DNA from: an uncultured Synechococcaceae cyanobacterium
GTDB taxonomy: Bacteria; Cyanobacteriota; Cyanobacteriia; PCC-6307; Cyanobiaceae
Length of the DNA stretch: 46,301 nt
Assembly: GCA_903907855.1 (NCBI GenBank)
Contig: CAIVPT010000052.1
Coordinates: 1 to 46,301 of the forward strand
Direction: 5' to 3'
Each line of letters opens with the position of its first letter. Within the stretch, counting starts at the first letter, position 1. The notes under the pieces were generated by a model. The model was not told the DNA's origin. It saw only the letters and a program-made list of their open reading frames with translations, and made no database searches. Both the position numbers and the translations under genes were made by a program. Of the stretch, positions 1 through 46,301 are shown in pieces.

Positions 1-2145
1 ACCTAAGCGCGTAAACGAATCAAGATAACCTGCATTGTCATTGTATAAATCAGGCACATTCAGCTGCACGGGCAGGCCCGTGGTGGGGTCAATCTTGTAG
101 AAGCGTCTTGTATTTGCGATATTATTGGCTGTGAAGTAAAGCGTTCCGCCAATGTCAATCAAGTTCGCTGGAATGGAGCTGCCTGAGCCCGCATTGATGT
201 CGAGAAGAATCGGATCGCCTGATGCTGTATCTAGGCGATAAAGCTCAACACCATCGCTGCCATTATCAGCCGTAAAGTAAAGCGTTCCACCACTGATGGT
301 GAGATTGGTGATGCTGGAGCTGTTGGAGCCGGGTCGAATATCATTCACTAAGACCGGCAGGTTGTCATTCGGATTTAACTTCCACAGCTCTTCGCCGCTT
401 GTAGAGGTGGATGCGTTGAAATAAAGTATTCCATTTGCATCGAATAAATTCCGCGGCGACGAGCTATTATTTCCAGGAACAACCTCAACCACGATTGGAT
501 CGCCCGTAGCTGAATCAATTCGCCAAAGCTCGGTGCCCGTGGTTGGGTTGTAGGCTTGGAAGTAGAGTGTGCCGTTGATTTTGGTTAGATTGCTTGGAGA
601 CGAGCTGCTGCTACCGGCATAAATATTAATAAGTACAGGCGTACCAGTGCTGCTTTCCAGGCGGTAAAGCTCTGTGCCATTGGCTGTGGTAAAGGCGGTA
701 AAATAAAGTGTATTGTTGACACCAACTAGGTTGCCAATATTAGGTGAGCCAGTGCCAGGAATGTCGACCAAGGAGACAGCGCCTGTTCCGGGATCTGCCC
801 GCCACAGTTCGGTACCATTGACATCATCGTTGGCCGTAAAATAAAGAATTCCACCGATCTGAATAAAGTTGGAAGGATCGGAATTGAGGGTTGTCGTATT
901 GATGTCTTGAACCAGGCTGGTTCCCTCCGCTGTGCCATCGGTTCGCCATAGTTCAACGCCTTGGTTGTAATTGTCGGCAGTAAAGTATAGTTTGCCATGG
1001 CTTGAAATTAGACTCGCCGGGCTTGAACTGCCTGTTCCAAGGTAGATGTCCTTTAGCGAGATTGGATTGCCTGTTGCCGGGTCGATCTTCCAAAGCTCGT
1101 AACCGCTTGCAGACGTGTAAGCCTGGAAATAAAGGGTCCCATTCGCATAAACTAAGTTACGCGGGTGAGAGTTGCCGCTCCCAGCAACAACCTCAACCAC
1201 ACTTGGAGCGCCCATCTCTGGGTCGATCCTCCAGAGTTCGTAACCACTGCTTGGCTTATAGGCTTGGAAGTAGAGGGTGCCGTTGGCATTGGTTAGGTTA
1301 TTTGGGTTGGAGCTGCTGTTGCCGGGTAGAATATCAATGAGTACAGGAGTGCCAGCGCTGTTTTCAATGCGATACAGCTCTGTGCCATTGCTTCCATTGT
1401 TTCCGGTAAAATAAAAGATTCCATTGATATTCGTGAAATTTCCGATGCCGGAGCCATTTGCTCCTGGATAGATGTCGATCAGGGAGACGACGCCCGTCGA
1501 CGGATTGGCGCGCCAAAGCTCTGTTCCGTTGACATCATTGTTGGCCGTAAAATAGAGAATGCCGCCAATATCAATGAAGCTAGCGGGATTAGAGCCTAGG
1601 CTGGTTGAATTGATGTCGGCGACGAGAGTGGGCTCGGTATGTGCTGACATTTCAATCGAAATCTGCCTGTCATTGAGAGTGATGCGGGCGTGATCCTGTT
1701 CCGCCTTCAGTAGTGACGACCTTGATTCGCTGATGCCACCTGTCAAAGCCAACGTTGCAAAAATCTCCCCCTCGTCGCCAGGCGTATCGAGGGCATTGAT
1801 TTGGGCATCCACATGATGCCCATATTCTTCCAGCAGCACGGCCAGCAGCTCGGTCTCACTCGCGCTCTGCACAAACCAGCTCGCCAGATAGATACGGTCA
1901 GTGGCCATGGCATAGGCACCCTTGGCGCCATGGGCGAAACTACCATCCACCACTTCTATTGCTGGAAAAGCGCTCCCATCGCCTTGGAGCCATTGTTGCT
2001 GAAATGAAACCGCTCGATCCACGTCGTAGTCCACCCCAAATGCTGTGGAGAAGTCGTCCCAAAACCGTGGAGACCTGGAAAAACGGCTTAGCGTGTCCAG
2101 GACCGCCTCGAGCGATAGCTTGTTTGGTAATGGCATCGACTGCAT
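1..2145 (-). CDS. ELW-repeat surface protein, N-terminal part (C-terminus off window)
   Basis: The reading frame is open from the left edge to an in-frame TGA just upstream of an ATG at 2145 (a second ATG at 2136 is possible), giving 715 codons. Residues ~1-160 form a globular start with the segment LLEEYGHHVDAQIN followed by DTPGDEGEIFATL. This block resembles the N-terminal domain of many large cyanobacterial type I-secreted proteins. Eleven copies of a ~45-50-residue repeat follow, each with a GGTLYFTA-like strand and an ELW/ELY-R-x-D-x-x-T-G strand (ELWRANPSTG, ELYRIENSAG, ELWRIDPEMG and so on). These are typical of ELWxxDGT propeller-like repeats. There is no N-terminal signal peptide. 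Any secretion signal would be at the missing C-terminus, so export by a type I system is inference. The gene is clearly richer in A/T than its neighbours. Confidence 0.82.
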   Translation of the reverse strand, partial: MQSMPLPNKLSLEAVLDTLSRFSRSPRFWDDFSTAFGVDYDVDRAVSFQQQWLQGDGSAFPAIEVVDGSFAHGAKGAYAMATDRIYLASWFVQSASETELLAVLLEEYGHHVDAQINALDTPGDEGEIFATLALTGGISESRSSLLKAEQDHARITLNDRQISIEMSAHTEPTLVADINSTSLGSNPASFIDIGGILYFTANNDVNGTELWRANPSTGVVSLIDIYPGANGSGIGNFTNINGIFYFTGNNGSNGTELYRIENSAGTPVLIDILPGNSSSNPNNLTNANGTLYFQAYKPSSGYELWRIDPEMGAPSVVEVVAGSGNSHPRNLVYANGTLYFQAYTSASGYELWKIDPATGNPISLKDIYLGTGSSSPASLISSHGKLYFTADNYNQGVELWRTDGTAEGTSLVQDINTTTLNSDPSNFIQIGGILYFTANDDVNGTELWRADPGTGAVSLVDIPGTGSPNIGNLVGVNNTLYFTAFTTANGTELYRLESSTGTPVLINIYAGSSSSSPSNLTKINGTLYFQAYNPTTGTELWRIDSATGDPIVVEVVPGNNSSSPRNLFDANGILYFNASTSTSGEELWKLNPNDNLPVLVNDIRPGSNSSSITNLTISGGTLYFTADNGSDGVELYRLDTASGDPILLDINAGSGSSIPANLIDIGGTLYFTANNIANTRRFYKIDPTTGLPVQLNVPDLYNDNAGYLDSFTRLG
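90..1600 (-). repeat. ~708-711-nt superunit duplicated inside the ELW-repeat gene
   Basis: Within the ELW-repeat gene, motifs 1-5 and 6-10 are a duplication of one five-motif block. Matching landmarks are 708-711 nt apart: position 801 matches 1512 (offset 711), 551 matches 1259 (708) and 483 matches 1191 (708). The 3-nt change comes from a one-codon indel. Some stretches are nearly identical, for example 26 of 27 bases around 551-577 versus 1259-1285. The outer borders given are approximate. Confidence 0.75.
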
Positions 2146-2729
2146 CGACGAGTGGGTACGGAATCATAGGAGTTTTTAGCGCAGTCAGCTGTCCCGCTTT
2201 GTCGCGGTGGCTTCTATTTGTAAATCTTAATGAATCGTGTGTGGGCGGCGGCTGTGGGGCCAGTCCGTTGCATGCCAGGCTCGCCAGGTGCGTTCCACCC
2301 CGCGGTTGGTGTAGTGACTCGCCCCCTTCCCCTTGTGGTGCCGCCCCATTTGCGGTGGCTTGCGCTCGGGGCAGGGGTGCAGAAGGTGCGGCCACGCACG
2401 TGGTGGCCAAGCCCTGCTTCACGCAGCAGGCGATCCAGGGCGGCGAACGAGGCCGTCCTGGCGAAACCCTTTGCGGGGCTGACCCAAAGGCGGAGCCGAC
2501 GCCCAAGCCGCTGCTCCCTGGATTGACTCGCCAGTGCTGAGCCGGGAGCTTGCCCCCGCATTGACAGGGTCAGGCTTGCTCCGTGTCAATCATGTTGACG
2601 GACGTTTTGCCTCTATAGATTGGTGCCCATTCGATTTGTTTCCCCTCCACCCCTGGGTGACACCTCTGTTTCCATGATTTGCCGCCCTTCCATCTCTGGG
2701 TTTTCAGCTGCTGCCATCTACGCGATCTA
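2146..2729. other. Gene-free stretch upstream of the ELW-repeat gene
   Basis: I see no credible gene here. The open frames on both strands overlap each other, carry no recognisable motif and look like GC-driven shadows. The part nearest the ELW-repeat gene (about 2146-2240) is AT-richer and presumably carries that gene's promoter, but I cannot place -35 and -10 boxes with confidence. 2250-2550 is GC-rich and may be mobile-element debris linked to the adjacent transposase remnant. Confidence 0.5.
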
Positions 2730-3195
2730 GTGCTGATTCCGTCCCAACCGGTCACGGAGCCGGCCGCGTTGCAGGGTCCGCAGCTGGCGCTCTCTATCGC
2801 TCTCCAGGTGCCTTGTCGTATTAGTCGCTCCAGCAGCGCCTTTGCCCTGAGCGGTGGGTCGATCTCCCGCCAGCCGGGCACGTTGTGGCTGTCCTAGCCC
2901 TTGAACGTGCGTACCGCCGCCCCTCGGCGCACCGCGCCGGTGGCGTACGGCGGTTGCCGCCAGTTCTTGACTGCGCTGGCCTTGTGCATGGGGGCTGTGA
3001 GCCGATCCACTGTGGCGCTGCCCATCGCCAGAATCTGCCCCCGCACCCCTGGCTCCAATCGCGGGTGGCCTTGCGGCTTCAGCGATTCCACCAGCATCGG
3101 GAGCAGGGCCGCCAGACGTTTTCTGAAGAGCCGATCGCCCGACTCCCACAGCTGTACCAACGCCGCTGAAGCCACCTGCTCCTATGGGCTCATGG
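2730..3195 (-). pseudogene. Decayed rve-type transposase/integrase with its catalytic core deleted
   Basis: On the minus strand, 3190-2894 reads EQVASAALVQLWESGDRLF, then KRLAALLPMLVES and LEPGVRGQILAMGSATVDRL. This matches the pattern of the N-terminal part of a common integrase-core transposase family (ALxxLWEAxDRxxGKRL ... LLxxSxATIDRLL). After VRTFKG comes a stop. A PGWREID segment, which in intact members begins the DDE domain (PGFLEID), then runs straight into DPPLRAKALLERLIRQG, which resembles the family's C-terminal tail (DPPxTPxxRLL). A further frameshift gives HLESDRERQLRTLQRG, also tail-like. The ~200-residue catalytic core is therefore missing and the rest carries stops and shifts. 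The family assignment is from remembered motifs; no terminal inverted repeats were found. Confidence 0.6.
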
Positions 3196-3461
3196 GTGCG
3201 GCTGGAGAGGCCTCGACGCATCGCCCTGACTGGCTGATCCGCTCGCCCCTCAACCTGCTTGTCGTCGACCAGATGGAGGTGCTCGTCCGTACCCCCTGCC
3301 GAATTCGACCGCGATCACCCTGCCACTCCCCGCCGCACGTGAGGCGCTTCGGCAGGACCACCGCCGTCACGCGCGCCGCCGAAGGCGAATCGCTGCGCAT
3401 CAACTCCCGCTTCGGCAGCAGCAAGGCAGGCTTCCAGATGAACGACCTCTGACCGGCCGGC
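3196..3461. other. Gene-free stretch between transposase remnant and small membrane protein gene
   Basis: Open frames run on both strands, but none has a recognisable product. The segment may hold the lost N-terminus of the transposase or older debris. I see nothing else in it. Confidence 0.4.
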
Positions 3462-3668
3462 TTACCGCCCCTGGCCCAGCACCAGCCGCACCACCACCAC
3501 GCTGGTGATCAGCACCACGCCGCTCACCCAGATCGTGCCGCTGCGCTCCACCAGCCACTCCAGACCCTGGGGCAGCCGATGGCGTCGGCCGCTCAGCCAG
3601 ACCGTGAGGCCCCCCAGGAGCAGCAGGGGGACTCCCAGCGCCAGCAGCAGGGCCGTTTCGGCACTCAT
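3462..3668 (-). CDS. Small two-helix membrane protein, unknown function
   Basis: This 68-residue protein has two hydrophobic segments, about residues 5-25 (LLLALGVPLLLLGGLTVWL) and 46-63 (IWVSGVVLITSVVVVRLVL). They are separated by a basic loop, GRRHRLPQGLEWLVERSG. It lies 30 nt downstream of msrB on the same strand and is probably co-transcribed with secG and msrB. I do not recognise a family. The size, the start at ATG 3668 and the clear membrane pattern make it a likely real gene, but no function can be given. Confidence 0.55.
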   Translation of the reverse strand: MSAETALLLALGVPLLLLGGLTVWLSGRRHRLPQGLEWLVERSGTIWVSGVVLITSVVVVRLVLGQGR

Positions 3669-3698
3669 GGCTGGATCATGGCTGGAGCCGCCCTCCCC

Positions 3699-4223
3699 TC
3701 ATCGGCTGGGCACGAACCGCAGCGCCACGCCGTTGTTGCAGTAGCGCTTGCCGGTGGGGCGCGGGCCGTCGTTGAACACGTGGCCCTGGTGGCCGCCGCA
3801 GCGCCGGCAGTGGTATTCGGTGCGGGGCACGATCAGCTTGAAATCCTTTTTGGTGACCACCGCCTCGGGCAGCGGCTGCCAGAAGCTTGGCCAGCCCGTG
3901 CCGCTCTCGTACTTCGCCTTGGAGCTGAACAACGGCAGGCGGCAGCCGGCGCACTCGAACGTGCCCGCCCGCTTCTCGGCGTTGAGCGGGCTGCTGAACG
4001 GTCGCTCGGTGCCCTCACGCCGCAGCACGTCGTAGGCGGCGGGGCTGAGGCGATCGCGCCACTGGGCATCGCTCAGCCGCCAGGCCGGATCGCTGGCGGC
4101 GGCGGCCGCCTCCGCCGCCTCGGGCCGCAGCCACGGCATCAGGCCGGCCAGCGGTGCGGTGATCACCGCAACTAGCGAAATCAGCCGGTCGAGCAGGGCG
4201 CGGCGGGGAAGGGGATCGGACAT
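3699..4223 (-). CDS. msrB: Peptide-methionine (R)-S-oxide reductase MsrB
   Basis: The protein is 174 aa from ATG 4223. It reduces the R-epimer of methionine sulfoxide in proteins. Two CxxC pairs expected to bind structural zinc are present, CAGC (~91-94) and CRRC (~139-142). The family core YESGTGWPSFWQP and GGHQGHVFNDGPRPTGKRYC are also present, with the catalytic Cys in RYCNN (~162). Residues ~10-32 are hydrophobic after a basic start and are followed by an Ala-rich stretch. This suggests a signal peptide or membrane anchor, so the enzyme may act outside the cytoplasm (thylakoid lumen or periplasm). The longer upstream frame overlaps secG and is rejected. The gene begins 13 nt after the secG stop. 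Confidence 0.92.
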   Translation of the reverse strand: MSDPLPRRALLDRLISLVAVITAPLAGLMPWLRPEAAEAAAAASDPAWRLSDAQWRDRLSPAAYDVLRREGTERPFSSPLNAEKRAGTFECAGCRLPLFSSKAKYESGTGWPSFWQPLPEAVVTKKDFKLIVPRTEYHCRRCGGHQGHVFNDGPRPTGKRYCNNGVALRFVPSR

Positions 4224-4236
4224 GGGGTTAGCGGCC

Positions 4237-4467
4237 TCAGCCCACCCAGCCAGCCGACAGCACCGTGGCCAGCCCCATGAACAGGGCCACCAGGATCCAG
4301 GTGACGCGGTTGAGGGCAGCCTCGGCGGAGCGGGCGCTGGTGAACATCGAGCCGCCGCTGGCGGCCAGGCCCCCCATGCCATCACCCTTCGGGCTGTGCA
4401 GCAGCACCGTGACGATGATCAGCAGGCCGCTGATCATCCACAACACGGTCAGAACGTTCTTGATCAT
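4237..4467 (-). CDS. secG: Preprotein translocase subunit SecG
   Basis: This 76-residue SecG is the small accessory subunit of the SecYEG translocon in the cytoplasmic/thylakoid membrane. It shows the family pattern: a first helix (LTVLWMISGLLIIVTVLL), the conserved loop with HSPKGDGMGGL, a Gly/Ser segment, and a second helix (VTWILVALFMGLATVLSAG). It sits 9 nt downstream of a GT2 glycosyltransferase and 13 nt upstream of msrB, so it looks operon-linked to both. In picocyanobacteria I recall secG close to gpmI. Here gpmI lies about 26 kb away, which marks the left edge of an accessory island. Confidence 0.93.
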   Translation of the reverse strand: MIKNVLTVLWMISGLLIIVTVLLHSPKGDGMGGLAASGGSMFTSARSAEAALNRVTWILVALFMGLATVLSAGWVG

Positions 4468-4476
4468 GGGGGCAGG

Positions 4477-5460
4477 CTAGCCGGCCAGGTGGGCGGCGAG
4501 CGCGGGCAGCTGCTCCAGCACCGCCCTCCACAGCGGCTCCCCCAGGTGGGGCCGCAACTCCTGCAGCAGCGCCGCCAGATGCTCGATCGGGCCGCTGCCC
4601 GCCGGGGGGGGCGTGGTGCCTTCCAGCACCTCCAGGGCGTAGGCCAAGAGGATGTGGGGGGAGGGGTTCGGCAGGTGGGTGATCTGTAGCCGGGTCGCCT
4701 CCAGCACCGCCACGCCCGCCTGGGTGGCCGACAGGGTGGCCCCGTGCACGCGGCTCTGGGCCTGCAGCTCCGGCAGATGGCCGATCCGCTGGGGCACCGC
4801 CTGAAAGGCCCGCAGCCAGTACTCGAAATCAAAGGCGCAGCGCAGCGACGCATTCCAGGGGCCCACCAGCAGCGTCAGGGTGCGGCGCCAGAACACAGTG
4901 GGCTGGCAGATGAAGCAGTAGTCGCGGAAGCCGGCCAGCCCCACCTGCGGCCCCCGGGTGGGGTAGCGCTCCAGCGGCCTCCCCATGGCATCGATGTGCT
5001 CCCCCTCGCCGTAGACCATCAGCCACTGGGGCTGGGCCGCCAGGGCCGCCACCGCCCGGCCCGGGGCGCCCGGGGTGTAGCGGTCGTCGGCGTTCAGCCA
5101 GCCGATCACCGTGCCGCGGGCCTGGGGCCAGGCCCGGTTCAGGGCATCGGCCGGGCCGTGGTCGGTGCGGGACACCAGCCGCAGCCGCCGCTCGTCCCTG
5201 CAGCGCCGCTCAATCCGCTCCAGCGATCCGTCGCCTGAGCCGCCATCGGCGATCAGCAGCTCCAGCACCGTGGGATCGGCCAACACGCTCTCGATCGCCT
5301 CCTCCAGAAACCGGCCCCCGTTGCGGCAGGGCATCAACACCGAAACGCAGGGCCTGGCGGTCGCCGGGCTCCCGGGGGGGCTGGTGGCAGGGCTGTCCAG
5401 GGGGCTGGTCGCGGGGCTGTCCAGGGCGGGGATCGCGGCGGCAGCGGGCGGCGCTTCCAT
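4477..5460 (-). CDS. Family 2 glycosyltransferase
   Basis: The protein is 327 aa from ATG 5460; an in-frame start at 5511 would overlap the divergent GT9 gene. It has the GT-A inverting fold signature: CVSVLMPCRNGGRFLEEAI, then LLIADGGSGDGS and a metal/nucleotide-binding NADDRY (~123-128). It probably transfers a sugar from a nucleotide sugar to a surface glycan at the cytoplasmic membrane; donor and acceptor are unknown. The N-terminal ~36 residues are a low-complexity DSPATSP-like repeat encoded by a 24-bp tandem repeat. The stop lies 9 nt before secG, so secG is probably transcribed from this gene's promoter. Confidence 0.87.
   Translation of the reverse strand: MEAPPAAAAIPALDSPATSPLDSPATSPPGSPATARPCVSVLMPCRNGGRFLEEAIESVLADPTVLELLIADGGSGDGSLERIERRCRDERRLRLVSRTDHGPADALNRAWPQARGTVIGWLNADDRYTPGAPGRAVAALAAQPQWLMVYGEGEHIDAMGRPLERYPTRGPQVGLAGFRDYCFICQPTVFWRRTLTLLVGPWNASLRCAFDFEYWLRAFQAVPQRIGHLPELQAQSRVHGATLSATQAGVAVLEATRLQITHLPNPSPHILLAYALEVLEGTTPPPAGSGPIEHLAALLQELRPHLGEPLWRAVLEQLPALAAHLAG
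5377..5424. repeat. 24-bp tandem repeat, two copies, in GT2 gene
   Basis: Units 5377-5400 and 5401-5424 differ at two positions, with a partial copy upstream. The repeat is in frame and encodes the DSPATSP-type low-complexity N-terminus of the GT2 protein, so copy-number change would alter tail length without breaking the frame. Confidence 0.8.
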
Positions 5461-5509
5461 GGGATCGCGCCCAACCCCGCCTAGCCTGCCCGCTCCTAGC
5501 GCCCCTGGC

Positions 5510-6637
5510 ATGCAGCGCTTCGCCGATCAGCCCCTGGGGGATCGGCCGGCCGTGGTGGTGCTCGGCGCGGCGAAGCTCGGCAACTACGTGGTGCTCCAGC
5601 CGCTGCTGCGCGGCCTGCGCCGCAAATACCCCCACGCCCACCTCACCTACGTCGGCAGCCGCCGCACCCTTGAGCTCGAGCGCCTCAACCCCTGGATCGA
5701 CCGCAGCCTGCCCCTGGCGGAGCTTCGGGAGGCGGCCGGCGCCGTGCTGGAGGGCTGGCGCCGCCGCCGCGGTTCCCCCCACCTGGTGATCAACGCCGAC
5801 GGCCACAGCCCCCACACCCGCAGCTGGGTGCGGGCCCTGGCGCCGCGCTATGTGGTGGGCCAGGCCGACCTGCCCGCCGGCGACCACCCCCTGCAGCGCC
5901 TCTCCCTCGATCCCGACTGGTCGGCGCCCGATCTGGAGCGTCGCTACGCCGGCTGGATCGGCGCATCCACCATCGGCGCTCTCTTCTGCCGCGTGGCCTG
6001 GCTGGGCAGCGACGGCGGTGATCCCCCACCCCTCCCCTCGGCTCCCCCGCCCCCCGACCTGCCGCCGGTGCTGCTGGCGGTGGATGGGGAACGCCCCGCC
6101 AAGCTCTGGCCCCTGGAGCAGTGGCGCGCCCTGTGCGAGCGGCTCGCCACGGATCTCCACCTGCCGCCCCCCTCCCTCGGCCTGGTGGGCGCTCCGCCGC
6201 GCGGCACTGGCGGCCCGGGGCGCGCCATCGAGGAGGGGTTGCTGGCCCTGGGGGTGCGGGATCTGCGGGGGCGGCTGCGGCTGCCGGAGCTGGTGGGGGC
6301 GATGGCCGCCAGTCGCCTGGTGCTGGCGATCGATTCCGGGCCGATGCATCTGGCGGCGGCGGCCGGTTGCCCCACCGTGGCGATCTTCGCGGCCGATGGG
6401 TCGGGGGTGGGGGCCAGCCCGGCCCGGTTGTGGGCGCCGCGCAGCCCCCGGGTGTGGGTGTCGACCACGCCGGTGCACTGCCAGGGTTGCCACGATCTGG
6501 CCTTCGCCAACGACGACTGCGTGGTGAGCGGCCACCCCTGCATGGCCGCCCTCGACAGCGAGCGGCTGTGGCCGCTGGTGCAGGCGGCCTGGCGCGGCGG
6601 CGGCGCCGAGCGGCTGCGCGATTTCTCCTGCGCTTAG
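5510..6637 (+). CDS. Family 9 (heptosyltransferase-like) glycosyltransferase
   Basis: The protein is 375 aa from ATG 5510. The frame is open upstream, but that extension overlaps the divergent GT2 gene. It starts with a Rossmann-like VVVLGAAKLGNYVVLQPLLRGL segment. In the C-terminal half it carries the GT9 signature LAIDSGPMHLAAAAGCPTVA (~270-290), which binds the sugar nucleotide. Such enzymes add heptose or other sugars to lipopolysaccharide core or related surface glycans. The tail contains several Cys (CQGCHDL, DDCVVSGHPC), as often seen in GT9 proteins. It is divergent from the GT2 gene (49-nt gap), and its stop codon overlaps the stop of the convergent exostosin-like gene. The acceptor is unknown. 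Confidence 0.83.
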   Translation: MQRFADQPLGDRPAVVVLGAAKLGNYVVLQPLLRGLRRKYPHAHLTYVGSRRTLELERLNPWIDRSLPLAELREAAGAVLEGWRRRRGSPHLVINADGHSPHTRSWVRALAPRYVVGQADLPAGDHPLQRLSLDPDWSAPDLERRYAGWIGASTIGALFCRVAWLGSDGGDPPPLPSAPPPPDLPPVLLAVDGERPAKLWPLEQWRALCERLATDLHLPPPSLGLVGAPPRGTGGPGRAIEEGLLALGVRDLRGRLRLPELVGAMAASRLVLAIDSGPMHLAAAAGCPTVAIFAADGSGVGASPARLWAPRSPRVWVSTTPVHCQGCHDLAFANDDCVVSGHPCMAALDSERLWPLVQAAWRGGGAERLRDFSCA

Positions 6638-7992
6638 CGCTCCAGCGACGGGGTGCGGGCGCTCACGGTCCAGCGCAACGAGGGCCGCTCCGCCAGCAGG
6701 GCGGCCCCCAGCCGCAGGGCCGGCCCCCACAGCCGCTCCTGCAGCGCCGCGGGGCGGGTGTCGTCGAGGCGGAGCAGCAGCCGTGCCCCTTCCGGCGCCT
6801 GCGCCCGCCAGCGCCGCAGCCGCAGGGGCAGCTCCGCCGGGTCCGCCAGCTGCCATTCCTCCGGCGGGGGGGGCGCCGTGGCGGCCGCCGGGGCCTCCCC
6901 GTCGGGCACCGCCGCCAGCCGCTCCAGGGCCCGCTGCCGCAGCACCCCATCCGGGTCGCGCAGGAAGTCGCAGACATCCGCCACGAAGGAGCCCCCTTCC
7001 TGGGCTGACCCCTCCCCCTGGAGCGCGGGCGGCCCATAGCGCGCCCACAGGATCCGGCCCGCCGCCTGCATCGCCGCCAGCCGCGCCGGCTCCTGCCGCA
7101 GCCGCTCCAGCCGCTCCGGCAGGGCCGCCACCGCCTCCGCCCGCTCCGGCACCAGCAGCGCCGCCTCCTCCCACAGGGTTGCCGGACCGGGCAGGGCCAG
7201 GGCGTCGGCCAGGATCACCGGGATGGCGCCGAAGCCCAGCGCCTCCCACAGGCGGATCGAGTTCGGCCCCGTCCCTGCGGGGCAGAGGGCGAAGCAGCTG
7301 TGCTGCAGGGTGGCCACGTAGGCGTCGGCGGCGTCCGCCAGGTGCCGGTGGCGCGCCCCATCGGGCCGTTGGCCGTGCACCTGCTCCCGGTAGACCTCCT
7401 GCTCGAAATGCCATTCGCCCCGCCCCTCCACCCGGGCGTCGGCCCGGGGGGGCAGGGCCAGCAGCCAGCGCCGCACGTCGCTGCCGCTTCCCTCCTGCGG
7501 TTGGAAGCCCTGGAAGCCATAGAGCAGGGGCCGGTTTGCGGCGGCGGCTGGCGGGGCGTCCGGCCGATGGCTCAGGCAGCGCACCGGCAGCAGGGGGAAG
7601 GGGTGGATGCGCAGGCCATCGCGGTGGGTTTCGCCGCGGACGGCGTGGCTCCAGAAAAGATCGGTGATGCCGGCGGCCCGCAGGGCATCGGTGTGCTCGA
7701 GGGCCCAGATGTGCTGGCAGACCGTGGCCACCGGCGTGTGATCCGGCCAGCGGCGCAGCGGCGCCGTGGGGGGGCGCAGGCCGCGGTGCACCGCGTCGAT
7801 CCAGCTGGCCCAGGGGAAGGGCAGGTAGGTGGCGGCGCCGGGGGTGGGGGCGGCGGAGCCGGCCAGGCCGAGGCGGTGCAGGATCTCCCAGGCGGTGGCC
7901 TCGGTGGCGTTGGGCCGCTGCCAGGGCAGGCCCGCCATCGGCGGACCGCCGCCCGCCCCCTGCGCCGATGCCTCAGACGCGGAGGTTCTCAC
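6634..7992 (-). CDS. Exostosin-like (GT47-type) glycosyltransferase
   Basis: The protein is 452 aa from 7992; a start at 7938 (MAGLPWQ) would avoid the 20-nt overlap with the upstream gene. The C-terminal half has the exostosin-type motif FALCPAGTGPNSIRLWEALG followed by FGAIPVILAD (~233-263). Upstream are the block ATYLPFPWASW, a VCQHIW segment and LFWSHA, which recur in the 1372- and 785-aa proteins of this island. It is predicted to be a retaining-type glycosyltransferase acting on surface polysaccharide; substrate is unknown. It has no obvious membrane segment. It probably shares a transcript with the upstream coiled-coil gene. Confidence 0.75.
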   Translation of the reverse strand: MRTSASEASAQGAGGGPPMAGLPWQRPNATEATAWEILHRLGLAGSAAPTPGAATYLPFPWASWIDAVHRGLRPPTAPLRRWPDHTPVATVCQHIWALEHTDALRAAGITDLFWSHAVRGETHRDGLRIHPFPLLPVRCLSHRPDAPPAAAANRPLLYGFQGFQPQEGSGSDVRRWLLALPPRADARVEGRGEWHFEQEVYREQVHGQRPDGARHRHLADAADAYVATLQHSCFALCPAGTGPNSIRLWEALGFGAIPVILADALALPGPATLWEEAALLVPERAEAVAALPERLERLRQEPARLAAMQAAGRILWARYGPPALQGEGSAQEGGSFVADVCDFLRDPDGVLRQRALERLAAVPDGEAPAAATAPPPPEEWQLADPAELPLRLRRWRAQAPEGARLLLRLDDTRPAALQERLWGPALRLGAALLAERPSLRWTVSARTPSLER

Positions 7993-9229
7993 GCACCAGC
8001 TGCAGGATTGTGGCGATCTTCGTGCGATCGATCTGCGGGGTCAGGCGGCTGTGCAGGAAGAGGGTGCGGCACTCCTCCTCCAGGCCCGCCAGCCGCTCCT
8101 CCAGCCGCGCCAGCTGCTCCACCCGCGCCTCGCCCTGGCTGCGCGCCTGGGTGAGTTCCTGGAAGGTGTGCGTGAGTTCGTCCTGCACCTGCTTGAGCTG
8201 CAACAGGATCAGCTCCCGCTCCTCCTCGCCATCGCGCTGGCGGGCCTCCTGCTCCGCCAACCGCTGGCCCATGTCCTGCAGTCGCTGGCGCGATTCCTCC
8301 AGCTGCCGCGCCCACTCCGCCTCCTGGGACTTCTGCTTCGCCTGCAGGGACTCCTGCTCCGTGAGCAGGGCTTGGCGCTCCTCCTGCATCCGTTGCGCCT
8401 GGCCCTCCAGCTCGGTGGCCTGGTGCTCCAGCTGGCGGCGCAGCACCTCCGCCTCCGCCTCCGTCTGTTGGTGCAGCCCCGCCACATCCGCCAGCACGCC
8501 GCTGGTGGTGGCCAGCTCGCCCTTCAGCAGTTCCTGCTCCCGAGCCAGCCGCTCCAGCTCCTGGTGGTGCGCTGCGCGCAGGGACAGCCAGTCGTGCAGC
8601 AGGCGCTCCGCCAGCACCAGGCCCCGCTCGGGCGGCGCAGTTGCTGGGGCCTGGGGATCGCGGCCCAGCAGCTCGGCACAGCCCTCGAGATCGGCCAGCA
8701 GCTGGTCGATCTCCGGACGCTGGGCCAGGTAGTGCGCCACCACCGGTGGTAGGGCCGGCCCGGGGGGCGCCGGGGCGGCCTCGTCCCCGAGGCCCACCGG
8801 CTGCCCCCCAGGGGCAAGGCGCTCAAGCAGCGCCGCTGCCGCCGCCCGATCCAGCCGATCCAGGGCGATCAGCAGGACCGGTGGGCCCGGCCGTTGGCGC
8901 AGCTGCAGCATCCGCTCGGCGCTGCGCTGCCAGGCGCCCAACAGGGCGGCCAGATCCGGCGCCGCTTCCCGCGCCAGCGCCTCCGCCAGGCCGGAGCGGG
9001 GATCGCGATAGCCGAGGAGCAGCCGCTCAGGAGGGGCGGTGTCCTCCAACGGGGCGTCCGCGTGGAGAACGGTGAGCGGCCGCTCTTGCTGCAGTTGCTC
9101 CAGCACGGATGCGGGCCAAGCGCTCAGCGCATCCGCCAGCACCACCAAAGCCCCCTCGGCGATCTCCGGTGAGCCCCCAGCGGCGATCTCCGGCGTTCCC
9201 TCCTCGGTTGGCGGGGTCTCGGCGCCCAT
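7973..9229 (-). CDS. Coiled-coil protein, unknown function
   Basis: The protein is 418 aa. Residues 1-210 form an Ala/Leu-rich globular part containing LLLGYRDPRSGLAEAL (~70-86). Residues ~220-390 are a long heptad-rich coiled coil, dense in Glu/Gln/Arg/Leu (for example LEEECRTLFLHSR near its end). The C-terminus IATILQLVRENLRV is non-repetitive. No enzymatic motif is seen. It is divergently transcribed from a second coiled-coil gene 139 nt away and lies directly upstream of an exostosin-like gene, with which it overlaps by 20 nt. A scaffold or chain-length-control role in glycan assembly is speculation from position only. Confidence 0.7.
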   Translation of the reverse strand: MGAETPPTEEGTPEIAAGGSPEIAEGALVVLADALSAWPASVLEQLQQERPLTVLHADAPLEDTAPPERLLLGYRDPRSGLAEALAREAAPDLAALLGAWQRSAERMLQLRQRPGPPVLLIALDRLDRAAAAALLERLAPGGQPVGLGDEAAPAPPGPALPPVVAHYLAQRPEIDQLLADLEGCAELLGRDPQAPATAPPERGLVLAERLLHDWLSLRAAHHQELERLAREQELLKGELATTSGVLADVAGLHQQTEAEAEVLRRQLEHQATELEGQAQRMQEERQALLTEQESLQAKQKSQEAEWARQLEESRQRLQDMGQRLAEQEARQRDGEEERELILLQLKQVQDELTHTFQELTQARSQGEARVEQLARLEERLAGLEEECRTLFLHSRLTPQIDRTKIATILQLVRENLRV

Positions 9230-9368
9230 GGTCTGGGGTGCGCGGCCGCAACGGCGGGCCGGGAGTGGATGGGCTCAGCCTAGGGGCAGCCTCGACGCCC
9301 CCCGGGCAGGGAAGGAGCCGCTGCTCCGAACCTAGGATCGGCTCCCAGCCCCCCCCCGAGCGCCCCTC

Positions 9369-10820
9369 TTGGCGTTGTCTCCGGTCTGCGAAGCCGCCCC
9401 CCCCTGGCAGGTGCTGATCGGTCCGTTCGCCTCCGAGCACATTGAGGCCGAACTCGACCACGGCGCCCCCCTGCTGCTCGTTCCCAACGACCTGGAGCGC
9501 GCCGAGGCCCTGGCCCAGCAGTTCGAGGGCGGCGGCGGCGGCCGTCTCTCCTTTTCCCGCGACCTGCTCGCTGCCGACGATCGGGAGGTGTGCTGGTACC
9601 GCTACAGCGATCCGCGCTTCGACGGGGTGACGCCGCCGGAGGAGCTGCACCACCTGGCGCCCAACCTGCGGCTGCGGGATCTGGAGCTGCGGGCGGCGGT
9701 GCGTCTCGACAGCCTGATCCACTCCTGGGCCAACCGCGACCCCGCCCTGGCGGCCCTGGTGTCCGCCGGCGGTGGGCGGGTGTGGCTGCAGGGCAAGCAG
9801 CCGCTGCCGATCGTGGCCGGCGTCAGCCGGGTGGTGGAGGTGATCGGCGAGTTCTGCTGGACCCCCCTGGGCACGCCGGTCGATCCCCCGGGCGGGCCGG
9901 CGTCGCAGGAGCGGCTGGCCGAATGGCTGGAGTCCAGCGGCTTCCATCCCGCCGAGCGGCGCACCGTCAACGCCCAGTGCGCGGCGTCCAGCCTGGTGTG
10001 GCGCCAGGATCCGCTGCGGCGGGCCGCGGTGCGCCAGCAGCGGCTGGAGGCGGAGAGCGAGCGGCTGCGGCAGGAGCGCGACGGGCTGGGCCAGGAGCGC
10101 GACGGGCTGCGGCAGGACGTGGAAGTGCTGCGTCAGGAGGCGGAAGTGCTGCGGGCGTCGCTGGCGGAGGCCGAGGCGCGGCAGGCGGCTCTCACGGCGG
10201 CGCACGCGGCCGCTGACTCCCGATGGCAGGCCGAGCGCGAGGCCCTGCAGCAGGCGGCGGGGGCGGAGCGCTCTCTCCTGGAGGCCGAGGTGCTCCGGCT
10301 GAGCGGGGAGGCGGATGGGCTGAGGCAGGAGGCGGAGACCCAGCGGCAGGGGCTGGAGGCCGAGGCGGCGGCCGAGCGGGCAGTGCGCGAGGCCGAGATC
10401 GTCCGGTTGGCGCAGGAGGGGGTGGTGCAGCGCCAGGAGGCCGAGGGGCTGCGGCGGGAAGCGGAAGTGTTGCGGCGGGAGGCGGAAGCGCTGCGGGGGG
10501 AAGTCGAGGCCCTGCGGCTTGAGGGCGAAAGTCTGCGGCTTGAGGGCGAAAGTCTGCGGCAGGAAGCGGCGGACCGCACGCAAGAAGCGGCGGAGCGGGC
10601 CCAGGAAGCGGCGTATCTGCGGCAGAGGCTGGAGACCCTGCAGCAAGAGGTGGACGCGGCTGCCGCCCAGCGGCTCCTGCTGGAGGCCGAGATCGAACGG
10701 TTGGGGCAGGAGAACGGCACCCTCCGCCAGGAGACCCGCGCCGAGATCGCGGCGATCCTCGCCCTGCTCGCCCCCGCCGAGACCCTCAGTCCGACCCCAG
10801 GCGCTCCTGCAGCGCCCTGA
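9369..10820 (+). CDS. Long coiled-coil protein with N-terminal globular domain
   Basis: This frame gives 483 aa from a TTG codon at 9369; a second TTG at 9375 or a GTG at about 9408 are alternatives, so the start is uncertain. Residues ~1-210 form a globular domain with WYRYSDPRFDGVTPPEEL (~76-93) and a VRLDSLIHSWA segment (~111). Residues ~215-465 are an almost uninterrupted coiled coil built of QEAEVLRREAE-like heptads. The Y-x-DPR stretch loosely recalls YRDPR in the divergent 418-aa protein, hinting at related N-terminal domains. No catalytic motif is visible. It is the only plus-strand gene between 6638 and 20333. Its 3' end overlaps the convergent 75-aa gene by 35 nt. Confidence 0.72.
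   Translation: MALSPVCEAAPPWQVLIGPFASEHIEAELDHGAPLLLVPNDLERAEALAQQFEGGGGGRLSFSRDLLAADDREVCWYRYSDPRFDGVTPPEELHHLAPNLRLRDLELRAAVRLDSLIHSWANRDPALAALVSAGGGRVWLQGKQPLPIVAGVSRVVEVIGEFCWTPLGTPVDPPGGPASQERLAEWLESSGFHPAERRTVNAQCAASSLVWRQDPLRRAAVRQQRLEAESERLRQERDGLGQERDGLRQDVEVLRQEAEVLRASLAEAEARQAALTAAHAAADSRWQAEREALQQAAGAERSLLEAEVLRLSGEADGLRQEAETQRQGLEAEAAAERAVREAEIVRLAQEGVVQRQEAEGLRREAEVLRREAEALRGEVEALRLEGESLRLEGESLRQEAADRTQEAAERAQEAAYLRQRLETLQQEVDAAAAQRLLLEAEIERLGQENGTLRQETRAEIAAILALLAPAETLSPTPGAPAAP
10512..10553. repeat. 21-bp perfect tandem repeat, two copies, in coiled-coil gene
   Basis: Units 10512-10532 and 10533-10553 are identical. Each encodes seven residues (LRLEGES), exactly one heptad. 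Gain or loss of units would lengthen or shorten the coiled coil without disturbing register. Confidence 0.9.
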
Positions 10821-11013
10821 GCCGCTGCAGCGCCTCCGCCCGGCGCTCCCCCTCCTGCCGCCGCTCCTCCTGCAAGGTTGCACACAGCTCGCTGATCTCC
10901 CGCAGCCGCTCGAAACTGCGCTGCTCGCTGCGCGCCAGCTCATCCTTCAGCCGCTGGCAGCCGGGGCAGGGAGGGGCCAACTCCATCTCGGCCGCGCGGG
11001 CTTTCTTCGCCAT
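10786..11013 (-). CDS. Small coiled-coil protein with CxxC motif
   Basis: This 75-residue protein starts MAKKARAAEMEL, has a single CPGC motif (~16-19) and then a helical, Arg/Glu/Leu-rich coiled coil to the end. It lies 12 nt downstream of the sulfotransferase gene on the same strand, which supports a real, co-transcribed gene. Its 3' end overlaps the convergent 483-aa coiled-coil gene by 35 nt. No family is recognised. The Cys pair could bind metal or form a disulfide. Confidence 0.55.
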   Translation of the reverse strand: MAKKARAAEMELAPPCPGCQRLKDELARSEQRSFERLREISELCATLQEERRQEGERRAEALQRLRALQERLGSD

Positions 11014-11025
11014 CGGCTCGGCTGC

Positions 11026-11859
11026 TCAGGGGGCCGTTGAAACGGCGCCGTAGGGGAACGGCGCTTCTGGATCCTCACTGTAGGCAAGGCGCTCGCACAG
11101 GGCTCCGTAGCTCGGGGAGGCCCCCAGTTCGCGCCGCAGGGCATCGTCCACGGGCCGCCGCGGACGCGCTTCGAGGACCGCCGAGCTGCGGCCGCTGTCC
11201 CCGGAGAGCACCACCCGGCCGAAGTGCTCCAGGGCCGAGGGATCGAAGGGCAACTCCAGGGCGGTCGTCAGCCGCGCCAGCCCCCGCGCCGGTTCGCCCA
11301 CGAACTCCTCGTACGGCAGGCGGGGCACCCCCTCCGCCGCCTCCAGCATCGCCAGGCAGCGACGGAAGAACTCATCGGGGCTGGCGAAGGCGGTCTGGTG
11401 CATCCAGTCGGTGAGCCGCAGTGACAGCCAGCAGTCGAGGGGATGGCGCACGGTGAGCAGCCGCAGGGGGCGGCTGCGGCCCGCCATCGCCTCCGCCAGG
11501 GTGAAGCGCAGCCCGGGCAGGGCGCCGGTGAAAAAATCGAGGTGGTCGTGGCTGCGCACCACCACCCGCTCCCCCTGGGCCTCGGCCCGGCGCAGCAGCG
11601 CCTCGAGGCCGCCGCAGAACGCCGCCAGCACCAGCACCGGGTCGCGGCCGTTGTGGCTCTGCGAGAGCTGGTGGCACAGGTCGGTGGGGAGGTACGCCCG
11701 GGGCTGGGGCGCCAGATGGCGCAGGTGCGCATAGGGATGCACCTCATTCAGCAGCAGCACCTGCGGCAGGCTGGCCGCCACCTTGGCGAACAGGGTGCCG
11801 CCGCTGCAGGCCCAGTGGTGCAGCAGGCGCAAGCGGGGCAGGGGGGGGGAGGCGGCCAC
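11026..11859 (-). CDS. Sulfotransferase-like protein
   Basis: The protein is 277 aa. The N-terminal LLHHWACSGGTLFAKVAA (~12-29) resembles the P-loop-like 5'-phosphosulfate-binding loop of sulfotransferases. LLTVRHPLDCWLSLRLTDW further on matches the 3'-phosphate-binding motif (RxPxxxxxS). The end AYSEDPEAPFPYG is unassigned. Such enzymes transfer sulfate from PAPS to a glycan or other acceptor. It lies 9 nt downstream of the 1372-aa multi-domain glycosyltransferase and 12 nt upstream of a small coiled-coil gene, so sulfation of the product of that enzyme is a reasonable inference. PAPS binding is not proven. Confidence 0.72.
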   Translation of the reverse strand: MAASPPLPRLRLLHHWACSGGTLFAKVAASLPQVLLLNEVHPYAHLRHLAPQPRAYLPTDLCHQLSQSHNGRDPVLVLAAFCGGLEALLRRAEAQGERVVVRSHDHLDFFTGALPGLRFTLAEAMAGRSRPLRLLTVRHPLDCWLSLRLTDWMHQTAFASPDEFFRRCLAMLEAAEGVPRLPYEEFVGEPARGLARLTTALELPFDPSALEHFGRVVLSGDSGRSSAVLEARPRRPVDDALRRELGASPSYGALCERLAYSEDPEAPFPYGAVSTAP

Positions 11860-11868
11860 CGTTGCGCG

Positions 11869-14800
11869 TCAGTCCGCCTGCAGAACGTATTCGAAATCCT
11901 GGGGCTGCCCACCGTTCTGCAGGCGGCCACGGATCTCCAGCAACGTGCAGCCCTCGTATTCCCACAGCTTGAGGGCGCGCACCAGCTCGCGGGGCTCGAT
12001 CAGTCGGCCATGCACCACATACCAGTCGGTGAAATGTGGCCCCACATCGGCGTGGTGTTCCCTCTCCCCCCTGCGATAGCGCAACACCGCGCTCACCACC
12101 GTCTGCTCCAGCCGCGCCGGTCCGCGCACCCTCTGCACCCGCTCCAGGTACTTCATCGAGCAACGGCGCGTCCAGTCGAAGTCGGCCCGCAGCTCCGCCG
12201 TTTCCTCCGGGCTGCGCAGGGTCACCACCCCCGCCTCCAACCGCTCCAGGGGATCGATCTCCCCCTGGGGGCCCTCCAGGCGGATCGAGTAGTTCGGCAG
12301 CCGCACCCCGAGCAGGGTCAGCAGCTGGCGGTGCAGCGGATGGGAGGAAGCCCGCATCCGCGCGCAGGTAGCCGCCAGCTCCGGCGGGGTCACCCACCAG
12401 GGCACCTCCCCCTCCCGACCCACCTGGGGCAGCTCGGCGATCACCAGGTCGTCGGGGTCCAGCTCCAGGGGGCAGGGCTGCAGGTCCTCGGCAAACAGCG
12501 CCCGTGCCTCCGGGTCGACGATCGCCAGGCTGCGCGCCGCCCGGCAGCCGGCCCCCGCCATCCGCCCGGCGCGGATGCGCAGCTGCCGGTGGCGGGGCGC
12601 CTCCAAGTCGAGGCCGGCGATGGTGGTGGCCAGGGTGTCGAATAGCCGCTCGATCGTGCCGTTGCGCCCGAACCACTCCCAGCAGGCGCGCGACATCCGC
12701 TCCCACTGCTCCGGCGTGGTTTCGCGCACCAGCCGCGGCACGTCCTCCCGCCGGTGGGCCCAGAGGAAATGAATGCCCTCCTGCAGCGGCTCGGGGTAGT
12801 CGGTCTCCAGGCCTGCGGTGAGGATCAGCGGCGTTCCCAGGGCCAGGTATTCGATCTCCCGATAGCACTTCGGGCCGTTGCCGTGGAAGCAGACGCCGAA
12901 GCGGCTGCGCTGCACCAGCTCCATATAGTCCGCCAGCGGGTAGGGACTGGCCTCGTGCCGGTTCAACTTGTCGGCGCAGGCGTAGACCTCGATCAGCTCA
13001 CCCCAATCCCGGAAGCGCTCGCGGAAGTATTCCTGGGTTTCATTCTCCACCGAGCCGGCGAACAGGCTGCCGATGCTGCGTTGTTCCCAGCTGCGACGAC
13101 CTTTTTGCCGCAGTTCCTCCAGCAGCACCGGTGCGTAGCCCCAGTAGGTGAGCTTGTGGTGGCGGGCGCTGGGCAGGTGATATTGATTGGCAAAGAAGGC
13201 CTGTCTGTAGGGCACATTGCCAGGCCAGCGTGGGGGATTTTTCTTGCCATCCTGCAGATTGATGATCAGATCGCGCTCAAACAGCAGCACGTCACCTTCT
13301 TTCCCCCACCAGAAGTAACTTCCTTCCGAGAAACGCAGGTTGATCCAGCCGCGCTGATACCACTCCAGAACGATGTCGTAGAAGGCGCACTTGCGGCTGC
13401 GCCAGAACCAGCGATCCCGTGGACCGTGCAGCGGCACCACCAACGTGGGCCGCTGGGGATCGGGCGCGCCGGTCTCGCGCCGCGGTGTCGGCACCGCCCG
13501 CTCGATCGCCCCGAAGCACACCGCCCGCTGGCGCCGCCGGTGTGCCGCCAGCGCCCCGGCGCTGCGGGCGGCGATCTCCGCCTCGGGCAGGCTCGCCAGC
13601 CGCTGGGGCAGGCTCGCCAGCGCCTCGCTCGGGTGACGCAGCACGATCGCCTCCCCCTCGGGGCCGGCGAGGCCGTCGGGCAGGGCCCCTTCGTTGTCGA
13701 GCAGCACCGGGATCGCCCCCACCGCCAGCGCGTCCCAGAGCCCCTCGGGGTTCACCCCACGCCCCGCCGGGCAGAGGCGGAACACCGAATCGCTCAGCAT
13801 CCGGTCGTAGCGGTCCCAGGCCTCCCCCTGCCGAACAGCCTCCTCCGGCCAGGCGCTCGCCAGCTCCACATGCCAGCGGTGTTCGTGGTGCCGGGCCGCC
13901 AGCGCCTGCCGCACCCCCTCCAGGGCGATCTCCCCCTGGAAGCTGGCCAGAAACGGACGCTGGTGCGGGGGGTGGAGCGCCAGCTGGGGCCGTTCCCTGG
14001 GGTTGGCGCCGCCGAAGGGGCACAGATGCCAGGGGCGCAGCCGCAGCCGCCCCAGCGTCTCCTGGCCGCTCGGGGCGTGGGAGAGCCAGAGGGTGTCCAC
14101 CCCCGCCGCCTCCAGGGCCCCGGCCAGCTCCCGCCAGCGCCGGTGTTGGCAGACGCTGTGCACCTCCAGCTCCAGCCCGAACTCCCGCAGGGCCTGCCGC
14201 AGCGCCGCCACGCGGCTGCCGTGGGCCTGCAGCAGCGGCTCGGGCCAGCGATCGCTCTCGGCAAACGTGGCCCAGGGCAGGCCCATGTAGAGCTGCAGCC
14301 GCTTCCCGTCCCGCTGGGGGCCCGGCAGCCGTCCGTGGGCCCGCCAGGCATCCTCCTCGGTGCGGGAGCCGGGCCACCAGAACAGCAGGTCGTCGGGGTG
14401 GCGGCGGGCCGCCGCCACCAGGGACGGCCGCAGCTCCAGCCGCGGCTGCCCGTAGCCCCAGAGCAACAACCCCAGGGGATCGTCGATGCCACCGGGCACC
14501 GCCTCCAGCGGGCTCTCCCCCACCCAGGGCCAGAAGGGGTCGTCGAACAGGAGGCGCTCCCCCCCGGGGCTGCGCAGCACCTGAAAGCGGCGCCCGAAGC
14601 GGGCGACCGGTGTCCAGTTCGAGAGGTCACCGAGGCTCTCGCGGCGGCACCAGCGCAGGGGGGGCTCTGGCCTTTCCTCTGGCCTTTTCTCTGGCGTCTC
14701 CTCCCGCGGACTGTTCCTCGCGTCGGCGGGCGCCTCGGCGATGCGCCGCAGGCTTTTGCGCTCCGCCCCCCCTTCGCGGCCGAAGAGCACCAGTTCCAGC

Positions 14801-15987
14801 CCCTCCTGCGGACCCCAGCGCACCCCGGCCGCCCCCGTCAGCCGCAGCCGCAGCTGCCGATGCCCCGCGCCGGTCGCAGCCACCAGCGGCAGGAACGTGC
14901 GCGCTCCGCCGCCCGCCAGCGGCTGCCGCTCCGGCGCCAGCAACGGCACCACCGCCCCGTCGGCCTCCACCCCCTCCAGCTCCAGCGCCAGCCCCGGCGG
15001 GCTGTGGCGAGGCAGCCGCACGCAGGCCTCCGCGATCGGGCTGGGGTGCCGCAGGACGATCGTGTGCCACTCCGGCCCCAGGTCGGCCAGCGGCAGGAAG
15101 AGGGTGTCTTCGCTCGGCCAGTTCTCGGCGCTCGCCGGCGCCAGCGTGTGCACCGACCCCAGCGCCTCCCGGCTCCAGCTCAACCCGCTGTACCGCTGCT
15201 GGCGCGCGAAGGCCTCCCCCAGGGACGGGTCGGGATGGTGGAGGCTGTGCACACCGGCCCCCACGGCCTGCTGGTTGATCACCAGACCGGCGGCGGGGCT
15301 GGCGGCCCGGGTCCAGAGGGCGTGCTCCAGCTCCGACGGCTCCTCCGGCGCCAGGGAGGGATGGACGTAGGTGACGCCCCCGTAGAGGCGGTCGTCGGTC
15401 TTGTCGTAGCCGCGACCGGTGTCGGCGTGCCGGTGCACGCTGCGCACGTGGTAACTCGGGTTCTTGAGCACGAAGCCGTGGCTCCACATCACCGAGGCGA
15501 TGCGGTTGTCGCAGCCGGGGAAGCCGAGGGGGAAGCCGCTGGCGTGCAGCAGGCCGGCGCTGATCGGCGCGTCGCTGCGCACTCCCCAGCAGTCCTGGGT
15601 CCAGTGGGGGTAATCGTTGAGGCTGGTGCCCCCCTCCGCCCGCGGGTTGTAGCGGGTCAGCGCCAGGAAGGTGTCGGGCCGCTCGAACACCGCCGGCAGA
15701 TGCTCCAGACCCTCCGCCAGGTGGATGTCGGCGTTGAGGAGCAGGGCGATCGCATCGGCTTCCCGGGGCACCAGCCGCAGCCAGTCGGCGTAGGTGAGGC
15801 GGGTGTTGTGGCGGAGGAGGTCGCAGGGCACCGGCCCCTGCGGCGGGGAGGGCGCCCCGTCCTCCACCAGAAGCACCAGTTGGCTGATCAGAGGGTGCTG
15901 GCGGTTGTAGGCCAGGCAGGCATCGATCTCCCGTTGGCGCTCCGGCTCGCGCGCCCGGTAGTACTGGCTGTAAACGACGATGCGCAT
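11869..15987 (-). CDS. 1372-aa multi-domain glycosyltransferase
   Basis: Three transferase-like modules are fused. Residues ~1-230 form a GT-A-like domain found in bacteria and plants (MRIVVYSQYY start; LLLNADIHLAEG at ~83-94; DCWGVRSDAPI at ~132; FPGCDNRIASVMWSHG at ~156). Residues ~230-450 are a spacer with a beta-rich stretch. Residues ~550-830 are an exostosin-like domain with FRLCPAGRGVNPEGLWDALA (~736-755) and VGAIPVLLDN. Residues ~850-1125 form a third, CgeB/GT-B-like domain (LTYWGYAPVLLEEL; SRFGVCFHGNGPKCYREIEY at ~1028-1047; LALGTPLILTAG). Residues ~1150-1372 have no recognised family. It has no membrane segment. It is encoded 9 nt upstream of a sulfotransferase gene. One chain may catalyse several successive steps of a glycan; donors are unknown. 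Confidence 0.78.
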   Translation of the reverse strand: MRIVVYSQYYRAREPERQREIDACLAYNRQHPLISQLVLLVEDGAPSPPQGPVPCDLLRHNTRLTYADWLRLVPREADAIALLLNADIHLAEGLEHLPAVFERPDTFLALTRYNPRAEGGTSLNDYPHWTQDCWGVRSDAPISAGLLHASGFPLGFPGCDNRIASVMWSHGFVLKNPSYHVRSVHRHADTGRGYDKTDDRLYGGVTYVHPSLAPEEPSELEHALWTRAASPAAGLVINQQAVGAGVHSLHHPDPSLGEAFARQQRYSGLSWSREALGSVHTLAPASAENWPSEDTLFLPLADLGPEWHTIVLRHPSPIAEACVRLPRHSPPGLALELEGVEADGAVVPLLAPERQPLAGGGARTFLPLVAATGAGHRQLRLRLTGAAGVRWGPQEGLELVLFGREGGAERKSLRRIAEAPADARNSPREETPEKRPEERPEPPLRWCRRESLGDLSNWTPVARFGRRFQVLRSPGGERLLFDDPFWPWVGESPLEAVPGGIDDPLGLLLWGYGQPRLELRPSLVAAARRHPDDLLFWWPGSRTEEDAWRAHGRLPGPQRDGKRLQLYMGLPWATFAESDRWPEPLLQAHGSRVAALRQALREFGLELEVHSVCQHRRWRELAGALEAAGVDTLWLSHAPSGQETLGRLRLRPWHLCPFGGANPRERPQLALHPPHQRPFLASFQGEIALEGVRQALAARHHEHRWHVELASAWPEEAVRQGEAWDRYDRMLSDSVFRLCPAGRGVNPEGLWDALAVGAIPVLLDNEGALPDGLAGPEGEAIVLRHPSEALASLPQRLASLPEAEIAARSAGALAAHRRRQRAVCFGAIERAVPTPRRETGAPDPQRPTLVVPLHGPRDRWFWRSRKCAFYDIVLEWYQRGWINLRFSEGSYFWWGKEGDVLLFERDLIINLQDGKKNPPRWPGNVPYRQAFFANQYHLPSARHHKLTYWGYAPVLLEELRQKGRRSWEQRSIGSLFAGSVENETQEYFRERFRDWGELIEVYACADKLNRHEASPYPLADYMELVQRSRFGVCFHGNGPKCYREIEYLALGTPLILTAGLETDYPEPLQEGIHFLWAHRREDVPRLVRETTPEQWERMSRACWEWFGRNGTIERLFDTLATTIAGLDLEAPRHRQLRIRAGRMAGAGCRAARSLAIVDPEARALFAEDLQPCPLELDPDDLVIAELPQVGREGEVPWWVTPPELAATCARMRASSHPLHRQLLTLLGVRLPNYSIRLEGPQGEIDPLERLEAGVVTLRSPEETAELRADFDWTRRCSMKYLERVQRVRGPARLEQTVVSAVLRYRRGEREHHADVGPHFTDWYVVHGRLIEPRELVRALKLWEYEGCTLLEIRGRLQNGGQPQDFEYVLQAD

Positions 15988-16113
15988 ACGGCCGCACAGT
16001 TCACGGCCCCAGGCCGGATGGGAGAGGTCTGCCGCGCCGCGCCGGCGGATCAGGGCAACAATACGTGCGGCCGTCGGACCTGAATCCGCCGCATCTGTCG
16101 CCGCCGCCGGCGA

Positions 16114-17892
16114 TCAAGGGATCCCCCCCTCCTGTGGCTGGAAGGAGAGGATCCGCCCCCACCAGTGCTCCAGTCCCAGGCGCTCCACGGTGCGTCGCCG
16201 TCCTTCCGGGGTGTCGATGGCGGCGATCAACCGCCGTTGCAGGGCCGCCAGCCGCGCCGGCGCCAGGGCCTCGGCGGTCCATTCCGATACAAACGCCACC
16301 GGCAGATCCTCGTAGGCCCCATCAAGGGCGGAGGAGCGCACCACCGGGATCGTGCCGTGCAGCATCGCCAGCCAGGCCTTCGGCGAGGGGTCCAGGCCCC
16401 CCCCGGCCACGCAGAGCACGAAGGCGTGCTGGCGCAGGAGCTGCAGGAAGCGCCGCTCCGGTACCTCCTCCTCCAGCACCGTGCTCCAGGCCGCCAGCTC
16501 GCGCCGTGCCAGCTCGCTCACCCGCCGTCGCGTTTCCCATTGCGGACCCTCCCGCAGACGGTGGGCGCAGAGCAGGCGCAAGGGGCGGCAGGCCTGGGGG
16601 GGAATGCGCGGGATCGTCAGCGGCTGCTCGCCTCCACCCTCCGGGAAGGTGAGGCCCACGGGCAGGGGCTGGAGTTTCGGGTGGAACCGGGCGTCGAGGT
16701 TCTCGGCGGCCCAGGCGATCAGGCGCGGGTCGTCGAGGAGGCGGGCGATGCGCTGCCGTTCCTCCTCGTGGAAGGTGCGCCAGCGCTGGTCCAGCTGGCG
16801 CGGCAGGGTCACGTCCTCCGAGCCGCTGATCAGCCGGAAGGGTCCCTGGATCTGGGGCAGCACCTCCTCCTCCAGGAAGGCCAGGGCCGCGAACGGTTCC
16901 CGCAGCGACAGGAAGACATGCCGCGGGTGGTTCCCCTCCACCTGGCGCCGCAGCGCCACCCGCGGCTCCCGCTCGTCGCTGAGCACCACCCAGTCGCAGC
17001 GGGCGGCGATGCCGCTGAGCTGATAGGCCTCCGCTCCCCCGTATTTGGGGAACAGCCGCGTGGAGTGCACCGTGAGCCGCTCAGACGCCAGGGGTGCGGG
17101 CACCAGGGGCACCAGGGGGGCTGGTGGGTCGCTCGTTGTCCCCGCCCTGGGCTGCCAGGGGGCCGCCCTCTCCCGCAGCGCTTCCAGCAGCGCCTCCAGC
17201 TCAACCGGCAGGGGGGGCGCCGCCGACGGCGAGCCCCGCAGCTCCGGATCGAAGAAAGCCCCGCCCGCCTCCGGCGACCGCCGGGGGAGCTCCAGCGACG
17301 CCAACACCGCGTCCAGCCCCTGGCGCACCCGCTCCGGGTCGGCGTCGAACTCGAGGAGCGGGAAGGACAGGCGGCGCTGCCATGCCAGCAGCCGGCGGTT
17401 GTAGGCCGCCCAGATCGCCAGTCCCTGCTCCAGTGGGAAGCCATTGCGCCGCTGCAGCGAGCGGGCCACCGGCAGGGGATGGCGGAAGATCCCCACGGGT
17501 TCCATGTGGGGCAGCACCTCCAGCCAGCCCTCCAGGGTCAGCAGGGTGCGGGGATCCTTGAAGCCCCACAGCGGCTGCTGGGCCCGCGATTCCACAAACA
17601 GATCGCGCACGCTGCGGTGCAGCTCCCCCCACGCCACCGTCTCGGGCGGCTCGCGCCAGCTGCCGCCGTTGCTCTCCAACAGATGCTCGTGCATGTAGAG
17701 CACCGCCGGCGCCTCCTGCAGGCCCTTGCGATTGCCTTCGATGCCCTGGGCCAGCACCTGGCCGATGTGCACGCCGGCGTCGCGCAGGGTGCCCATCAAC
17801 ACGCTGGTGCCGCTGCGGTGCATGCCCAGCACCACGAGGCAGCGCCCCTCGGGGGGGGGCAGTACGGGGGGTCGCTCGTCCGGCGCGCCCAT
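16114..17892 (-). CDS. Sulfotransferase-exostosin fusion protein
   Basis: This is a 592-aa two-domain protein. Residues ~15-220 are a sulfotransferase: CLVVLGMHRSGTSVLMGTL (~18-36) is the 5'-phosphosulfate loop, GFKDPRTLL lies at ~110, and FRHPLPVARSLQRRNG (~136-151) is the 3'-phosphate motif. Residues ~270-590 form an exostosin-like transferase with LTVHSTRLFPKYGGAEAY, LISGSEDVTLPRQL and the diagnostic FVLCVAGGGLDPSPKAWLAM followed by HGTIPVVRS (~492-520). The fusion implies that sugar addition and sulfation occur on the same glycan. It ends 126 nt upstream of the 1372-aa gene's start, on the same strand. It begins 24 nt after the stop of the 785-aa gene. Confidence 0.8.
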   Translation of the reverse strand: MGAPDERPPVLPPPEGRCLVVLGMHRSGTSVLMGTLRDAGVHIGQVLAQGIEGNRKGLQEAPAVLYMHEHLLESNGGSWREPPETVAWGELHRSVRDLFVESRAQQPLWGFKDPRTLLTLEGWLEVLPHMEPVGIFRHPLPVARSLQRRNGFPLEQGLAIWAAYNRRLLAWQRRLSFPLLEFDADPERVRQGLDAVLASLELPRRSPEAGGAFFDPELRGSPSAAPPLPVELEALLEALRERAAPWQPRAGTTSDPPAPLVPLVPAPLASERLTVHSTRLFPKYGGAEAYQLSGIAARCDWVVLSDEREPRVALRRQVEGNHPRHVFLSLREPFAALAFLEEEVLPQIQGPFRLISGSEDVTLPRQLDQRWRTFHEEERQRIARLLDDPRLIAWAAENLDARFHPKLQPLPVGLTFPEGGGEQPLTIPRIPPQACRPLRLLCAHRLREGPQWETRRRVSELARRELAAWSTVLEEEVPERRFLQLLRQHAFVLCVAGGGLDPSPKAWLAMLHGTIPVVRSSALDGAYEDLPVAFVSEWTAEALAPARLAALQRRLIAAIDTPEGRRRTVERLGLEHWWGRILSFQPQEGGIP

Positions 17893-17916
17893 GGGGTCGG
17901 CAGTGCGAAGCGAACC

Positions 17917-20274
17917 CTAGCCCTGGGTTCCGGCCGGGGGAGGGGATCCGAAGCAGGGCCGCCGCCGGGCCGCCCGCAGCAGCCGCGCGCCCAACAGCTG
18001 GCGCGTGCGCCAGGCCAGCGGATCTTCCGTCAGAGCATCGTCCTGGGTCCCGCTCCAGAGGATTGCCGCCTCCTGCCACGCCCGCGGCCGCTCCGGCAGA
18101 AGCCACGCCGCGTCGGGCAGCCAGGGGGCCTCCCCCAGGAACACCGGCACCGCCCCGGCCGCCAGAACCCGCCAGAGGCGCCCAGGATCAGCCCCCGCCC
18201 CGCCGGGGCAGAGCGCGAAGCGGCAGCGGCCCAGCTGCGCCATCTCCTCCACAGGGTCCCCCCCTGGATCCGTCGCCGGCTCCAGGAGGGTGGGCCGGCT
18301 GGTCCAGTCCGCCTGGACGGCGGCCAGCTCCGGGGCCGGACCTGCGGCCGGATCGGCGGTCGGATCGGCGGTCGCCCCGGGGAGCGCCGGCCAGGCGTGC
18401 AGGTGCAGGCCGTCCGCCTCGGCCGCCTCCCGCTCCTCCTCCCCAGGGGGCAGCACAAGCCAGAGGTCGCTCACGCCCAGCTCCCGCCAACACGGCCGCA
18501 GGGTCGACCAGGAGGACGCCTCGCAGACGCTGTGGACCCGCAGCGACCGCCCCACCGCCGCCAGCTCCTTCGCCATCGCCCGCAACCGCCCCCCGTAGGC
18601 CGCAAGAAGCCGCTCCGGTACCGCTCCGGCCTGCAGGAAGGAGTGCCACGGCAGCCCCACATAGGTGCACACCGTCCCCGCTGCCCCCTCGGCCCAGGCC
18701 AGGGCGGCATGGCGGTCGCGCGCCTCGGCCTCGATCCCGGCCCCCTGCCAGTGCAGCAGCGCCTCGCTGTGGTCTGCCCGTCGCGGAATCCAGTTGGGTT
18801 TCCATTCCAACAGGGGCGGCGCGAAGGCCTGGGCGAACCAGTCCGCGGGCGTATCGCCCCGCAGCGCCATCCAGCGATGGGGGGTGGGCCAGAAGCGATC
18901 GCGGGCCACCAGGCCGCCGCTCTCCACCAGCAGCTCGAAGCGATCCCCCCAGCGGGCCACGGGCTCCGCCGTTTCCTGGTGGGGGGCAACCAGCAGCTGC
19001 ACCTCCAGGAAGCACTCCTCTCTCTCTGGCGCCCCCACGCTTTCCCCCGACGGGGGGTCCAGCGTCAGCTGCAGCCAGGCGATCGGCAGCGCGGGCCAGG
19101 CGCTGGGCAGCAGCAGGTGCTCTCCGGCCCGGGCGGGTCCCACCGGCAGCACCAGGGCCGGGGGGCGGGCGCCGGCCCCGGCGCCATCGGCGCCACCGGC
19201 GGCCAGGCCAAACGCCACCCGCAAGCGCCCGCCCCCCGGCTGCGCCAGGGGCAACCGCAGGGCGAGGCCCACCAGCGTGTGGGGCCGCAGCAGGGTCAGG
19301 CGGCAGCCCTCCCCCCCCAGGGCCTCCAACGGCAGGAACAGGGCCTCGGCGCTGGCCGGCGGCGGTGGCGCTTCGCCCGCTGCGGGGCTGGACACCGCCA
19401 GCTCGTGGGAGGCCAGCGGCCGGGAGCGTCGCCGCAGGGCGACGAGTGCCTGGCGATCGCCGAACGGTGTGGACGCGGCGCGGCCGGCGGTGCCGGCGGG
19501 CAGCGCCGCCGCCGCCAGGTAGGGCTGCTCCCCCCCCTCCCCCTGCTCCGGTTCCACCTGCACCAGCAGCCCACCGGAGCGCTCCGGCTGCCGACTCCAG
19601 AGGCGGTGCTCCAGCTCCGAGGGTTCGTTGGGCGCCAGGGCGGGATGCACATAGGTGCAGGCGCCGAGGAGGCGGTCGGGGCGGCGGTCGTAGGCGCCGG
19701 CCCCCAGGCGCTGGTGGTGCACCGCCTGCAGATGCAGGGCGGGGTTGCTCAGCCGCAGACCGTGGCTCCACAGCACATGGGCGATGCGGTTGTCGGAGCC
19801 GGGCCGGCCGACCGGCAGCGCGGCAGCCGCCTCCAGGTCGGCGTTGATCGGGGCATCGCTGCGGATCCCCCAGACGTCCTGGCGCCAGTGGGGATCGCCC
19901 TCCAGTCGGCTCCCCCGCTCCGCCGTGGCCGCCTCCCGGCGGGTGAGGGCCAGGGCGTCGTGCCGATCCCTTAGGAGCCGCCCGAGCTGGGCGAAGCCCT
20001 CCCCCAGGGCGATGTCGGCGTTGGCGAGCAGCACGATCGCCTCCTCGCTGGCGGCCGCCAGGCGCAGCCAGTCTGCAAAGCGCAGCCGTCGCGCCAGCGG
20101 GCGGAGCTCCACCGGCACCGTCCCCCTTGGCGGCGGCGGCGCCCCGGGCTCCATCCACACCACGGCCGCGGCCAGGGCGGGATGGCGCAGGTTGTGGGCC
20201 AGGCACTGATCCAGCTCCTCCTGGCGCTGCGGGGTGCTGGCCCGGAACCGCTGCAGGCAGAGAATTGTGCGCAT
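17917..20274 (-). CDS. 785-aa two-domain glycosyltransferase, paralogue of the 1372-aa protein
   Basis: Residues ~1-230 repeat the N-terminal domain of the 1372-aa protein (LLANADIALGEGF at ~82-94, DVWGIRSDAPINAD at ~133, GSDNRIAHVLWSHG at ~159, TYVHPALAPNEPSELEHRLW at ~207-226). A beta-rich, Pro/Ala-interrupted spacer follows. Residues ~530-780 are exostosin-like, with YVGLPWHSFL, HSVCEASSW, FALCPGGAGADPGRLW (~686-701) and AGAVPVFLGE. It lacks the third domain of its paralogue. It heads the minus-strand run (785, 592, 1372, sulfotransferase, 75 aa), so these probably form one operon. It is divergent from the type I secretion genes with a 59-nt gap. Confidence 0.76.
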   Translation of the reverse strand: MRTILCLQRFRASTPQRQEELDQCLAHNLRHPALAAAVVWMEPGAPPPPRGTVPVELRPLARRLRFADWLRLAAASEEAIVLLANADIALGEGFAQLGRLLRDRHDALALTRREAATAERGSRLEGDPHWRQDVWGIRSDAPINADLEAAAALPVGRPGSDNRIAHVLWSHGLRLSNPALHLQAVHHQRLGAGAYDRRPDRLLGACTYVHPALAPNEPSELEHRLWSRQPERSGGLLVQVEPEQGEGGEQPYLAAAALPAGTAGRAASTPFGDRQALVALRRRSRPLASHELAVSSPAAGEAPPPPASAEALFLPLEALGGEGCRLTLLRPHTLVGLALRLPLAQPGGGRLRVAFGLAAGGADGAGAGARPPALVLPVGPARAGEHLLLPSAWPALPIAWLQLTLDPPSGESVGAPEREECFLEVQLLVAPHQETAEPVARWGDRFELLVESGGLVARDRFWPTPHRWMALRGDTPADWFAQAFAPPLLEWKPNWIPRRADHSEALLHWQGAGIEAEARDRHAALAWAEGAAGTVCTYVGLPWHSFLQAGAVPERLLAAYGGRLRAMAKELAAVGRSLRVHSVCEASSWSTLRPCWRELGVSDLWLVLPPGEEEREAAEADGLHLHAWPALPGATADPTADPAAGPAPELAAVQADWTSRPTLLEPATDPGGDPVEEMAQLGRCRFALCPGGAGADPGRLWRVLAAGAVPVFLGEAPWLPDAAWLLPERPRAWQEAAILWSGTQDDALTEDPLAWRTRQLLGARLLRAARRRPCFGSPPPAGTQG

Positions 20275-20333
20275 GGCCGCCTCACTGGCCCAGCAACCTT
20301 GGCCATCCGGCGGATTCTGCCTAATGTCTGCCG

Positions 20334-21134
20334 ATGGACCGCGACGCTCCCCCGGATTCCCGCTGCGAGGATCGCCCCATTGAGATGCCGCCGGGGTGCC
20401 CCTGGTTGTCCACGGCGGATCTGAACCGATTGATGCGTCAGCAGGGTCTGGCCCTGGCCGTTGCCCAGGCCTGGCTCCTCGACGAGGTGGTGCAGGCGGT
20501 GGCGCTGCCGCCCCAGGAAGAGCAGGAGCTGGTGGCCCGCTATCTGGAGGCCGAGGGGGCTGGTGACGACCGCGGCCGTCTCGCTGTGCTGGCGGCGAAG
20601 GGATTCAGCGAGGACGACCTGCGTTACTTCGCCACCAAGGGTCGGCGCCTGCAGATTTACCGCCAGCGGTGCCATGGCGAGGATGTGGAGATCCGCTTCC
20701 TGGAGCGCAAGCTCGATCTCGATCAGGTCACCTATTCCCTGATCCGGGTGGAGGAGCAGGAGCTTGCCGAGGAGCTCTATCACCAGCTGCGGGCGGGCGA
20801 GGCCGATTTCCCCGAGCTCGCCCGTCAGTATTCCCGCGGCCAGGAGCGCTTCACCCGGGGCCTGGTGGGCCCGGCACCCCTGTCCCGGGCCCATCCCGAG
20901 CTGGTCAACCGCTTGCGCAGCGGCGAGCCGGGCCAGCTGTGGGAGCCGTTCGAGCTGCCCGATGTGTGGGTGGTGCTGCGCCTTGAGCAGGTGTTCCCGG
21001 CCGAGCTCGACGACGCCATGGCCGAGCGGATGATGGCGGAGAGCTTCGATCGCTGGTTCGCCGAGCGCGTGCGCCAGCTGATGGCCGGGGAGGTCCTGCC
21101 TCCGCTGCCGCGGCACCGGCTGGCGGCCGCATGA
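20334..21134 (+). CDS. Parvulin-like (PpiC) protein of a type I secretion operon
   Basis: The protein is 266 aa from ATG 20334. An N-terminal SurA-like helical part (LMRQQGLALAVAQAWLLDEV; FSEDDLRYFATKGRRLQIY) precedes a parvulin-like segment at ~125-215 (DQVTYSLIRVEEQELAEELY, then FPELARQYSRGQERFTRGLVG). No signal peptide is visible, so it probably acts in the cytoplasm or at the inner membrane face. Its stop overlaps the ABC exporter start (ATGA), showing tight coupling. A role in keeping the export substrate competent or folding it is inferred from position. Peptidyl-prolyl isomerase activity is not certain because the C-terminal parvulin motifs are weak. Confidence 0.76.
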   Translation: MDRDAPPDSRCEDRPIEMPPGCPWLSTADLNRLMRQQGLALAVAQAWLLDEVVQAVALPPQEEQELVARYLEAEGAGDDRGRLAVLAAKGFSEDDLRYFATKGRRLQIYRQRCHGEDVEIRFLERKLDLDQVTYSLIRVEEQELAEELYHQLRAGEADFPELARQYSRGQERFTRGLVGPAPLSRAHPELVNRLRSGEPGQLWEPFELPDVWVVLRLEQVFPAELDDAMAERMMAESFDRWFAERVRQLMAGEVLPPLPRHRLAAA

Positions 21135-24100
21135 GCGTTTCCCCCACGCCCCTTCCCCCTGGGGATCCCCCTGCAGGCAGCGTGCAGCCCGCCGAGCTGG
21201 CGGCCTTCGCCCCGTTCGACCGCCTCGATCCGGCCGCCCTGGCCCGGCTCGCCACCCTCTGTGAGCGGCGCCACTATCGGCTCGGCCAGGTGGTGCTGCG
21301 GGAGGAGGTTCTGCCGCCGGGGGTGCTCCTGGTGCAGCAGGGGCGGCTGCGCCTGCTGGCCAGTGATCCCGGCGGAGAGGGCACGCTCACGATCGATCGC
21401 CTGCAGCCCGGCGCTCTGGCCGGCTGGAGCTCCCTGGTGCGCCAGCGTCCCTGCGAACATCTGCGCGCCAGCACCGCCGTGCAGGCCCTGCTGCTCCCCT
21501 CGGCCGCGTTCCTGGCGGCGGTGGCGGAACCGACGCCCTTCAGTGCCTGGTTCCACCAGCACCTCAGCGCCGCCGAGCTGCACCAGTGCCTGCTCGCGCT
21601 CGTGCGCCGGGATCCCTCCGCTGCCCCCCTGCTGGAGCAGTGGACCTCCGCCCAGCTGGAGGTCACCCTTGTCAGCCAGCCGGCCGGTGTGCCGCTCGAG
21701 TCGATCGACACCAGCGACGGTCGCGGCTGGTGGATCAGCAGCGGTGGCCCCCTGGCGGCCCCGTGGCCAGGGGAGCCGCCGATCGAGCCTGCCGCCACGG
21801 CGGCTCCGATCCCCTGGCTGCGGCTGATCGGGCTGACCCTTCCGGTGGAGCCGCCAGCGCCTGCCGCGCCACCCGAACCTGCCCCGTCGCCGGAGCGTTC
21901 GCCGGCGCCCCTGGTCCCCGCCCCCTACAGCCTGGCGCCCCCCCCGCCAGAGGCGCCGCCCCCTTCCCTGGCCGCCCCCGCCGAGCCCGGTGCCTCCCGC
22001 CTGCGCCTGCCCCGGGCCTCCGGACCCCGCGATGTGCCGATGGCCCTGGCGGTGAGCCTGAGCCGCCACTTCGCCGTGCCCTGCAACCGCGATGGTGTGC
22101 GCGACTTCATCGATGGCATTCTCCAGAAACAGCCCCGTTTCAACCTGGTCAACGCCGGCCAGCTGATCGATCACCTGGGCCTGCGGGTGGTGCTCAGCCG
22201 CATCCCCCGTGACCGTCTGGCGCGGGTGCCCACGCCGGCGGTGCTGCTCCAGCACGGCCAGCTCGTGCTCCTCGATGGGGTGGATGACGATGGGCGGGTG
22301 CGCCTGCTGGAGCCCGAGCTCGGCCCCCTGCGCCTGCCTTCCCAGGAGCTGCAGGGCAGTGCGGACGCGCCGGAGCTGATTGAGCTGCTGTTGGTGCAGC
22401 GCCATCCCGCCAGCAAGGAGATCGCCTTCAGCTGGTCCTGGTTCCTGCCCTACCTGCGCCCCCATACCCGCGGATTGGTGGAGGTGATGGCGGCCTCGGT
22501 GATCGTCAATCTGTTGGCGTTGGTGACGCCCCTGGGCATGCAGGTGTTGATCGATCAGGTGGCGCGCTTCCAGAACATGGGCGCCCTGATCAGCATCTCG
22601 GCCCTGCTGTTGCTCTCCAGCGTGGTGGTGGCGGTGGTGCGCACCTTGCGCACGATCGTCTTCGCCCAGATCACCAACCGCATCGATCAGGACAGCAAGG
22701 CGACGATCCTGGATCACCTGGTGCGACTGCCGCAGGACTACTTCGATTCCCGCCCCGTCGGCCACGTGATGTATTACTTCAACGTGCTCGATCGGCTGCG
22801 GGAATTTCTGGTGGGGCAAAGCCTCACCACCGTGGTGGATTTCCTGTTCAGCTTTCTCTACATCTTTGTGCTGCTGCTGATCAATCCCCTGCTCACCCTA
22901 GTGACGCTCAGCACCTTGCCGTTGCTGCTCGTGGTGGGTCTGATCAGCAATCCGATCTTTGAGGGTCAGGTGCAGCGAACCATGTCCCGGGCTGTGGCCA
23001 CCAGTTCCTATCTGAACGAATCGATCACCGGCATTCAGACCATCAAATCCCAGAACGCCGAGCTCAAGACCCGCTGGGAGTTTCTCAACCGCTACGCCGC
23101 CTACATCGGCGAAGATTTCAAGCTCAAGCTCACCAGTGAAACCACCGCCAACATCGCCGGATTCGTTACCGAACTCAACAGCCTGCTGGTGATCGGTTTC
23201 GGCATCTGGTTGGTGATGCAGAACCAGCTCACTCTCGGTGGCTTCATCGCCTTCCGCATCATCGCCGGCTACATCACCAGGCCCCTGATGCAGGTGGTGG
23301 TCACCTGGCAGCAGTTCCGCATGAGCACCCGCCAGATGGAGCTCGTTTCCGACATCGTCGATCGCCCCACCGAGCAGAGCGATGAGGAGGCCAGCAACAT
23401 CCCGATGCCGCCGATCGATGGCCACGTTCGCTTCGAAAACGTCGGCTTCCGCTTCGCCGAAGAGGGCCCGATGGTGCTGCAGGGCATTCAGATCGACATC
23501 CCCACCGGCTCCTTTGTGGGCATGGTGGGCGGTTCGGGCAGCGGCAAGAGCACGCTCCTCAAGCTGCTGCCGCGCTTCTATCGCGCCCTGGAGGGCAAGG
23601 TGCTGATCGATGGCCTGGATGTCAGCAAGGTGGAGCTCTATTCCCTGCGCCGCCAGGTGGGCGTGGTACCCCAGGACAGCCTGCTCTTCGATGGCACGAT
23701 TCGCGAAAACCTGCTGCTGGTCAAACCCGACGCCACGGTGGAGGAGCTGATCCGCGCCACCCGCATCGCCTGCGCCCACGACTTCATCATGGAGATGCCC
23801 CAGGGCTACAACTCCAGCGTGGGCGAGCGCGGGGCGGGCCTCTCCGGCGGCCAGCGCCAGCGCCTGGCCCTGGCCCGCGCGGTGCTCCAGAACCCCCGCA
23901 TGCTCATCCTCGATGAGGCCACCAGCGCCCTCGATGCCCGCACCGAGCGGCAGGTGTGCAACAACCTTTTTGAAGCCTTCCGCGGCCGTACGGTCTTCTT
24001 CATCACCCACCGCCTCAGCACGGTCCGCCCAGCCGACATGATCGTGCTGATGGACAAAGGTGCGGTGATGGAGGTGGGCAGCCACGACCAGCTGATGGAG

Positions 24101-24157
24101 AAACGCGGCTGGTACTACGCCCTGTTCCGTAGTCAGCTGCAGGAGGGCCTGAGCTGA
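21131..24157 (+). CDS. Type I secretion ABC exporter with cNMP-binding-like and C39-like domains
   Basis: This 1008-aa protein combines several parts. A Crp-type cyclic-nucleotide-binding-like domain (~25-145; LGQVVLREEVLPPGVLLVQQ) is followed by a Pro/Ala-rich linker (~240-300). A C39 peptidase-like domain (~302-425) has no Cys at the usual catalytic site, so it probably docks rather than cleaves the substrate. A six-helix transmembrane domain (~440-735) precedes a nucleotide-binding domain (~765-1000): Walker A GGSGSGKST (~800-808), signature LSGGQ (~904), Walker B MLILDE (~924) and the H-loop His in FFITHRLSTV. HetC-like cyanobacterial exporters share this layout. It is predicted to export RTX/repeat-type proteins with the HlyD adaptor encoded next. 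It overlaps both neighbours by 1-4 nt. Confidence 0.92.
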   Translation: MSVSPTPLPPGDPPAGSVQPAELAAFAPFDRLDPAALARLATLCERRHYRLGQVVLREEVLPPGVLLVQQGRLRLLASDPGGEGTLTIDRLQPGALAGWSSLVRQRPCEHLRASTAVQALLLPSAAFLAAVAEPTPFSAWFHQHLSAAELHQCLLALVRRDPSAAPLLEQWTSAQLEVTLVSQPAGVPLESIDTSDGRGWWISSGGPLAAPWPGEPPIEPAATAAPIPWLRLIGLTLPVEPPAPAAPPEPAPSPERSPAPLVPAPYSLAPPPPEAPPPSLAAPAEPGASRLRLPRASGPRDVPMALAVSLSRHFAVPCNRDGVRDFIDGILQKQPRFNLVNAGQLIDHLGLRVVLSRIPRDRLARVPTPAVLLQHGQLVLLDGVDDDGRVRLLEPELGPLRLPSQELQGSADAPELIELLLVQRHPASKEIAFSWSWFLPYLRPHTRGLVEVMAASVIVNLLALVTPLGMQVLIDQVARFQNMGALISISALLLLSSVVVAVVRTLRTIVFAQITNRIDQDSKATILDHLVRLPQDYFDSRPVGHVMYYFNVLDRLREFLVGQSLTTVVDFLFSFLYIFVLLLINPLLTLVTLSTLPLLLVVGLISNPIFEGQVQRTMSRAVATSSYLNESITGIQTIKSQNAELKTRWEFLNRYAAYIGEDFKLKLTSETTANIAGFVTELNSLLVIGFGIWLVMQNQLTLGGFIAFRIIAGYITRPLMQVVVTWQQFRMSTRQMELVSDIVDRPTEQSDEEASNIPMPPIDGHVRFENVGFRFAEEGPMVLQGIQIDIPTGSFVGMVGGSGSGKSTLLKLLPRFYRALEGKVLIDGLDVSKVELYSLRRQVGVVPQDSLLFDGTIRENLLLVKPDATVEELIRATRIACAHDFIMEMPQGYNSSVGERGAGLSGGQRQRLALARAVLQNPRMLILDEATSALDARTERQVCNNLFEAFRGRTVFFITHRLSTVRPADMIVLMDKGAVMEVGSHDQLMEKRGWYYALFRSQLQEGLS

Positions 24158-25458
24158 TGGCGCCCGCCACCCCCCCCGATCCCGCCAGAGAGCCCCTGGC
24201 GGAATGGGAGTTCCGCGAAACGGTGCTGCTGCGCAAAAGCACCCTCAGCTCCTCCCTGCTGATCTGGACGGCGGTGGCGAGCACCGCTCTGGTGGCTGTC
24301 TGGGCGATCACCGCACCGCTGACCCAGTCGGTGGCCGTGCCCGGCAAGTTGGAGCCCGGCGGAAGCGTGCGCCAGGTCGATGCCCCCCTCGGGGGGCTGG
24401 TGGATGCGGTGCTGGTGAAGGAGGGGCAGCGGGTGCGCCAGGGTCAGCCGCTGATCCGCTTCGATCTGCGCGCCCCCCGCAATGCCCTGGCCTCAGCCGA
24501 GTCGGTGCGCCAACGGTTGAGCAACGAAAACCAGGTGTTGCGCGCCAGCCTGGGCGAGATCTCCGCCGCCGGCCTCTCCCTCAACCAGCAACGCCAGCTC
24601 GGCAGCCAGCAGTTGGATCTGAGCAGCAAGCGTCGCGCCGCCGAGGAAGATCTCAACAAGGCCACCGAGCGGGCCCGTGGTCTGCAGGCCAGCCTGGACA
24701 TCGCCCGCAACATCGCCGGCCGGTACCGCGAGCTGGTGCGCAGCGGGGCGGTGAGCGAGGTGCAGCTGCTCGATGCCCTCAACAAGCAGCAGCAGCTCGA
24801 ATCGGATCTCAACGCCGAGCGCCGGGAGGCCGCCCGCCTGGAGGCGGTGTTGCGCAGCACCAGCACCACCCCCGATGTGGAGCTGCGCACCCGCATTGAG
24901 GCCAACCTGCGCCAGCTCGCCGAGCTCGAGCGCGACATCGCCCAGGCCCGTCTCCAGATCCAGTACGGCCTGCTCAGCGCCCCCGCCGATGGCGAGGTGT
25001 TCGACATCAATGTCGGGGCCGGCAGCGTCGTGCCCCCTACGCGCCAGGGGGATCAAAAGCCGGTATTGCGCATCGTGCCCACCGACAACCTGCAGGCCAA
25101 GGTCTACCTCCCCAACAACGTCATCGGCTTTGTGCGCATCGGCCAGCGGGCCGACATCTCCCTCGACACCTTCGACGCCTCCGACTACGGCCGGTTGCGG
25201 GCCGACGTGCAGAGCATCGGCTCCGATGCCCTCAACCCCGAGGAGCTGGTGCGCGCCCTCGGCTCCGACGCCAAGGGGCTGTACTACCCGGCCGTGCTGA
25301 AGCTGCAGCGCCAGAGCCTGCCGGTGGGGCGCAAGGCGATCCCCCTGCAGAGCGGCATGACCCTCACCGCAGACATCAAGCTGCGCGAACGTCGCTTCAT
25401 CAACATCCTCACCAGCTTCTTCGAGAACAAGGCCCGCAACCTCGAGAGGCTGCGCTGA
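24157..25458 (+). CDS. HlyD-family periplasmic adaptor of type I secretion system
   Basis: The protein is 433 aa. A short cytoplasmic N-terminus is followed by one transmembrane helix (~35-55, LLIWTAVASTALVAVWAITA). A lipoyl half-motif (GSVRQVDAPLGGLVDAVLV, ~67-85), a long alpha-hairpin (~110-270) rich in Gln/Glu/Arg, a second lipoyl half (LLSAPADGEVFDINV) and a beta-barrel end follow. This is the standard membrane-fusion adaptor that links the ABC exporter to a TolC-like outer-membrane channel; no TolC gene lies in the window. Its ATG overlaps the TGA of the exporter gene by 1 nt. Confidence 0.9.
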   Translation: MAPATPPDPAREPLAEWEFRETVLLRKSTLSSSLLIWTAVASTALVAVWAITAPLTQSVAVPGKLEPGGSVRQVDAPLGGLVDAVLVKEGQRVRQGQPLIRFDLRAPRNALASAESVRQRLSNENQVLRASLGEISAAGLSLNQQRQLGSQQLDLSSKRRAAEEDLNKATERARGLQASLDIARNIAGRYRELVRSGAVSEVQLLDALNKQQQLESDLNAERREAARLEAVLRSTSTTPDVELRTRIEANLRQLAELERDIAQARLQIQYGLLSAPADGEVFDINVGAGSVVPPTRQGDQKPVLRIVPTDNLQAKVYLPNNVIGFVRIGQRADISLDTFDASDYGRLRADVQSIGSDALNPEELVRALGSDAKGLYYPAVLKLQRQSLPVGRKAIPLQSGMTLTADIKLRERRFINILTSFFENKARNLERLR

Positions 25459-25463
25459 GCCCT

Positions 25464-25769
25464 GTGAGCGGCCCCGCCCCCCTTCCCGATCCGCCGCCCC
25501 GCGCTCCCCTCCATCCCTGGTGGGTTCATGTGCCGGAAGGGGAGCGGGGCCGCCGACAGCGGGAGCTGCTGCGGGCGCGGCTGCTGAGCCGGCTGCGGCT
25601 GCGGCGCGTCCGGATCGCTGCAGCGCTGCTGTTTTACCTGCTGCTCGCTCTGATCCCGCTGGCCTTCGGCCAGCCCCACCTCACCGCCTTCGCCCTGCTT
25701 CCCCTTGTGCTGGTGCCGCCGGTGACCTACCTGGCCTACCTGATCGCCTGGCACGAATTCCACCGTTGA
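25464..25769 (+). CDS. Small two-helix membrane protein, unknown
   Basis: The protein is 101 aa from a GTG start at 25464, 5 nt after the adaptor stop, so it is probably the last gene of the secretion operon. A basic, Arg/Leu-rich stretch (~28-50) precedes two hydrophobic segments (~52-68 IAAALLFYLLLALIPLA and ~75-95). The basic flank suggests the N-terminus stays in the cytoplasm. I recognise no family. It could be an accessory of the exporter. Confidence 0.6.
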   Translation: MSGPAPLPDPPPRAPLHPWWVHVPEGERGRRQRELLRARLLSRLRLRRVRIAAALLFYLLLALIPLAFGQPHLTAFALLPLVLVPPVTYLAYLIAWHEFHR

Positions 25770-25770
25770 G

Positions 25771-26955
25771 TCATGCCTGCCCCGCCAGCCGCGGGAACTC
25801 CTGCTGAAACCAGGCCGGCAACAGGCCGGCGCGATCGCCCAGCTCCATCTTTCCCTGCGGGCAGAAGAGCATGGCCGCCAACATGGCCTGCAGAACCTCC
25901 GGATGGTTCAGATCGGTGGCCACCGCCAGCAGGGCGTCGCGGTGGGCACTGTCGTTGTCCTCCAGCAGGCGGGCGCCGAAGTCGCTGGCGAGCAGGGAGC
26001 GGTAGGTGTCGGCCATCACGGGCGTGCGATACAGCTCCTCCACCTGGTTGGGGGTGACATCCAGCCAGATCTGGGCCAGCACGCGGCGCAGGGCGGCGAG
26101 CTCGCGCAGCACCTCCGGATTGTCCGCTTCGACGGCGTAGAGGTTGATCAGACCGCCCATCCGCGCGCGCACCTCCTCCTGCTGGAGCAGGGCGAAGCCC
26201 TCGCTGCCGCTGTTGGGGCTGATCTTCGGCAGGGGGGTGGCCGGTGCTGCGGTGGCCGGTGCGGTGGCCGGTGGGGCGGCCGGTGCGGCGGCCGGTGCGG
26301 CGGCGGCCGAAGGCGTTGGCGGTGCGGTTGGGGCGGGCTGGTCGAGCAGGCCCAGCGGCCGGCCCAGCTGGTCGGCAAGGGAGGGGTCGAAGCAGCTGGC
26401 GTAATCGCCCAGCAACCAGGTCGGCAGGGTCTCCGCCGCGTTGCCCACCTGCAGCTCACCGCGGGGGCAGTAAGGCATCAGCGCCAGGAGCAGGTTGAGG
26501 CGCTCCGGCACCGAGAAATCGCGCAACAGCGCCTGGCTCAGGGTCTGCTGCCAGGCCTCCTCGTCGGCGGCCAGCGGCTGGGAGGGCAGGGTGCCGTGCA
26601 GAAGCAGGCGCTGCACCTGGCCGATCGGTCCGCCGTAGAGAGTCTCGATCTGGTCGATCGGCGCCTGCAGCCAGAAGCGCGAGAGGCAGTGGCGGGCGTG
26701 GCGGGCCTCCAGCTGGAACTGGCCATCGGCGGGGTTGGCGTTGGCCCGCCGCACGATCCGCTCCAGGCGGGCCACCGTCCAGGGCAGGGGGGCGGGGATT
26801 CCCTGGATGCCGATGTTCGCCGGGGGGGGCACCGGCTCCGGCACGTCATCCGCCACCAGATTGATCCGGCGGGAGGGGGATCCCTCGGGCGCTGACGGAG
26901 CACCGGCCGGGGCGGGGGCGCTGGGGCGGCCGAAAAGTCGACGCAGGAACGACAT
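25771..26955 (-). CDS. Duplicated-domain protein, unknown function
   Basis: The protein is 394 aa from ATG 26955 (MSFLRRLFGRPSAPAP); the open frame extends to 27096 but the extension looks non-coding. It has two copies of a ~120-residue helical domain: ~60-180 (QIETLYGGPIGQVQRLLL ... LLLALMPYCPRGELQVGNAA) and ~270-390 (QVEELYRTPVMADTYRSLL ... MLAAMLFCPQGKMELGDRAG). Both copies end in a conserved CPxGxxxxG(N/D) turn. They are joined by an Ala/Pro/Thr linker encoded by 12-bp tandem repeats. It has no membrane segment and no catalytic motif. It is convergent with the secretion operon with a 1-nt gap. The function is unknown; an accessory cytoplasmic role in surface-protein export is speculation. 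Confidence 0.72.
   Translation of the reverse strand: MSFLRRLFGRPSAPAPAGAPSAPEGSPSRRINLVADDVPEPVPPPANIGIQGIPAPLPWTVARLERIVRRANANPADGQFQLEARHARHCLSRFWLQAPIDQIETLYGGPIGQVQRLLLHGTLPSQPLAADEEAWQQTLSQALLRDFSVPERLNLLLALMPYCPRGELQVGNAAETLPTWLLGDYASCFDPSLADQLGRPLGLLDQPAPTAPPTPSAAAAPAAAPAAPPATAPATAAPATPLPKISPNSGSEGFALLQQEEVRARMGGLINLYAVEADNPEVLRELAALRRVLAQIWLDVTPNQVEELYRTPVMADTYRSLLASDFGARLLEDNDSAHRDALLAVATDLNHPEVLQAMLAAMLFCPQGKMELGDRAGLLPAWFQQEFPRLAGQA
26236..26298. repeat. 12-bp tandem repeat (five units) in duplicated-domain gene
   Basis: The units are 26236-26247, 26251-26262, 26263-26274, 26275-26286 and 26287-26298, with consensus GGTGGCCGGTGC and one 3-nt insertion between units 1 and 2. They encode the Ala/Pro/Thr linker between the two domains and keep the reading frame, so linker length can vary. 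Confidence 0.8.
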
Positions 26956-27069
26956 CGAAAGGAGGGATCCGCGGGAGATGGCCGCCTGGGACGGCGGGAC
27001 GGCGCCGCCCGGCCTTTCACCCGGCCCTGGCTGGGAAAATGCCGTGTCATCGTACCGGGGAAGACGGCA

Positions 27070-27126
27070 AAGCCCACGCACCGAAGCGAAGCCCACGCAC
27101 CGAAGCGAAGCCCACGGACCGAGCAG
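27070..27126. repeat. 19-bp tandem repeat upstream of GT4 gene
   Basis: Units 27070-27088 and 27089-27107 are identical (AAGCCCACGCACCGAAGCG). A third copy at 27108-27126 diverges after the first nine bases. The array lies in the 175-nt gap between the divergent duplicated-domain and GT4 genes, ending 4 nt before the GT4 start codon, so it occupies the leader and perhaps the promoter of that gene. Confidence 0.88.
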
Positions 27127-27130
27127 CCCG

Positions 27131-28435
27131 ATGCGCCTGTTGCTGATTCACCAGAATTTTCCCGCCCAGTTCCGCCACCTCGCCCGTGGTCTCGCCGCCC
27201 GCGGCCACCAGATCGCCGCCATCGGCACCCGCCCGCTCCCCGAGATCCCCGCGGAGGACCTGCCCCCCGGCCTCCTCTACGGCAGCTACATCCCGGAGAC
27301 CGCCAGCCCGTCTTCCCTGGATCCGGAGTTCGAGGCCTGCCTGCGGCGGGGGCTGCAGGTGGCGGAGGCCTGCCGCCAGCTGGCGGCGCGTGGCTTCGAT
27401 CCCGATGCGGTGCTCTTCCACAGCGCCTGGGGGGAAGGGTTGCACCTGCGCGATGTCTGGCCCCAGGTGCCCCTGGTGGCCTGGCCGGAGCTCTATGGCT
27501 CCCCCCTGCTGTTCGGCTACGGCACCGATGAACGGCTTGGTGCGCCGCCGCCCCCGGTGCAGGCGGGGTTCCGTCGCCAGAACCTTCTCAGCCTGGCGGC
27601 CCTGGCCGACAGCGATGCGGTGGTGGTGCCCACCCACTTCCAGCGCAGCACCTTTCCCTCCCTTGCCCCCGAGCGCTTCCACGTGCTGCACGAGGGCATC
27701 GATGGGGAGGCCCTCGGGCCCGATCCCGCCGCCGCCCTCACCCTGCCCTGCGGCCTGGTGCTGCGGGCTGGCGATCCGGTGGTCACCTTCTGCAGCCGCG
27801 CCCTGGAGCCCCTGCGGGGCCTGGGTGCCCTGCTGCGGGCCCTGCCCGCCCTGCAACGGGCCCACCCTCGAGTGCAGGTGGTGTTGGTGGGTTCCCGCGG
27901 CCCCGGCTACGGCCCCCCCTCCCCCCATCCCGGTGGCCACCTCGGCGCCCTGCTTGAGGAGCTCGACGGGCGCCTCGACCGCTCGCGCCTCCACATCCTC
28001 GATCCCCTGCCCTACGGCCAGCTGATCCGCCTGTTCCAGCTGAGCGCCGCCCACGTGTACCTCTCCTATCCCTATGCCCTCTCCTGGAGCTGCCTGGAGG
28101 CGATGGCCTGCGGGGTGGCCCTGGTGGGGGCCCAAGGGCCCACGCTCGCCGAGCTGATCCGCCCCGACCACAACGGCTTGTTGGTCCCCTTCAACGCGCC
28201 CGGCCAGCTCGCCGCCGCCCTGCTGCGGTTGCTCGGCGATCCGGCCCTGCGGCATCGGCTGGGGGCCGCCGCCCGCCGCACCGTGCTGGAGCGCTACGGG
28301 CTGGAGGCCGGCCTCGAGGGTTACGAGGCCCTCTTCAGCCGCTTGATCGCTGCGCGAGCCAGGGCCGGAAGCGCGCCAGCACCTCCCGAACCAGCCCCGG
28401 CCAGTCCCGATGGCTGGGCTGGCGCAGCAGGGTGA
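27131..28435 (+). CDS. Family 4 glycosyltransferase
   Basis: The protein is 434 aa from ATG 27131 (MRLLLIHQNFPAQFRHLARG, a typical GT4 start). The N-terminal half has AWPELYGSPLLFGYGTDE, and the C-terminal GT-B half has VTFCSRALEPLRGLGALLRA. The donor-site region reads LSYPYALSWSCLEAMACGVA followed by ANHNGLLV-like DHNGLLVPF. The family contains retaining transferases for exopolysaccharide and lipopolysaccharide sugars; donor unknown. The last ~34 codons overlap the 3' end of the convergent TPR-glycosyltransferase by 101 nt and are low complexity (Ala/Pro), so this tail may have been acquired by loss of an earlier stop. Confidence 0.87.
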   Translation: MRLLLIHQNFPAQFRHLARGLAARGHQIAAIGTRPLPEIPAEDLPPGLLYGSYIPETASPSSLDPEFEACLRRGLQVAEACRQLAARGFDPDAVLFHSAWGEGLHLRDVWPQVPLVAWPELYGSPLLFGYGTDERLGAPPPPVQAGFRRQNLLSLAALADSDAVVVPTHFQRSTFPSLAPERFHVLHEGIDGEALGPDPAAALTLPCGLVLRAGDPVVTFCSRALEPLRGLGALLRALPALQRAHPRVQVVLVGSRGPGYGPPSPHPGGHLGALLEELDGRLDRSRLHILDPLPYGQLIRLFQLSAAHVYLSYPYALSWSCLEAMACGVALVGAQGPTLAELIRPDHNGLLVPFNAPGQLAAALLRLLGDPALRHRLGAAARRTVLERYGLEAGLEGYEALFSRLIAARARAGSAPAPPEPAPASPDGWAGAAG

Positions 28436-29699
28436 GGGATGGATACCAGGGGCTGTCCTCCCGCCCGCGCAACCAGCGTGGATCCGAGGCCCAGGGCAGC
28501 AGCACCCAGCCGGGAAGGGCCAGGGCGCCCACCAGATGGGCGGTGGCGGTGTCCACCGTGATCACCAGATCGAGGTCGGCCAGCAGCGTGGCCGTTTCGG
28601 CAAAGCTGGCGCGGGCGCCCAGCTCGGCGGCGAAGCGGCCACCCCAGCCGTCGGCCAGCCCCCGATCCTCCCCGAGTTGCAGGCACACAAGGTTCAGGGA
28701 GCTCTCCGGCAGCCCCAGGGCCTCCGGCGTGGCCTCCAGCCCCTCCAGCAGCTGCCGCAGCACCGGTGCGGCCAAGGTGCGCCGTTCGTATTCGCGCGCC
28801 ATGAAGCCATCGCCCCGCTTGCGCCCCGAAGCCCAGACCAGCCCCACCCGCGTCGGGGTCGCCGTTGTGCCGCCGTCCTGGCTTGAGCGGCGCGCCCGCC
28901 AGCGGGGGGAGCGCAGGTAGCCCCGGCCCCCCTCAGAGCCCTCGCTGGCGGCGAACGCCTCCGCCAGCGGCGCACCAGCCAGCAGGGCGGGCAGGCTCAG
29001 CAGGGATCCCTGGCAGGGAACGACTTCGGGGTGCGGCCGCAGGCCCTGGGGGGCCACGGTCAGCGCCGTTCCCAGCCGCCCCAGCCCCTCCCGCAGCAGG
29101 GGCACCAGCACCGGTTCCACCTCCAGCCGCACCCGCACGCCCCGGGCCACCAGCGCCGGGATCCAGCGCACGTACTGCAGCGAGTCCCCCAGTCCCTGCT
29201 CGCTCCAGACCACCACCTCCGGCGTCGGCCCCTGCGGCGGCGTTTCTGGGGGCCAACCGCCCCAGTAGGGTCCCGCCCGCCAGGGCTGCAGGCTCTCCAC
29301 GCCGAAGCGTCGCTCCGAGAGCCGGTAGGCCTCGCCGTAGCGCTCCAACCCGATCAGCGTCTGGCTGTGGCTCCAGGCGGTGATCGGTGTGCCGCCCCCC
29401 TCGCGCCGTGCCGTCTCCCCGTAGGAGAGGTCGGCCTCCTCGAAGCGGTTGAGGTCCCGCAGGATGTTGGCCCGGTTGCGCAGGGGAAGGGCGTCGTCGG
29501 GGTGCAGGTGCAGGGCCTGGTTGCAGATCGCCAGGGCCTGGTGGGGCTCATCGGCGAGCCAGAGGGCATGGGCGCGGTTGGTCAGGAGGCGATGGTCCCC
29601 TGGTTGGGCGGCCGCGGCCCGCCCCCAGAGCACGGCCGCCTCCCGCCAGTCCAGGCGCTGTTCGGCGGCGATGGCTTCGGCAATCGGATCCATCGGCAC
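28335..29699 (-). CDS. TPR-containing glycosyltransferase
   Basis: The protein is 454 aa from 29699 (MPMDP; ATG 29693 is equally possible). Residues ~8-130 are TPR units (WGRAAAAQPGDHRLLTNRAH, then ICNQALHLHPDDALPLRNRA). Residues ~155-445 form a GT-B domain like GT9/GT41 proteins: VVVWSEQGLGDSLQYVRWIP, then VGLVWASGRKRGDG and the sugar-nucleotide site LVITVDTATAHLVGALALPG. Bacterial TPR-transferases often modify surface proteins or glycans, with the TPRs choosing the acceptor. An RTX-like protein gene and its terminator lie immediately upstream, so that protein is a candidate acceptor (inference). Confidence 0.82.
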   Translation of the reverse strand: MPMDPIAEAIAAEQRLDWREAAVLWGRAAAAQPGDHRLLTNRAHALWLADEPHQALAICNQALHLHPDDALPLRNRANILRDLNRFEEADLSYGETARREGGGTPITAWSHSQTLIGLERYGEAYRLSERRFGVESLQPWRAGPYWGGWPPETPPQGPTPEVVVWSEQGLGDSLQYVRWIPALVARGVRVRLEVEPVLVPLLREGLGRLGTALTVAPQGLRPHPEVVPCQGSLLSLPALLAGAPLAEAFAASEGSEGGRGYLRSPRWRARRSSQDGGTTATPTRVGLVWASGRKRGDGFMAREYERRTLAAPVLRQLLEGLEATPEALGLPESSLNLVCLQLGEDRGLADGWGGRFAAELGARASFAETATLLADLDLVITVDTATAHLVGALALPGWVLLPWASDPRWLRGREDSPWYPSLTLLRQPSHRDWPGLVREVLARFRPWLAQRSSG

Positions 29700-29748
29700 G
29701 AAGCCCGGTGCGCGGCGGTGGCTTCAGGATCCCATCGCACGCGGCAAC

Positions 29749-29773
29749 AAAAAAGCCCCCGTGGAGGGGGCTT
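29749..29773 (-). terminator. Rho-independent terminator after the RTX-like gene
   Basis: On the minus strand, an 8-bp stem AAGCCCCC/GGGGGCTT (29766-29773 with 29753-29760) with a 5-nt loop is followed by a run of T residues (A run at 29749-29754 on the plus strand). It lies 39 nt beyond the stop of the 244-aa RTX-like gene and isolates that gene from the downstream TPR-glycosyltransferase. Confidence 0.9.
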
Positions 29774-29811
29774 GAGGATTGCCCGGAGGCGGGTGAGCCA
29801 CGGGTGAGGGG

Positions 29812-30546
29812 TCAGACGAGATTGATGCTCTGGCCGCTGTCGCCGAAGAAGGTGTTGATCTCGCTCTGGGTCTTGAGGGTGGTGGCGCCCACGCGCACCT
29901 GGTCGAAGCCCTGGGTGAAGTTGCGGATCTGCAGGCCAGAGCTCTGGAAGGTGGACTGGGCGGCACCGAAGAGGATGTCCAGGTCGGTGGTGCCGGGGGT
30001 GCCGAAGTCAAGGGTGACGTCCGGGCCCACCTGGGTGGTGCTGCTGAAGCGGATCGAGTCGCTGCCGCTGCCTGTGTTGACCAGGCTGTTGCCGGCTGTG
30101 CCTGAGTAGGCGTTGGTGGCGCTGCTGGCAAAGAGAACGGAATCGCGGCCGCTGCCGGTGAGGACGGTTGAGCCCGAGCCCAGGGCTCCCTGGAAGGTGA
30201 CCGTGTCTCCGGACACAAGCACGGGCGGCGCGCCCGGGTCACCCGCTTTGACCATGGCATCGCCCACGGACTGCTCAAAGGTGATGCGATCACCACGCTC
30301 GGAGCCGGTGGCCTGGAGGGTGGTGTCCACATCGACGGCGCCGAGGGCCGTTTTGAAGGTGACGGTGTGGGCCCCGGAGCTTTCCAGGGGATCGGTGGAG
30401 GTCTTGACCACCAGGGGGGCCACCGACGTGGAATCGGTGCTCACATCGAAGTTGGCGCTCCCGACATTGGTGACCGTGACTCCGGAGTCGGTCGGCGGGT
30501 TCAGGATGAAATTGTTGAGACCAAGAGTGAGCGTGGCGCCCGCCAT
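29812..30546 (-). CDS. Small RTX-like protein, candidate type I secretion substrate
   Basis: The protein is 244 aa from ATG 30546. Its composition is typical of secreted beta-roll proteins: rich in Gly/Ser/Thr/Asp, few Lys/Arg and no Cys, with repeated strands. Two RTX-like turns are visible, TGSGRDSVLFASS (~130-142) and TGSGSDSIRFSS (~157-168). The C-terminal third (DLDILFGAAQSTFQSSGL ... FDQVRVGATTLKTQSEIN) is acidic and hydroxyl-rich, as expected for an uncleaved type I signal. No N-terminal signal peptide is present. The gene is a single-gene unit with its own terminator, 4 kb from the ABC/HlyD exporter genes. Export by that system is inferred. The function after export may be cell-surface or S-layer-like. 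Confidence 0.75.
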   Translation of the reverse strand: MAGATLTLGLNNFILNPPTDSGVTVTNVGSANFDVSTDSTSVAPLVVKTSTDPLESSGAHTVTFKTALGAVDVDTTLQATGSERGDRITFEQSVGDAMVKAGDPGAPPVLVSGDTVTFQGALGSGSTVLTGSGRDSVLFASSATNAYSGTAGNSLVNTGSGSDSIRFSSTTQVGPDVTLDFGTPGTTDLDILFGAAQSTFQSSGLQIRNFTQGFDQVRVGATTLKTQSEINTFFGDSGQSINLV

Positions 30547-30572
30547 CTGATGAAAACCAACTCAGAAGCCCA

Positions 30573-30602
30573 ACCCTACGTCAAAATGGGTCGGATCGCA
30601 AA
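30573..30602 (-). promoter_or_regulatory. Possible promoter of the RTX-like gene
   Basis: On the minus strand, TTTGCG (30602-30597) and TAGGGT (30578-30573) are spaced by 18 nt and end 26 nt upstream of the ATG at 30546. Both depart from consensus, so this is only a candidate. Confidence 0.3.
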
Positions 30603-30729
30603 TATCCGGGAATGAAAGCCTGATCCCCGCTTTCTTCGCCCGTTCTCCTGTTGAGTTCACCTGACACTGGCGATCGTTTCTGAATCTTTGTGGATCGCCT
30701 GGGTGGTGCGCAGGGTTCACTCCGAGGCT

Positions 30730-32411
30730 TCAGGCCCCCAGGGTCTGGGGGACGCGGGCGGAGTGGGCGGGGCTGCCTGCGGGAAGGATCAGTGATTGGC
30801 CACTCATCAGAGCCGGCTTGGGCAGGCCTAGCAACTCGAGCAGGGTGGGCGCGATGTCGGCCAGGCCACCGTGGTCGCGCAGCTGTACGGCGTTGCCATG
30901 GCCCGCCACCTTGCGCTTCTCCCCCTCGAGCAGGATTACGGGCACCGGATTGGTGGTGTGGGCGGTCCAGGGGCGACCGTCCGGTCCTTTCATCAGTTCG
31001 GCGTTGCCGTGGTCCGCGGTGATCAGCATGGTGCCACCCATCTTCACGGTGGCCGCCCACAGCTGGCTCACGCAATCATCGACCTTCTCGATCGCCTTGG
31101 TGGTGGCCTCCATGTCCCCGGTATGGCCCACCATGTCGGGATTGGCGTAGTTGATCACCACCAAGGAATAGATCCCCTTGCTGATGGCGGTGATGCAGCT
31201 ATCGGTGAGCTTCTGGGCCGACATCTCCGGAGCCTGGTCGTAGGTGGGGACCCGGGGTGAGGGAACGAGGTGGCGATCTTCGCCAGGGAAAGCCTGTTCG
31301 ATCCCCCCATTCATGAAATAGGTGACGTGGGGATATTTCTCGGTTTCGGCAGTGCGAAACTGCCGCAGGCCATTCTCAGACACCACCTGGCCAAGCAGGC
31401 CGTCGAGCGATTCGGGCGGAAAGGCGATCCGCACCGGCAAGCCCTGCTCGTACTGCGTGAACGTGACGACATGCACAGGCGAAAGCTTTTGGCGCTCAAA
31501 CGCGCTGAACTCATCGAGGACAAGGGCCCGGATAAGCTGGCGGGCACGGTCGGGGCGGAAGTTGAAACACACCAGGCCGTCGCCCGCCTGCAGCAGCTCA
31601 GGCGCGAAGCGCACGGGCTCAAGAAATTCATCGGTGACCCCGGCGGCGTAGGAGGCCTCCAAGGCTTCCCGTGGCGAAAGCTCTCCGAGGGGGGAAGCCT
31701 CGGTAAGCAGCCGGTAGGCCTTTTCGGTGCGCTCCCATCGGTTATCGCGGTCCATCGCCCAGTAGCGACCGCACATCGTGGTGATCGTGCCGACGCCGGC
31801 CTCCTCGATATGTTGTTCGATTCGCGTAAGGAAGAGAGCCGCGCTGTTGGGGTCGGTGTCGCGTCCGTGGTGATCACATGCAGGCACACGTCGCGCAGGC
31901 CGCGGCCCGCCGCCCAGCGCAACAGACCGCCCAGGTGCTCCACGTGGCTGTGAACGCCGCCATCGGAGCAGAGGCCCACCAGATGCAGTTTCCCCCCTTC
32001 GGCCAGGAGATGGTCGGCCAGGTCGTTGAGGGCGGGGTTGCGGGCCAGGCTGCCGTCCTGGACGGCCTGGCCGATGCGCACCAGCTCCTGCCGGATGATG
32101 CGGCCCGAGCCGATCGTGAGATGACCCACCTCGGAATTTCCCATCTGCCCTTCCGGCAGTCCCACCGCTCCGCCGCTGGCCTCGATCAAGGTGTGGGGGT
32201 AGGCGAACCCGAGGGAATCCATCACCGGGGTCTTGGCGGCGCGGATCGCGTTGTCGTTTCCGGCGGAGCGGTAGCCCCAGCCATCAAGGATGGCCAGCAC
32301 CACCGGGGCCACCGGACCTGCTGCGGAGGGCGTAGCCCCCGGAAAGGAGGACCGCGGCGTCTGCAGAGAGGGGTGCAGGGGAGTGTTCGGTGGAGAGGGA
32401 ACGGCGGTCAC
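30730..32411 (-). CDS. gpmI: Phosphoglycerate mutase (2,3-bisphosphoglycerate-independent), with 1-nt frameshift
   Basis: The enzyme interconverts 3- and 2-phosphoglycerate in glycolysis. From GTG 32411 the first frame gives [12 protein letters not shown] and [15 protein letters not shown], which holds the metal-binding Ser, and runs to CLHVIT. The family sequence then continues in another frame ([64 protein letters not shown]) to the stop at 30730. One base is missing between 31868 and 31869; adding a C on the plus strand restores ITDGRDTDP and a ~560-aa protein. Both halves are otherwise intact. Either the sequence has an error, the gene is newly broken, or a frameshift is corrected during expression. 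The first ~30 residues are probably an extension. Confidence 0.88.
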
Positions 32412-32560
32412 CCGGTCGAGGACTCGTCTCTGCCAGTCGGGCCCAACTTACAACCAGGCCCCGGGTGCACCCTCGTCGGCGTTGAAGCCGTCAGGCTTTG
32501 GGCACATGGCGCTCCCGTCAGCGCCCATAGCATCGGCCCCACATCCGCAACGCTCCAGCC

Positions 32561-33109
32561 ATGGCGGACGCGCCCCGCTCCGACCGTCTCGCCCTGCTCT
32601 CCGGGCCGGAGCTGGGCCGCACCCTCGATCGGCTCGCCTCCCAGGTGCTGGAGTCGGTGGGGGAGAGCGAGGCGTTGCTGCTGCTCGGCATTCCCACCCG
32701 CGGGGTGGATCTGGCCAAGGTGCTCGCCGGGCGCCTCGAAGTTCACTGCGGCCACCCGGTGGCCCACGGCAGCCTCGACCCCACCTTCCACCGCGACGAC
32801 CTCGAACGGGTGGGTACCCGGCTGGTGGAGGCCACCCAGTTGCCCGTCCGTGTCGACGGTCGCTCGGTGGTGCTGGTGGACGATGTGATCTTCACCGGTC
32901 GCACCGTGCGGGCTGCCCTGGAGGCCCTGCAGGCCTGGGGGCGGCCCAGGCGGGTGCTGCTGCTGGTGATGGTGGACCGGGGCCATCGGGAGGTGCCCAT
33001 CCAGCCCGATTTCTGTGGCCGGGTGGTGCCGACGACCCGCCAGGAGAGCATCCAGGTGTGCCTGCGCCACATCGACGGCGAGGAGGGGGTTTTCCTGCTG
33101 CGCGATTGA
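32561..33109 (+). CDS. pyrR: Pyrimidine operon regulator / uracil phosphoribosyltransferase PyrR
   Basis: The protein is 182 aa from ATG 32561. It has the type I phosphoribosyltransferase PRPP loop VVLVDDVIFTGRTVRAAL (~103-120). The PyrR-specific LLGIPTRGVDLAKVL, DPTFHRDDL and VPTTRQESIQVCL segments are present. PyrR makes UMP from uracil and PRPP and, in some bacteria, attenuates pyr mRNA; no PyrR-binding attenuator is evident here, so the regulatory role is uncertain. It is divergent from gpmI (149-nt gap) and convergent with ftrV (12-nt gap). Confidence 0.93.
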   Translation: MADAPRSDRLALLSGPELGRTLDRLASQVLESVGESEALLLLGIPTRGVDLAKVLAGRLEVHCGHPVAHGSLDPTFHRDDLERVGTRLVEATQLPVRVDGRSVVLVDDVIFTGRTVRAALEALQAWGRPRRVLLLVMVDRGHREVPIQPDFCGRVVPTTRQESIQVCLRHIDGEEGVFLLRD

Positions 33110-33121
33110 GAGGCGGCAGTC

Positions 33122-33340
33122 TCAGAGAATTTCCAGTTCGTCGGCGCGGAAGTGGGCGCGGAAGCGGCCGAAAGCCACCACCACCGGCAGGGTGGGGCTG
33201 ATCGTGCGACCTTTCCAGTCGTGGAGAACATCATGCACCTGGCCTTGCTGCCCCTGCATGTCGAAGGCCTGCCCGCGATGCTCGGGATGGTTGAAGAGCA
33301 CGACGCTCTGGCTGACCTTCACCTGATCCCCTGGCTGCAT
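33122..33340 (-). CDS. ftrV: Ferredoxin:thioredoxin reductase variable (alpha) chain
   Basis: The protein is 72 aa from ATG 33340; the longer frame to 33481 overlaps the next gene and is rejected. The pattern MQPGDQVKVSQSVVLFNHPE, then HRGQAFDMQGQQGQV, DWKGRTISPTLPVVVAF and FRAHFRADELEIL matches FtrV, a small SH3-like barrel. FtrV clamps the catalytic FtrC chain in the heterodimer that passes electrons from photosynthetic ferredoxin to thioredoxin. The catalytic chain is not in this window. The gene is convergent with pyrR. Confidence 0.85.
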   Translation of the reverse strand: MQPGDQVKVSQSVVLFNHPEHRGQAFDMQGQQGQVHDVLHDWKGRTISPTLPVVVAFGRFRAHFRADELEIL

Positions 33341-33399
33341 GGCCCCTTGGTCCGGATGCGGGGCCAATCTTGTCACGCGTGGGGGGAGCGCTGACGGAT

Positions 33400-34227
33400 T
33401 CAGCGTTGGCAGGCGCTCTCCGGTCCCGCCTCCACCACCCGCCCCCCCAGTTGGCGACAGGCTTCCTGGAAGGCTTGCCATTCGTCCATGCCGGTGGCGA
33501 TGCGACGCTGCACCAGCTCGTCGAGCTGGCCGGCCGGAACGCTGTGGGGCAGGGTCCCGTGCCCGTCTCTCTGCTGCTCCTCGCGCCGCAGCCGGGCGAG
33601 GCCGTCACTCACCCGCCGGCGTCGGTCGGCGCTGCGGGCCTGCCACCAGGGGTGGTCCAGGCGGTTAAGGGCGTCGAGGGCCTCCCACCAGCGGGCCTGG
33701 CCGACCAGGCGGTCGGCCCGCTCCAGCTGCTGGCGGTTGCGCTCCCAGATCGCCCGCATCTCATCGCCGATGCCCTGACCGTCGTTGCGGCGGTCCTCCC
33801 CGAGGGGATGGAGGGCCTGGAGGGCCCCCGCCAGGTCGCCGGCGGCGAAGCGCCCCAGGGCTTCGCCGTGGAGCTTCTCGCGCCAGCCCTGCAGCTGTTT
33901 GCGGTCGGCGGGGGTGGTGGCGCTGGAGCCCACCAGCTGCTCCTGCAGCCGCAGGGCCTCCCCCCAGCGACGCCCCTGCCAGAGCTGTTGCGCCCGCTCG
34001 CGCCGGCAGCGGCCCTGCTCGGGGGCGGAGCGGCCGGGCAGCCAGCTCAGGGCGCTGAGCTGATCGCCATAGCGCAGGCAGTCCTCCAGGCGCCCTTCGG
34101 CGGCCGCCTGGCGCAGCTGGTTTGGTAGCTGCCGCTCCCACCAGTACACAGCCCCGAGGCCTGCGAGCACCGGTCCGAGCGTGAGCAGCAGCCAGAAACG
34201 GGGCAGCCGGTGGTGGCGCAGCGCCAA
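33400..34227 (-). CDS. Membrane-anchored TPR-like protein
   Basis: The protein is 275 aa. A single transmembrane helix at ~10-28 (FWLLLTLGPVLAGLGAVYWW) follows a basic start (MALRHHRLPR). The remainder is helical with repeated WxxA-L patterns (LWQGRRWGEALRLQEQLVG, LVGQARWWEALDALNRLDHP), suggesting degenerate TPR repeats on the outer face or in the periplasm. It lies 70 nt downstream of the Hsp70-like gene on the same strand and is probably co-transcribed with it. No enzyme motif is seen. The function is unknown. Confidence 0.7.
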   Translation of the reverse strand: MALRHHRLPRFWLLLTLGPVLAGLGAVYWWERQLPNQLRQAAAEGRLEDCLRYGDQLSALSWLPGRSAPEQGRCRRERAQQLWQGRRWGEALRLQEQLVGSSATTPADRKQLQGWREKLHGEALGRFAAGDLAGALQALHPLGEDRRNDGQGIGDEMRAIWERNRQQLERADRLVGQARWWEALDALNRLDHPWWQARSADRRRRVSDGLARLRREEQQRDGHGTLPHSVPAGQLDELVQRRIATGMDEWQAFQEACRQLGGRVVEAGPESACQR

Positions 34228-34297
34228 GGTGGGGCGCTCCTGAAACGCACGCCCTTTGTATGAAGGCGCGGGGCCGGGATCCGCTCCGGCGGGACGC

Positions 34298-35851
34298 TCA
34301 GCGCACCGGACCCAGGCGCCGGGACTCCAGGCGCCCCCCCGGATCGCCCAGCGCCAGGTCTTCCCCCTCCAGCACCAGAGCCCCCTCCCTGTCGATGGCG
34401 AAGTGGAGCCGCAGGCGGTCCTCCCCGCGCCGGCCGGGGCTCGCCAGCGGCAGCACCAGCGGCGGTGTGCTCCAGGGACGCACCGCCGCCTCCCCCGCCG
34501 GCCGGCTGCGCAGCACCGGCAGCCCCCCCTCGAACACCACCTCGGCCCGGCTCTCCGGCTGGGGTTCGCCGAGCACGATCTCCACCTCGTGCTGCCCCTC
34601 CTCGCTGCAGGCGAGCACGATGTCCAGCGGCCGCTCGGTGGGCCAGCCCTGCCCCGCCACGAACAGCGGCTGCCAGCGGTGGGCCTGGCTGCGCTGGTCC
34701 CAGATCCGCAGCGACACCCCGCGGGTGAGCACGTCCTGAAGGCGCACCCCCGGGGTGAGGGCCAGGGCCCCCAGGGCCACGGCCTCCACCGGCCGCTCGC
34801 CGCGCTGGGGTACCCCGGGGAAGCGCTCCGCCAACCAGGTCCGGAGCAGCGGCAGCCGGCTGCCGCCCCCCACCGGCAACACGGCGTCGAGGGTGCAGGG
34901 GTCGAGGCCCTCGCGGCGGGCGCCGGCCAGCACCGCTTCGAGCAGCTCCTCCAGCCGTGCCAACAGGCCCCGTTCCCGCAGCAGCCTCTCCAGCTCGGAG
35001 CGCCGCAGCCGCAGCTCCCGCGGGGGCTGCCCCGGCAGGCTGCAGACCTCCAGGGCCTCCTCCTCCTCGCTCAGGCGGCACTTGAGCCGCTCGACCGCCT
35101 CCAGCAGCGGCCCCTCGGCGGGGGCGTCGGGGCAGAGGGCGTTGGCGATCCAGCGGTCGAGATCGCGGCCGCCCAGGGGCAGCCCCGCCTTGCCGATCAC
35201 GCGGGCGCAGCGCAGCGCCTGGCCGCTGCCCTCCAGATCGCGGCCGGCGAAGCGCAGCAGCTGGGCGATCGGCGCCGGCCGCCCCTCCCCGCCCTCCAGG
35301 GCCACCAGGGAGAGATCGAGGGTGCCACCGCCCAGGTCCACCACCAGCACCCGGCTCCCCGGGGCCAGGCCGGCGCCGATGGCGGCGGCGGTGGGTTCGT
35401 CCACCAGCGCCAGCTCGGCCACGGGCAGGGAGCGGCATTCCTCCTGCAGCCAGCGGCGGTAGCCGCGGTACGACTCGATCGGGGCGGTCAGCACCAGTCG
35501 GTGCGGCGTGATCCCCTCGGGGAGGGCCGCCCAGATCCGTTGCAGCAGAAGGCCGCCCGCCTGCTCCGGTGTCAGCCCGCCGGCGATGGGGGGCTCGCCC
35601 GCCCCGATGCGGCGCTTGAAGTCGCGGCAGAGCCCGGGGCCCGGATCGGCCGCCAGGCCGGCCTCCAGCACCTGGCGGCCGATCAGGGGCCGGCCTTCGC
35701 CGGATCCCGCCCGCCAGAGCAGGCTGGGCACCACCGGTGGGTCGCCGGCGCTGTAGGGGGGAAGCGGCAGCAGCCGCGGGGGCTCACGGCCTTCCTGCCA
35801 GGCCACCACCGTGGTGCTGCTGCCAAGGTCGATGGCGAGGGTGCCCGGCAT
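34298..35851 (-). CDS. Divergent Hsp70 (DnaK-like) protein
   Basis: The protein is 517 aa, shorter than DnaK (~640). The actin-like ATPase signatures are intact: phosphate-1 motif LAIDLGSSTTVVAW (~5-18), phosphate-2 LVVDLGGGTLDLSLV (~170-184) and adenosine motif PVGGGSRLPLLRTWL (~335). After the ATPase a shortened beta-type substrate domain continues (GVRLQDVLTRGVSLRIW; RPLDIVLACSEEGQHEVEIV), and the usual helical lid is missing. It probably works as a specialised chaperone or sensor rather than the housekeeping DnaK. It is divergent from rpoZ (88-nt gap) and paired with the membrane-anchored TPR-like protein. Confidence 0.86.
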   Translation of the reverse strand: MPGTLAIDLGSSTTVVAWQEGREPPRLLPLPPYSAGDPPVVPSLLWRAGSGEGRPLIGRQVLEAGLAADPGPGLCRDFKRRIGAGEPPIAGGLTPEQAGGLLLQRIWAALPEGITPHRLVLTAPIESYRGYRRWLQEECRSLPVAELALVDEPTAAAIGAGLAPGSRVLVVDLGGGTLDLSLVALEGGEGRPAPIAQLLRFAGRDLEGSGQALRCARVIGKAGLPLGGRDLDRWIANALCPDAPAEGPLLEAVERLKCRLSEEEEALEVCSLPGQPPRELRLRRSELERLLRERGLLARLEELLEAVLAGARREGLDPCTLDAVLPVGGGSRLPLLRTWLAERFPGVPQRGERPVEAVALGALALTPGVRLQDVLTRGVSLRIWDQRSQAHRWQPLFVAGQGWPTERPLDIVLACSEEGQHEVEIVLGEPQPESRAEVVFEGGLPVLRSRPAGEAAVRPWSTPPLVLPLASPGRRGEDRLRLHFAIDREGALVLEGEDLALGDPGGRLESRRLGPVR

Positions 35852-35939
35852 GGCGCTGTGGTGGTGGCGCCCCTTCTAGCGGGCTTCCCGGCGGCGCTGG
35901 CCTACGGTGGATCCATCGAGTGGGACCATCTTCAGCCGC

Positions 35940-36170
35940 ATGCCCAGTAGTGCCGATCTCAGCCCCAAGGACCTGGCCCAGCGCGCCGAGAGCCTGATCC
36001 GCCATTCCAGCAACCGCTACCTCACCACGGTGCGGATCGCCTTCCGGGCGAAGCAGCGCCGTTTCGACGATTTCGATGGCCTGCTGGAGGAGGCCATGGT
36101 GAAGCCCGTGCATCGCGCGATCGTCGAGCTCAGCGACGAGCAGGACCAGCCGGATCTGCTGCCGGGCTGA
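35940..36170 (+). CDS. rpoZ: DNA-directed RNA polymerase omega subunit
   Basis: The protein is 76 aa from ATG 35940; a GTG at 35907 is in frame but gives an atypical extension. The sequence [20 protein letters not shown], then [20 protein letters not shown] and [13 protein letters not shown], is the cyanobacterial omega pattern. It assists assembly and stability of the RNA polymerase core. It is followed 32 nt later by the DUF1818 gene on the same strand. Confidence 0.92.
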
Positions 36171-36202
36171 GGAACGGGGCCGGTCCGCGGAGGGCGGCGG
36201 CC

Positions 36203-36616
36203 ATGCAGGTGCAGGAGGGCGAGGGCTGGCGGTTGGCGGTGGATCCGTCCCGCTGGCCCTTTCCTGTGCTGATCGGCGGGAGCGGCTGGGCGGCGGAGTT
36301 GTCGGCCCAGGAGGGGGAGGCCCTGTGCCGGGGGGTAGCCCGGTTGGTGAACCAGCACCGGCAGCTGGCGGACACGTTGTTGGTGGAGGAGGCGATCGAT
36401 CTCGATCTCGAGATCGAGTTGGCGGGCGGCTGCCTGTGGCTTGGGCTGGAGGGGGATCGGCAGCGTTGGTGCCTTCGTTTTGTGCTCACGCCGGCGGCGG
36501 GGCAGCGGGGTCTGGAGGGGGCCTGGTCGGCCGGGGCCAGCGCGGCCATCGCGGCGGCCCTGGAGCTGGTGTCGTCATTTGCCGACAGGGCGGGCCCGGG
36601 GGCGGAATCGGGGTGA
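36203..36616 (+). CDS. DUF1818 family protein
   Basis: The protein is 137 aa from ATG 36203. It matches the cyanobacterial DUF1818 pattern: MQVQEGEGWRLAVDPSRWPF, then IGGSGWAAELSAQEGEALCR, LVNQHRQLADTLLVEEAIDL and GDRQRWCLRFVL. The family is small, soluble and without an assigned function. It lies 32 nt downstream of rpoZ, so the two are probably co-transcribed. Confidence 0.85.
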   Translation: MQVQEGEGWRLAVDPSRWPFPVLIGGSGWAAELSAQEGEALCRGVARLVNQHRQLADTLLVEEAIDLDLEIELAGGCLWLGLEGDRQRWCLRFVLTPAAGQRGLEGAWSAGASAAIAAALELVSSFADRAGPGAESG

Positions 36617-37017
36617 GACCGGCCCGATCGGATGGTCTCTGATCAGCAGTGCTGATCATTCGGCCCTCCCCACCGTTTTCAGCCACCATCCCGCCCTTTT
36701 CCCCAGCCTTTCCCCAGGCCCCTGGCGCCCCATCCGTCGTGATCGGCCGCTCTGGGGAAAGGTGGGCCCGGTCGCTGGCTCCCCTTGACGAGGGCCCTCG
36801 GGGTCTCCAGTGGGGGACGGCCCCCGGCTCCGGCGTCCTGGGGGAGGCCCCGGGCGGGCGGTCTTGGGCTGAGACGGCCTGCGGCTGGGGCGCTGCCCCC
36901 GAGTTGACGGCGTGGCGCCTCTGTGGGGAACTGGTGCCCGAACCGAAGGATCTTCAACGAATGGCGGCTCGGAGCGGCGAGGGCAGGGACGGGGGCTTGA
37001 GGAACGGAGAGGGGGGG
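36617..37017. other. 401-nt gap between DUF1818 and DUF2811 genes
   Basis: No gene is seen; the plus-strand frame running through it is only an upstream extension of the DUF2811 gene. It holds an 11-bp perfect inverted repeat, CCTTTCCCCAG (36707-36717) and CTGGGGAAAGG (36752-36762), with a 34-nt loop and no T run. An imperfect extra copy of the left arm lies just before it. This could be a leader structure or a small RNA stem. Confidence 0.5.
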
Positions 37018-37314
37018 ATGGTGAGCCTGATGGCCGATGTGCCGGAGCCGCTGCTGCAGGCGATGCGGGGCTTCATCGAGCGCCATCCCAACTGGGACCA
37101 GTACCGGCTGTTCCAGGCCGCCCTGGCGGGATTCCTGGTGCAGCACGCCCCGGGGGATCGCGCCATCACCCGCTGCTACCTCGCCAATCTGTTCCCTGGC
37201 AGCGGGCGTTTTCAGGCCCCGCCGATGGCCGGTCGCAGCGTGGTGCCTGGCCCCGTTCTGAGGGCCCTGCCTGGCCCCAGCCACGCCCCGGATGCCTCCG
37301 GCCGGGCAGCCTGA
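37018..37314 (+). CDS. DUF2811 family protein
   Basis: The protein is 98 aa from ATG 37018, with a purine-rich GGAGAGGGGGG just upstream; the adjacent GTG at 37021 is an alternative. ADVPEPLLQAMRGFIERHPN, then WDQYRLFQAALAGFLVQ and AITRCYLANLFPG, match the DUF2811 core, a cyanobacterial family of unknown function. The last ~35 residues (SGRFQAPPMAGRSVVPGP and on) are Pro/Ala-rich and probably unstructured. The stop falls 19 nt before the stop of the convergent methyltransferase gene. Confidence 0.82.
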   Translation: MVSLMADVPEPLLQAMRGFIERHPNWDQYRLFQAALAGFLVQHAPGDRAITRCYLANLFPGSGRFQAPPMAGRSVVPGPVLRALPGPSHAPDASGRAA

Positions 37315-37332
37315 GGGATGCGTCGGCACGCA

Positions 37333-38055
37333 TCACAGGCGCCGGGCCACCAGGCGATGGGTCTGGGCCAGCAGGTCCTGGCGGCTGTGGCCGCGGGCCA
37401 CCAGGAGGGCGATCTGATCCTCCAGGCCATCGCTGGGGAGCAGGTCAAACTCGTTGATCTCCAGCCTGGCGTTTTGTAGGGCGACGGCGGCGTTGTGGTA
37501 GGCGGAGGCGGGGTGCTGGTTGAAGCAGGAGGGATTAAAGATGTAGTTGACATGGTGGATCATGTCGATGCCATCTTCGGCTTGGATGTTATTGGACAGG
37601 CAGAAGAGATGCAGTGCCTCTGGCTCGGGATGGAGCAGGTGAATCCAAGGATGGCCGTGCAGCATGGGCTTGTGATGGCCGTAGGGAGAACACCAGAGGG
37701 GTGAGGCCACGCTCCAGAGCAGCCCGCCGGGTCGCAGCACATTGAGCATGGCCTGCCAACCCCGCTGCAGATCCTGGATGTGCTCGAAGGTGGCGAAGGA
37801 ATAGGCCAGATCAAAGCAATTGCCAAGAATTGGGTTCTTGGTGATGTCGGTCTGGAGAAGCAGCGTGTTGGGGATGTCGGCAAAGGAATCGCTGTGGATG
37901 TCGATATCCACCCCCACGATCAGGGGATCGGGGCCGAGGCGCTGGCGCAGGGCGAGGATGTCGGCCCCCTCACCGCTGCCTACCACCAGAACACGCTGGA
38001 TGGATTCTGCCTCCGCATAGGCGAGGGCCTGATCAACGTTGATCTGATGGAACAT
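37333..38055 (-). CDS. SAM-dependent methyltransferase (class I)
   Basis: The protein is 240 aa from ATG 38055; the frame extends to 38184 inside the upstream gene. Motif I, VLVVGSGEGADILAL (~22-36), and the acidic VGVDIDIH (~47-54) form the SAM pocket. FDLAYSFATFEHIQDLQRGW matches the motif-IV region, and NVLRPGGLLWSVASPLWCSP the post-motif strand, as in Methyltransf_11 proteins. It lies 14 nt after the stop of a rhamnosyltransferase-like gene, so it probably methylates a sugar of a surface glycan. Base composition is less GC-rich than in the flanking core genes. Confidence 0.82.
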   Translation of the reverse strand: MFHQINVDQALAYAEAESIQRVLVVGSGEGADILALRQRLGPDPLIVGVDIDIHSDSFADIPNTLLLQTDITKNPILGNCFDLAYSFATFEHIQDLQRGWQAMLNVLRPGGLLWSVASPLWCSPYGHHKPMLHGHPWIHLLHPEPEALHLFCLSNNIQAEDGIDMIHHVNYIFNPSCFNQHPASAYHNAAVALQNARLEINEFDLLPSDGLEDQIALLVARGHSRQDLLAQTHRLVARRL

Positions 38056-38069
38056 GGTTGACTTGGGGA

Positions 38070-38804
38070 TCAGGGGAGAAGGCCAAAGCGCTGGTGCAAA
38101 GCCTCGGTTTCCCGAAAGGACAGGCGGTTGGTCTCGATCAGGGAGAGGTTGGCCAGGTTGCCGCCGTGAACTACGGAAGCCCACATTGGATAGTAGGAGC
38201 GCGGTGTGATCTGATGCCGCACGTGGTCGCTGATTTCGGTGTGCATACGAAAGAAGATTGTCTGGGCTTCATGGGCGCCGCGGATTTCTTCGTAGAGGGA
38301 GAGAAAAGGATTGTTGGGATAGGAAGAGTGGAAGTAGGTGTCTTCGTTTGGCATGTAATTGCAGCCGCTGGCAAAACTCACCGTGGCATTGCCACTGTGC
38401 GGGTACGTGAGATTGCGCAACACATCGAAGAAATCGGTGGCCACCAGGTCGTCGGCATCGAGATTGGTGGTGACGACGCGGCAGGGGTAGATGATGTCCT
38501 CGCAAGCCAGCATCGTGCTCAGCCCCAGTCCGACCCCGATATAGGGAGCGAAAACAGTGCGGCAGCCCGTGCCTTGCAGGATCGGCTCCAGCCGTTGGCG
38601 GATGCGATTGTGTTGGCTGCCGATCAGCAACACCCAGTAGTCAGGTTTGCTGTAGCAGTTGGCGAGGCTCCGTGCGGTGTAGCGCTCGAACAGCTGCAGT
38701 CGCTCCTCGATCCACTGCTCGTACTCCTCGCTGGATCTTGTCTCCCAGATCGGATGGGGCCAGCTAAAGCGGGTGGCCAGGATCAGGAGGGGCCGATCGG
38801 GCAT
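38070..38804 (-). CDS. Rhamnosyltransferase-like glycosyltransferase
   Basis: The protein is 244 aa. The start LLILATRFSWPHPIW followed by EEYEQWIEERLQLFERYTAR, and the central VVTTNLDADDLVATDFFDVL (~110-129, with a DxD-type metal site), match the putative rhamnosyl transferase family (GT-A-like). WVLLIGSQ and LYEEIRGAHEAQTIFFRMHT are also typical. It probably adds a deoxyhexose to a surface glycan; the specificity is inferred from the family name only. It is flanked by two methyltransferase genes, 14 nt from each, in one minus-strand operon. Confidence 0.78.
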   Translation of the reverse strand: MPDRPLLILATRFSWPHPIWETRSSEEYEQWIEERLQLFERYTARSLANCYSKPDYWVLLIGSQHNRIRQRLEPILQGTGCRTVFAPYIGVGLGLSTMLACEDIIYPCRVVTTNLDADDLVATDFFDVLRNLTYPHSGNATVSFASGCNYMPNEDTYFHSSYPNNPFLSLYEEIRGAHEAQTIFFRMHTEISDHVRHQITPRSYYPMWASVVHGGNLANLSLIETNRLSFRETEALHQRFGLLP

Positions 38805-38817
38805 GGTGGTGAGGGGC

Positions 38818-39663
38818 TCAGCTGATGCTGCTGGCTTCGGTGAAGGGATTGGGCGGGCGGTGATAGAGGCGGGCCCGGGGGGGGATCTGCTCTGGGGTGG
38901 GCGCGTGGCCGGGCTTGTAGATGGCGATGGTCATCAGGTTGAATTGCCGTTCGCCCGCTTCTCCCAGCACATCGAGCTTGTGCTTTTCGATCAGCCACTC
39001 GTCGACTGAACGGTCAGGGGCGTAGGGGTCGTTGAAACCCACCGCCGCCACCGCCGGGTAGTAAAGAGACCAGGCGGCCTTGAGGATTTCGCGCAGGCTG
39101 ATCTGATATTTGTAATTGCCCACTTCCTCGTAGTCATCGCAGAAGCTTCCCGGCTGCGGAAAGGGAGTCGCCATTGTGTGCATCACGTCGTAGGGCTCGA
39201 TCAGCAGGATGGCCTTGCGCGCCACGCGCAGCATTTCGTAGAATCCCAGCATCGGTCGAGGCCAGTGATGGAAGGCCTCCTTGGCGATCACGCAGTCGAT
39301 CTCTCCATCCCCGAATGGCAGGGCCTCGATGTCGGCGGAGAGGGCCGCATCCACCCAGCCCTCCTGGGCGGCGATGTGAATGCCGTCGGCGTGCAGGTCG
39401 CTGGCGATGCACCAGGCTTCAGGAAAAAGGCGTTTGAAATAGCCCGCATCCCGGGCAAAATTATCGCCGACGCTGAGAAGGGAGGCGGGCTTGAGGTGAT
39501 CCAGTAGCCCCTCGCTGGAGGCCAGCATCGCGTAGTGGCGCTTGGTGTCGGGGTGTTCGGGATCGAAGGCGCCCGCCCAATAGGGTTTTGAATATTGCTT
39601 ATGCAGTGTTTTGCTTGTGGCGGTGAAATCGCCCGTGGCATCATCCATGGCTGCAAACAACAT
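38818..39663 (-). CDS. SAM-dependent methyltransferase
   Basis: The protein is 281 aa from 39663 (MLFAAMDD); ATG 39648 is an alternative start. Motif I is weak (LLSVGDNFARDAGYFKRLF) but is followed by the acidic CIASDLHADGIHIA. ALPFGDGEIDCVIAKEAFHH and EMLRVARKAILLIEP give a Methyltransf_11-like fold. The C-terminal half is longer than in minimal members and may recognise the acceptor. It is the first gene of the three-gene minus-strand set ending at 37333. The composition is AT-richer than neighbouring core genes. Confidence 0.8.
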   Translation of the reverse strand: MLFAAMDDATGDFTATSKTLHKQYSKPYWAGAFDPEHPDTKRHYAMLASSEGLLDHLKPASLLSVGDNFARDAGYFKRLFPEAWCIASDLHADGIHIAAQEGWVDAALSADIEALPFGDGEIDCVIAKEAFHHWPRPMLGFYEMLRVARKAILLIEPYDVMHTMATPFPQPGSFCDDYEEVGNYKYQISLREILKAAWSLYYPAVAAVGFNDPYAPDRSVDEWLIEKHKLDVLGEAGERQFNLMTIAIYKPGHAPTPEQIPPRARLYHRPPNPFTEASSIS

Positions 39664-39724
39664 GGTGCTACCGCTGTCGGTGAGCGCTCGGAAGATGGCA
39701 CTGTAGGCGGCAGGCCAAGGCGCC

Positions 39725-40624
39725 TCAGGGGGGGGCGGCCCCCGCTGCCGCCATCTCCTCCGCCACCGGGCCCAGGCGCTCCACCCTCAGGGGCCGTCCC
39801 AGGCAGAAACGGGCCAGCATGCGCGCCACCAGCGGGAAGGTGCTGGGGGGGCCGATCACCTGATCCATCCCCATCATGCGGATCAGATCCTCAGAAGCGC
39901 TGCCGCCGCTGAGATCGGCACCAAGATCCACCAGGGAACGGCAGAGGGATCCCTCCGGCTCATTGGTGAACAGGCTCACATGCACCCCGTCCGCAAGCTG
40001 TTGCCCGCACCGATGCAGCCAGACGGAATCCGGGTAAAAAAATTCGCCGTCCCGCCAGATCGCGTAATCGCCCCGTCGGATGTGCAGGCCGCAGGTTGGG
40101 CGCCCTTCCGGATTCAACTGCGCCTGCCGCTGCATCGCCTTCTCGATGCGCCAGCGGGGCGGGGCGAGGGGCTCGAGGTTTTTGGAGGGAAAGCGCGGCC
40201 GCTCGTAGCGGAACCCGAAGGGCTCGTGCAGCAGCAGCAGATCCGCCCCGGACGCTTCGGCCAGTGCCTCAGCAAAGACCAGCCCGTCGCCCGTGCCCCA
40301 GACGACGGTCACGCCGTTGCACCGCTGGCGAACCAGCCCTGGCACCCCCTCCTGGGGGAGCTGGTGGCAGAACGCAGCCAGGGCGCTGGCCGAAAGGGGC
40401 GTGTCGCTGATGCGGGTGAACAGTTCCGCGGTCTCGCCCGCTGGAGCCAGCCAGGGGGAGGCGGGATCGAGGAAGTCATGAAATGTCTCCACGGCCCAGG
40501 GGAAGTGGAGGCGGTTGTGGAGGCCAGCGACCTGCGCTTCAGCCTGGCAGCGGGCCATCCACAGCAAGCTGTTCGCCAGCCGGCTGTGGGGGGTTGGCTG
40601 CTGCGAGAAGAGAACGGACGGCAC
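39725..40624 (-). CDS. Fucosyltransferase-like protein
   Basis: The protein is 299 aa. CGLHIRRGDYAIWRDGEFFY (~178-197) is the HxRRGDY GDP-fucose-binding motif of alpha-1,2/alpha-1,6 and O-fucosyltransferases. SLFTNEPEGSLCRSL and the late segment EDLIRMMGMDQVIGPPSTF, then ARMLARF, also match that fold. The enzyme would transfer fucose to a surface glycan. It lies 62 nt upstream of the methyltransferase gene and 20 nt downstream of the EVE-domain gene. It is more GC-rich than the three genes downstream, so the cassette may have mixed origin. ATG 40624 is used; a shorter form from Met23 is possible. Confidence 0.75.
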   Translation of the reverse strand: MPSVLFSQQPTPHSRLANSLLWMARCQAEAQVAGLHNRLHFPWAVETFHDFLDPASPWLAPAGETAELFTRISDTPLSASALAAFCHQLPQEGVPGLVRQRCNGVTVVWGTGDGLVFAEALAEASGADLLLLHEPFGFRYERPRFPSKNLEPLAPPRWRIEKAMQRQAQLNPEGRPTCGLHIRRGDYAIWRDGEFFYPDSVWLHRCGQQLADGVHVSLFTNEPEGSLCRSLVDLGADLSGGSASEDLIRMMGMDQVIGPPSTFPLVARMLARFCLGRPLRVERLGPVAEEMAAAGAAPP

Positions 40625-40644
40625 GCCAGCGGCTCCGGTCGGCT

Positions 40645-41130
40645 TCAGCCCGTGGGTGGCGCTTCGCCCACGAGGGAGTAGAGGCGCAGCGCCGCCTCGG
40701 TCTCCACCGGCAGGATCGAGAGGCGGTTGCCGCGGCGCACCACCGCCAGCTGCTCGGGGCTGAACTCCTGGCGCAGTTCCTCAAGGCTGAGCAGCCGGGC
40801 GAAGGTGCGGCGATAGCGCAGGCGCACGCAATCCCAACGGGGGGCATCCGACTTGGAGGCCGGATCGAAGTAGGGGGATGTGGGCTCGAATTGGCTGGGA
40901 TCGGTGAGGCCGGTTTCAATCACCTCCATCAGGCCGACAATGCCGGGGGGGCTGGCATTGGAGTGATAAAAGAAGGCCAGATCGCCCACCTGCATGCTGC
41001 GCATGAAGTTGCGGGCCTGGTAGTTGCGAATCCCATCCCAGAGGGTCGTGCCTTCAGACGCCAGCCGATCGATGCCGTAAACCTCGGGCTCGCTCTTCAT
41101 CAACCAGTGGCGGGGTGCGTCGTCGTCCAT
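40645..41130 (-). CDS. EVE domain-containing protein
   Basis: The protein is 161 aa from ATG 41130, overlapping the murD TGA (TGATG); GTG 41133 adds one residue. HWLMKSEPEVYGIDRLASEG, then TTLWDGIRNYQARNFMRSMQ, VGDLAFFYHSN and FARLLSLEELRQE, match bacterial EVE/PUA-like proteins related to thymocyte nuclear protein 1. Such domains bind modified bases in DNA or RNA; the ligand here is unknown. Overlap with murD indicates co-transcription. Confidence 0.88.
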   Translation of the reverse strand: MDDDAPRHWLMKSEPEVYGIDRLASEGTTLWDGIRNYQARNFMRSMQVGDLAFFYHSNASPPGIVGLMEVIETGLTDPSQFEPTSPYFDPASKSDAPRWDCVRLRYRRTFARLLSLEELRQEFSPEQLAVVRRGNRLSILPVETEAALRLYSLVGEAPPTG

Positions 41131-42527
41131 CACAGCTCCGGCAACGCCGCCACCAGCTGGCGGAAATGGTCGCCGCGTGCCTCGAAATCCCGGTATTGAT
41201 CAAAGCTGGCGCAGGCCGGGGAGAGGAGCACGGCCCGCCCCGCCCCGCCGGCACTGAGGCGCTCGGCCTCAGCCACAGCCTCCGCCAGCCCGTCGCAGCG
41301 CACCACGGTTCCGGGGTAGCGGGCCTCCGCCAGCAGGGTGGCGAAAGCGTCGCGTGCGGCACCGAACAGCACCACCGCCGCTGCCTGACGCTTCAGTTCC
41401 TCCAGCCAGCCCCCGGCGTCCCCCTGCTTGGCCTCGCCGCCGGCCAGCACCACCAGCGGACCCTCCAGGGCCCGCAGTGCCACCTCGGCGGCGTCGTAGT
41501 TGGTGGCCTTGCTGTCGTTGAACCAGGTGACTCCGCCCCGTTCGCGGATTCGCTCCAGCCGGTGGGGAACTCCTGGGAAGCTGCGGAAGGCCGCCTCCAT
41601 CACCGCCGGCTCCAGGCCCAGGTGCACCCCCACCGCCGTGGCCATCAGCAGGTTCTGGCGGTTGTGGGCGCCGGGCATCGCCAGGCAGTCCGCCGGGAAG
41701 AGCGGGCCGGCGGACCCGCACACCTGGCCCTCCTCCACCCAGAGCAGCGGTGTCAGGCCCGGCGGCAGGGCCGCCCGGGGGCCGGCCGTGATCCAATCGG
41801 CTCCGTCCCAGCTGGCGGCCCGTTCCCGCAGGTCGGGGTCGTCGGCGTTGAGGATGCGGCGCTTGGAGGCCTCCAGCAGCCGCCGCTTGATGGCGCGGTA
41901 GTTGGCGACGGTGCCGTGGCGCTCCAGGTGGTCGGGGGTGAGGGTGGTCCAGAGGCCGATGGCGGGGGCCAGCTCCGGCGACTGTTCGATCTGGTAGCTG
42001 CTCACCTCCACCACCAGCCAATCGGGCCTGGCCTGGCCGGGGCGGGAGCGCTCCAGGGCCAGCTCCGCTGCCGAGAAGCCGACGTTGCCGCAGAGGGGCG
42101 CGTCGAGCCCGGCGTTCTGCAGCAGGTGATGCACCAGGTGGGTGACGGTGGTTTTGCCGTTGGTGCCGGTGATGGCAATCCAGGGCACATCGGGTGTGGC
42201 CAGCCAGGCCGCCCGCAGCTCGCCCTGGACGGCGATGCCGCTCTGGCGCAGCGCCTCGAGGGTGGGATGGTCCCAGGGGATGCCCGGGCTGACCACCACG
42301 GCCGCCGGCGGGGTCGGCAGGGCCTCAAAGCTGGCCGGGCTGAGGGGTGTGGCCAGGCGCACCTCGATGCCTTCGGCCTCCAGCTCGGACGCCTTGCCGC
42401 GCAGCTCCGGGCTGTCGCGGCTCTCGAACACGATCACCGGCAGTCCTTGCTGGCGCAGAAGCCTGGCGGCGCCAAGCCCGGATCGCCCCAGGCCCACGAT
42501 CACGGTGGGGGAGGCGATCGGCGGCAT
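41130..42527 (-). CDS. murD: UDP-N-acetylmuramoyl-L-alanine--D-glutamate ligase
   Basis: The protein is 465 aa from ATG 42527 (GTG 42539 is also in frame). MurD adds D-glutamate to UDP-MurNAc-L-Ala in cytoplasmic peptidoglycan synthesis. The N-terminal Rossmann part VIVGLGRSGLGAARLL (~9-24), the ATP-binding ITGTNGKTTVTHLV (~119-132), EVSSYQIEQSP and TTLTPDHLERHG are all present. FNDSKATNYDAAEVALRAL and the C-terminal LLSPACASFDQYRDFEARG complete the family pattern. The open frame continues upstream to 42707, but that extension is the translation of tRNA-Val and is rejected. The EVE gene follows with overlap. Confidence 0.94.
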   Translation of the reverse strand: MPPIASPTVIVGLGRSGLGAARLLRQQGLPVIVFESRDSPELRGKASELEAEGIEVRLATPLSPASFEALPTPPAAVVVSPGIPWDHPTLEALRQSGIAVQGELRAAWLATPDVPWIAITGTNGKTTVTHLVHHLLQNAGLDAPLCGNVGFSAAELALERSRPGQARPDWLVVEVSSYQIEQSPELAPAIGLWTTLTPDHLERHGTVANYRAIKRRLLEASKRRILNADDPDLRERAASWDGADWITAGPRAALPPGLTPLLWVEEGQVCGSAGPLFPADCLAMPGAHNRQNLLMATAVGVHLGLEPAVMEAAFRSFPGVPHRLERIRERGGVTWFNDSKATNYDAAEVALRALEGPLVVLAGGEAKQGDAGGWLEELKRQAAAVVLFGAARDAFATLLAEARYPGTVVRCDGLAEAVAEAERLSAGGAGRAVLLSPACASFDQYRDFEARGDHFRQLVAALPEL

Positions 42528-42586
42528 CGGCTCGTTCACGGATCGCTCTCTGGACCTGGGGCCTGGGGGAAGGGGAGAACAGTGAA

Positions 42587-42658
42587 TGGGCGATACTGGA
42601 ATCGAACCAGTGACTCCTACCGTGTCAAGGTAGTGCTCTACCTCTGAGCTAATCGCCC
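42587..42658 (-). tRNA. trnV: tRNA-Val(GAC)
   Basis: This 72-nt cloverleaf on the minus strand has acceptor GGGCGAT/ATCGCCC, D-arm with AGCTCAGAGGTAGAGC, anticodon stem CTACC/GGTAG with loop TTGACAC (anticodon GAC), and T-arm with GGTTCGATTCC. The discriminator is A and the 3' CCA is not encoded. It lies 59 nt upstream of the murD start. Confidence 0.96.
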
Positions 42659-42749
42659 CCGTGCCGTAGCTCTGGAGCCGGCCCGGAACATGCGCGCGTA
42701 GCGACATGTCTTGCCCAGGAACTTAGCAGTAGGAGCGCCGTCTTCCGGA

Positions 42750-43556
42750 TCAGCGGCGCTCCAGGGAGATGCGCAGGCGTTCCCGCTTGGTGGGCTCGAT
42801 CGCCAGCACCTCCAGCTCGCCCCGATCGCGCAGCTGCACCCGCTCGCCAGCCCGCAGCTCCCGGCTCGGGCTGGTCACCGGCTGCCAGTCCACCCGCACC
42901 GCCCCCTGGCGGATCAGCTCCGCCATGCGGCTGCGCGAGAGCCCAAAACCGGCGGAGGCCACCGCATCCAGCCGGCAGGAGGCCTCCACGGTGCTCAGCT
43001 GCCGCGGCGCGCGGGGCGGGGGCGGCCGCAACTCCGCCAGCGGCCGGGCCTCGAAGCGCACCGGCACGGAGCGCACCTGCCCTTCGCGCTCCGCCAATGC
43101 CGTCGCAACGGCGCCGGTGACCACCGCCTGGGCGCCGCGGTCCCCCCGCAGCCACAGGTCGCCCACCTCCCCTGCGGCCGCTCCCGCCTCCACCAACGCA
43201 GTGCGGAACTCCTCCGGTGTGGCCGGATCGAAGAGAAAGTTGCCGGCGATCTCCAGACCCATCAGCCCGGCCTGGGAGCCCTCCGCTGCCCCGTCCCCGG
43301 AGTCCTCCGCCAGGGCGGTTTCGCTGCGCTCCAGCCACAGGCGCCGCCGCTCCGCGGCGGGATGGCCCCCCTCACTGCGCAGGCGCAGCTCGCTCAGGCT
43401 GGCCAGGCGGGCTTCCGCCTCCTCCCGCAGGTCCGGCGCCAGGAAGGGGGTCCAGCACGGTTCCCAGGTGCGCAGCACGGTGTCGGCCAGATCGATCAGG
43501 GGCTCGAGGGCCGCAGCCTGGCGGCTGCCCTGCAGGAGCTCACGGCGCGGCAGCAT
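42750..43556 (-). CDS. Photosystem II S4 domain protein
   Basis: The protein is 268 aa from ATG 43556. It starts MLPRRELLQGSRQ and has FLAPDLREEAEARL, then LRSEGGHPAAERRRLWLERS and LEIAGNFLFDPATPEEFRTA. An S4 RNA-binding domain follows at ~190-255 (LDAVASAGFGLSRSRMAELI, RQGAVRVDWQPVTSPSREL). The layout matches the cyanobacterial/chloroplast PSII S4 family, related to YlmH, whose exact role in photosystem II is unsettled. It lies 11 nt downstream of the small membrane protein gene and 91 nt upstream of tRNA-Val, all on the minus strand. Confidence 0.88.
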   Translation of the reverse strand: MLPRRELLQGSRQAAALEPLIDLADTVLRTWEPCWTPFLAPDLREEAEARLASLSELRLRSEGGHPAAERRRLWLERSETALAEDSGDGAAEGSQAGLMGLEIAGNFLFDPATPEEFRTALVEAGAAAGEVGDLWLRGDRGAQAVVTGAVATALAEREGQVRSVPVRFEARPLAELRPPPPRAPRQLSTVEASCRLDAVASAGFGLSRSRMAELIRQGAVRVDWQPVTSPSRELRAGERVQLRDRGELEVLAIEPTKRERLRISLERR

Positions 43557-43567
43557 CGGAGCGCCCC

Positions 43568-44071
43568 TCAGCCCTCGCCCAGCCGCACCACGGCCTTCGG
43601 CCGGGCCTGCTGCAGCACCGACCAGGGCACTTCGCTTCCCGCCGCCGGCTCGATCAGCAACAGCCAGCAGCCCTCCTGCAGGCGGTTGCGCAGGGCGCGG
43701 ATGCGGTCGTCCTCCTCCGAGCCGACGCTGGCGGCGGCGGCGAAGCTGCCCATGAAGCCCGAGCCCATCCCCAGCAGGCCGCCGATCAGTGGCTGGCCCC
43801 AGGGCCCGGCGAAGTCGAAGGTGTGGAGATCGGTGATCTGGGTGAAGGTGAGACCCGCCAGGAAGCCGAAGGGCATCAGCCAGCGCACCATCGAGCGCTG
43901 CAGGCGGCGGCGGGCGGCGGTGGCATCCAGCCGATCCACCTCGCGCAATGGCGTTTCCCCCGCGCCGATCGCCACCAGGGCCAGTGGTGCCGGCTGGCGG
44001 GCTGCGAGGGTGTCGCGCAGCTGCCGCAGCCGGTCGAGGTCATCGAGCACCACCACCACGCTCTGGGTCAT
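43568..44071 (-). CDS. Small conserved membrane protein, unknown function
   Basis: The protein is 167 aa from ATG 44071; the longer frame to 44620 is antisense to serA. A soluble N-terminal part (MTQSVVVVLDDLDRLRQLRD, then PLALVAIGAGETPL) precedes two hydrophobic segments. These are ~82-100 (WLMPFGFLAGLTFTQITDL) and ~108-127 (PLIGGLLGMGSGFMGSFAAA), the second with a GxxxGxGxxG pattern typical of membrane helix packing. A soluble tail (EDDRIRALRNRLQEGCWLLL) follows. I do not recognise a named family. It is co-directional with the PSII S4 gene (11 nt). Confidence 0.72.
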   Translation of the reverse strand: MTQSVVVVLDDLDRLRQLRDTLAARQPAPLALVAIGAGETPLREVDRLDATAARRRLQRSMVRWLMPFGFLAGLTFTQITDLHTFDFAGPWGQPLIGGLLGMGSGFMGSFAAAASVGSEEDDRIRALRNRLQEGCWLLLIEPAAGSEVPWSVLQQARPKAVVRLGEG

Positions 44072-44161
44072 GGGTTCGCTCCGGGGGTCGCCACAGGGTC
44101 GCTCTCTACACTGCACCTCCGGCCCGCCCCCACCGCGCCGCATTCGCCGGATACGACGAAC

Positions 44162-45748
44162 ATGACGAAGGTTCTGGTCTCCGATCCCATCGATCAGACG
44201 GGGATCGACATCCTCTCCCAGGTCGCCCAGGTTGACGTACGCACCGGCCTGCCCCCGGAGGAGCTGCGGGCGATCATCGGCGAGTACGACGCCCTGATGA
44301 TCCGCTCCGGCACCCAGGTGACGGCGGAGATCATCGAGGCGGCCGATCGGCTGCGCATCATCGGCCGCGCCGGCGTCGGTGTCGACAACGTCGATGTGCC
44401 CGCCGCCACCCGCCGCGGTGTGCTGGTGGTCAATTCGCCCGAGGGCAACACCATCGCCGCCGCCGAGCACGCCCTGGCGCTGATGCTCTCCCTCTCCCGC
44501 CACGTGCCCCACGCCCACGCCAGCACGATGGCCGGCGGCTGGGACCGCAAGACCTACGTCGGCAACGAGCTCTACAAGAAGGTGCTCGGCGTGGTGGGGC
44601 TGGGCAAGATCGGCTCCCACGTGGCGCGGGTGGCCCGGGCGATGGGGATGGACGTGGCCGCCTACGACCCGTTCGTGTCGCCGGAGCGGGCCCAGCAGAT
44701 GCAGGTGCGGCTGCTATCGCTGCCCCAGCTGTTCGCCGAGGCCGACTACATCACCCTGCACCTGCCCCGCACTCCTGACACCGAAAACCTGGTGAACGCC
44801 GAGCTGCTGCGCACGATGAAGCCCACGGCGCGGCTGGTGAATTGCGCCCGCGGTGGCATCGTCGATGAGGCGGCCCTGGCGGAGGCGGTGGAGCAGGGCG
44901 TGATCGCCGGCGCCGCCCTCGACGTATTCGCCAAGGAGCCCCTGGCCGCCGATTCCCCCCTGCGGGCGGTGCGTGAGCGGCTGGTGCTCACCCCCCACCT
45001 GGGCGCCTCCACCGAGGAGGCCCAGGAGAACGTGGCCGTCGATGTGGCCGAGCAGATCCGCGACGTGCTGCTGGGTCTGCCCGCCCGCAGTGCCGTGAAC
45101 ATTCCCGGATTGAACGCCGAGCTGATGGAGCAGCTCAAGCCCCATCTGCAGCTGGCGGAAACCCTGGGCCAGCTGCTCAGCCAGCTGGCGGGCGGCCAGA
45201 TCAGCGAGCTGGAGGTGCGCCTGCAGGGCGAATTCGCCTCCCATCCGGCCCAGCCCCTGGTGGTGGCGGCCCTCAAGGGGGTGCTCTCCACCGCCCTGGG
45301 CGACAGCATCAACTACGTGAACGCCAGCCTGGAGGCCCGCGAGCGCGGCATCCATGTGCTCGAGGTGAAGGACGACGCCAGCCGCGATTTCGCCAGCGGC
45401 TCACTGCAGCTGGTCTGCCGCGGCGGCAAGGGCACCCACAGCGTCACCGGTGCGGTGTTCGCCGATGGGGAAATGCGCATCATCACCATCGATGAATTCC
45501 CGGTGAACGTGGCCCCCAGCCGCCACATGCTGTTCACCCGCCATCGCGACATGCCCGGGATCATCGGCCAGCTCGGCTCCCTGCTCGGCCAGCACAACGT
45601 CAACATCGCCTCGATGCAGGTGGGGCGGCGGATCGTGCGCGGCGATGCCGTGATGGTGCTCAGCCTCGACGACCCCATTCCCCCCACCCTGCTGGCCTCG
45701 GTCCACGCCATCAGTGGCATCCAGGAGGCCCATCCGGTCACTCTCTGA
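44162..45748 (+). CDS. serA: D-3-phosphoglycerate dehydrogenase
   Basis: The protein is 528 aa from ATG 44162. It oxidises 3-phosphoglycerate to phosphohydroxypyruvate, the first step of serine synthesis. IIGRAGVGVDNVDVPAA (~67), the NAD site GVVGLGKIGSHVARVA (~143-158), catalytic RGGIVDE and LTPHLGAST are all present. The long form has an allosteric-substrate-binding (ASB) region (~320-450) and a C-terminal ACT domain (~457-528; MLFTRHRDMPGIIGQLGSLL) that may bind L-serine. It is divergent from the small membrane protein gene (90-nt gap). A 9-bp inverted repeat overlaps the stop codon. Confidence 0.95.
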   Translation: MTKVLVSDPIDQTGIDILSQVAQVDVRTGLPPEELRAIIGEYDALMIRSGTQVTAEIIEAADRLRIIGRAGVGVDNVDVPAATRRGVLVVNSPEGNTIAAAEHALALMLSLSRHVPHAHASTMAGGWDRKTYVGNELYKKVLGVVGLGKIGSHVARVARAMGMDVAAYDPFVSPERAQQMQVRLLSLPQLFAEADYITLHLPRTPDTENLVNAELLRTMKPTARLVNCARGGIVDEAALAEAVEQGVIAGAALDVFAKEPLAADSPLRAVRERLVLTPHLGASTEEAQENVAVDVAEQIRDVLLGLPARSAVNIPGLNAELMEQLKPHLQLAETLGQLLSQLAGGQISELEVRLQGEFASHPAQPLVVAALKGVLSTALGDSINYVNASLEARERGIHVLEVKDDASRDFASGSLQLVCRGGKGTHSVTGAVFADGEMRIITIDEFPVNVAPSRHMLFTRHRDMPGIIGQLGSLLGQHNVNIASMQVGRRIVRGDAVMVLSLDDPIPPTLLASVHAISGIQEAHPVTL

Positions 45749-45792
45749 GCCCTGCCTGATCTGCCCGGAGCGGCCTGGGCGCCGCAGGGCTC
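45747..45792. other. Inverted repeat between serA and prmA
   Basis: GAGCCCTGC (45747-45755, spanning the serA stop) and GCAGGGCTC (45784-45792) form a perfect 9-bp stem with a 28-nt loop. No T run follows, so it is not a clear rho-independent terminator. It could reduce read-through or stabilise the serA 3' end. Confidence 0.45.
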
Positions 45793-45811
45793 CTCGCCGA
45801 TCGTCCCCACC

Positions 45812-46301
45812 ATGAACGATCCGTCCCCCCCCCTCCCCACCGACGCTCCGCTTCCCGAAACCCCGGCGGCATCTCCAGCCGCCGTCCTCTGGCGTCTGGA
45901 GATGGCGATCCCCCTGCCCCTGGAGGAATCGCTGCTGTGGAAGCTGGAGAGCCTGGGCGTGCAGCGGCTGGCGGTGCGCCATCGGCCTGACGCCCCCAAC
46001 GAGAGGGAGTTGCTCGGGTGGGTGGCGGCCGCCGACTGGCCGGCGGAGCGCCGGGCTGCCCTGGAGGCGGCCCTTCCCCCCCTCGGCGAGCCTTTTGCCC
46101 TGGTGGTGCCGCCGCTGCGCTGGTGTTCTCAGAACGACGAGGACTGGAGCCGCAGCTGGAAGCGCCACTGGCGGCCCGATCCGGTGGGGGAGCAGCTGCT
46201 GATCCTCCCCGCCTGGTTGGAGGCTCCGCCGGAGCACTCCGGCCGCCGCGTGATCCGCCTCGATCCCGGCAGCGCCTTCGGCACCGGCAGCCATCCCACC
46301 A
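45812..46301 (+). CDS. prmA: Ribosomal protein L11 methyltransferase, N-terminal part
   Basis: 163 codons are visible from ATG 45812; the C-terminus is beyond the window. PrmA trimethylates ribosomal protein L11 with SAM. WRLEMAIPLPLEESLLWKLE is the L11-binding N-domain, SRSWKRHWRPDPVGEQLLIL is the linker, and LDPGSAFGTGSHPT begins the catalytic domain with the family's conserved DPGxAFGTGxHxT. The first ~25 residues are a Pro/Ala-rich extension. It lies 63 nt downstream of serA on the same strand. Confidence 0.92.
   Translation, partial: MNDPSPPLPTDAPLPETPAASPAAVLWRLEMAIPLPLEESLLWKLESLGVQRLAVRHRPDAPNERELLGWVAAADWPAERRAALEAALPPLGEPFALVVPPLRWCSQNDEDWSRSWKRHWRPDPVGEQLLILPAWLEAPPEHSGRRVIRLDPGSAFGTGSHPT

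Follow-up and report, generated by a model that had tools for sequence, protein, structure and literature searches.

Results and Discussion

Gene Organization of the Locus

The window, that is, the whole stretch of DNA analysed, comprises 46,301 nt from an uncultured Synechococcaceae cyanobacterium, a freshwater picocyanobacterium (assembly GCA_903907855.1, contig CAIVPT010000052.1, which ends at position 46301). Its core is a four-gene operon on the minus strand (20274–11026), in the order P0004, P0003, P0002 and ST7, with the domain order GT-A plus exostosin, sulfotransferase plus GT-B, GT-A plus exostosin plus GT-B, and sulfotransferase. P0004 (785 aa, 17917–20274) contains a GT-A-like domain (residues 1–245, 19540–20274), in which 8/8 checked residues are retained, and a shortened exostosin-like GT-B part (about residues 500–770, 17965–18777). 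In P0003 (592 aa, 16114–17892) a sulfotransferase domain (residues 1–250, 17143–17892) is joined to a GT-B domain resembling GT114/A075L (residues 266–592, 16117–17097). P0002 (1372 aa, 11869–15987) consists of a GT-A domain assigned from structure prediction and residue conservation (residues 1–245, 15253–15987), an exostosin GT47 domain (residues 535–828, 13504–14385), a second exostosin-like domain (about residues 845–1160, 12508–13455) and a tail; residues 245–500 are beta-rich. Nine bases after the P0002 gene lies that of ST7 (P0007, 11026–11859, minus strand), a stand-alone sulfotransferase-family protein. This gene, the most informative neighbour, was absent from an earlier sequence-only reading of the locus.

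The stand-alone GT47 exostosin P0001 (452 aa, 6634–7992, minus strand) is encoded outside the operon, with an opposite-strand gene between. The intervening region encodes a coiled-coil protein with a globular N-terminus (9369–10820, plus strand), which resembles at its N-terminus the protein preceding ST7 in Maricaulis and relatives, and the coiled-coil protein P0005 (7973–9229, minus strand), whose gene shares 20 bases with the start of P0001. Relatives of P0005 adjoin a P0001-type gene in genome G007, from Lake Pavin, and a P0003 homologue in G011; homology between P0005 and the protein opening the Maricaulis operon was not detected (0.09% probability). Beyond P0001 are genes for a family-9 glycosyltransferase (5111–6637, plus strand; the true start is probably downstream of the listed GTG) and a family-2 glycosyltransferase (4477–5511, minus strand). 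On the other side of the operon, on the plus strand, a PpiC-type peptidyl-prolyl isomerase (PPIase, 20334–21134) is the first gene of a putative type I secretion unit, followed by an ABC transporter with a cNMP-binding domain (21131–24157) and a HlyD-type adaptor (24157–25458), which was named by eye and adjoins the ABC gene in relatives too. Two likely secreted repeat proteins were also noted by eye in the window.

Shared Motif and Exostosin Families

The pattern F-x-LC-x-x-G-x-G...W...G-x-(I/V)PV, reported from four proteins, was matched exactly four times when all six frames were scanned across the window, once in each named protein (minus strand, 7267–7293, 13756–13782, 16396–16422 and 18193–18219). 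When the residues of these frames were shuffled (200 rounds), the core motif turned up 0.035 times per window and the full motif never. The four contexts described for it were recovered (by itself, following a sulfotransferase, following a GT-A domain, and between a GT-A and another domain), except that the label CgeB-like for the last domain had to be dropped, no Pfam CgeB match being found at E ≤ 1. The PW and VC-x-x-x-x-W blocks are likewise common to P0001, P0002 and P0004, but the spacing is VC-x4-W in two of them and VC-x3-W in P0001; within the exostosin GT-B unit, both blocks are in the N-terminal half.

In hhalign comparisons, the exostosin units of P0001 and of the P0002-type and P0004-type proteins matched one another with 99–100% probability over 210–289 columns, while the GT domain of P0003 matched the exostosin profile with 89.6% over 76 columns only. 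Three of the four domains proposed as paralogues are thus members of one GT47 exostosin family, and that of P0003 belongs to another. Against the gathering cut-off of PF03016 (33.4 bits), P0001 (47.6) and P0002 (56.1) scored above and P0004 (18.9) below; P0003 had no match to this family at E ≤ 1. NCBIfam had no rows at E ≤ 1 for P0001–P0003, and its one row for P0004 was weak and unrelated. The second exostosin-like domain of P0002 matched the exostosin profile (93.9%, 95 columns) and P0001 (blastp E 7e-6), and by these comparisons the C-terminal domain is a divergent exostosin relative, a fifth in the set that had been overlooked.

P0002 and P0004 are 34% identical across some 790 residues (blastp E 7e-87) and, as judged from their sequences, are a true duplication of the whole GT-A plus exostosin protein that predates the split from the Lake Pavin relative (G007). 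The local duplication first put forward holds for this pair and not for P0003, which is of the other family, nor for P0001. In an exostosin tree of 52 rows, where P0004, the G007 orthologue of P0002 and L037 were flagged by the program as long branches, P0001 and P0002/P0004 fell in different halves, and a constraint holding them together was rejected (p-AU 7.3e-6); the P0001 exostosin is thus placed as deriving from elsewhere in the exostosin tree. P0001 (94% in G033) and P0003 (54% in G011; 57% in G007, GT domain) were nearer to remote homologues than to the other proteins of the set, an outcome that the sequence-only reading had named as a refutation; for P0002 and P0004 this was true only narrowly, each having its own orthologue in G007. 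Domain shuffling was supported: two relatives carry a Glyco_transf_7C-like domain in place of the P0002 C-terminus, which three others lack.

Predicted Fold and Active-Site Residues

The AlphaFold model of P0002 residues 1–835 had a mean pLDDT of 86.7. Residues 495–827 superposed on human EXT2 with Z 18.2 (263 aligned, rmsd 4.7, 13% identity); the exostosin part matched EXTL3 with Z 15.7 (range 14.8–18.2 over EXT/EXTL3 structures), and EXT1 was also among the top Foldseek matches. The GT47 placement of P0001 rests on its profile match, the structural match being that of P0002. Residues 1–237 of P0002 form a GT-A domain matching CHSY3-CHPF (Z 13.0), the fucosyltransferase WrtF (Z 12.4) and GalNAc-T2 (Z 12.1); no GT64 chain was among the structural matches listed, a listing that cannot exclude GT64. 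The GT-A residues N85, D87, W129, Q131, D132, D160, N161 and H185 were identical in 36/36 sequences of an alignment (A4) of 34 sequences from 33 of 39 loci plus two from the window, from which L070, L071, L096, L099, L101 and L104 (split, cut or near-duplicate) were left out. The model of the P0002 C-terminus, built from three sequences (alignment A5), was poor (mean pLDDT 45.7).

According to the EXT1-EXT2 paper (PMC9675754), Arg346 of EXT1 binds UDP and Glu349 is the acidic residue. The corresponding Arg-x-x-Glu, located by motif without superposition, is Arg247/Glu250 in P0001, Gly749/Asp752 in P0002, where most relatives have Arg/Glu, and Arg699/Arg702 in P0004, with Arg702 replacing the conserved Glu; the second exostosin-like domain of P0002 retains Arg1043/Glu1046. 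By this motif the exostosin of P0002 is without the UDP-binding Arg, and since the equivalent of Arg346 is lost, its exostosin step may not run in the window. In P0004, where the exostosin has a 76-residue block against about 115 residues in most relatives, the site looks dead, and the domain is probably a pseudo-exostosin.

P0003 GT Domain and the Sulfotransferases

By sequence the GT domain of P0003 is nearest to A075L (GT114), which its C-terminal 200 residues (384–583) matched with E 8e-8 as a single sequence and 6.6e-12 as a profile. In the HMMER alignment Arg208/Glu211 of A075L correspond to Lys505/Leu508 of P0003, and Lys505 was the same in 9/9 sequences of alignment A6; because these donor contacts are not kept, the domain is considered GT114-like and not a member of GT114. 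The halves of P0003 are fused in the window, in G011 and in Reinekea, and are adjoining genes in five Maricaulaceae-type loci, all with a GT-A plus exostosin gene.

Against Sulfotransfer_3 (Pfam cut-off 27), P0003 (20.7 bits, E 5.6e-4) and ST7 of the window (14.1 bits) both scored below, and the ST7 homologues at loci L088 (31.4) and L090 (30.0) above. Motifs resembling a PAPS site, GMHRSGTS and FRHP in P0003 and SGGTL and VRHP in ST7, were present in at least 85% of 18 ST7 and 8 P0003-type sequences; we take these to be the 5′- and 3′-phosphosulfate motifs of PAPS sulfotransferases. The genome of the window contains one ST7 match and, on a different contig, an APS kinase scoring above cut-off.

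Gene Neighbourhood and Co-Occurrence

The order ST7–P0002–P0003 GT–P0004–PPIase–ABC–HlyD is retained in G007, with the operon on the same strand. GT-A plus exostosin fusions were found in 35/39 loci, from Cyanobacteria, Proteobacteria and one acidobacterial MAG. Relatives occurred on IMG/VR contigs at 13 loci; among annotated phages, tblastn with P0002 alone gave no match, nor did PHROG for P0001–P0004 at E ≤ 0.001. An ST7-family gene directly adjoined (≤70 bp, same strand) in 12/39 loci, was present anywhere in the fetched stretch in 17/39 and was missing from it in 22/39, a count uncorrected for the many short contigs. Clear ST7 matches numbered one per genome in 13/13 genomes, which had been sampled for carrying the pair, and ST7 was single and adjacent to the GT-A plus exostosin gene in three separate lineages.

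A survey of 299 genomes of the order of Maricaulis, scoring at most three candidates per genome so that presence may be undercounted, found ST7 in 5/7 genomes with both halves of the GT-A plus exostosin protein versus 14/292 others (p 1.2e-5), and in 2/4 versus 14/292 (p 0.015) without the three discovery genomes. With exostosin-half-only matches included, the counts were 8/13 versus 11/286 (p 5.7e-8), and 5/10 versus 11/286 (p 5.1e-5) without discovery genomes; six of these 13 "strong" genomes (G092, G100, G101, G127, G204 and G248) matched in the exostosin half only, and the line for "strong" (E < 1e-60) was set after the lists were seen. Fisher's test as applied to the 299 genomes ignores their kinship. 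In the genus of the window co-occurrence was not significant (2/7 versus 2/29, p 0.16; in G033, one of these seven, the contig is cut inside the cluster). The coupling of transferase and sulfotransferase suggested at the outset is supported by gene adjacency and by the co-occurrence counts in the order of Maricaulis.

Neighbouring genes were grouped by ORF clustering, which also produced antisense-frame groups that were ignored. In the three relatives scanned for them, all proteobacterial copies, GDP-fucose genes lie near L085 and L088 and dTDP-rhamnose genes near L077, and these speak against a heparan composition; the scanned window proteins included none recognisable as belonging to uronic-acid synthesis. 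The heparan-like chemistry tentatively proposed for the locus is thus unsupported, the donor-binding residues also being lost from two of the window's three exostosin sites. Pfam, applied to a subset of the window's ORFs, identified no Wzx, Wzy or PCP genes and nothing recognisable as a flippase, a polymerase or a polysaccharide ABC exporter. The PPIase–ABC–HlyD genes directly adjoin a P0004-type or P0002-like gene in the window, G007, G015 and G033; in G014 a PPIase gene is about 12.6 kb away.

Proposed Function

We propose, with a probability only slightly better than even (about 0.52), that the operon is a cytoplasmic set for the stepwise assembly of a sulfated surface glycan. The domain make-up, the predicted fold class of P0002 residues 1–835, the duplication history and the conserved gene neighbourhood are results of the analysis; a single glycan as the common target of the enzymes, the sequence of the steps and the sulfation of the product are inferred. 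The GT-A domains of P0002 and P0004 and the GT-B domains of P0002 and P0003 would each add one sugar from a nucleotide-sugar donor, and sulfate from PAPS would be put onto the growing unit by the dedicated ST7 and by the sulfotransferase domain of P0003. P0001, its coiled-coil partner and the flanking GT2 and GT9 enzymes may add further sugars, and the degenerate exostosin half of P0004 probably has a structural role. A sulfated glycan with deoxyhexose in it is a more likely product than a heparan-like chain, and the acceptor may be a lipid carrier or else a protein that leaves through the neighbouring type I system. Against this assignment count the non-significant co-occurrence in the genus of the window, the 22/39 loci whose fetched stretch has no ST7, the 14/19 ST7 genomes in the order of Maricaulis without the two-half protein, the missing sulfotransferase half in G007, where the P0003 GT domain is present, the Pfam scores of ST7 and the P0003 sulfotransferase domain below cut-off, the loss by motif of the UDP-binding Arg in the P0002 exostosin, and the lack of a recognised flippase, polymerase or exporter among the window proteins scanned.

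That the genes are a surface-polysaccharide island, in which unrelated transferases were gathered by horizontal transfer and co-location does not mean one pathway, would fit the different exostosin branch of P0001, the swapped C-termini of P0002 relatives, the patchy distribution in the genus and the frequent occurrence of ST7 without the fusion; we regard it as unlikely, as operon order and strand are kept in G007, ST7 is single and adjacent in three lineages, and the genes co-occur across 299 genomes. Somewhat less likely still is a copolymerase of the EXT1/EXT2 type, in which a P0002–P0004 heteromer would alternate two sugars through its GT-A and GT-B domains, one GT-B serving as scaffold, and ST7 would sulfate the polymer. 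In its favour are two paralogous bi-domain proteins of 34% identity, both pairing a single GT-A with a single GT47-like GT-B domain, and an adjoining dedicated sulfotransferase. It is opposed by the reversed domain order with GT-A first, by GT-A matches listed without GT64 chains (although GT64 is still possible), by the Arg346 equivalent that P0002 itself lacks by motif, by the second GT-A plus exostosin gene in only 1/39 fetched stretches (L066, the G007 copy), and by the sugar genes, with no uronic-acid genes recognised among the scanned window proteins and fucose or rhamnose genes by three relatives.

It is similarly improbable that a secreted protein, such as the repeat protein at 1–2145, is glycosylated and sulfated before or during its type I export; the secretion genes beside operon-type genes in four genomes (and at a distance in G014) and the likely secreted repeat proteins agree with it, but G004, G018 and G023 have no type I unit next to their P0002-like genes, and at no proteobacterial locus did an ORF cluster with it. 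The assembly line envisaged in the sequence-only reading, one exostosin in four local duplicates, shuffled and all active, accounts for the P0002/P0004 duplication and the common motif and is otherwise practically ruled out by hhalign, which places the P0003 domain in another family, by the tree and the AU test on P0001, and by the degenerate P0004 site.

Implications and Comparison with Known Systems

Most of what is known about GT47 exostosins comes from the synthesis of heparan in animals and of the plant wall. In three bacterial lineages a GT-A plus GT47 fusion lies next to a sulfotransferase of its own, which offers a testable bacterial sulfated-glycan assembly system and a possible source of bacterial relatives for the study of bi-domain exostosins, and parts of the set also sit together in unrelated marine bacteria. 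For annotation, the bacterial "exostosin" motif covers several families. A bolder view, which we hold to be decidedly improbable, is that the locus is a bacterial counterpart of the heparan polymerase and sulfotransferase with reversed domain order, in which catalytic/pseudo pairs of GT-A plus GT47 proteins would elongate a chain and a linked sulfotransferase sulfate it, in picocyanobacteria and marine Proteobacteria, with related fusions on viral contigs.

Among the literature titles listed as matches, with most subscription journals outside coverage, none described a bacterial set of GT-A plus exostosin and sulfotransferase. The 2021 synechan paper (PMC8205485) stated that sulfated polysaccharides were as yet unreported from other bacteria. 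The synechan (xss) cluster of Synechocystis 6803 is likewise cyanobacterial, with two sulfotransferases among several glycosyltransferases; it has Wzx/Wzy/PCP genes, whereas none was recognised here among the proteins scanned, and "exostosin" and "GT47" are absent from the main text of the paper. In the marine proteobacterium Vibrio sp. KMM 8419 (PMC11641403), a cluster for a sulfated capsule also combines dTDP-rhamnose genes, glycosyltransferases and sulfotransferases but includes PAPS genes and an ABC transporter, and "exostosin" does not appear in the main text of the paper.

A075L of chlorovirus PBCV-1 is described in PMC11571054 as a GT114 beta-xylosyltransferase; P0003 is related to it through its C-terminal match and expected GT-B fold and differs in the Lys505/Leu508 substitutions and the fusion to a sulfotransferase. 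The heparan sulfate polymerases EXT1, EXT2 and EXTL3 (PMC9675754 and PMC9178029) differ in that GT-A comes first here, no GT64 chain is among the GT-A matches listed (a listing that does not exclude GT64), identity is about 13% and GlcA/GlcNAc is not indicated, and the GT-A then GT47 order in P0002/P0004 makes the comparison one of mechanism only, not membership of the EXT-type heparan copolymerases. Common to both systems are the GT47 GT-B fold, the bi-domain GT-B plus GT-A architecture, an Arg-x-x-Glu spacing that, as judged by motif, P0001 and most relatives have, and a paralogous pair, of 34% identity for EXT1/EXT2 (PMC9675754), with a degenerate GT-B half.

Domain Identities and Duplication

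A six-frame search of the window found the exostosin-like motif noticed in the sequence-only reading exactly four times, once each in P0001 (452 aa), P0002 (1372 aa), P0003 (592 aa) and P0004 (785 aa), and never in shuffled sequences. The observation is real and was partly misread. The Pfam exostosin cut-off was passed by P0001 (47.6 bits) and P0002 (56.1 bits); P0004 scored 18.9 bits and P0003 gave no match in this search. In profile comparisons, with GT-A and sulfotransferase profiles as controls (≤2.3%), P0001, P0002 and P0004 proved to have exostosin units of one family (99–100%). Two further domains, that of P0003 (89.6%, 76 columns) and the C-terminal one of P0002 (93.9%, 95 columns), matched this family in the nucleotide-binding half only, and did not match each other (1.9%). 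The P0003 domain was nearest to A075L of PBCV-1, a GT114 xylosyltransferase (PMC11571054), two of whose donor contacts are replaced in P0003. In a structural model of P0002 1–835, residues 495–827 superposed on EXT2 (Z 18.2) and residues 1–237 on GT-A enzymes; A075L also aligned with the modelled exostosin half (Z 11.3, 228 residues), consistent with a distant common fold.

P0002 and P0004, each a GT-A domain fused to an exostosin (GT47) domain, share 34% identity over about 790 residues. A relative from Lake Pavin (G007) holds separate orthologues of both in the same operon order as the window (ST7–P0002–P0003 transferase–P0004–PPIase–ABC–HlyD, where ST7 is a stand-alone sulfotransferase-family protein), its P0003 being without the sulfotransferase half. 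In an exostosin tree of 52 rows the P0002 and P0004 orthologue pairs were sisters (98/91), and the duplication is thus older than the split between the two genomes; P0004 sits on a long branch, which leaves its pairing surer than its precise position. P0001 and its orthologues fell in the opposite half of the tree, and a constraint grouping P0001 with P0002/P0004 was rejected (p-AU 7.3e-6). The proposed local duplication therefore holds for one pair, and the notion of four paralogues is wrong.

The suggested domain shuffling was borne out by the P0002 C-terminus, which is exchanged among relatives. It is a second exostosin-like domain in the window, in G007 and in a viral contig (L105, 39% identical). 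In G014 and G015 its place is taken by a Glyco_transf_7C-like domain, which scores below the Pfam cut-off in the former and just exceeds it in the latter, and the P0002 relatives of G004, G018 and G023 have no such C-terminal domain.

Several arrangements were seen. P0002 relatives in L026/L067 (546–4634) and L030/L069 end in a Glyco_transf_7C-like GT-A, giving GT-A+GT-B+GT-A chains. The 1730-aa protein of L105 (3261–8450 of a 458-kb viral contig) has the P0002 parts in a different order: exostosin, GT-A, then a stretch related to the C-terminus and tail of P0002. Viral-contig proteins at four loci (L110, L112, L113, L115) carry two tandem P0002-type GT-A-like domains and gave no exostosin match, and a Rhodobacteraceae single chain (L093, 9689–13255) combines exostosin, GT-A and exostosin. 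On a betaproteobacterium-binned contig (L070, 1–2495), Cyanobium-type GT-A and exostosin occupy two overlapping ORFs that group with CACIAM 14 (100/98), by transfer or misbinning.

Active-Site Residues

All 36 sequences share the eight GT-A residues that were checked. Within the exostosin half, 35 of the 36 have Arg at the site of P0002 residue 749 and 33 have Glu at that of residue 752; the window P0002 has Gly and Asp there, so that its exostosin activity in this genome is doubtful, and the G007 P0002 is intact at both. P0004 keeps the Arg and has Arg for Glu (Gln in its G007 orthologue), and a stretch of 97–131 residues in the remaining 34 sequences is shortened to 76 in P0004 and 52 in the orthologue. 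EXT1 Arg346/Glu349 are reported to bind UDP, and the inactive site of EXT2 goes with loss of Arg346 (PMC9675754); the EXTL3 GT47 domain is also considered inactive (PMC9178029). Given the replaced Glu, the shortened stretch and these precedents, the P0004 exostosin is probably a pseudo-enzyme. P0001 retains both Arg and Glu.

Gene Organization

The window spans contig C52 in full; the draft genome to which it belongs, probably that of a Cyanobium-type picocyanobacterium, is 3.0 Mb in size. Four consecutive minus-strand genes encode P0004, P0003 (after a 24-base gap), P0002 (126-base gap) and ST7 (277 aa, 11026–11859, 9-base gap). Divergent from them lies a PPIase–ABC–HlyD unit, putatively for type I secretion. 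On their far side, next to the ST7 end, is a plus-strand coiled-coil gene (9369–10820), whose product matches at its N-terminus a Maricaulis protein preceding ST7 (81%, E 1.2e-5, 178 columns); beyond it are the P0005 (coiled coil)–P0001 pair and then family-9 and family-2 transferases.

Elsewhere, a repeat protein truncated by the end of the contig is represented at 1–2145 (minus) by its first 715 aa; it is a candidate secreted protein, and its gene has about 50% GC versus 61–77% in the rest of the window. A 244-aa ORF (29812–30546, minus) without a Pfam match looks, by eye, like part of a secreted repeat protein. By eye, the ORF at 30730–32411 (minus) resembles no more than the C-terminal portion of a phosphoglycerate mutase; upstream, another long minus-strand ORF overlaps it in a different frame, which may reflect a frame break or an error of assembly. 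A second small glycan cluster (37333–40624, minus) has a putative rhamnosyl transferase (PF11316) between two genes resembling methyltransferases by eye.

Association with Sulfotransferases

A search of the genome_contigs collection with a P0002/P0004 profile gave 39 loci, one of them in an acidobacterial MAG and the others in Cyanobacteria and in Alpha-, Beta- and Gammaproteobacteria; 35 of the 39 have both halves in a single ORF. ST7 relatives were present at 17 loci, and none was found within the stretch examined at the other 22. At 12 of the 39 loci, which fall in the Cyanobium, Maricaulaceae-type and Alteromonadales/Reinekea lineages, the ST7 relative is the immediate neighbour of the GT-A+exostosin gene, in the same orientation and within 70 bp. 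The proposed coupling of transfer to sulfation is supported. ST7 was the sole clear copy in 13/13 genomes with the pair, one having an additional partial match (E 8e-8).

The association was examined in 299 genomes of the order of Maricaulis, not chosen for the pair. Both halves were strongly matched in 7 of them and only the exostosin half in another 6; ST7 was strongly matched in 19. ST7 occurred in 5/7 two-half genomes versus 14/292 (p 1.2e-5), or 2/4 versus 14/292 without the three genomes in which the pair was first found (p 0.015). Counting exostosin-half-only genomes, the figures were 8/13 versus 11/286 (p 5.7e-8; without the discovery genomes, p 5.1e-5). The two matches lay 65–101 bp apart in the five two-half genomes with ST7. 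In G127 and G204, ST7 lay 2.6 kb from an exostosin frame of 335–372 aa; in G248 the distance was 12 kb to the strong exostosin match and 1.4 kb to a weak one. The two-half protein was absent from 14 of the 19 ST7 genomes, and within the window's genus the association was not significant (p 0.16).

The P0003 halves are fused in the window, G011 and Reinekea, and are adjacent genes in L088, L089, L090, L091 and L103; in G007 (L066), and in L087 on a truncated contig, the transferase is seen without its sulfotransferase partner. A 6-kb stretch of G011 combines ST7 with the P0003 fusion and with ORFs that match the two coiled-coil families, although a search of this genome gave no P0002 relative.

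Proposed Function and Comparison with Known Systems

Both sulfotransferase families retain PAPS-site-like motifs, and an APS kinase is encoded on a separate contig of the genome. GDP-mannose dehydratase and GDP-fucose synthase genes lie beside two Maricaulis copies (L085, L088), and rmlA–D beside the Paraglaciecola copy (L077), all above NCBIfam cut-offs; in L088 an FkbM-type methyltransferase follows the gene. Because of these motifs, the kinase and the sugar genes, the favoured reading is a sulfated glycan that contains deoxyhexose and is assembled step by step in the cytoplasm, its deoxyhexose composition in the cyanobacterium being carried over by analogy from the proteobacterial copies. 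The heparan-like product suggested earlier is unsupported, the sugar genes beside the scanned relatives being of GDP-fucose or dTDP-rhamnose type. The neighbouring type I unit may point to a secreted protein as acceptor, but it is seen in some Cyanobium loci only.

The locus is of a known kind, that of sulfated surface-glycan clusters, of which the synechan cluster (PMC8205485) and the one for the capsule of Vibrio KMM 8419 (PMC11641403) are examples. The GT-A+GT47 fusion adjoining its own sulfotransferase is new as far as the literature search shows and, within the same literature, so is the sulfotransferase–GT114-like fusion.
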